Source: Comamonadaceae bacterium (GTDB taxonomy: Bacteria; Pseudomonadota; Gammaproteobacteria; Burkholderiales; Burkholderiaceae_C). From it: 32,497 nt of DNA. The DNA lies in assembly GCA_030528485.1 (NCBI GenBank), contig JAUMYU010000025.1, positions 1-32,497 on the forward strand. The letters run 5' to 3'. The position numbers and the translations under genes were made by a program. This document shows, piece by piece, positions 1 through 32,497 of this stretch. Under the pieces are notes generated by a model that was not told where the DNA came from, searched no databases, and saw only the letters and a list, made by a program, of their open reading frames with translations. Position 1 is the first letter of the stretch, and every line of letters starts with the position of its first letter.

Positions 1-401
1 CCGAGCAACTGCAAGGCGCGCTCGTTCAGCGGCTCCAGCGAGCGGGCGCTTTTCCAGAAGTGGTACTGCGTGCCCAACTGGCGCTGCAGGGCTATGCGTA
101 CGTTCTCCAACAAAGTCAAATGCGGAAAAACCGCTGAAATCTGAAACGAGCGAATCACCCCGCGTCGCGCAATTTGCGCGGGCTTTTCCTGGGTGATGTC
201 GATACCGTTGAACGTGATGGTGCCGCGCGTAGGCACCAGAAACTTGGTCAACAAATTAAAGCAAGTGGTTTTCCCGGCCCCATTTGGGCCAATCAGTGCA
301 TGGATATGCCCGCGCTGAACCTGGAGGTTCACGTTGTCCACCGCAGTGAAGCCTTTGAACTCCTTGGTCAGGTTTTTTGTTGAGAGGATGATGTCGGTCA
401 T
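1..401 (-). CDS. livG: LivG-like branched-chain amino acid ABC transporter ATPase (5' part)
   Basis: This is the first ~133 residues of an ABC ATPase; the rest lies beyond the window start. The protein begins [18 protein letters not shown], then shows a Walker A motif GPNGAGKTT around residues 38-46, followed by CFNLLTKF and the Q-loop region [19 protein letters not shown]. The wording around Walker A and the Q-loop is typical of LivG-type subunits, which energise uptake of branched-chain amino acids or related compounds from the cytoplasmic face of the inner membrane. The signature and Walker B motifs are outside the window. The gene is divergent from the ribosomal operon and appears to be the first gene of its own unit, because no same-strand gene lies upstream. 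LivG rather than another ABC importer family is inferred from a partial sequence. Confidence 0.85.
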
Positions 402-503
402 TGCGTTACCTGCGCAGCGCCCAAAAGCGGCAGGCCAGCGGTGGAGTGCCCGCAAGCATGCAGCAAGCGATGGTTGTTGGAAGCGCGCAAATGTTAGTTA
501 TGC

Positions 504-538
504 GCCCTTGGGACGACAATGGGGTAAGTCCCAAGGGC
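504..538. promoter_or_regulatory. 11-bp perfect inverted repeat between livG and rplC
   Basis: GCCCTTGGGAC at 504-514 and GTCCCAAGGGC at 528-538 are exact reverse complements separated by 13 bases. Neither side is followed by a T run, so it does not look like an intrinsic terminator. It sits about 100 bp upstream of the livG start and about 65 bp upstream of the -35 candidate for the ribosomal operon. An operator for the divergent liv gene, or a hairpin in its leader, are the simplest readings. The role is inference. Confidence 0.5.
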
Positions 539-599
539 CCGGCGGCGTGAAGAGAGGCGGTTTTGGTGTAGGGAATGTGCGAAGTTCGGCCTGGACGGC

Positions 600-629
600 T
601 TGCGCGCGCCGTCCGAAGCGGGCTAGAAT
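600..629 (+). promoter_or_regulatory. Candidate sigma-70 promoter of the S10-type ribosomal operon
   Basis: TTGCGC at 600-605 and TAGAAT at 624-629 are separated by 18 bp. This is the best promoter-like pair in the 355-bp gap between livG and rplC, and it would give a leader of roughly 120 nt before the rplC start at 757. The remainder of 402-756 shows only the inverted repeat at 504-538 and no gene. A long open frame covers the gap upstream of rplC, but it has no homology that I recognise. Confidence 0.5.
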
Positions 630-756
630 GCTTGGCTTCGCTATTTCGGCGGAGTTTTATCAACCTTCCCTCGCAGTCGCCAAGAGCCGTTGGGCGCCGG
701 GCGGCAACGTGCGCTACCAATTGCAGTGGCCGCGGCGGGGGGTTCGGAGTAATAAC

Positions 757-1431
757 ATGAGTCTGAGTAACTCCCTGGGGTTGCTGGGCCGCAAGGTGGG
801 CATGATGCGCCTGTTCACCGATGACGGGGAGTCCATTCCCGTTACGGTGGTGGATGTGTCCGATAACCGCGTGACCCAGGTAAAAACCCAAGAGAACGAC
901 GGTTACACCGCCTTGCAGGTGACCTATGGGTCGCGCAAGGCTTCGCGTGTGACCAAGCCTGAGGCGGGTCATCTGTCCAAAGCGGGTGTGCAAGCGGGTG
1001 AGATCGTTCGTGAATTCCGCGTGACTGCGGAAACAGCCGGTCAATATGCTGCTGGCGCGCAAGTGCCTGTGGCCAATATCTTCTCGGTAGGCCAGAAGGT
1101 GGATGTGCAAGGCACTTCCATTGGCAAGGGCTACGCCGGCACCATCAAGCGCCACAACTTTGGCTCGCAGCGGGCTTCGCACGGTAACAGCCGTTCGCAC
1201 CGCGTGCCTGGCTCCATCGGCATGGCGCAAGATCCTGGCCGTATTTTCCCTGGCAAGCGCATGACCGGTCATCTGGGTGATGAGACCGTGACGACGCAAA
1301 ACCTGGATATCGTTCGCATCGACGAAGCTCGCCAGTTGCTGCTCATCAAAGGGGCGGTACCTGGCTCCAAGGGTGGTTTCGTGACGGTGCGTCCTTCTGT
1401 CAAGGCTGAGGCCAAGAAAGGAGCCCAATAA
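757..1431 (+). CDS. rplC: 50S ribosomal protein L3
   Basis: L3 is a 23S rRNA-binding protein that nucleates 50S assembly near the peptidyl transferase centre. The 224-residue product starts [20 protein letters not shown] and carries the conserved loop [20 protein letters not shown] and the segment [15 protein letters not shown]. The open frame extends upstream to 334, but the ATG at 757 is chosen because it matches the family start and has GGAG at 746-749 seven bases before it. It is the first gene of the operon; rpsJ, which usually precedes it, is not upstream. The stop codon overlaps the rplD start by one base (TAATG), which suggests translational coupling. In E. coli L3 the PrmB-methylated glutamine lies in SIGQNQ; here the matching stretch is SIGMAQ. 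Confidence 0.97.
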
Positions 1432-2048
1432 TGCAGGTCGAGCTCCTCAATGAACAAGGTCAGGCATCGACTGTGGATGTGCCTGAAGTGCTGTTTGGTC
1501 GCGATTACAACGAGGCCTTGATCCATCAACTCGTGGTGGCTTATCAGGCCAATGCCCGTCAGGCTACGCGTGCCCAGAAAGATCGTCAACAGGTTCGTCA
1601 TTCGACCAAAAAGCCTTTCCGTCAAAAAGGTACGGGCAATGCCCGCGCTGGTATGACTTCCTCGCCGTTGTGGCGTGGGGGCGGTCGCATTTTCCCGAAC
1701 CTGCCCGAGGAAAACTATTCGCACAAGGTCAACAAGAAGCAGTACCGTGTTGGTATGGCTTCCATTCTCTCCAAGCTGGTCGCTGATGGCCGTCTGTCGG
1801 TGGTGGAAGACATCAAGCTCGATACGCCTAAGACCAAGGCTTTTGCCTCCAAACTCAAGAACATGAAGGTGGATTCCGCGCTGTTGATTGCCTCCGAGGT
1901 GGATGAGAACCTCTATCTGGCTTCGCGCAATCTGGCCAACGTGTATGTCATCGAGCCGCGTTACGTCGATCCCCTGTCGCTGGTGCACTTCAAGAAAGTG
2001 CTGGTGACCAAGGGTGCCGTTGACAAGCTCAAGGAGATGTTCGTATGA
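1431..2048 (+). CDS. rplD: 50S ribosomal protein L4
   Basis: L4 binds 23S rRNA and lines the polypeptide exit tunnel. The 205-residue length is normal. The basic tunnel loop is visible around residues 45-80 (RQGTRAQK-like region, then [15 protein letters not shown], with SPLWRGGG just after). In E. coli L4 also represses its own operon through the S10 leader; here rpsJ and that leader are not in place, so this regulation cannot be assumed. The start overlaps the rplC stop by one base and its stop overlaps the rplW start in ATGA, so three genes are tightly coupled. Confidence 0.97.
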
Positions 2049-2380
2049 GCCGCGTCAATCCAAGCCCCAAAGAGCGCCAGTTTTCGGAAGCTCGTCTTTA
2101 CCAAGTGTTGGTAGCGCCGGTTGTTTCCGAAAAGGCTACTTTTGCCGCTGAGCAGTCCAATGCCGTGACCTTCAAGGTCTTGCGCGATGCCACCAAGCCT
2201 GAAATCAAGGCGGCTGTGGAGTTGCTGTTCAAGGTGGAAGTGGTTGGCGTGTCCGTCGTCAACGTCAAAGGCAAGACCAAGCGCTTTGGGCGTACCATGG
2301 GCCGTCGCAATCACGTGCGCAAGGCTTATGTGCGCTTGAAGGAAGGTCAAGAGCTGAACCTTTCCGGGGAGGCAGCGTAA
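2045..2380 (+). CDS. rplW: 50S ribosomal protein L23
   Basis: L23 sits at the exit of the peptide tunnel and forms the docking site for trigger factor and signal recognition particle. The 111-residue product contains the family signature [19 protein letters not shown] near the N-terminus and [20 protein letters not shown] near the C-terminus. It is a little longer than the ~100-residue E. coli protein because of an N-terminal [15 protein letters not shown] extension. That start is supported by the 4-base ATGA overlap with the rplD stop. The rplB start follows three bases after its stop. Confidence 0.96.
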
Positions 2381-2383
2381 ACC

Positions 2384-3211
2384 ATGGCCATCATTAAACT
2401 CAAGCCACAGACTCCTGGTCAGCGTGGCGCAATCAAAATTTCCCGTGCGCACTTGCACAAAGGCAGTGGCTACGCACCGCTGTTGGAGCCGCAACACCAA
2501 AAGGCGGGTCGCAACAACAATGGTCATATCACGACACGTCACAAGGGTGGCGGTCATCGCCATCATTACCGCGTCGTGGACTTCCGTCGCAATGACAAGG
2601 ATGGTATTCCTGCCAAGATCGAACGCATTGAGTACGATCCCAACCGCTCGGCGCACTTGGCCTTGGTGTGCTATGCCGATGGCGAGCGCCGCTACATCAT
2701 CGCTCCGCGCGGTGTAGATGTGGGGGCGACAGTGCTCTCGGGCGCCGAGGCTCCGATCAAGGCTGGCAATACCCTGCCTATTCGCAACATCCCCGTTGGT
2801 TCCATTATCCATTGCATTGAGCTGCAACCCGGTGGCGGCGCTCAAATCGCCCGGTCGGCCGGGACTTCGGCGACGCTGCTGGCCCGCGAAGGTGTGTACG
2901 CCCAAGTGCGTTTGCGTTCCGGTGAAGTGCGCAAAGTGCATATCGAATGCCGCGCGACGATCGGTGAAGTTGCCAACGAAGAGCACAGCCTGCGTCAATA
3001 TGGCAAGGCCGGTGTTAAGCGTCACATGGGCATTCGTCCCACTGTGCGCGGTATGGTGATGAACCCTGTTGACCACCCGCTCGGTGGTGGTGAAGGCCGC
3101 AGCAAGGGTGGCAAGCACCCTGTTGACCCATGGGGTAACTTGGCCAAGGGGTATCGCACCCGTAACAATAAGCGCACGCAGGCGTTTATTGTGTCGCGTC
3201 GTAAGAAATAA
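2384..3211 (+). CDS. rplB: 50S ribosomal protein L2
   Basis: L2 is among the most conserved 50S proteins and supports subunit association and the peptidyl transferase centre. The 275-residue length is standard. Clear motifs include [20 protein letters not shown] (residues about 43-62) and, near the end, the segment [18 protein letters not shown], which holds the conserved histidine of the MNPVDHPHGGG family motif; here the residue after HP is L, not H. The C-terminus [17 protein letters not shown] is typical. It sits inside the operon, 3 bases after rplW and 12 before rpsS. Confidence 0.97.
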
Positions 3212-3223
3212 GGGTAGGGTGCC

Positions 3224-3499
3224 ATGACACGTTCACTCAAGAAAGGTCCTTTTGTGGATCATCACCTGTTGGCAAAGGTCGAAAAGGCCATTGCTGGCAA
3301 GGATAAGCGTCCGGTTAAGACCTGGTCGCGTCGCTCCATGGTGCTGCCTGAGTTCATCGGTCTGACGATCGCTGTACATAACGGCAAGCAGCATGTGCCT
3401 GTCTATATCACCGATCAGATGGTTGGCCATAAGCTGGGCGAGTTCGCGCTCACCCGCACCTTCAAGGGCCACCCCGCTGACAAAAAAGCCAAGAAGTAA
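3224..3499 (+). CDS. rpsS: 30S ribosomal protein S19
   Basis: S19 binds the head of 16S rRNA next to S13. The 91-residue protein begins [20 protein letters not shown] and contains the family stretch [20 protein letters not shown] and the C-terminal [20 protein letters not shown]. Length and both ends match the family. The ATG follows the rplB stop by 12 bases, with GGGTAGGGT as a plausible ribosome binding site. Confidence 0.97.
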
Positions 3500-3511
3500 G
3501 GGGTTCACACC

Positions 3512-3844
3512 ATGTCTGAAACACGTGCTGTACTCCGTGGCGTGCGTTTGTCTGTGGACAAAGGCCGCTTGGTGGCCGATCTGATCCGCGGCAAGCGGGT
3601 CGATCAGGCGCTCAATATCCTGACCTTCACGCCCAAGAAGGCTGCTGTCATCATCAAGAAAGTGCTGGAGTCGGCCATTGCCAACGCAGAGCACAACGAC
3701 GGCGCCGACATCGACGAATTGCGCGTTAAAACCATTTACGTCGAGCAGGGAACGACCCTCAAGCGCTTCACTGCGCGCGCCAAGGGCCGTGGCAACCGTA
3801 TCAGCAAACCTACCTGCCACGTTTACGTGACGGTGGGCTACTAA
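3512..3844 (+). CDS. rplV: 50S ribosomal protein L22
   Basis: L22 lines the exit tunnel with its beta-hairpin, where macrolide-resistance changes occur in other species. The 110-residue product contains [19 protein letters not shown], then [20 protein letters not shown], and the hairpin region [20 protein letters not shown]. These are the standard blocks in the standard order. It lies 12 bases after rpsS and 14 bases before rpsC in one transcription unit. Confidence 0.97.
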
Positions 3845-3858
3845 GCCAGAGGAAGACT

Positions 3859-4707
3859 ATGGGACAGAAAATCAACCCAACCGGCTTCCGCCTGGCGGTA
3901 AGCCGTGACTGGTCCAGCCGTTGGTACGCCAACAACCGCGACTTCGCCGGCATGCTGGCTGAAGATATCGAGGTCCGTGATTACCTCAAGAAAAAGCTCA
4001 AAAATGCGCAGGTTTCCCGCGTGCTGATTGAGCGCCCCGCCAAAAATGCCCGCATCACCATTTACTCGGCCCGCCCGGGTGTGGTGATCGGCAAAAAGGG
4101 CGAGGACATTGAGAATCTGAAAAAGGAACTCGCCCGCATGCTGGGCGTTCCTGTGGCCGTCAACATCGAAGAAGTGCGCAAGCCCGAGATCGATGCCCAG
4201 TTGATTGCTGACAGCATTACCCAGCAGCTTGAAAAGCGCATCATGTTCCGCCGCGCCATGAAGCGTGCCATGCAAAACGCGATGCGTATGGGCGCTCAGG
4301 GCATCAAGATCATGTCTTCGGGCCGCTTGAACGGCATCGAAATTGCCCGTACCGAGTGGTACCGTGAAGGCCGCGTGCCACTGCATACGCTGCGCGCAGA
4401 TATTGATTACGCAACGTCTGAGGCTTCCACCACCTACGGGATCATCGGCGTCAAGGTTTGGGTCTATAAAGGCGATACTTTGGGCCGTAACGATTTGCCT
4501 GCTGCCGAGCCTCGTGCCGAGGAGGAGCGTCGTCCGCGCGGTCGTCGTCCAGCAGGCCGTGGTGATCGCCGTGGCCGGGGCAGCAATGCTGCGCCGGCCG
4601 ACGGTAGTGACAAACCCGCAGAAGCCACTTCTGCATCTGCCGCCGTTAAGCGCGCTCCCGCCGTGGATAGCGCGCCCGCCACAGCTGCGGACGGTAAAGG
4701 AGAATAA
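3859..4707 (+). CDS. rpsC: 30S ribosomal protein S3 with long basic C-terminal tail
   Basis: S3 forms part of the mRNA entry channel of the 30S subunit. The N-terminal domain starts [18 protein letters not shown]; a type 2 KH domain with the GKKG loop ([18 protein letters not shown]) lies near residues 73-90; the C-terminal domain includes [20 protein letters not shown]. At 282 residues it is about 50 longer than E. coli S3. The extra part, from about residue 212, is rich in Arg, Ala, Pro and Glu (for example [18 protein letters not shown]). Extended S3 tails are common in Burkholderiales, so this is a lineage trait rather than a fusion. AGAGGAAGA just before the ATG is a good ribosome binding site. 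Confidence 0.97.
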
Positions 4708-4709
4708 AC

Positions 4710-5126
4710 ATGCTGCAACCTGCTCGCCGCAAATTCCGCAAAGAGCAAAAAGGTCGCAACACCGGTATCGCAACCCGTGGCAACACGGTTGCGTTCGGGG
4801 AGTTCGGCCTGAAGTCCACCGACCGCGGTCGCCTGACTGCCCGCCAGATTGAGGCGGCACGCCGTGCCATTACCCGCCACGTCAAGCGTGGTGGCCGTAT
4901 TTGGATTCGCGTCTTCCCCGACAAGCCCATTTCGACCAAACCGGCCGAAGTGCGTATGGGTAACGGTAAGGGCAACCCCGACTACTACGTCGCTGAGATC
5001 CAGCCGGGCAAGGTGATTTATGAAATCACCGGCGTTTCCGAAGAGCTGGCGCGCGAGGCATTCCGTCTGGCTGCTGCCAAACTGCCGCTGAGCACCACTT
5101 TCGTGGCTCGCCAGTTGGGCGCTTGA
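4710..5126 (+). CDS. rplP: 50S ribosomal protein L16
   Basis: L16 organises the A-site region of the 50S subunit. The 138-residue length is normal. The protein starts [20 protein letters not shown] and carries the family stretches [28 protein letters not shown] and [19 protein letters not shown]. The start lies 2 bases after the rpsC stop, and AAAGGAGAA overlapping the end of rpsC serves as ribosome binding site. Confidence 0.97.
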
Positions 5127-5142
5127 TACAGGAGAAACTCTC

Positions 5143-5373
5143 ATGGCCAAGAACCAGACTGAGAAGGCTAAAGCCAAGGCGAAGGCGCTGCGCGAGAAGG
5201 ATGTTGCCGGCCTGAAAGACGAAATCAAGTCGTTGCAAAAGGCCCATTTTGGTCTGCGCATGCAGGCGGCAACCCAGCAGTTGAGCAACACTTCTGCCTT
5301 GGGCAAGACCCGTCGCGACATTGCGCGCGCCAAGACCATCCTGAACCAGAAGCAGGCCGCTAAGGCCAACTGA
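5143..5373 (+). CDS. rpmC: 50S ribosomal protein L29
   Basis: L29 sits next to L23 at the tunnel exit. The core matches the family ([18 protein letters not shown], then [15 protein letters not shown]). At 76 residues it is longer than the usual ~63 because of an N-terminal Lys/Ala-rich stretch, [20 protein letters not shown]. The start is fixed by GGAG at the proper distance (caggagaaactctcATG), and no other Met precedes the core. The extension is probably a real lineage feature. Confidence 0.95.
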
Positions 5374-5384
5374 GGAAGCTACCC

Positions 5385-5654
5385 ATGACGGAAGAAAAGA
5401 AATCCCTCAAGCGCACCTTGGTTGGCAAGGTGGTCAGCGACAAGCGCGCCAAGACGGTGACGGTGCTCGTCGAGCGCCGTGTGAAGCACCCGATCTACGG
5501 CAAGATCGTGATTCGCTCCAGCAAGTACCACGCCCATGATGAGGCTGGCGAGTACAAGCTGGGTGACACCATCGAAATCACCGAAAGCCGTCCAATCTCT
5601 AAAACCAAATCCTGGGTTGCCACCCGTTTGGTGCAGAAGGCTGCTTTGGTGTAA
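5385..5654 (+). CDS. rpsQ: 30S ribosomal protein S17
   Basis: S17 is a primary 16S rRNA-binding protein of the 30S body. The 89-residue product has the OB-fold motifs [20 protein letters not shown] and, later, [18 protein letters not shown]. It is the last gene of the unit: a strong intrinsic terminator follows at 5717-5743, so the spc-type genes (rplN onwards) that follow rpsQ in E. coli are not co-transcribed here. Confidence 0.96.
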
Positions 5655-5716
5655 TACGCGTGCAGGCAAGGCGGTTTGTTTTGCCTATCGCGGAGCTTAC
5701 AGGCCGATTGGATTGC

Positions 5717-5743
5717 AAAGCCCTGCGTTAGCAGGGCTTTTTT
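5717..5743 (+). terminator. Intrinsic terminator of the ribosomal operon
   Basis: AAAGCCCTGC (5717-5726), a GTTA loop and GCAGGGCTTT (5731-5740) form a perfect 10-bp stem that runs into a TTTTTT tract. It lies 63 bases after the rpsQ stop. Repeat copy A starts about 17 bases further on. Confidence 0.95.
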
Positions 5744-5759
5744 GTGCCTGAATCTGCTG

Positions 5760-5842
5760 ATTTATCAATCAATGAGATAAAAAATAATGATTTTTCGGCA
5801 TGTGTGTCAAAGAATAAGTTTTCCTTTGAAATGGAATTTCAG
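5760..5842 (-). repeat. 3'-end palindromic repeat, copy A
   Basis: Read on the minus strand it shows the arm TTTCAAAGGAAAA, the core ATGCCGAAA and a distal arm ending ATTGATTGATAAA. On the plus strand, the coding strand of the upstream rpsQ, the core reads TTTCGGCAT. It follows the rpsQ terminator and ends three bases before the ATG of the next gene, so the GGAA of its arm (5833-5836) is the only ribosome-binding-like sequence before that gene. Confidence 0.8.
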
Positions 5843-5844
5843 CA

Positions 5845-6402
5845 ATGTTGAGGCCAGCGGCCAAAACGTGGCGCCTAGTGCGTCATCCCGGCTCAAGCTA
5901 TGGGCTGGCGTTGCAGATCACTGCTGCGCTGGCGCGCGAGCAAGGGTTGTGGCGTCTGGATTACAGCGTGCAAGGCGAGCTGAGCGCACTGAGGCTGCCT
6001 GAAGTGGCTGTGCATTCTGCGGCCGTGGATGAGCTATGGCGTCACACCTGTTTTGAAGCCTTTGTGGCTGGGGCGGGGGACGCCTATCACGAATTCAACT
6101 TCTCGCCTTCGGGCCATTGGGCGGCTTATGCCTTTTCCCGAGAGCGCGTGCGACAAGTGGCTGCTGCTCCCCTGCCGCCTGTGCATATCCATTGCGTGCG
6201 AGAGGCGCAGCGGCTGGCTTTGAGCGCATGGCTGGCCGATGCAGCACTGCCTTTGGGCAGTAGCGCGGCCCCATTGGGCTTGAGCGCCGTTATCGAAACC
6301 GCCGACGGCCATCTGAGCTATTGGGCCTTGCACCATCCCGCACCTCGTCCCGATTTCCATGCGCGCAGTGGCTGGATAGCGCGCTGGCCACTCACGGGAT
6401 GA
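5845..6402 (+). CDS. DOMON-like domain protein
   Basis: The 185-residue product resembles the DOMON-like family found beside cell-wall genes in Burkholderiales. The features I rely on are the block DELWRHTCFEAFVA near residues 63-76, followed by YHEFNFSPSGHWAAYAFS. These conserved W, H, C and FNFSPSG residues are typical of the family. No signal peptide or membrane segment is seen. The exact ligand is unknown; DOMON folds usually bind haem or sugar. It lies upstream of a DUF1343/NamZ gene on the same strand, which suggests a link to muropeptide or MurNAc metabolism. Only a weak GGAA, part of repeat A, precedes the ATG. The function is inferred. Confidence 0.75.
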   Translation: MLRPAAKTWRLVRHPGSSYGLALQITAALAREQGLWRLDYSVQGELSALRLPEVAVHSAAVDELWRHTCFEAFVAGAGDAYHEFNFSPSGHWAAYAFSRERVRQVAAAPLPPVHIHCVREAQRLALSAWLADAALPLGSSAAPLGLSAVIETADGHLSYWALHHPAPRPDFHARSGWIARWPLTG

Positions 6403-6576
6403 GTGTTCCAGCCAGTTTCGGCTGTGTTGGCGCCGCTTGCTGGCATTTCTGGTCAGAAGCGCCCTGTTTTTTGCTTAGCATCGGCGCTTTTTTGGGCGCG
6501 CAGCATCGGCTGTGATCGCGCGCTGCAACCATGCCTTGCGCGCGCTGCTCCCTTCGTAACCTTTGAGTTTTTACCC

Positions 6577-7794
6577 ATGCAAACCGGCCTCGAACGTTTT
6601 GTGCAAGATCCGGCTTTACGCGCGCCCCTCAAAGGCCGCCGCGTTGCCTTGCTGGCGCATCCCGCTTCTGTCACGCGCGAGTTGACCCACGCGCTGGATG
6701 CGCTGGCCCTCCTGCCCGACGTGCGCTTGGCAGCCGCTTTCGGCCCTCAGCATGGGCTGCGGGGCGACAAGCAAGACAACATGGTGGAGTCGCCTGATTA
6801 CACCGACCCACGGCTGGGCGTTCCCGTTTTCAGCCTTTATGGCCAAGTGCGCCGCCCTACCGACGCGATGATGGATACCTTTGACGTCCTGCTGGTTGAT
6901 CTGCAAGACTTGGGCTGTCGCATTTACACCTTCATCACCACCTTGCGCTACGTCCTGGAGGCCGCCGCGGCGCATGGCAAAGCGGTGTGGGTGCTGGATC
7001 GCCCCAACCCCGCCGGTCGCCCCGTTGAAGGCTTGAGCTTGCGCCCAGGGTGGGAAAGCTTCGTCGGCGCAGGCCCGCTGCCCATGCGCCACGGCATGAC
7101 GATGGGCGAGCTGGGGCACTGGTTTATTGCACGCTTGAGCTTGCAGCTTGAATACCGCGTGATCGCTATGCATGGCTGGCACCCCCATGCGCCCCCAGGC
7201 TATGGCTGGCCGCTTGGGCCGGGGGATTGGCGCAGTTGGGTGAACCCCAGCCCCAATGCAGCCAGTTTAGGCATGGCCCGAGCCTATGCGGGTACCGTCA
7301 TGCTCGAAGGCACGACCCTGAGCGAAGGCCGTGGCACCACACGCCCGCTGGAAATGTTCGGTGCGCCAGATATTGACACTGGCCGACTGCTCGAAGATAT
7401 GCGCGCCTTGGCCCCAAGCTGGATGCGCGGTTGTGCATTGCGCGAATGCTGGTTTGAGCCGACGTTTCACAAACATGCGGGGCAGTTGTGCGCAGGCGTG
7501 CAAATCCATGTAGAAGACCCCTGCCATTACGATCACGCCACTTTTCAGCCTTGGCGCTTGCAAGCATTGGTTTTCAAAGCGCTGCGTAAGCAGCAGCCAA
7601 ATTATCCGCTCTGGCGTGACTTTCCCTATGAATATGAGTACAACCGCCTGGCTATTGACCTGATTAATGGCAGCCCTTTATTGCGCGTTTGGGTGGATGA
7701 TGCCACTGCCGTGCCGGCTGATTTGGACGAGCTGGCGCGCCTTGACGAAGCGGCTTGGATGCGTGAACGAGAATCATATATTATGTATCCATAA
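6577..7794 (+). CDS. DUF1343 / NamZ-family exo-beta-N-acetylmuramidase
   Basis: The 405-residue product belongs to the DUF1343 family, whose characterised Bacillus member NamZ removes terminal MurNAc from peptidoglycan fragments. Recognisable blocks are GRRVALLAHPASVTREL near the N-terminus, AAFGPQHGLRGDKQDN, VPVFSLYG, FDVLLVDLQDLGCRIYTF, VLDRPNPAGR and MRHGMTMGELG, followed by EGTTLSEGRGTTRPLEMFGA. The frame stays open upstream to 6403, but that part has no family similarity, so the start at 6577 (MQTGLERF) is preferred. No signal peptide is evident from this start, which points to a cytoplasmic recycling role unless a secretion signal is missed. It pairs with the DOMON-like gene upstream. 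Confidence 0.85.
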   Translation: MQTGLERFVQDPALRAPLKGRRVALLAHPASVTRELTHALDALALLPDVRLAAAFGPQHGLRGDKQDNMVESPDYTDPRLGVPVFSLYGQVRRPTDAMMDTFDVLLVDLQDLGCRIYTFITTLRYVLEAAAAHGKAVWVLDRPNPAGRPVEGLSLRPGWESFVGAGPLPMRHGMTMGELGHWFIARLSLQLEYRVIAMHGWHPHAPPGYGWPLGPGDWRSWVNPSPNAASLGMARAYAGTVMLEGTTLSEGRGTTRPLEMFGAPDIDTGRLLEDMRALAPSWMRGCALRECWFEPTFHKHAGQLCAGVQIHVEDPCHYDHATFQPWRLQALVFKALRKQQPNYPLWRDFPYEYEYNRLAIDLINGSPLLRVWVDDATAVPADLDELARLDEAAWMRERESYIMYP

Positions 7795-7879
7795 TTTTAC
7801 ATATCAAGGAAAATTAATTTCTTATTTCTGCTGCAAATAATCATTATTTCTATTTTTTGGAAATGAAATTCTGATTGAA
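7795..7879 (+). repeat. 3'-end palindromic repeat, copy B (diverged)
   Basis: It starts at the base after the NamZ-like stop codon. TTTTACATATCAAGGAAAAT aligns with the stop-proximal arm of the other copies (TTTACAAATCAAAAGAAAT). The core is degenerate (TTTCTGCTGCA instead of TTTCGGCATGA) and the far arm is weak. It is the least certain member of the family. Confidence 0.5.
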
Positions 7880-8131
7880 TGTCTCGAAGCATGCGCTGAT
7901 ACGTGATCCATGCGCGGCCTCATGCCGGATCTTCGGCTTGAATTATTTGCATCAAATTGCAATAAATTGGGCCGCATGTTATGGGTATGGCGCAGTCGCT
8001 CAGCTCAGAAAGGTGCCGGTTGCTTCTGGGGCGAGTGCCCGGCTGCTTTGGAAATAGTAGGAAAACTCGTCTGATGCTGCGTTCGTTGTGGCGATTTGCC
8101 AGTTGCGCAGATCAGTAGTGGAAAGCCGGGG
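7880..8131. other. Long gap without a convincing gene, upstream of the surface-protein gene
   Basis: The gap between the NamZ-like gene and the large surface-protein gene is 551 bp. After repeat B it holds only short open frames of 60 and 87 codons, which lack recognisable similarity and good ribosome binding sites. Its later part contains the hairpin with a T12 tract and a promoter candidate, listed separately. I see no tRNA or known riboswitch. Confidence 0.5.
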
Positions 8132-8187
8132 GGCAAAGCTCAAATTTCCGTAGATTTATTTGAAGCCTTGCCACGTTTTTTTTTTTT
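8132..8187 (+). terminator. Hairpin followed by a 12-T tract in the leader region
   Basis: GGCAAAGCTCAAAT (8132-8145) pairs, with a mismatch and a bulge, with ATTTGAAGCCTTGCC (8158-8172) across a 12-nt loop. ACG and then twelve T residues (8176-8187) follow. This has the form of an intrinsic terminator. No credible gene ends just before it, so it may end readthrough from the NamZ-like unit or act as an attenuator for the gene at 8346. The homopolymer is long enough to be slippage-prone. Confidence 0.6.
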
Positions 8188-8284
8188 CGCTTACGATCAC
8201 GCTGACATTGGGCGGCTTCTACCCCGAAAGGAAGGGGTGGCTTCGGTCAATGGAAACATGGAGCGTGTACCTACTTGGCTTGCT

Positions 8285-8313
8285 TTGATACGGGCAGGCA
8301 CCATTGGTAAATA
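8285..8313 (+). promoter_or_regulatory. Candidate promoter of the surface-protein gene
   Basis: TTGATA (8285-8290) and TAAATA (8308-8313) are separated by exactly 17 bp, in an AT-rich stretch about 30 bp before the start codon. The -35 match is good and the -10 match only fair. GGGGGGA at 8331-8337 is a G-rich, imperfect ribosome binding site about 8 bases before the ATG at 8346. Confidence 0.4.
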
Positions 8314-8345
8314 TTTATTAACAAATAGTCGGGGGGATATTCCTT

Positions 8346-11300
8346 ATGACGAAAACTAACCCATCACGGTTCAGGCGTCACCCGTGGCCTTGGCGTGCAA
8401 CGGCGGGGGCGGCGCTGGTTGCGCTGGCTGCTTGGGCGACGCCCCATGCGCATGCCCAAGTGACTTTGCTGGATGTCAGCAACGGCACAGATGGCACTGA
8501 AGGTTTTGATGCAGGGCAGTCAGGCCCGGGCTATGACGCTGGGCCGACCAATAAAATCGTTCGTACCAACGATGAGTTCACCTACCAGATGACCTTTAGG
8601 ACGGGGGCTCTCGGGGACACGAACGTCAAACTCACTAGCAAGTTGCCCGCTGGCGGCCATAGTGAATGGACTGGAGTGCCTGGCCCGTGCGATGGCGCGG
8701 GCTCGGAGGTTTCGGCTGATGGTCAAACCTTGACGTGCGTAGTGACAAACGTCACTCCGAACACCACCCAGACCATTATTTTTACGGGGCTTGTGCGAGG
8801 GACTACGCCCAACAACACAGCATTAACCCCGCCAGTGACTGCGTTGACATCGGGCAGTGTTGCAACGGCCCTTTCACCCAATTCCAATGCCGAAAACCTG
8901 ACGGTAACGGCCGCCCCGTTTTATGACGTGGTGGTGCAGATGAGCTATCAAGGCAACCCCAGGAGTTATGGCTGGCGCACTGAAAACGGCCCTGCGGGCG
9001 AAGATGGTGCATACCATCGCCCAATGGTGGGCTTGGTGGCGCGTCACCCCAACGGTCATGGCCGCAAGGGGGTGGAGCAACTCAACAGTGACCCTGTAGA
9101 GATCAAAGTGGATCTTGCCTACCCCGCTGGTGTGCGCCTGGATACATGGCATGATGGCACTGCGCCACATGGCACGCCTGCGGCTACGGGGGGATTTGCC
9201 ACGGGCTGCGGAAGTCCTTGGGCGGGAAACCCCAGTTACGAATCTGGCAGCAGCATCAATACATTTGATCGGGTGCGGGATACGGGCGGGGCCAGTACGG
9301 CTGCCAGCGTGGTGCCCAATGGGGGCACTTGTGGCATTGTGAGCGCCACAGAGCAGCAAATCACGCTTTCGCTGACGGGAGTCGATACGTCCCTCAAGCG
9401 CCGCCCGACTCTGAAAGGGGGCGATTTCACGGTACCAGATACGGAGTGGTGGGTATCCAATAAAGCGTTAGTCTTGTGGACGCCTTTGAGCTCTTATCCC
9501 GCAAATGGCACTGCGCTCACGCATACCATCAAGTTCAATAGCATCAAGGCCAAGTCGATCAGCGGGCAGGCTGTGCCAGTGCCCGCCAATCCGCCGCAGG
9601 GGGGGCAGAAAGAAGCCTCCTATGCGATGCAGAACACCACTACAGGCAGCGCAAGCAAGTACTACACGCCTGAGGCCGTTGAAGCTGCGCCGCGACCTGC
9701 TCCCTTTGCCACGGCGGAAGACCCCGGCGTGAATAGTGATCGCCATGTAAACCACATGGCCAAAGCGCAGGTGGTGAGCGGTCGTGTGGTGTACAACAAT
9801 TTGGGGGCAACCGATCACTTTGATGTTTACCTGTGCGAAATCATTGACCGCACGGCGTTTGATCTTGACCCCGCGGTGTTCGGTGTGCGCAGTTATGGTC
9901 AGGTCAATACCGTTAAATACGGCTCGCGTAACGCCGGGAAGTTTTTCCCCAGTACTGGCACCGCTACGGGGGAGTATGCAGACTCCTCTATAGGCACCTC
10001 CGCGTACGGAACGGCTAAGTGTAATGATCCTGGTATCACATGGCATGGCAGCAAGGACGAAGCTGAGCAAGCTGGTGGTTTGGTGTATGTGCGCGCCGAC
10101 ATTCCACGCATGCGCGCAGGCGAGTCGCACTACTTGTACGTGCGAGGGTTGGTATTGCGCGAGACTTGGGCGGAAACCATTGATGTGGAGGGAGGTAGCC
10201 AGCGTGTGAAGGACGACCCCATCCCCGCAGGCGCTGTGATCCGCAACCGGGGCGATGTCAGCAGCGGTAGCGCGAACTTGGCTTGGATTGATGACGCGAT
10301 GTTGCGTGATCACTTGGTGGTTGTCCCCTCCCGTACCATCTCCCGCGTGAAGAAAACAGTGGCAAGTCCAGCAAATACCGATACGACGCCAGTTTCGGCG
10401 GGATCGACGGTCAGGTATCGTCTGGAGCCGCGTTTCGCAACAACTTTCCCGCCGCTGAAGGCTAACTTTACGGTGACGGATGTGTTGCCGCCGGGGCTGA
10501 CCTATCAACCAGGCAGTGCAACTGTTGCTCCCACTGTGGCGGCCAACACGCCTGAGGCGGGCTACACCACGCTGACTTGGGATCTTGGGGAGAAAACTCC
10601 CTATCTAGGCGCAGACAGCGATGCTGGCGCTCAGCTTGGTGCGATTGAATTTAATGCGGTGGTGGATCTTGGCGTTGCCAATGACTCTTCTTTGCGCAAC
10701 CACGTTGCCGTTCATGGCGGTATCAACGACTATGAAGCTGCATGCACATTTAGCACGGCTAATGGTTTTGGCGATTGTGCCAAGGCCAGTGTGGCCGATA
10801 TCCGGGTGAGAACCGCGCCGGGTTTCCGTATCGAAAAGCGTACGACCACTCCTACCATTACGGCTGGCGAGGATTTTCAGTACGAGCTGAAATACACCGC
10901 GTTGGTGGATGTTAGCGCCCCTGACATCCCCCACTGGATCGATATCTTGCCCTATGTTGGTGACTCGGCTTTGAGCCGCAGCCCGGGTTCGACATTTGAT
11001 GCTGGCGCCTACGCATTGAAAGGCGTTGTGAAGCCCACCGATGACGCTGCGGCGCAGATTTACTACACCAATCGCACGCCCGCCCAGGTCGAGAATGATC
11101 CTCGCCACGCCAGCAACGGCAGTGGTGGCGCAACGAAATGGTGTTTGGAGACTGCATTCGGCTCAGCAGGCTGCCCCGCTAACATGGCGGCTGTGACAGC
11201 GGTGCGTATCCAGCCCGGTGTTTCAACGCTGGCTGGCGGTAAGGGTTATGCCGTGCTGTTGAACTTCTCGACCGATGCCAATATCGCCAAAGGCGGAGAT

Positions 11301-14300
11301 ATTTTCAACAACAGCGTAGGTGGTCACTCGCCTGATCCAACAAGCAGCTTGCAATATGTCTATGCCCAGTCGCAGCAGCCTGTTCGCATTGCAGGCAATA
11401 GTCTGGCGGGCCATGTTTACGAAGACATGAATGACAATGGCCAGTTAGAGGGAGGGGAAGCGGGTATCGCGAACAACACCATCACCCTGTATGGCTGCGT
11501 TGCAGGCGCAAATGGCACGGTGGATACCACAGCCATGAATATGACCACGTCGCCGCCTTCTTGCACGGGCGATGACCAATTGGTTACGCGCACGGCTACG
11601 AGTGGGGCGACGGATGGCGCTTTTGCCTTCCAAGGCCTGGCAGATGGCTTGTACAGCCTGGTACAGCCTACTCAACCCGCTGGTTACAACGATGGCAAGA
11701 CCACAGCAGGCAATGGCGGCGGTACCGCCAGCGCACAAGGTACGCTGCCCAGCAGCATCGTCAATATCCCGTTGACGAACAATGGTGCGGGCAAAAATTA
11801 CAACTTTGGCGAGTTGAAGCCTGTGGGGCCAACCATTCAGGCAATTAATGATGACTATGGCAATAAGCCTAATAACGTCGTTCAGACACTGCCTTCGGTA
11901 TTGGTTGGCCCAGGCTCTACGCCTGACAAGGCCAATGGTGCGAATGCCGCAACAGGCCCTACTGGCAACGTCGATTTGACCCCCGGGGCGTTGTCGCACG
12001 CGCCTGCAACTGGTTCTATTTCGATGAATGCCGATGGGGTGATCACCATCGCAGCGGGTACGACGCCAGGCAGCTACACCTACGGTTACACAATCTGCCT
12101 GAAGGCGCCGCATCAAGCCACGTGCTCAACTGCAACCGCCAAGGTGACTGTCACAGGTGGCGCCCAGCCCACTCCGGCCATTGCCGCTGTTAATGATGAC
12201 TACGGTACGGTGGTCAACGACCAAGTACACACTTTGGTGACGGTGCTTCAAGGCCCCGGCACAACGCCAGACACTGCTAATGGGGTGCCTGCGACGCCGG
12301 CCAACGTTACGCTGACGCCAGGCACGCTCTCGGCCACGCCAGCAGATGGCGGTATCACCATGGATGCCAACGGCGTTATCACCGTCAAGAGCACGACAAC
12401 CCCTGGCACTTACACATACGGCTACAAGATCTGCCTCAAGGCACCCAATGCTGGTACCTGCGCGAGTGCGGAGGCCAAGGTGAAGGTGATCGCTGGCCCT
12501 CCTGCCCCTCCGGGACGGTCGAATGTCAGCCTGGTGAAAACAGTGGATAACCCTGGGGCGGCTATCGGTACGGAGGTGACCTTCACTGTCAAAGTGCAGA
12601 ACAGAGGTCCGGAAGATGCAGCCAATGTGCAAGTGCAAGAGCAATTGCCTGCCGGTTTTGCCTTGGTGAGCGCGAACCCGTCTGTTGGAGCTTATTCAGC
12701 GCCGACATGGACGATTGGGGCGCTTGCGAATGGAGCCAGTGCAACACTGACGATCAAAGCCAAAGTGAATGCGACAGGCCCTTACGCCAACACGGCAACC
12801 GTTTCGACTACGACGCCGGATTACAGCGCGGGCGACGACAGCGATACGGCTACAGTCACGCCTTCTGCTCCAGCAGCAATTGACGCTATTGATGACGACT
12901 ATGGAGTTAGGGAAAACAATAGGCTGCACACATTGCCCTCTGTTTTGACCGGCCCTGGTAGCACGCCGGACATGGTTGGGGGAGTAACAGCAGCGCCTGC
13001 GGATGTCACGCTGACTCCTGGTGCGCCCTCGATAGCGCCGACGGCAGGGTATATCGCCATGGATAGTGATGGCGTCATCATCATCGCAGCGGGCACGACT
13101 CCGGGCGAATACTCGTTTACCTACAAGATTTGCCTGAAAGCGCCCAATGATGCTGTGTGTGATACGGCTGTCGCCAAAGTGCGAGTCATTGCTGCGTCGG
13201 GGACGGAGCCCAGCATTGATGCGATTGATGACGACTACGGTACCAAGCCCAACAACGTGGCGCACACCTTGCCCTCAGTGCTGGTGGGCCCCGTTTCGAC
13301 ACCGGACAAGGCCGATGCGGGGGTGAATGCAACGCTTGCCAATGTGACGTTGACGCCTGGAGCGCCATCGGTAATGCCAGCAAACGGGGCGATTGCCATG
13401 AATGGCAGTGGTGAAATCACCATTGCTGCGGGCACGACGCCGGACGATTACCAGTTCGTTTATACGATTTGCCTGAAAGCGCCCCATGACACGGTGTGTG
13501 ACATTGCTATCGCTAAAGTGAAAGTGCAGGCTGCTACCGGCCCAGCCCCGACAGTTGACGCCATTGACGATAACTACGGTATCAAGATCAACAATGTGGC
13601 GCACACCTTGCCCTCGGTGTTGGTTGGCCCCAATGGCACGACGCCGGATCAGGCTAATGGTGTTAATGCTTCGTTGGTCAATGTAACGTTGACGCCGGGC
13701 ACTCTGTCCACGTTGCCAGCCACAGGTTCCATCGTGATGGATACCAGCGGCACGCTCACGATTGCGGCAGGTACGACGCCTGGCACTTACACCTATCCGT
13801 ACACGATTTGTCTGGTTGCGGCCAGCACCGTGTGCGACAGCGCAACGGCAACGGTGATCGTGGCCGGTGTGGCCGACATGGGTGTGGTCAAGACGGTGGA
13901 GCCTGGCGTGGTGGCCGCGGGCGACAAGGTGACCTTCACCATCACGGTGAAGAACCATGGCCCTTCGGATGCCCTGGATGTCCAAGTCATTGAGGCGCTG
14001 CCCAGCGGTTATACGCTGGTGTCGGCAACGCCAAGCGTGGGCACGTTTGCGGCGCCGGTCTGGAAAGTGGGCACTTTGGTTAATGGCGCCAGTGCCACGC
14101 TGAAGGTTGTGGCTACGGTGAACGCGACGGGCGATTACCTGAACGTGGTGACGGTGAGCACGGCGTCGAGTGACAGCGTGCATGCCAATAACCAGGCCAG
14201 TGTGATGCCAGCGTCCTTGCAGCAGCCCACGCCGCCTGCTTCGGCAGTGCCGGTGCCAGCCAATGCCCCATGGGCGGTGTTGCTAGTCATGCTGGCGATG

Positions 14301-14339
14301 TGGATGCTGGCGTACCGCGCAAGGTTTGGCCGCAAGTAA
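8346..14339 (+). CDS. Large secreted surface protein with DUF11-type domains, five internal repeats and C-terminal anchor
   Basis: This 1,997-residue protein has a signal peptide (basic start, hydrophobic AGAALVALAAWA, likely cleavage after AHA near residue 37). The N-terminal half has no family that I can name firmly. A DUF11-like domain starts near residue 666 (SRVKKTVASPANTD), and an SdrD/Cna-B-like domain near 1018 (GHVYEDMNDNGQLEGGE). Five ~112-residue repeats start near 1162, 1275, 1511, 1622 and 1735; each has a DDYG or DNYG motif, a TLPSVL-like strand, TIAAGTTPG-like and Y-x-ICL motifs, and two cysteines. DUF11 domains lie at about 1392-1500 (between repeats 2 and 3) and 1843-1950. 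The end is a VPVPANAPWA box, a membrane segment and a basic tail RARFGRK, similar in layout to IPTL/PEP-CTERM sorting signals. It is probably an adhesin or surface-layer-like protein; the role is inferred. A strong terminator follows. Confidence 0.85.
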   Translation: MTKTNPSRFRRHPWPWRATAGAALVALAAWATPHAHAQVTLLDVSNGTDGTEGFDAGQSGPGYDAGPTNKIVRTNDEFTYQMTFRTGALGDTNVKLTSKLPAGGHSEWTGVPGPCDGAGSEVSADGQTLTCVVTNVTPNTTQTIIFTGLVRGTTPNNTALTPPVTALTSGSVATALSPNSNAENLTVTAAPFYDVVVQMSYQGNPRSYGWRTENGPAGEDGAYHRPMVGLVARHPNGHGRKGVEQLNSDPVEIKVDLAYPAGVRLDTWHDGTAPHGTPAATGGFATGCGSPWAGNPSYESGSSINTFDRVRDTGGASTAASVVPNGGTCGIVSATEQQITLSLTGVDTSLKRRPTLKGGDFTVPDTEWWVSNKALVLWTPLSSYPANGTALTHTIKFNSIKAKSISGQAVPVPANPPQGGQKEASYAMQNTTTGSASKYYTPEAVEAAPRPAPFATAEDPGVNSDRHVNHMAKAQVVSGRVVYNNLGATDHFDVYLCEIIDRTAFDLDPAVFGVRSYGQVNTVKYGSRNAGKFFPSTGTATGEYADSSIGTSAYGTAKCNDPGITWHGSKDEAEQAGGLVYVRADIPRMRAGESHYLYVRGLVLRETWAETIDVEGGSQRVKDDPIPAGAVIRNRGDVSSGSANLAWIDDAMLRDHLVVVPSRTISRVKKTVASPANTDTTPVSAGSTVRYRLEPRFATTFPPLKANFTVTDVLPPGLTYQPGSATVAPTVAANTPEAGYTTLTWDLGEKTPYLGADSDAGAQLGAIEFNAVVDLGVANDSSLRNHVAVHGGINDYEAACTFSTANGFGDCAKASVADIRVRTAPGFRIEKRTTTPTITAGEDFQYELKYTALVDVSAPDIPHWIDILPYVGDSALSRSPGSTFDAGAYALKGVVKPTDDAAAQIYYTNRTPAQVENDPRHASNGSGGATKWCLETAFGSAGCPANMAAVTAVRIQPGVSTLAGGKGYAVLLNFSTDANIAKGGDIFNNSVGGHSPDPTSSLQYVYAQSQQPVRIAGNSLAGHVYEDMNDNGQLEGGEAGIANNTITLYGCVAGANGTVDTTAMNMTTSPPSCTGDDQLVTRTATSGATDGAFAFQGLADGLYSLVQPTQPAGYNDGKTTAGNGGGTASAQGTLPSSIVNIPLTNNGAGKNYNFGELKPVGPTIQAINDDYGNKPNNVVQTLPSVLVGPGSTPDKANGANAATGPTGNVDLTPGALSHAPATGSISMNADGVITIAAGTTPGSYTYGYTICLKAPHQATCSTATAKVTVTGGAQPTPAIAAVNDDYGTVVNDQVHTLVTVLQGPGTTPDTANGVPATPANVTLTPGTLSATPADGGITMDANGVITVKSTTTPGTYTYGYKICLKAPNAGTCASAEAKVKVIAGPPAPPGRSNVSLVKTVDNPGAAIGTEVTFTVKVQNRGPEDAANVQVQEQLPAGFALVSANPSVGAYSAPTWTIGALANGASATLTIKAKVNATGPYANTATVSTTTPDYSAGDDSDTATVTPSAPAAIDAIDDDYGVRENNRLHTLPSVLTGPGSTPDMVGGVTAAPADVTLTPGAPSIAPTAGYIAMDSDGVIIIAAGTTPGEYSFTYKICLKAPNDAVCDTAVAKVRVIAASGTEPSIDAIDDDYGTKPNNVAHTLPSVLVGPVSTPDKADAGVNATLANVTLTPGAPSVMPANGAIAMNGSGEITIAAGTTPDDYQFVYTICLKAPHDTVCDIAIAKVKVQAATGPAPTVDAIDDNYGIKINNVAHTLPSVLVGPNGTTPDQANGVNASLVNVTLTPGTLSTLPATGSIVMDTSGTLTIAAGTTPGTYTYPYTICLVAASTVCDSATATVIVAGVADMGVVKTVEPGVVAAGDKVTFTITVKNHGPSDALDVQVIEALPSGYTLVSATPSVGTFAAPVWKVGTLVNGASATLKVVATVNATGDYLNVVTVSTASSDSVHANNQASVMPASLQQPTPPASAVPVPANAPWAVLLVMLAMWMLAYRARFGRK

Positions 14340-14365
14340 TCGGCGCCAAGCGTTGATGCAATGAC

Positions 14366-14403
14366 AAAGGCCTTGAGGGGGATGCCCCTTCAAGGCCTTT
14401 TTT
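14366..14403 (+). terminator. Intrinsic terminator of the surface-protein gene
   Basis: AAAGGCCTTGA and TCAAGGCCTTT pair around an inner GGGG/CCCC stem with a GATG loop, and the right arm runs into TTTTTT. It lies 27 bases after the stop codon at 14339. The unit is therefore monocistronic. Confidence 0.95.
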
Positions 14404-14490
14404 GATGGTGTGGCCGCGATCATTGGAAACGCCGCAGCGATGCTGGGACGGGGGAGCTGTGCCTGACTTTCTTGCGCTCTGGCGGGCGCA

Positions 14491-14600
14491 CGCTCTCACC
14501 CCAGCCTTCTCCCGCAAGCGGGAGCGGGTGTGCAGGCGCTTGGGCGCGCAGCGGGCAGGACTTTGAAAGGCATGGCGCTCAGCGCCTGTTCAAAGTCTTT
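14491..14600. repeat. REP-like palindromes in the gap before the methyltransferase gene
   Basis: Two dyads lie here. CTCCCGC-AA-GCGGGAG at 14509-14524, preceded by TCTCACCCCAGCC, resembles the widespread CTCCCGC-type intergenic palindrome of proteobacteria. GACTTTGAA (14559-14567) and TTCAAAGTC (14589-14597) enclose a second stem GGCGCT-C-AGCGCC (14574-14586). The second dyad includes CCTGTTCAAAGTC, like the left end of the second repeat family at 17281 and 24053. The rest of 14404-14686 holds repeat C and no gene. Confidence 0.5.
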
Positions 14601-14609
14601 GCGGCTGTT

Positions 14610-14688
14610 TTATTATAGATCAAAGGAAATATAAATTTGCACTTATGGCTTGACATTGTTATCTTCAGTTATCTTTTGATTTGTAATT
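14610..14688 (+). repeat. 3'-end palindromic repeat, copy C
   Basis: The left arm is ATCAAAGGAAAT and the right arm CTTTTGATTTGTAATTAA, with a diverged core ACTTATGGCTTGAC. The right arm touches the stop codon (minus strand, 14687-14689) of the methyltransferase gene. The T-A-A of that stop lies within the edge of the repeat. Confidence 0.75.
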
Positions 14689-15454
14689 AAGCGTGTTTAT
14701 CCTCAGGCGCATGCCTGTGGCGGCTTTCCTCGCTTTGGGCGATGGTGTCCAGCACGGCTTCGCGGTCGATGCCTTGCGCCAGGAGGGCGAGGTAGTGTTG
14801 CAGGCCGGAAGCGTCGGGTTCCCGGCCGAGCAGGCGTAGGTAGGTTTGCTCCAGAAAGGCCTGGTCTGAATCGGCGCTGAAGATGGGGTCGGGCGGGGCG
14901 TGCCGTGTTTTGTAGGCGGTGACGGTGAAGAGCCAGCCGTCCTCCACATCCAGCCGGGTGATGGTGAAGCCTGCGTCGGCCAGTTCCTGGCGCAGGGTGG
15001 TTTCGGTGTAACCGTTGAGGTGAAAGTCGCCTTCGTAGCCTTGGGTGCCGTAAAGGCATTGGATGAGTCGTTTTTGCTGCTCGTAGCTTTGCCAGTCGGA
15101 GTGTTGCAGCAGGCCCAGCAGGTCCAGCAGGCTGGGCACGCGCAAGAACAGTGCGCCGCCGCTTTGGAGCACGCGGTTCCATTCGCGCAAAGCGGTTTGG
15201 CTGCGGTGGCGACCGAGATGTTCGAGCACGTCTTGCGCCAGCACTTCGGTGCAGGAGTTGTCGGCGATGGCGCGCAAATCGGCGACGTCGGATTGCAAGT
15301 CCACCCTGTGGGCGCTGTTGAGGTCGATGTTGACATAGCCCTGGCGGTAGTCGTGGCCGCAGCCCAGGTTCAGGCGCGGCGCGGGCGCTTCGGGGGCGTG
15401 TATGCCCAGGGCGTTTTTGAAGCATCGCAAGGTGGTGGAGATCAGGCCGGTCAT
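14687..15454 (-). CDS. SAM-dependent methyltransferase with C-terminal DUF4214-like domain
   Basis: The 255-residue protein has a class I methyltransferase fold. Motif I is LNLGCGHDYRQGYVNIDL around residues 28-45, and motif II/III are seen as EVLAQDVLEHLGR and LFLRVPSLLDLLG. The C-terminal ~45 residues (FLEQTYLRLLGREPDASGLQ and onward) match the DUF4214 pattern, which is often found in glycan-modifying and secreted proteins. The substrate is unknown; a sugar or polysaccharide is likely, given the glycan genes 2-3 kb away. It is the last gene on the minus strand after the ferredoxin reductase gene, 36 bases downstream of it. No clear ribosome binding site precedes the ATG at 15454. Confidence 0.85.
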   Translation of the reverse strand: MTGLISTTLRCFKNALGIHAPEAPAPRLNLGCGHDYRQGYVNIDLNSAHRVDLQSDVADLRAIADNSCTEVLAQDVLEHLGRHRSQTALREWNRVLQSGGALFLRVPSLLDLLGLLQHSDWQSYEQQKRLIQCLYGTQGYEGDFHLNGYTETTLRQELADAGFTITRLDVEDGWLFTVTAYKTRHAPPDPIFSADSDQAFLEQTYLRLLGREPDASGLQHYLALLAQGIDREAVLDTIAQSEESRHRHAPEDKHA

Positions 15455-15490
15455 GGGGCTTGGCGGTGTTGCGGGGTGAAAGTGGCGCTG

Positions 15491-16618
15491 TCAGCGTGTG
15501 GCGGTTGGCTGGCCCAGCCGCTCCAGCAATTGTGTGCTGGTGGTGGTGTATTGGGTGAGCAGGGGTTTGCCCTGAATGGCCTGCGCGATGGCGAAGGCGC
15601 AGAGGATGGCTTCGTGAAAGCCGCAGGCGATGAGCTTGCGCTTGCCGGGGTAGCGGGCGATGTCGCCAATGGCGTAAATGCCTTCGCGGCTGGTTTGCAG
15701 GGTGGCGGGGTTGACCATGATGTGTTTGGCCTCCAGCTCCAGCTCCCATTGCAGCGCGGCGCCGAGTTTTGGGGCCAGGCCCTGGTAGAGCAGCAGGACG
15801 TCCAGCGGCAGTGGCGCGCTGCTGCCCTCGGGGGTGAGGATATGTAGCGATTGCAGCCTGGGTGCATCGCCGTGGGGCGCTGGGCCGCTGTGGGCCATGC
15901 CGAGCTGCTCCAGTTGGCCGGTCACAACGTGGATGCGGCCCGCCTCGCGCAGGGTTTGCAGTTGCGCCAGGGCGGTATCGTCGGCGCGGAAGGCGTCGCG
16001 CCGGTGCAGCAGGGTAATGCGTGAGGGGCACTGGGCCTGGGGCAATTGGGCTAGTTGCAGGGCTTTGGCGACGGCGGCTTCGTCACCGCCATAGATGACG
16101 ACGCGCTGGCCCGCCAGCGGGGCGGCCTGGTCGTGTGATTGCACGAAGACTTGGGTTTGTGCGGCCAGCAGGGCCTCAAGCCCCTCCAGCTTGGGCAAAC
16201 GGGGCACAAAAGCGCCGGGGCCCAGGGCGAGGACGACGGCTTTGGCGTGGATGGTCGCGCCTGGTTGGCCCAGAGCGGTGGCGGCGCGCACGCGCAGCCA
16301 GCCGGGGCCGATCCCGGGGGCGTCTTCCACGGCCTGCACGGTTTGGCCCCAGTGCCATTGGATGGGGAAGGGGGCCAATTGCTGGTGCAGTTGCGCGGCC
16401 AACTGGGCGCCGCTGACCTGGGCCAGCGCGGGGATGTCGTAAATGGGCTTGTGCGGATACAGCTCGATGCACTGGCCGCCAGGGTGGGGCAGGGCTTCGA
16501 TGGCGTGGCAGCCCAGGCCCAGCAGCCCGAGCTGAAAGAGCTGGAACAGCCCCGCAGGCCCGGCGCCCACGACGACGACATCGGTTTCGAGCGGGGCGGC
16601 GTTGGGCTGGGAGGGCAT
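15491..16618 (-). CDS. Type 2 (thioredoxin-reductase-like) ferredoxin--NADP+ reductase
   Basis: The 375-residue flavoprotein transfers electrons between NADPH and ferredoxin. The N-terminal FAD dinucleotide motif VVVVGAGPAGLFQLFQLG lies near residues 15-32, followed by GGQCIELYPHKPIYDIPALA, which is characteristic of the YumC-like family. A second nucleotide-binding motif is VVIYGGDEAAVAKAL, near residue 172. The C-terminal FAD region is GIYAIGDIARYPGKRKLIAC, near residue 310. No CxxC active site of thioredoxin reductase is seen, which fits this family. Its upstream neighbour on the same strand is FdxA, the likely electron partner, although 142 bp with repeat D lie between them. Confidence 0.9.
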   Translation of the reverse strand: MPSQPNAAPLETDVVVVGAGPAGLFQLFQLGLLGLGCHAIEALPHPGGQCIELYPHKPIYDIPALAQVSGAQLAAQLHQQLAPFPIQWHWGQTVQAVEDAPGIGPGWLRVRAATALGQPGATIHAKAVVLALGPGAFVPRLPKLEGLEALLAAQTQVFVQSHDQAAPLAGQRVVIYGGDEAAVAKALQLAQLPQAQCPSRITLLHRRDAFRADDTALAQLQTLREAGRIHVVTGQLEQLGMAHSGPAPHGDAPRLQSLHILTPEGSSAPLPLDVLLLYQGLAPKLGAALQWELELEAKHIMVNPATLQTSREGIYAIGDIARYPGKRKLIACGFHEAILCAFAIAQAIQGKPLLTQYTTTSTQLLERLGQPTATR

Positions 16619-16660
16619 GCGGGTGGCTGTTGGCGATGGGGTGCGAAGAAGGAGTGTTCT

Positions 16661-16733
16661 ATTTCAAAAGAAATAACGCATATTGCATTCATTGCCAGAA
16701 TAAGGCGTTTTATTTTCTTTTGAAGAGTAAATT
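16661..16733 (+). repeat. 3'-end palindromic repeat, copy D
   Basis: The left arm is ATTTCAAAAGAAAT and the right arm TTTTCTTTTGAAGAGTAAA, with core CATTGCCAGAATAAG. Both arms carry the same variant, TTCAAAAGAA, where other copies have AATCAAAGGAA, so the pairing is kept. It lies about 27 bases 3' of the fdxA stop, in the gap before the reductase gene. Confidence 0.8.
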
Positions 16734-16760
16734 TGATGGGTAGGCGGGGCCTGCGGGTGC

Positions 16761-17090
16761 TTACTCGCCCCGGTTCAGGTATTGGAGTTTGTCGGGTTGG
16801 CCGTTCCACTCATCGGCATCGGGCAGGGCGGGTTTGCGCTTGCTGATGGTGGTGAAGGTGGCGTTGAGTTCGGCGTTGAGCTCGATGAAGTGGAGCTGAT
16901 CGGGCGGCACGTCTTCTTCGGCGAAGATGGCTTCGGCGGGGCATTCGGGCACGCAGACGGCGCAGTCGATGCATTCATCGGGGTCGATGATGAGGAAGTT
17001 GGGGCCTTCCTTGAAGCAATCGACCGGACACACATCCACGCAATCGGTGTATTTACATTTGATGCAGTTTTCGGTGACGACGTGTGTCAT
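16761..17090 (-). CDS. fdxA: 7Fe-8S ferredoxin FdxA
   Basis: This 109-residue ferredoxin carries one 3Fe-4S and one 4Fe-4S cluster. The N-terminal cluster motif is [17 protein letters not shown] (residues 9-25), with the middle Cys pattern typical of FdxA. The second motif is [12 protein letters not shown] (residues 40-51). The C-terminal tail ([19 protein letters not shown]) is the usual extension of the proteobacterial FdxA family. It acts in cytoplasmic electron transfer and probably pairs with the ferredoxin-NADP reductase encoded just downstream. Length and start match the family. Confidence 0.95.
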
Positions 17091-17275
17091 GGCAGTTTGA
17101 AGGCAATAGGGTAGGGCGCACCGTGGGGCGCGGTGGGCGGGTTTTCGAGAGTCTGTTCAAAGGCGCGGCGTTTGCAGGGGCGGCATGTGGAGTGGCCAAT
17201 CGAGCGGCCCTCGCACGGGTCAGGCTTGGCTTTGTGGCAGCGATGCGGGGGGCGCTGACGCACAAAAGGCGCTCC
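17091..17275. other. Upstream region of fdxA with a stray end of repeat family 2
   Basis: GAGAGTCTGTTCAAAGGC at 17147-17164 matches the left end of the family 2 element that follows (GAGAGCCTGTTCAAAATC at 17276). It may be a decayed end of a second copy. No convincing fdxA promoter or ribosome binding site could be picked, and no gene is visible in the whole gap 17091-17610. Confidence 0.35.
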
Positions 17276-17391
17276 GAGAGCCTGTTCAAAATCCCTGCAC
17301 GGGGTGGTCAACAGCGCAGATTGGCGCCTTGCATCCCATCCCAAACCGCTTCTTGCCCAATCGCGCCGAGATTGAGAACAGGTTTTGAAAG
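17276..17391. repeat. CCTGTTC-bounded repeat (family 2), short copy
   Basis: It is bounded by CCTGTTC (17281-17287) and its inverse GAACAGG (17376-17382). The right half, from GCGCCTTGCATCCCATCCC through CGCGCCGAGATTGAGAACAG, is nearly identical to the right half of the element at 24050-24217. The central palindrome of that longer copy is missing here. No open frame is carried, so it is MITE-like or another dispersed intergenic repeat. Confidence 0.75.
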
Positions 17392-17530
17392 AGCTGGCGC
17401 TCGAGACCCAGGTGCGTGCCGCAGGTGCGAAGCGGGGGCAATTGTATCGATCTGAAAAAGCTGCGCGGGCCGGATGGGTTCAGGCGCGTGGCGTGTGCAG
17501 GTGTTTGCGCCATTGCGGGTGGAAAGTTCA

Positions 17531-17613
17531 TTCTATTCCATTATGGGGAAAAATTGTTTTATGCACATCATGCCTAAATGATGTGAATTTATTTCCTTTG
17601 AATTGGAATTTCA
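17531..17613 (+). repeat. 3'-end palindromic repeat, copy E
   Basis: The core ATCATGCCTAAAT is followed by the right arm ATTTCCTTTGAATTGGAATT, which runs into the TGA (minus strand, 17611-17613) of the phosphoglycosyl transferase gene. Both arms share the block ATTCCA, present in few other copies. Confidence 0.8.
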
Positions 17614-18753
17614 GGGTGGGTTGGAGGCTGGATCATCCGGCGGATCGTTGCGCCAGCGCATGTAGGCGGGGACTTTGAAACGCACGATGGCGATGTAGGC
17701 CCAGGTGTAGCAAATGGCAAACAGCAGGCAGCCGAGCATCAGCACCCAGGTGGTGCGCCAGTACAGCGTGGCGGGTAGCACCGTCAGCACCGTAAAGCCC
17801 CAGAGGTAGGGCGAGGTGCGGTTGTTGCGCATGAGCATGTCGCGCGTTTCGTTGTCGTCGTCGAAAACGCGCTGCACGATGCGGCGGTAAATCAGTTGGT
17901 GAAAGTGCAGCGCGTCGGCCACGCCGGGCGAGACGCCGCGCACCCATTTGCGGTACATGGAAAACAGCGTCTCCCACACGGGGTAGATCAGCAGCAGCAC
18001 GGGAAACCAGGGCGAAACGCTCTCATGGCGCTGCACCAGCGCAATGCTGCCGATGGCCAGCACGCTGCCCCAGAGGTAGGCGCCGCCATCGCCCGCAAAC
18101 AGCAGGCCGCGCGGGTAGTTCCACACCAGAAAGCCGCCGCTGGCCGCGGCCGTGACCAGAAAGATCGCCGCCAGCGAGCGGTCGCCCACTTGCAGGCTGA
18201 CGTGCGCCAGCGCCAGCGCGACGATGATGGCCACCATGCAGGCCAGGCCGTTGTAGCCGTCGATCATGTTGAAGGCGTGTGGCAGCCCGGCGATGGCCAG
18301 CAGGGCAATGCCCATGCCCAGCCAGGGCCAGAGGGTGGCCTGGCCGTCCAGCCAGGCGATGTCCAGCCGCGGCACGGTCACGCCCAGCCAGAACACGGCC
18401 AGCGCCGCGCTGGTGAGGGTGAGCAAGAAGCGCCAGCGCACCGTCATGCGCTGGCTGACATCCTCCAGCAAGCCGCCCGCGACGGCCGGGGCCATGCACA
18501 CGCCCCAGACCAGCGCCCAAGCGCCCAATTGCAAATTGGCGATGTCGCCGCGCAAGGTCATGACCAGCCCCAGCGCCGTGGCCGCGCCCATGCCCAGCGC
18601 CAGGGCCAGGCCGCCCACGCGCGGCACGTCGCCCAAATGGAACCGCTGGGGCATATCGCCGGGGTAGCGGCGCGCGTGCCGACGCGCCAGGCGCACCAGC
18701 AGCCCGCTGGCAATGGCGGAGATGAAAAAGGCCCAGACGCACAGCCATACCAT
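17611..18753 (-). CDS. WecA/MraY-like polyprenyl-phosphate phosphoglycosyl transferase (GT4-type membrane enzyme)
   Basis: The 380-residue integral membrane protein has about ten hydrophobic segments. Such enzymes transfer a sugar-1-phosphate from a UDP-sugar to undecaprenyl phosphate to start glycan synthesis on the inner membrane. Family marks are RFHLGDVPRVGGLALALG, HAFNMIDGYNGLACM (the Asp-rich metal-binding loop), GLLFAGDGGAYLWG (equivalent to the MGDxGS motif) and HFHQLIYRR (the histidine motif of loop V). The frame extends further upstream, but the start at 18753 (MVWLCVWAFF) gives the family N-terminus. The gene lies 26 bases after the GT2 gene on the same strand. The sugar specificity cannot be read from sequence. 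Confidence 0.88.
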   Translation of the reverse strand: MVWLCVWAFFISAIASGLLVRLARRHARRYPGDMPQRFHLGDVPRVGGLALALGMGAATALGLVMTLRGDIANLQLGAWALVWGVCMAPAVAGGLLEDVSQRMTVRWRFLLTLTSAALAVFWLGVTVPRLDIAWLDGQATLWPWLGMGIALLAIAGLPHAFNMIDGYNGLACMVAIIVALALAHVSLQVGDRSLAAIFLVTAAASGGFLVWNYPRGLLFAGDGGAYLWGSVLAIGSIALVQRHESVSPWFPVLLLIYPVWETLFSMYRKWVRGVSPGVADALHFHQLIYRRIVQRVFDDDNETRDMLMRNNRTSPYLWGFTVLTVLPATLYWRTTWVLMLGCLLFAICYTWAYIAIVRFKVPAYMRWRNDPPDDPASNPP

Positions 18754-18779
18754 AAGGAAATGTCCGCTTTCTTGATCGG

Positions 18780-19646
18780 TTAGCTTGATTGGTCGGAGTC
18801 GGCAGAGCGAAAAGCGTTTGCCCGATGGCGCAGCGCCCAGCGAAAGCTCGGCCGGCCCCACAGCCGCAGCAGGCTGTGTACATGCCAGAACAGGTGGTTG
18901 AGCCGCCGATGGCTGGCGCGCTGGGCCTGGTGCGCCATCGTGGTGCGCGCGCGCGCCAGCGTGCCGATGTCGCGGCGCACGCGCAGGCTGAGATCCACAT
19001 CTTCGCAATACATGTGAAATCGCTCGTCAAAGCCGCCCAGGCGCAGCCAGTCGCGCGTGCGCAGCATCATGCAAGCGCCGCTGACCCAGTCGATGCGCGA
19101 CTCGACGCGCCCCAGCAGCCGACGGCGCAGCAGCGACAGCGGCGTGACCAGGCTGCGCTCGTTGTCCTGTACCTGCCCATCGGGGCCCACCAGGCGCGGA
19201 TAGGCCAGGCCGCAACCCTCATCGGCCAGGGCGGCAGCCAGGTGCGCCAGCGGCTGGGCGTCAAGCAAACGCAAATCGGGGTTGAGGATGCAGACATGGC
19301 TGGGCATGGCTGCATCGGGCAGCGCGGCCAGGGTGGCGAAGGCGGCATTGTGGTTGCTGCCAAAGCCTTTGGGGCGGCGGTTGTGGATGATCTCCAGCGC
19401 AAAAGCGCCATGACCGGCATGCCCTGGCGCCGGGTTGGAGAGGGCTTGCTGCAAGCTGTGCAACTGCTGGGCAAGGGCTGGCTCAGGCGTGTTCAATGTC
19501 ACAATCACGCGCTTCAGACAAGGCTCTGCGCGCTCGGCCAGTTGGCGCACCAGGTCGGCAATCATCTGGCCGTGCTGGTGGCTGATGATGGACAAGGCCA
19601 CCGAAGGGCGCGTGCCAGCGGCTGCGGGCGCTTCAGCGTGTGCCAT
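18780..19646 (-). CDS. GT2-family glycosyltransferase (rhamnosyltransferase-like)
   Basis: The 288-residue protein has the GT-A layout: a start near SVALSIISHQHGQMIADLV, RRPKGFGSNHNAAFATL, the CILNPDLRLLDAQ block that replaces the usual DxD with NPD, and DWVSGACMMLRTRDWLRLGG followed by FHMYCEDVDLSLRVRR. This ED acceptor-site block is typical of rhamnosyltransferase-like GT2 enzymes acting on lipid-linked glycans at the cytoplasmic membrane. It precedes the phosphoglycosyl transferase on the same strand and is divergent from the methyltransferase-GT fusion, 202 bp away. The donor and acceptor are unknown. Confidence 0.88.
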   Translation of the reverse strand: MAHAEAPAAAGTRPSVALSIISHQHGQMIADLVRQLAERAEPCLKRVIVTLNTPEPALAQQLHSLQQALSNPAPGHAGHGAFALEIIHNRRPKGFGSNHNAAFATLAALPDAAMPSHVCILNPDLRLLDAQPLAHLAAALADEGCGLAYPRLVGPDGQVQDNERSLVTPLSLLRRRLLGRVESRIDWVSGACMMLRTRDWLRLGGFDERFHMYCEDVDLSLRVRRDIGTLARARTTMAHQAQRASHRRLNHLFWHVHSLLRLWGRPSFRWALRHRANAFRSADSDQSS

Positions 19647-19848
19647 GGGCTTTTCCCCTTCTCTCTATCCGGCCAGCGGCCTGGGTGCGCTGGCCCGCCA
19701 ACCACGCCCGGGCCTGGCGCTGGATGGCTGCCTGAGCAAGGGGGGAGAGTGCATGACACGCGGTGCGCATGGGCTGAAAACATCAAACAAGGTTGGCCGC
19801 CGCGGGGCTTCAAGCCTCTTGCGCGCCAGCCCTTTTCTGCGTTGAACA

Positions 19849-22800
19849 ATGACTCTTTCCAAAGACGAAATGCACGTGTACCTGCGCCACATTGACGAGG
19901 GCGAACGCACCTCGCTGTCGGTGCTGGTGGGCAAGATCGGCTCCGGCGCCAGCGTGTTGGATGTGGGCTGCGGCAGCGGCGCGTTGGGGCAGTATCTGCA
20001 CGAACACAGACAGTGCACAGTCGATGGCGTGACCTTCAATGCCGCAGAGGCCGAAATGGCGCGCGCATCTTATCGCAAGGTCGAGGTGGCGGATTTGGAA
20101 CGCTCGCCCCTTGCGCAGCTTTTTCCCGGCATGCGTTACGACTGCATCGTCTGCGCCGACGTGCTGGAGCACCTGCGCCAGCCCGAGGTCATGTTGCGCG
20201 ACATGGCGGCCCTGCTGAACGAAGGCGGGCAACTGCTGATCTCCATCCCCAACACGGCCTATGCGGGCCTGCTGGCGGAGTTGATGGAAGGCGAGTTTCT
20301 CTACCGCGAAGAAGGGCTGTTGGATGCCACCCACGTGCGCCACGTCACGCGCAAATCGCTGCTGCGGCTGCTGGAACAGGCGGGCTGGCAAGTCACTGCG
20401 CTGGAGGTGATTGAGCGCGCCTTGCAGGAGTCCGAATTCAAAACGCCGTTCGATCGCCTGCCGCCTGCCGTGGCGCGCCATTTGCTGGCCCGGGGCGATG
20501 CGCTGACCTACCAATTCATTGCCACCGCCCAGCCTGCCGCCCAGCCCGATAACCGCCGCTTTGTGTTGCAGCACGAGCAGGGCGAAGGGGTGGGGGAAGG
20601 CGCTCTCCAGCCCCAGGCGTTGTTTTCCGCCCAGTTGTATTGGGACGAAGGCCAGGGCTGGGCCGAGGAGCGCAAATGCGTGCAGGCCGGGGTGATCGGC
20701 CAGCCGCGCCAGACGCTGACGTTTGCCCTGCCGCCGCTGGGCGGACTGCGGGCGCTCAAATTCGATCCGGCCGACCGGCCCGGCATTCTCTATTTATATG
20801 GCGTGCGTTTGCTGCGCGCGCCGGAGCATCCGGACGCCTGCGCGAGCGGGGCCCAGGCGCCCTTGTGGGCCTGGCACAGCAGCGATGCCGATGCGGCGGA
20901 ACTGCTGAAAACAGCCTCTACCCATGAAATGGTGTGGGGCGACGCCGTGCTCGGGCGGGCCAGCGATGCCGGTGGCCTGCCCGCCATTTTGGCCGGCAGC
21001 GATCCCTGGATGGTCTTGCCTTTCCCCGCCGCCATCGCGTCTGAGCTGGATGCCGCTGCCGCGCGCGGGCCGCTGGTGCTGGAAGTGGAGCTGGGCTGGC
21101 CCATGTCGGCCGATTACATCAGCCTGGTCAGCGTCGTTGGCCCCTTGCGCGCCGAGCAACAGCATTTGCGCGAGCGCCAGGCCCAGCAGTGGCAGCAAAT
21201 GCAGCACATCAGCCAGGAGCATGAAAAGCTGGCGCTGGAGCATGCCCAACTGCACCACGCGCATACCGATGTGCTGCGCCAGCGCGATGAAGCCCAGCGC
21301 CGCCTGGAACGCGCGCTGGGCGAAGCACAGCACATCTTTGGCGAGCGTGAAAGAGCGCAGGCCGAAGTGGCCGACCTGCACCAGCAATTGCGCGGCATGG
21401 CCGAGCATCTGGAGAACATGCGCAATTCGCGCGTGTTCCGCTACACCCGCCCCGTAGTCAAGCTGCGCGATATGCTCAAACGCCGACCGGCGCCAGCCCA
21501 TGCGCCGGATGAGCAGCCCGCCGCGCCAGCGGCCCCTTCCACCGGGGCGCATGCGGCGCACGAGGCGCCTGCGGCATCGGCCTCCGGCCCTGCTGAAGCC
21601 GTGCCGGCCAGCCTGGATGGCAAGCCCACGGAGGGCGGCGTATCCGTGGATGCCGCTGCCACCCCGGCCGCAGAGGCGGTCGCGCAGGGCGAGCCAGGCG
21701 CCGCCTTTGCCCCTCGGCCCCAGGGCGAGGCCCGCAGCGATACGGTGGACATCATCGTGCCCGTGTATCGCGGCCTGGCCGATACCCGGTTGTGTGTGGA
21801 GTCCGTACTGGCAGCGCCGGTGGCTACGCCCTACCGCCTCATCGTCATCAACGATTGCAGCCCCGAGCCGGAAGTTACCGCCTGGCTGCGCGAAAAAGCC
21901 GCTGGCGAGCCGCGCATCACCTTGCTGGAAAACGAGCACAACCTGGGCTTTGTCGGCACCGTCAACCGTGGCATGCGCCACTCGGCCGACAACGACGTGC
22001 TGCTGCTCAACAGCGACACCGAAGTTGCCAACGACTGGCTGGATCGCTTGCGCCAAGCCGCTTACCGCCCCCTGCCCGCAGAAGGTGCGCCCGCCCAAGG
22101 GCAAGCGAACGCGCCAAGCAGCATGCCAGCGGGCGCGCGTGCCGGCACCGTCACGCCGTTTTCCAGCAACGCCACCATTTGCAGCTACCCCGACTTTTGC
22201 CGCGACAACCCGCTGCCGCCCGGCCAGAGCACCGCCTCGCTCGATCGCCTGTTTGCCACCGCCAACGCCGGCCAAAGCGTGGAGGCGCCCACGGGCGTGG
22301 GCTTTTGCATGTACATCCGCCGCGATTGCCTGGACGAGGTGGGCCTGTTCGATGAGGAGCACTTCGGCAAAGGCTATGGCGAAGAAAACGACTTCTGCCA
22401 GCGCGCCCTGCGCAAAGGCTGGCGCAACCTGCACGCGCTGGACGCCTATGTGCTGCACACCGGCGGCGTCAGCTTTGGCGAGAGCAAAAGCCCGCGCGAG
22501 CAGGCCGCCATGCAAACCCTGCGCCGCCTGCATCCCGATTACGAATGGCAGGTGCACGACTTTGTGCGACGCGACCCCGCCCGCGCTGCGCGCCTGGCTG
22601 TGGATTGGCTGCGCGCCACCGACGGCGCGCGCCTGCCCGTCATCCTCGCCGTGCACCACCAGCGCGGCGGCGGCACCGAGCGCCACGTGCTGGAGCTGGC
22701 GCAAACCCTGGCCGGGCAGGCCACGTTTGTTTCGCTGCGCCCCGCTGGCGCGCAACAGGTGTGCGTGCAGTTGATCGAGCCGCAAGCGCCCGATGGCCAT

Positions 22801-24051
22801 TACAGCCTCAGCCCGCGCTGGTCGGCCCAGTTCGACACCGTGCGCGAGCGCGACGCGCTGCTGCAATTGCTGGCCGCCTTGCCCGTGGCGCATATCCACT
22901 ACCACCATTTGCTGGGCCACGACAAGCTGGCCTGGGAGCTGCCCCAGCTCCTGGGCGTGGGCTACGACGTCACCGCGCACGACTTCTACAGCTACTGCAC
23001 CAACGTCACCATGACGGGCCGCAAAGGCCGCTACGAGGTCGATGCCCAAGGCGAATGCTGCGGCGGCGTGCACCCCGCGCCCATCCCCGCCGTGGAGGCC
23101 AACGTGCGCGGCTGGCGCATCCGCAACCGCCTGCTGCTCGAAGGCGCGCGCCACGTGCTGGCCCCCAGCCTGGATACGGCCCTGCGCATGCACCACTTTG
23201 CGCCCAAAGCCCATATCCGCTTTGCGCCGCACACCGATGTGGACTTGGCCGCCTTGCCCCAGCCCCAGCCGCGCCCCCTGGGCGAGGGCGCGCTGCTGCG
23301 CATCGTCGTCATCGGCGCGCTCAGCGCCATCAAAGGCGCTGATGTGCTGGAAGAAGCCGCCCTGCAAGCGCGCCGCCAGGGCCTGCCGCTGGAGTTTCAC
23401 CTTATCGGCTACGCCTACCGGCACCTGCAAACCCAGCCCGCCAGCGCGCTGCACGTGCACGGCCAGTACGACGAGCGCGATCTGCCCGCCATCTTGCAGC
23501 GCCTGCACCCCGATCTGGTCTGGCTGCCCGCGCAATGGCCCGAAACCTACAGCTACACCCTCAGCGCCGCCTTGCAGCAAGGCTGCCCCGTGGCCGTGCC
23601 CGATCTGGGCGCATTTGCCGCGCGCGTGGCCGATCGGCCCTGGAGCTGGGTGCGCCCCTGGGATTGGAGCGCGCAGCAATGGCTGGAATTTTTCGTGGAC
23701 GTACGCCAGCGCCACTTCCTGCCCGGCCAGCCCCCTGAATGCGTGCCAATGCCGCCCGAGCTGAGCGAAGCCGAGCAGCAATGGGGCGGCTGGAACTATT
23801 CGCAGGACTACCTGCCCGCACCCGCCCGGGCCGAGGGCATGACGCCCATCGAGGCGCTGCACCGCGTGGCTCAGGCGCTGGTGCAGGCCACGCGCTACGG
23901 CCACCCAGGCGCCGAACCCGCGGCGCGCGGTCTGCGCGGCGTGGCGTTGCGGCAGTTGGCGCGGCTGCGCGCCATGCCCGTCATGCGGCCCCTGGTGCGC
24001 GCCATCTCGCCGCAGATGCAGGCGCGGGTGAAAAGCTGGTTGCAACGTTGA
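19849..24051 (+). CDS. Methyltransferase-GT2-GT4 fusion protein for glycan synthesis
   Basis: This 1,400-residue protein joins several units. Residues ~20-170 are a class I methyltransferase (motif I VLDVGCGSGALG at 36-47, then DCIVCADVLEHLRQPEVML). Residues ~430-530 form a Gln/Glu/His-rich coiled coil ending SRVFRYTRPVVKLRDML, followed by an Ala/Pro-rich linker. A GT2 domain starts near 631 (DIIVPVYRGLADTRLCVESV), with NSDTEV near 721 as the DxD-type site and GEENDFCQRALRKG as the ED block. A GT-B (GT4-like) domain begins near 928 (LPVILAVHHQRGGGTERHV) and runs to the end. It probably modifies and extends a lipid-linked or O-antigen-like glycan in the cytoplasm. A second repeat-family element starts at its stop codon. 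The domain order is clear; the substrates are inferred. Confidence 0.85.
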   Translation: MTLSKDEMHVYLRHIDEGERTSLSVLVGKIGSGASVLDVGCGSGALGQYLHEHRQCTVDGVTFNAAEAEMARASYRKVEVADLERSPLAQLFPGMRYDCIVCADVLEHLRQPEVMLRDMAALLNEGGQLLISIPNTAYAGLLAELMEGEFLYREEGLLDATHVRHVTRKSLLRLLEQAGWQVTALEVIERALQESEFKTPFDRLPPAVARHLLARGDALTYQFIATAQPAAQPDNRRFVLQHEQGEGVGEGALQPQALFSAQLYWDEGQGWAEERKCVQAGVIGQPRQTLTFALPPLGGLRALKFDPADRPGILYLYGVRLLRAPEHPDACASGAQAPLWAWHSSDADAAELLKTASTHEMVWGDAVLGRASDAGGLPAILAGSDPWMVLPFPAAIASELDAAAARGPLVLEVELGWPMSADYISLVSVVGPLRAEQQHLRERQAQQWQQMQHISQEHEKLALEHAQLHHAHTDVLRQRDEAQRRLERALGEAQHIFGERERAQAEVADLHQQLRGMAEHLENMRNSRVFRYTRPVVKLRDMLKRRPAPAHAPDEQPAAPAAPSTGAHAAHEAPAASASGPAEAVPASLDGKPTEGGVSVDAAATPAAEAVAQGEPGAAFAPRPQGEARSDTVDIIVPVYRGLADTRLCVESVLAAPVATPYRLIVINDCSPEPEVTAWLREKAAGEPRITLLENEHNLGFVGTVNRGMRHSADNDVLLLNSDTEVANDWLDRLRQAAYRPLPAEGAPAQGQANAPSSMPAGARAGTVTPFSSNATICSYPDFCRDNPLPPGQSTASLDRLFATANAGQSVEAPTGVGFCMYIRRDCLDEVGLFDEEHFGKGYGEENDFCQRALRKGWRNLHALDAYVLHTGGVSFGESKSPREQAAMQTLRRLHPDYEWQVHDFVRRDPARAARLAVDWLRATDGARLPVILAVHHQRGGGTERHVLELAQTLAGQATFVSLRPAGAQQVCVQLIEPQAPDGHYSLSPRWSAQFDTVRERDALLQLLAALPVAHIHYHHLLGHDKLAWELPQLLGVGYDVTAHDFYSYCTNVTMTGRKGRYEVDAQGECCGGVHPAPIPAVEANVRGWRIRNRLLLEGARHVLAPSLDTALRMHHFAPKAHIRFAPHTDVDLAALPQPQPRPLGEGALLRIVVIGALSAIKGADVLEEAALQARRQGLPLEFHLIGYAYRHLQTQPASALHVHGQYDERDLPAILQRLHPDLVWLPAQWPETYSYTLSAALQQGCPVAVPDLGAFAARVADRPWSWVRPWDWSAQQWLEFFVDVRQRHFLPGQPPECVPMPPELSEAEQQWGGWNYSQDYLPAPARAEGMTPIEALHRVAQALVQATRYGHPGAEPAARGLRGVALRQLARLRAMPVMRPLVRAISPQMQARVKSWLQR

Positions 24052-24217
24052 GAACCTGTTCGAAACCCCTGCGCGGTGCTCAATCAAGTGGCTTTGGATG
24101 GTCTGCTGCGCAAGCGAAACTTGCCAATAGCACGTGCTATTGGCAAGTTTTGCGCCTTGCGTCCCATCCCGAACCGCTTTTTGTCCACTCGCGCCGAGAT
24201 CGTGAACAGGTTCTGAG
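24050..24217. repeat. CCTGTTC-bounded repeat (family 2), full copy with a perfect 34-bp palindrome
   Basis: AGAACCTGTTC at the left end and GAACAGGTTCT at the right end form 11-bp terminal inverted repeats. The left end overlaps the TGA of the fusion gene. Inside, AAACTTGCCAATAGCAC (24117-24133) is followed directly by its exact reverse complement (24134-24150), a perfect 34-bp palindrome. The right ~65 bp match the copy at 17276-17391. No open frame is seen. As RNA the palindrome would form a strong hairpin 3' of the glycosyltransferase gene. Confidence 0.8.
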
Positions 24218-24250
24218 CGCGCAGCCACACGTCACACAAAGGAGTGCAAC

Positions 24251-24907
24251 ATGCAACACCAGATGCCCACCGCCCTATCCCGCCGTCTATGCGTGCGGCT
24301 GCTGGCGGGGGCGCTCGCGCTGGGTTTGAGCGCGTGCAGCGACAAAGGCCAGCAAGCCCCTGTGCCGCCGGGCAGCGTCGTGCTGGCCCTGGGCGACTCG
24401 CTCACGCAAGGCGTGGGCGCCAGCGCGGAGGCCGCCTGGCCAGCCCTGCTGGCGCAGCGCAGCGGCTGGCAAGTCGTCAATGCAGGCGTCAGCGGCGACG
24501 AAAGCGGCCAAGCCTTGGCGCGCCTGCCCGGCTTGCTTGAGGCGCACCAGCCCGCGCTGGTGCTGGTGTGCATTGGCGGCAATGATTTCTTGCGGCAAAA
24601 GTCCGCTGGCGCGACGCGCGCGAACATCGATGCCATCTTGCGCCAGGTGCAGGCGCAGGGCAGCCGCGCGGTGCTCATCGGCGTGCCCGCGTTGGGCCTG
24701 GGCGCGGCGCTGGGGCGGCCCAGCGATCACGGCATGTATGCCGAGCTGGCCAAGCAGCACGGCGTGCCGCTGCTTGCCGGGGCCTGGGGCGAGGTGATGC
24801 GTGAAAAGGCGCTGATGGCCGATGCGGTGCACCCCAACGCCCAAGGCTATGCGCAGTTTGCCGACCGCTTGCAGGCGTTTTTGCAGCAACAGGGGTTCTG
24901 GCGCTGA
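24251..24907 (+). CDS. TesA-like SGNH/GDSL esterase lipoprotein
   Basis: The 218-residue product is a serine esterase/lipase of the TesA-like SGNH family. The N-terminus has a basic start, a hydrophobic segment and a lipobox LSAC near residues 30-33, which suggests a lipoprotein facing the periplasm. Catalytic blocks are LGDSLTQG (nucleophile Ser; block I, ~52-59), NAGVSGDE (block II Gly), CIGGNDFLR (block III Asn) and DAVHPNAQGY, which holds the Asp and His of block V. The ATG at 24251 has AAAGGAG six bases upstream. It likely hydrolyses acyl esters or acts on lysophospholipids; the substrate is inferred. An intrinsic terminator follows. Confidence 0.9.
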   Translation: MQHQMPTALSRRLCVRLLAGALALGLSACSDKGQQAPVPPGSVVLALGDSLTQGVGASAEAAWPALLAQRSGWQVVNAGVSGDESGQALARLPGLLEAHQPALVLVCIGGNDFLRQKSAGATRANIDAILRQVQAQGSRAVLIGVPALGLGAALGRPSDHGMYAELAKQHGVPLLAGAWGEVMREKALMADAVHPNAQGYAQFADRLQAFLQQQGFWR

Positions 24908-24947
24908 ACGCAGCCAGCCAAGCTGGCCAGTGCTGGCACCAATACCA

Positions 24948-24993
24948 GCCCAACAGCCGCCCGTAGCGCAGCGGGCGGCGGTTGGGCTTTTTT
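24948..24993 (+). terminator. Intrinsic terminator of the esterase gene
   Basis: GCCCAAC-A-GCCGCCCG pairs with CGGGCGGC-G-GTTGGGC around an 8-nt loop, and the right arm runs into TTTTTT (24988-24993). The stem is about 15 bp long and GC-rich. Repeat copy F begins 8 bases later. Confidence 0.93.
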
Positions 24994-25000
24994 GCCTTGA

Positions 25001-25078
25001 ATTTCAATCAAAGGAAAATAGAGTCGTTGCCCATCATGCCGAAATATGGTTGTTTCTTTTCCTTTTGATTGGTAATAA
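25001..25078 (+). repeat. 3'-end palindromic repeat, copy F
   Basis: The left arm is AATCAAAGGAAAA, the core ATCATGCCGAAATA and the right arm TTTTCCTTTTGATTGGTAA. It lies about 30 bases 3' of the stop of the minus-strand ACP-like gene and after the esterase terminator on the plus strand. Confidence 0.85.
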
Positions 25079-25108
25079 AAGTGGTTTCCGGCCCTTGAAA
25101 CCGCTGTT

Positions 25109-25345
25109 TCAAAACCGCTGCCGGGCGTGGCGTTCCACCAGCTCGCAATATTCGCCCACGGTGCGGCACTGGCTGGCGCTTTGGGTGCTGATGTTCAGGT
25201 TCAGGGCGATGCAGGTTTCGTCGTTGATGGTGGCCTTGTCGCTCCAGTGCGCGATGGGGGTGTGGGCCTCGATATCGGCTACGGCCACCCCCATGACCTG
25301 GGCGGCAATGCGCATGACTTGCTGATCGATGCGGGCGTACATCAT
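25109..25345 (-). CDS. Small ACP-like protein lacking the usual DSL phosphopantetheine site
   Basis: I do not recognise this 78-residue protein by name. Its layout is like an acyl carrier protein: a first helix IDQQVMRIAAQVMGVAVADI, a middle segment with STQSASQCRTVGE, and a last helix ELVERHARQRF. The place where ACPs have DSL reads SDKATINDETC, so no canonical phosphopantetheine serine is apparent. It starts 11 bases after the pepA stop on the same strand and is probably co-transcribed with it. In many proteobacteria this place holds holC, but the product is about half the length of HolC and shows no similarity that I can see. The ACP link rests on my own alignment and is weak. Confidence 0.6.
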   Translation of the reverse strand: MMYARIDQQVMRIAAQVMGVAVADIEAHTPIAHWSDKATINDETCIALNLNISTQSASQCRTVGEYCELVERHARQRF

Positions 25346-25356
25346 GCGCCTGGCCT

Positions 25357-26964
25357 TTAGCTTGCCTGGCCCAGCAGGTAGTGCATCAGCAGGCCCACGG
25401 GGCGGCCGGTCGCGCCTTTGGCGCTGCCGCTTTTCCAGGCCGCGCCAGCGATGTCCAGATGCGCCCAGGGCCAGTCGCCCGTGAACTTTTGCAGAAACTT
25501 GGCGGCGGTGACCGAGCCGGCCTCGCGCCCGGCCACGTTGGCCATATCGGCGAAATGGCTTTTCAGGCCCGTGGCGTAGTCGTCATCCAGGGGCATGCGC
25601 CAGGCGCGGTCTTGCGTTTGCTCGCCCGCCTCCAGCAGGGCCTGGGCCAGCGCGTCGTCGTTGGCGTACAGGCCGCTGCGCAGCTTGCCCAGGGCGATGA
25701 CGCAAGCGCCGGTGAGGGTGGCGATATCGACCACGGCGCGGGGCTTGAAGCGGTCGGCGTAGCTGAGCGCGTCGCAGAGGATGAGGCGGCCTTCGGCATC
25801 GGTGTTGAGGATTTCGATGGTTTGCCCGCTCAGGCTGGTGACGACGTCGCCGGGCTTGGTGGCTTTGCCGCCGGGCATGTTCTCCGTGGCGGGGATGAGG
25901 CCGACGACGTTGATGCGCGGCTGCAATTGCGCCAGCGCCTGGAACACGCCCAGCACGCTGGCCGCGCCGCACATGTCGAACTTCATCTCATCCATGCTGG
26001 CGGCGGGCTTGAGGGAGATGCCGCCGGTGTCGAAGGTCACGCCTTTGCCCACCAGCACCACGGGGGGCTGGTTCTTGGCCGCGCCCTGGTAGTGCAGCTC
26101 GATGAATTGCGGCGGCTGGGCCGAGCCGCGCGCCACGGAGAGCAAGGCGCCCATCTTCAGCCGCTCGATCTCGCGCAGGCCGTGGATTTTGGCGGTGATC
26201 CGGGGCGCTTGGGCCAGCTCGCGCGCGGTGTGGGCCAGGTGCTCGGGCGTGGCGTGGTTGGCGGGCAGGTTGCCCAATTGGCGCGCCAGCGCGATGCCTG
26301 CGGTGATGCCCTGGGCGCGCGCAAAGGCTTCTTGCGCCAGGGCTTTGTTGGGCACGCCCAGAACGATTTTCTCCAGCGCCAGCGGGTGCGCGCTGGGCTT
26401 GGTGTCCTGGTATTGGTAGGTGGCTTCATCCAGCGCCTGCACCAGGGCCAGGGTCTGGCTTTCGCTGGGGCTTTGCGCGTCGCCCGGGGCGCTTTGCCAG
26501 AGCACGACGGCTTTTTTCACGCTGTCGTGCAAGAAGGCGGCGCGGGCAGTTTGCAGGGCTTTGGCGATGTCGCGGGGCTGGCCTTTGCCGGTGGCCAGCA
26601 GCACGACTTTGCGTGCAGCGACTTGTGCGACACTGTAGAGCGCCAGTTGGTTGCCGGGCTTGTCCAGCAGGAGATCGCCCGCGCTGCTGGCTTGATCGAT
26701 GAGGGCGGCGATGCCCTCGGGCGCGCTGGCCTGGCTGATCTTGGCTGATGCCTTGGCCGCTGTTTGGGCGCTGGTTTTTGCAGTGGCTTTTGCAGTGGTC
26801 TTTGCCGCAGTTTTGGCACTGGCTTTGGCGGCCGGCTTGGCAGCGGGTTTGTTTGCAGCCTGGGCATCGGCCTGGGCGGCGGGCAGCAAAACCAGCAGCA
26901 AATCGGCTTTTTCCCGCGCGGCGGATTGCAAATCCAGGGTTTTCAGCTCCAGCGTGATGGGCAT
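25357..26964 (-). CDS. pepA: Leucyl aminopeptidase PepA (M17) with Ala/Lys-rich insertion
   Basis: The 535-residue protein is a two-metal M17 aminopeptidase that removes N-terminal residues from peptides in the cytoplasm. Catalytic-domain marks are VVLVGKGVTFDTGGISLKPA (conserved Lys and Asp), MDEMKFDMCGAASVLG and NTDAEGRLILCDALSYAD, the M17 signature. The frame runs on antisense to lptF, but the start at 26964 (MPITLELKTLDLQSA) gives the proper N-terminus. Residues ~33-75 form an unusual low-complexity stretch of repeated AKTAAK-type units inside the N-terminal domain, which explains the length over the usual ~500. The gene is divergent from lptF, 54 bp away, a common arrangement. Confidence 0.95.
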   Translation of the reverse strand: MPITLELKTLDLQSAAREKADLLLVLLPAAQADAQAANKPAAKPAAKASAKTAAKTTAKATAKTSAQTAAKASAKISQASAPEGIAALIDQASSAGDLLLDKPGNQLALYSVAQVAARKVVLLATGKGQPRDIAKALQTARAAFLHDSVKKAVVLWQSAPGDAQSPSESQTLALVQALDEATYQYQDTKPSAHPLALEKIVLGVPNKALAQEAFARAQGITAGIALARQLGNLPANHATPEHLAHTARELAQAPRITAKIHGLREIERLKMGALLSVARGSAQPPQFIELHYQGAAKNQPPVVLVGKGVTFDTGGISLKPAASMDEMKFDMCGAASVLGVFQALAQLQPRINVVGLIPATENMPGGKATKPGDVVTSLSGQTIEILNTDAEGRLILCDALSYADRFKPRAVVDIATLTGACVIALGKLRSGLYANDDALAQALLEAGEQTQDRAWRMPLDDDYATGLKSHFADMANVAGREAGSVTAAKFLQKFTGDWPWAHLDIAGAAWKSGSAKGATGRPVGLLMHYLLGQAS

Positions 26965-27018
26965 GTGTGCATTCCTTTGATCGGTCGATAAGAACTCGGA
27001 TCTTCCCTTCCCAACCCC

Positions 27019-28158
27019 ATGTTGTTCGATACCTCTCTGCGCAAGGATTTGTCCCGCAGCTTTCTGGGCACGCTCACGGTGCTGTTGATGGTGGTCATCA
27101 CCTTGATGCTGATTCGCACGCTGGGCCAGGCCAGCAAGGGGTCGGTCAGTCCGTCCGACATTATGCTGGTGATGGGCTACACGGTTTTGGGCTACATGCC
27201 CATTGTGTTGAGCTTGAGCCTGTTCGTGGCCGTCATTGGCACGCTGGCGCGCATGTACCAGGACAGCGAAATGGTGATCTGGTTTGCCAGCGGGCGGGGG
27301 CTGGCGGGCTTTTTGCCCACCCTGGCGCGCTTTGCCTGGCCGCTGGTGCTGGCCATTGGCGCGCTGTCGCTGTTTGCATGGCCGTGGTCGCAGGCGCAGA
27401 TTCTGGATTTGCGCAACCAGTTCCAGCAGCGCAGCGATCTCGATCGCATTGCGCCGGGCGAGTTTCAGGTTTCCTCCAGTGGCGACAGCGTTTTTTTCGT
27501 GGACCGCGACAGCAGCTCGCTGGAGCAGGCGCGGCAAATCTTCTTCGCGCAGGAAAAGCCCGAGGAAAGCTCCGTCACCACCGCGCGCAGCGCCAGCCTG
27601 GTGCAGCAAGGCGGCCAAAGCTGGGTGGTGCTGGAGACCGGCCAGCGCGTGGAGCAAATCCGTGGCGACAAACCCGCACTGCGCGTGGCCGAGTTCGACC
27701 GCTATGAAGTGCTGCTGCGGCGCGACCCGGCAAGCGAGGCGCAAACCAGCATCCGCGCCACGCCCAGCGCCGAGCTGCTGGCCAGGATTGACGATCCCGA
27801 GCAGGGCAACGCCTACGAGGCCGAGCTGGTCTGGCGCGCCGGGCTGGCGCTGGCGGCCATCAACTACGTCATCCTGGCGCTGGCGCTGACCAGCAGCAAC
27901 CCGCGCTCGGGCCGCATGGGCCATGTGGTGACGGCGCTGCTGGTCTTTGTGGTGTATTTCAACCTGCTCTCGCTGGGGCAGAACTGGGTGGCGCGCGGGC
28001 GCATCCACGGCGGGCTGTGGCTGGCCCTGCTGCATGGGGGCGTGTTTGCGCTGGCCTGGGCCTGGCTGATGGCGCGCAATGCCCAGTGGACGCTGGGCCA
28101 GTGGCGCGGGCGGGCGCGCCGCAAAGCCGCCGTCGTAGGCGGAGAGGGCCGCGCATGA
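27019..28158 (+). CDS. lptF: LPS export ABC permease LptF
   Basis: LptF and LptG form the inner-membrane permease of the LptB2FGC complex, which extracts lipopolysaccharide for transport to the outer membrane. The 379-residue product starts MLFDTSLRKDLSRSFLGTLT and has three N-terminal membrane segments with the conserved motif YMPIVLSLSLFVAVIGTLAR. A periplasmic domain follows (GEFQVSSSGDSVFFVDRDSS), then three C-terminal membrane segments. The stop codon overlaps the lptG start in ATGA. It is divergent from pepA. Confidence 0.95.
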   Translation: MLFDTSLRKDLSRSFLGTLTVLLMVVITLMLIRTLGQASKGSVSPSDIMLVMGYTVLGYMPIVLSLSLFVAVIGTLARMYQDSEMVIWFASGRGLAGFLPTLARFAWPLVLAIGALSLFAWPWSQAQILDLRNQFQQRSDLDRIAPGEFQVSSSGDSVFFVDRDSSSLEQARQIFFAQEKPEESSVTTARSASLVQQGGQSWVVLETGQRVEQIRGDKPALRVAEFDRYEVLLRRDPASEAQTSIRATPSAELLARIDDPEQGNAYEAELVWRAGLALAAINYVILALALTSSNPRSGRMGHVVTALLVFVVYFNLLSLGQNWVARGRIHGGLWLALLHGGVFALAWAWLMARNAQWTLGQWRGRARRKAAVVGGEGRA

Positions 28159-29357
28159 AAATCGTCACCCGCATGCTGCAAAGCGAAATCATCGCCACTG
28201 TGGCGATGACGACGCTGGCGTTTCTGGCCCTGCTGCTGTTTTTCGATTTGATCGACGAGAGCCGCTTCGTCAGCCGCTCGGGCGTGCAATCGTCCTACGG
28301 CGTGGCGCAGATGCTGGGGCACATGGCCTTGTCGGCCCCCATGCATGTGTATGAGCTGCTGCCCATTTGCGTGCTGATTGGCTCCGTGTTCGTCATGGCC
28401 CGCTATGCGCGCACCTCGCAATTCACCATCTTGCGCACGGGCGGGCTGGGGCCGGGGCAGGCGCTGGGCATTTTGCTTTCGGTCGGGCTGCTGTTTACGG
28501 CGGTGACGTTTGTGATGGGCGATTACGTCGCGCCCTGGGCCGAACGCTCGGCCCAGTTGCTGCGCGCCAAGCACTTGGGCGGGCAGGTGCACGCGGGGCG
28601 GGCCGGGGCTTGGCTGCGCGAGCGGCAGGGCGCACAGGCAGAGGGGCAGGCAGGAGGCGGGCAGACAGGCGGCTCAGTCATCGTCAGCGTCGCCGCCGTG
28701 CGCACCGATGGCCTGGCGCAAGGCGTGCGCATCTTCCAGTTTGCGCCCGATGGGCGGCTTCAGCGGCAAATCCGCGCCGACAGCGCCGAGCTGCCGCCCG
28801 CGCACGATGCAGCGGGCCAAGGGGCCTGGCTGCTGCACGACGCCCATGAGCATGTGCTGCCCGCAGGCGTGGCGCCGCCCGTGTTGCAGGCCGATGGCAG
28901 CCTCAGCGGCGCGCTGGAGCCGATGCGGGTGCAGCAGCACGCCCGGCTGCGCTGGCCCACCACGCTCAGCCGCGAGATGCTCGATGCCGCCATCCTCAAA
29001 CCCGATGGCATGTCCACCATGCAGCTCATCAGCTACGTCAAGCACTTGCGCGCCAACGACCAATCCACCCAGCGCTTTGAAATCGAGCTGTGGCGCAAGG
29101 TGTTTTACCCGCTGGGCTGCCTGGTAATGATGGTGCTGGCGCTGCCGTTTGCGTATTTGCACTTTCGCTCCGGCAGCATCGTCGGCCACATGTTTCTGGG
29201 CATTTTGGTGGGCATCAGCTACCTCATGCTCAACAACGTGCTGGGCTATGTGGGCAATCTGCACGGCTGGCCGCCCCTGCTGGCCGCGGCTACGCCGGCC
29301 ATGCTCTACAGCGCGCTGGCGCTGGGCGTGTTCGTTTACATGGTGCGCAAGCGGTGA
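28155..29357 (+). CDS. lptG: LPS export ABC permease LptG
   Basis: This is the second permease subunit of the LPS exporter, 400 residues from the ATG at 28155, which overlaps the lptF stop. A longer frame exists upstream, but this start gives the family N-terminus MKIVTRMLQSEIIATVAMTT. Visible blocks are FLALLLFFDLIDESRFV, YELLPICVLIGSVFVMARYA (segment 2) and, in the C-terminal part, LWRKVFYPLGCLVMMVLALP. The 4-base overlap suggests equal production of both subunits. There is a Gly/Gln-rich stretch (GQAGGGQTGG) in the periplasmic domain. Repeat copy G and the leuD terminator follow. Confidence 0.95.
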   Translation: MKIVTRMLQSEIIATVAMTTLAFLALLLFFDLIDESRFVSRSGVQSSYGVAQMLGHMALSAPMHVYELLPICVLIGSVFVMARYARTSQFTILRTGGLGPGQALGILLSVGLLFTAVTFVMGDYVAPWAERSAQLLRAKHLGGQVHAGRAGAWLRERQGAQAEGQAGGGQTGGSVIVSVAAVRTDGLAQGVRIFQFAPDGRLQRQIRADSAELPPAHDAAGQGAWLLHDAHEHVLPAGVAPPVLQADGSLSGALEPMRVQQHARLRWPTTLSREMLDAAILKPDGMSTMQLISYVKHLRANDQSTQRFEIELWRKVFYPLGCLVMMVLALPFAYLHFRSGSIVGHMFLGILVGISYLMLNNVLGYVGNLHGWPPLLAAATPAMLYSALALGVFVYMVRKR

Positions 29358-29365
29358 ATGGTGTT

Positions 29366-29440
29366 GCACATCAAAGTAAAAATGGCTTGATGCGAGAATT
29401 GCCGAAATGACGTTATTTTATTGCTTTTGATTTGTAAAAA
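29366..29440 (+). repeat. 3'-end palindromic repeat, copy G
   Basis: The left arm is ACATCAAAGTAAAAAT, the core ATTGCCGAAATGACG and the right arm TTGCTTTTGATTTGTAAAAA. It lies directly beyond the leuD terminator on the minus strand. The A run at its right end supplies the T run of that terminator. Confidence 0.85.
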
Positions 29441-29467
29441 AGGGGCCGCCTGGAGAGGCGGCCCTTT
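29434..29467 (-). terminator. Terminator of leuD (minus strand)
   Basis: GGGCCGCC (29443-29450) and GGCGGCCC (29457-29464) form an 8-bp stem around a 6-nt loop. On the minus strand the stem is followed by C and TTTTTT, which come from the edge of repeat G. It lies about 31 bases after the leuD stop. On the plus strand only a short CTTT follows, so any effect on lptG would be weaker. Confidence 0.85.
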
Positions 29468-29497
29468 CGGCATGCGCGTCGTTCCAAGACGGCCGGC

Positions 29498-30166
29498 TTA
29501 CTCCGGCGCGCGCTCCACCGCCATCGTGCGCGCCAGCCAGGGCTTGCGCGCCAGGCGCTCTGCCTCGAATGCGCGAATCTTGTCGGCGTGGCGCAGCGTC
29601 AGGCCAATGTCGTCAAAGCCATTGAGCAGGCAGTATTTGCGAAACGGGATGATGTCAAAGGGCAGCGGCTCGCCCTGCGGCGGCAGGATGTGCTGGTTTT
29701 CCAGATCGATGGTCAGCTCGTAGCCGGGGAAGGCGCACACCTCGTCAAACAGGCGGCTGACGACCGGCTCGGGCTGCACGATGGGCAGCAGGCCGTTTTT
29801 GAAGCTGTTGTTGAAAAAGATGTCCGCGTAGCTGGGCGCGATGATGGCGCGAAAGCCGTATTGCACCAGCGCCCAGGGCGCGTGTTCGCGCGAGGAACCG
29901 CAGCCGAAGTTCTGGCGCGTCAGCAGGATCGAGGCCCCTTTGTAGCGTGGCTGGTTGAGCACAAAGTCCGGGTTGGGCTTGCGCTCGGACTCGGGCACGC
30001 CGGGCTGGCCGGGCTGGTCCAGATAACGCCATTCGTCAAACAGGTTGGGGCCAAAGCCCGTGCGTTTGATGGATTTGAGAAATTGCTTGGGGATGATGGC
30101 GTCGGTATCGACGTTTTCCCGGTCAAGCGGGGCGACTAAGCCTTTGTGGACGGTGAACTTTTGCAT
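29498..30166 (-). CDS. leuD: 3-isopropylmalate dehydratase small subunit
   Basis: LeuD pairs with LeuC to isomerise 2-isopropylmalate to 3-isopropylmalate in leucine biosynthesis. The 222-residue product starts [20 protein letters not shown] and holds [38 protein letters not shown] (the family hallmark) and [20 protein letters not shown]. The frame is open further upstream, but CCGGAG before the ATG at 30166 fixes this start. It follows leuC and a small lipoprotein gene on the same strand. leuB, which often follows in related bacteria, is not found here; lptG comes next, convergent. Confidence 0.96.
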
Positions 30167-30197
30167 GGTGCTCCGGAGGGGACGGCGGTGCGGGATT

Positions 30198-30277
30198 GTT
30201 CCAATCAAAGGAAATTTTGCTTTATGCCTATCATGCCGAAAAAGCAATGTTTTATTTCTTTTGATTTGTAAAATAAA
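30198..30277 (+). repeat. 3'-end palindromic repeat, copy H
   Basis: This is one of the best copies. The left arm is CAATCAAAGGAAATTTT, the core CTATCATGCCGAAAAA and the right arm ATTTCTTTTGATTTGTAAAA. The single arm mismatch would be a G-T (G-U in RNA) wobble. It lies between leuD and the entericidin-like gene, on the 3' side of the latter. Confidence 0.88.
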
Positions 30278-30310
30278 CCCAGCCCGCCCCGGGCGGATGG
30301 AGGCGGGCCG
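30276..30310 (-). terminator. Possible terminator of the small lipoprotein gene
   Basis: On the minus strand GCCCGCC and GGCGGGC pair around a 13-nt loop (30282-30308) and are followed by TGGGTTTATTTT. The T run is interrupted, so termination may be incomplete, which would allow leuD to be read from leuC. GGCCC-GCAA-GGGCC between it and the stop codon (30319-30332) is a second small hairpin. Confidence 0.5.
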
Positions 30311-30338
30311 GGTGGGCAGGCCCTTGCGGGCCGGGGCG

Positions 30339-30479
30339 TTACTTGGCTTTTTCAGCAGCGCGTTCGATGGCCGCGCCGCCTTTTTGCACGTCCTGGCCTA
30401 CGCCTTGCACGGTGTTGCAGCCTGTCACGGCCAAGGCCAGCAGCGATGCGAACAGGGCCGATGCGATGGTTTTCATCAT
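30339..30479 (-). CDS. Entericidin A/B-family small lipoprotein
   Basis: This 46-residue lipoprotein begins [20 protein letters not shown] and has Cys right after, so TGC ends the lipobox. The mature part, [20 protein letters not shown], matches the entericidin family. E. coli entericidins are small lipoproteins linked to stationary-phase lysis, but the role of this one is not known. AGGAG sits seven bases before the start. It lies between leuC and leuD on the same strand, so its expression may be tied to leucine genes, although the placement may simply be inherited in this lineage. Confidence 0.85.
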
Positions 30480-30601
30480 GTGTTTCTCCTTGAGAAATTA
30501 TGGGAACAATCCGGCGCTCTCGCAGGGGGGATGCGCCGGAGGGGCGACCTTACAACGTTTTGGCGTGCGGGCTGAGCAGGCTGAGCAGACGGGCCGTGCG
30601 C

Positions 30602-32053
30602 TCAGGCAAAGCGGCGCACGTCCACAAAATGCCCGTGGATGGCGGCGGCGGCGGCCATGGCGGGGCTGACCAGATGGGTGCGCCCGCCCGCGCCCTGGCG
30701 GCCTTCGAAGTTGCGGTTGCTGGTGGAGGCGCAGCGTTCGCCGGGTTCGAGCCGGTCGGCATTCATGGCCAGGCACATGGAGCAGCCCGGTTCGCGCCAT
30801 TCAAAGCCTGCGGCGGTGAAGATTTTGTCCAGCCCTTCGCGCTCGGCCTGCTCGCGCACCAGGCCAGAGCCGGGCACGACCATCGCCAGCTTGACGTTTC
30901 TGGCGACTTTCTGGCCGAGTTTTTTCACCACGGCGGCGGCTTCGCGCATGTCTTCAATGCGGCTGTTGGTGCACGAGCCGATGAAGACTTTGTCCACGTG
31001 GATGTCGGACAGGGGCTTGCCCGGCTCCAGGTTCATGTAGTGCAGGGCGCGCTCCATGGCGTTGCGCTTGACGGCGTCCTTTTCCTTGTCGGGATCGGGC
31101 ACGCGCGCGTCCACGCCCAGCACCATCTCCGGCGAGGTGCCCCAGGTGACCTGGGGCACGATTTGCGCGGCGTCCAGCTCGACGATTTTGTCGAACACGG
31201 CATCGGGGTCGGAGTGCAGGGTGCGCCAGTAGGCGACGGCGTGATCCCACTCGGGGCCGCCGACGAAGCGGCCGGTGGCTTCGTCAAAGCCGGGCGCCAG
31301 CGGGCGGCCTTTGAGGTATTCGATGGTTTTGTCGTCCACGGCCACCAGCCCGGCGCGCGCGCCCGCTTCAATGGCCATGTTGCAGATGGTCATGCGCCCT
31401 TCCATGCTCAGGGCGCGGATGGCGCTGCCGGCGAATTCGATGGTGTAGCCCGTGCCGCCTGCGGTGCCGATCTTGCCGATGATGGCCAGCACGATGTCCT
31501 TGGCGGTGATGCCTGGCGCCACTTGCCCTTCGACGCGGATGAGCATGTTCCTGGCTTTTTTCGCCAGCAGGGTTTGCGTGGCCATGACGTGCTCGACCTC
31601 GCTGGTGCCGATGCCGTGCGCCAGCGCGCCAAACGCGCCGTGGGTGGAGGTGTGGCTGTCGCCGCAAACGACGGTCATGCCCGGCAAGGTGGCGCCGTTT
31701 TCCGGCCCGACGACGTGCACGATGCCCTGGCGGCGGCTCATGAAGGGGAAGAAGGCCGCCGCGCCAAACTGGTTGATGTTGTGGTTGAGGGTGACGATTT
31801 GCTCTTTGCTGATGGGGTCTTCAATGCCGTCGTAGCCGCGCTCCCAGCCGGTGGTGGGGGTGTTGTGGTCGGCCGTGGCGACGATGGAGCTGATGCGCCA
31901 GACTTTGCGACCGGCCTCGCGCAGGCCCTCGAAAGCCTGCGGGCTGGTGACTTCGTGCACCAGGTGGCGGTCGATGTAGAGCACGGCGGTGCCGTCTTCC
32001 TCGGTGTGCACGACGTGCTCGTCGAATATCTTGTCGTAGAGGGTTTTGCTCAT
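30602..32053 (-). CDS. leuC: 3-isopropylmalate dehydratase large subunit
   Basis: LeuC is the 4Fe-4S cluster subunit of isopropylmalate isomerase. The 483-residue product begins [20 protein letters not shown]. It carries [20 protein letters not shown], the first cluster Cys in [20 protein letters not shown], and the second and third in GCSMCLAMN. The open frame extends upstream to 32143, but the start at 32053 fits the family. It is the first gene of the minus-strand leuC-lipoprotein-leuD unit. Confidence 0.97.
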
Positions 32054-32095
32054 GGCGCTGTTCGTGAGGTGTAGGGGTAGGGAGACAAACGCTCT

Positions 32096-32101
32096 ATTGT
32101 A
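32096..32101 (-). promoter_or_regulatory. Candidate -10 element for leuC
   Basis: On the minus strand TACAAT lies 43 bp before the leuC start, giving a short leader. No good -35 sequence is found at normal spacing, so the promoter may need an activator such as a LysR-type regulator. This is a weak call. Confidence 0.3.
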
Positions 32102-32173
32102 AAGAGGCGGCGTTTTTTTCCGCTTCGGGCAAAGCTTTGGCACGCGCGCTGCGCGCCTGGCGCTGCGGCTTAT

Positions 32174-32250
32174 TTTTCAAATCAATGGAAAATTGATTTA
32201 TTGAAAATACTGCCTAAATAGCGTTATTTTATTTCCATTGATTTGTAAAT
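32174..32250 (+). repeat. 3'-end palindromic repeat, copy I
   Basis: The left arm is CAAATCAATGGAAAAT, the core TACTGCCTAAATAGCG and the right arm ATTTCCATTGATTTGTAAAT. Both arms carry the same variant, AATCAATGG instead of AATCAAAGG, so their pairing is exact. It ends three bases from the stop codon (minus strand) of the ABC ATPase gene. Confidence 0.88.
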
Positions 32251-32253
32251 GTA

Positions 32254-32497
32254 TCAATCCAGCCGCCCTTCCTGCACGGCGTGGCAGGCGACCTGGGTGC
32301 TGCCGGCCTGGAACATGGCGGGGCGTTCGTTGCGGCAGCGGTCGTTGGCGTGGGGGCAGCGGGGGTTGAAGGCGCAGCCTTTGGGCGGGTTCAGCGGGTT
32401 GGGCACTTCGCCTTGCACGGGGGTGCGGGCGCGGCCGGTGTCGTGCATTTTGGGGATGGCGTCCAGCAGCATGCGCGTGTAGGGGTGGCGCGGGCGG
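32254..32497 (-). CDS. Dipeptide/oligopeptide ABC transporter ATPase (3' end)
   Basis: Only the last ~80 residues are present; the gene continues beyond the window. The sequence HPYTRMLLDAIP, followed by QGEVPNPLNPPKGCAFNPRC and CRNERPAM, is the C-terminal domain typical of DppD/DppF/OppF ATPases, with the Cys residues that bind an Fe-S cluster in some members. The PNPLNPPKGC version points to DppF- or OppF-type. It powers peptide uptake at the inner membrane. Its stop codon is followed by repeat copy I. Confidence 0.88.
   Translation of the reverse strand, partial: RPRHPYTRMLLDAIPKMHDTGRARTPVQGEVPNPLNPPKGCAFNPRCPHANDRCRNERPAMFQAGSTQVACHAVQEGRLD

What the first reader, a model, noticed from the sequence alone, without database searches (positions are those of the whole stretch)
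5760..32250. Nine-member family of AT-rich palindromes placed at gene 3' ends
Copies lie at 5760, 7795, 14610, 16661, 17531, 25001, 29366, 30198 and 32174. Each is 75-85 bp, AT-rich in a GC-rich background, with arms related to AATCAAAGGAAAT / ATTTCTTTTGATTTGTAAA and a core near ATGCCGAAA. In all nine the element lies 3' of a gene in the same relative orientation: on that gene's coding strand the core reads TTTCGGCAT or a variant. This holds for two plus-strand genes (rpsQ, NamZ-like) and seven minus-strand genes (methyltransferase, fdxA, phosphoglycosyl transferase, ACP-like, leuD, entericidin, DppF-type). A random intergenic repeat would not be expected to keep this polarity. It may be a mobile element that targets gene ends, or a transcribed 3'-UTR structure. 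I do not know a described family that matches.
Basis: partly seen in the sequence, partly recalled or inferred. Interest (0 to 1): 0.88.

Follow-up and report, generated by a model that had tools for sequence, protein, structure and literature searches.

The report
Constrained dyad repeat, hundreds of copies
Two closely related bacteria from the genus of a dog-bite bacterium carry hundreds of copies of one 80-letter DNA element, mostly just behind genes, and the key letters of the copies compared stay unchanged, which points to an unknown protein that binds DNA all over the chromosome.

Summary
The family is real: a profile finds 175 copies in 739 kb of this genome and 233 in 960 kb sampled of a sister species. 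Among genomes searched, only two others match (3 copies and 1). The polarity claim fails: 14610 lies on the other strand, and between tandem genes the element is codirectional 55 times, reversed 41. The 3'-end bias is real.

The surprise is constraint. In 84 orthologous pairs the 21 most conserved columns differ by 2.3%, the 11 least conserved by 31%, with similar constraint in every gene context. The arms do not covary; they are two inverted, closely similar degenerate half-sites around an asymmetric core. I found no empty site among 87 mapped, no paralogue above 89% identity, no convincing target duplication and no Y1 (REP) transposase.

Best reading: a transposon-like burst, now immobile and kept as chromosome-wide binding sites of an unidentified, probably dimeric, protein. 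Protein and role were not identified.

The parts
5759..5839 (+). element copy, behind rpsQ (S17), tandem genes, codirectional
   Evidence: profile E 6.3e-12; 49.4 bits
7795..7868 (.). degraded copy behind NamZ; one good half-site at its left end
   Evidence: 12.5 bits on -, 9.4 on +; not found at E<1e-3; half-site 26.6 bits
   Evidence: 25.9 bits on +, 14.0 on -; E 7.2e-6
16657..16733 (-). element copy behind the ferredoxin gene, codirectional
   Evidence: E 1.8e-7; 30.9 bits
17534..17612 (-). element copy behind the glycosyltransferase family 4 gene, codirectional
   Evidence: E 4.8e-10; 54.2 bits
25000..25080 (-). element copy between convergent genes (GDSL lipase and a 78-aa protein)
   Evidence: E 2.9e-18; 68 bits
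29364..29441 (-). element copy between convergent genes (LptF/LptG-type and LeuD-type)
   Evidence: E 6.7e-14; 60.2 bits
30197..30275 (-). element copy behind the entericidin gene, codirectional
   Evidence: E 1.2e-16; 76.3 bits
32172..32250 (-). element copy behind the oligo_HPY (DppF-type) gene, codirectional
   Evidence: E 6.5e-14; 60.8 bits

Best explanation
The element is about 80 bp: two inverted copies of one half-site (roughly TTACAAATCAAAGGAAA, with positions that accept only two bases) around an asymmetric core (TTTnGGCA), at nearly fixed spacing. Inferred history: it spread like a miniature transposon in the common ancestor of two Vandammella-related species and then stopped moving. 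Shown: hundreds of copies, shared sites in both species wherever compared, and strong conservation of key positions in each gene context and both orientations. Inferred mechanism: each copy is a binding site of a dimeric DNA-binding protein (a domesticated transposase or a nucleoid protein would fit) that acts at DNA level whatever the local transcription, most likely in chromosome architecture, segregation or supercoil handling. Gene 3' ends are where a bound complex is tolerated. Protein and exact role are not identified.
For: Column-wise constraint between G000 and G009 in 84 pairs, rho -0.89, and -0.86 when columns are ranked on 86 copies outside the pairs. Conserved columns differ by 2.3-3.3%, below other intergenic DNA (about 9%) and third codon positions (about 8%). 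Score falls by 4.2 bits on average where the same number of changes at random columns would cost 41. Similar constraint and score in convergent, tandem and divergent gaps and both orientations. Same degenerate pattern in both arms, correlation 0.878 in one register against at most 0.52 in twelve others. No arm-to-arm covariation. Few half-sites outside elements: 5 in 1.70 Mb above the element quartile, three of them in degraded copies. Shared sites: 43 of 43 in long blocks; 87 mapped, 84 with a unique profile hit.
Against: No binding protein was found and no experiment exists. The arms are not identical in every position: in the matching register one position is G 0.95 in the left arm but G 0.53 / T 0.38 in the right, another A 0.74 / T 0.23 against A 0.94 / T 0.04. 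The 3'-end bias and the short distance to stop codons are not explained by a position-independent role. Orthologue difference is a fairly even fraction (0.28-0.45) of paralogue diversity, which exchange between copies would also give. Unconstrained positions evolve faster than ordinary noncoding DNA, unexplained. The burst is inferred from absence in relatives; no autonomous parent was found, and the G000/G009 samples cover about a third of each genome.
Confidence: 0.55

Rival explanations
1. An ordinary extinct MITE or REP-like repeat: neutral, decaying, and left at gene ends because insertions elsewhere were harmful.
For: Terminal inverted repeats, AT-rich, intergenic in 173 of 175, lineage-limited, no movement seen. 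REPs too lie mostly between unidirectional and convergent genes (PMC3733652, passages).
Against: Conserved columns differ by 2-3% and variable ones by about 30% between orthologues; few decayed members, 171 of 182 places at E<=1 have E<1e-5.
Confidence: 0.1
2. A transcription terminator or 3'-UTR element, either as an RNA hairpin or as a protein roadblock at gene ends.
For: Preference for 3' ends and convergent gaps. Element-bearing ends are called terminator-like more often when the element itself is included: 38 of 89 tandem and 51 of 88 convergent, against 33 of 114 and 15 of 54 without element; the element is T-rich and its own segments had no shuffled control. Two of nine window copies fold much better than shuffles (z -3.5 and -4.8).
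Against: No covariation and no consensus RNA structure; asymmetric core but no significant orientation bias; equal constraint in divergent gaps, where no gene ends (147 conserved-column cells). A symmetric roadblock would escape the first two points but not the last. A terminator before the element was called in only 12 of 89 and 16 of 88 ends, which does not decide the matter.
Confidence: 0.15
3. An uptake or exchange signal: the motif is kept because DNA that carries it is preferentially taken up, as with DUS or USS.
For: Constraint independent of gene context; one copy in V. animalimorsus lies in DNA 99% identical to G000 over about 1.55 kb, so element-bearing DNA does move between species.
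Against: Far longer than DUS or USS as I recall them; almost absent from coding DNA (2 of 175); local excess divergence falls off within about 20 bp, not over kilobases.
Confidence: 0.07
4. Concerted evolution: frequent short exchanges between copies keep the family similar, without selection on each copy.
For: Orthologue difference is a fairly even fraction (0.28-0.45) of paralogue diversity over column classes; no linkage between columns; numbers of differences per pair are overdispersed (variance 30.6 against 9.7).
Against: Differences cluster only at lags 1-2, so no tracts; no paralogues above 89% identity; the orthologue is the best match in 77 of 84. Exchange alone does not make some columns invariant and others free.
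Confidence: 0.06

Closest known systems
REP / BIME repeats (GTAG- and CGTC-tagged REPs)
   Same: Hundreds of intergenic palindromic copies, mostly between unidirectional and convergent genes (PMC3733652, passages).
   Different: About 80 bp instead of 14-40 nt; arms do not covary; GTAG near an end in 2 of 172 copies; no Y1 transposase hit in G000 or G009.
Bacterial MITEs (e.g. NEMIS/Correia, RUP, ERIC)
   Same: 70-300 bp, terminal inverted repeats of 15-30 bp, no coding capacity (feature list in a passage of PMC3733652).
   Different: No target duplication stands out, no parent found, and each copy is conserved in place.
Uptake signal sequences (DUS, USS)
   Same: Context-independent conserved motif in hundreds of copies.
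   Different: Much longer, dyad half-sites plus core, almost never in coding DNA. Features of DUS/USS are from memory except that DUS pairs can form terminators (passage of PMC2267715).
Integron attC sites
   Same: Imperfect dyad just behind a gene (from memory).
   Different: The two attC boxes occur together in 0 of 172 copies; no covariation.
IHF sites (and IHF/gyrase-bound BIMEs)
   Same: The arm contains ATCAA-like sequence, and BIMEs bind host proteins (abstract of PMC2817692 in a listing).
   Different: Full consensus WATCAANNNNTTR (recalled) is found in 1 of 172 copies.

Membership tests
REP elements | 14-40 nt palindrome that forms a stem-loop | tested here: not met
   about 80 bp; mirror pairing no better than independent arms, z 0.94; definition from a passage of PMC12306157
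REP elements | GTAG tag at one end (CGTC not tested) | tested here: not met
   GTAG near an end in 2 of 172 copies
REP elements | Y1 (RAYT/TnpA-REP) transposase in the genome | tested here: not met
   0 matches to PF01797 in G000 (80.5% complete) and G009 (99% complete); 5 of 10 genus genomes have one
MITE | terminal inverted repeats, short, AT-rich, intergenic | tested here: met
   arms similar in inverted register, correlation 0.878; 173 of 175 intergenic
MITE | target-site duplication | tested here: inconclusive
   strongest of 5103 tests was 6 of 171 copies against 0.5 expected; old duplications may be eroded
MITE | insertion polymorphism or empty sites | tested here: inconclusive
   0 of 87 mapped sites empty in G009; at prpC-acnD G007 lacks the pair that G005 and G009 have
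MITE | autonomous parent with the same ends | tested here: inconclusive
   no convincing inverted solo half-site pair in 1.70 Mb of G000 and G009; not all of either genome was seen
Integron attC | both core boxes RYYYAAC and GTTRRRY (recalled) | tested here: not met
   together in 0 of 172; RYYYAAC in 0, GTTRRRY in 5
IHF site | WATCAANNNNTTR (recalled) | tested here: not met
   1 of 172 copies
Structured RNA family | match to an Rfam model | tested here: not met
   no match at gathering scores in the window
Structured RNA family | conserved base pairing with covariation | tested here: not met
Genome-wide protein binding site | positional constraint in each copy, independent of context | tested here: met
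   divergent group small
Genome-wide protein binding site | specific binding by a host protein | not testable with these tools
   no protein identified
Uptake signal sequence | favours DNA uptake | not testable with these tools
   needs a transformation assay

The most novel reading that the evidence does not exclude
A lineage-specific chromosome-wide site system: hundreds of 80-bp asymmetric dyad sites, read by one unknown protein, installed by a transposon-like burst within one genus and then held by selection at each location: a young, complete chromosomal addressing or architecture system.
Probability: 0.35. Interest if true: 0.85.

Novelty: new variant of a known kind. Interest (0 to 1): 0.65.

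Why it matters
Dispersed bacterial repeats are usually seen as transposon debris or RNA structures. Here a recent, lineage-limited burst seems to have become hundreds of selected DNA sites within one genus, so the step from mobile element to chromosomal function could be dated and tested by comparing sister species with and without it. The rapid change right next to conserved positions is a further clue that something acts at these sites.

Tried and rejected
RNA structure: RNAalifold gave no pairs for 35 copies. Mutual information between columns at least 4 apart exceeds the maximum of three permutations for 3 column pairs, none of them left arm against right arm. Mirror pairing 2814 of 4295 cells against 2788 expected, z 0.94. 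Of nine single folds, two have z below -3.

Decaying relic: rejected by column-wise constraint, rechecked with columns ranked on copies outside the pairs.

Orientation with neighbours or replication: adjacent copies 71 same, 87 opposite, and no evident link to GC skew per contig by eye. Regular spacing: CV 0.78 against 0.82 (sd 0.05) for random slots. A-tract phasing: weak, AA/TT signal 5.2-5.5 against 3.9-4.1 shuffled at the best periods.

Machinery: no Y1 transposase in G000 or G009. Tyrosine recombinases: 4 matches in G000, 2 in G009. DDE_Tnp_1: 5 in G000, 12 in G009, 0 to 19 in the others, so not specific to the two species. Other transposase families were not searched. Viral contigs: one pattern, 0 matches. 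Plasmids: one 501-base query, no match. Rfam: window only, no match.

Terminators: my own simple finder; not decisive.

Papers: searches (listings and abstract starts); passages read in PMC12306157, PMC3733652, PMC2267715. None of what I saw describes this family; the library lacks most subscription journals.

Caveats: genes were called with my own codon-usage script, not a standard finder. G000 stretches came from contigs known to hold a hit; 20 G009 stretches were chosen around hits and others for synteny, so densities may be somewhat high. The profile was seeded with 35 copies and rebuilt once. Three of 175 hits were too short for the 172-copy alignment. Of 87 mapped sites, 3 were left out of the pairs: one with two candidates, two with DNA of about element length but no profile hit. 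Flank mapping against G007 placed only 6 sites, too diverged for a target-site analysis. In the first half-site scan runs of N were scored as A; the scan was repeated with N excluded, and only the second is used for solo sites.

Full report
What is there. A profile built from 35 copies and rebuilt once finds 175 places at E<1e-3 in 739 kb of the window's own genome (G000); 171 of them have E<1e-5, and only 182 places appear at E<=1, so decayed members are few. That is about 1 per 4.2 kb, or some 560 in 2.36 Mb by simple scaling. The sister genome G009 has 233 in 960 kb sampled.

Where it lives. In 399 genomes of the family only G000, G005 and G009 match, and in 398 of the phylum only G000. These samples overlap and large searches use stricter filters. 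G005 appears to be Vandammella animalimorsus, since its leuC is identical to that of a named strain. One of its copies is clearly in imported DNA: the locus is 99% identical to G000 over about 1.55 kb, while leuC is 87% identical between them. Its other two form a pair at the prpC-acnD junction, where G009 has the same pair and G007, otherwise 96% identical to G005 on one side, has none; import or loss in G007 are both possible. The G008 copy lies on a 4.4-kb contig of an incomplete assembly and its origin is unclear. G007 has no copy in 400 kb.

Gene context. 173 of 175 copies are outside called genes. Copies per kb of other noncoding DNA are 4.11 (convergent), 1.91 (tandem) and 0.51 (divergent) in G000, and 3.83, 1.88 and 0.96 in G009. 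In tandem gaps 75 of 96 lie nearer the upstream stop, median 17.5 bp. Orientation follows the gene weakly if at all: 55 to 41 (p=0.18) and 69 to 59 (p=0.43). The two genomes are not independent, since their sites are shared.

Anatomy. In 172 aligned copies spacing is almost constant; many positions accept two bases and exclude the others, and positions vary nearly independently. The left arm and the reverse complement of the right arm show the same degenerate pattern: correlation 0.878 in one register, at most 0.52 in twelve others. For example C/T is 0.70/0.28 and 0.73/0.26, and A/T 0.80/0.19 in both; a few positions differ between the arms. Yet the arms do not covary (z 0.94). That is what two half-sites read by one DNA-binding protein would show, and not what a maintained hairpin would show; this step is inference. 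The core TTTnGGCA is nearly invariant and not symmetric.

Immobility. In 133 kb of long aligned blocks 43 of 43 G000 copies are shared with G009. By flank mapping 87 sites were placed in G009 and none is empty: 84 have one profile hit, one has two candidates, two have DNA of about element length without a hit. No two of 172 copies in G000 are more than 89% identical. No target duplication stands out. Eight close pairs, 80-101 bp apart, were seen, six of them head to tail.

Constraint. In 84 orthologous pairs the difference rate per column falls with the family's information content (rho -0.89): 31% in the 11 least informative columns, 2.3% in the 21 most informative. Ranking columns on 86 copies outside the pairs gives 30% and 3.3% (rho -0.86). 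For scale, other intergenic DNA differs by 9%, third codon positions by 8% and positions 1-2 by 1.8%. At two-state columns changes are mostly between the same two bases. The profile score falls by 4 bits on average, where the same number of changes at random columns would cost 41. Constraint is similar in all contexts: conserved-column differences are 10 of 588 (tandem, codirectional), 6 of 314 (tandem, reversed), 19 of 693 (convergent) and 4 of 147 (divergent), and scores do not differ. So whatever keeps the element does not seem to need a nearby gene end.

Against and unexplained. Variable columns differ by about 27-31% and the first 10 bp of noncoding flank by 18-20%, falling to about 9% beyond 20-40 bp; in coding flank the fall is from 18% to 4%. 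Gene 3' ends without the element show 9-10% in their first 20 bp. Differences cluster only at lags 1-2, but their number per pair is overdispersed. A bound protein that disturbs repair or replication, or repeated cleavage, would fit; neither was tested. Terminator-like hairpins are called more often at element-bearing ends when the element itself is counted, which keeps a termination role alive. The 3'-end bias itself is not explained by a position-independent role.

Reading. Shown: a lineage-limited family, shared sites, strong per-copy constraint, two similar half-sites and an asymmetric core. Inferred: a transposon-like burst, and maintenance as sites of a dimeric DNA-binding protein. Not shown: the protein, and the role. 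The family fails tested defining features of REPs and attC and meets only part of those of MITEs. I call it a new variant of a known kind (dispersed intergenic repeat), with a fair chance that the function is new.

Noticed in passing
window 17318-17419 and 24146-24247; also G009 contig C1: A second repeat family, with GAGCCTGTTCAAAATC...GAACAGGCTC ends in a G009 copy; the two window copies are 76% identical.
   Followed up: no
L252:1-55 (G008) and many G009 stretches: A third, GC-richer repeat of about 55 bp (AGTGCATAACACGCTCTA-like), 92-100% identical between G008 and G009 copies.
   Followed up: no
window 8346-14339: A giant protein frame of 1997 aa with DUF11 repeats and internal DNA repeats at about 340-bp spacing.
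   Followed up: no
G005 contig C18, L074 and L249: V. animalimorsus (G005) has a locus 99% identical to G000 and a prpC-acnD region of mixed ancestry, a sign of recent exchange between species of the genus.
   Followed up: partly
flanks of the elements, G000 against G009: Substitution rate rises about two-fold in noncoding and four-fold in coding flank within the first 5-10 bp of the elements.
   Followed up: partly
G000 C125, C93, C33, C84, C80, C42, C4, C77: Eight pairs of elements 80-101 bp apart, six head to tail and two opposed; no other pair is closer than 732 bp.
   Followed up: partly
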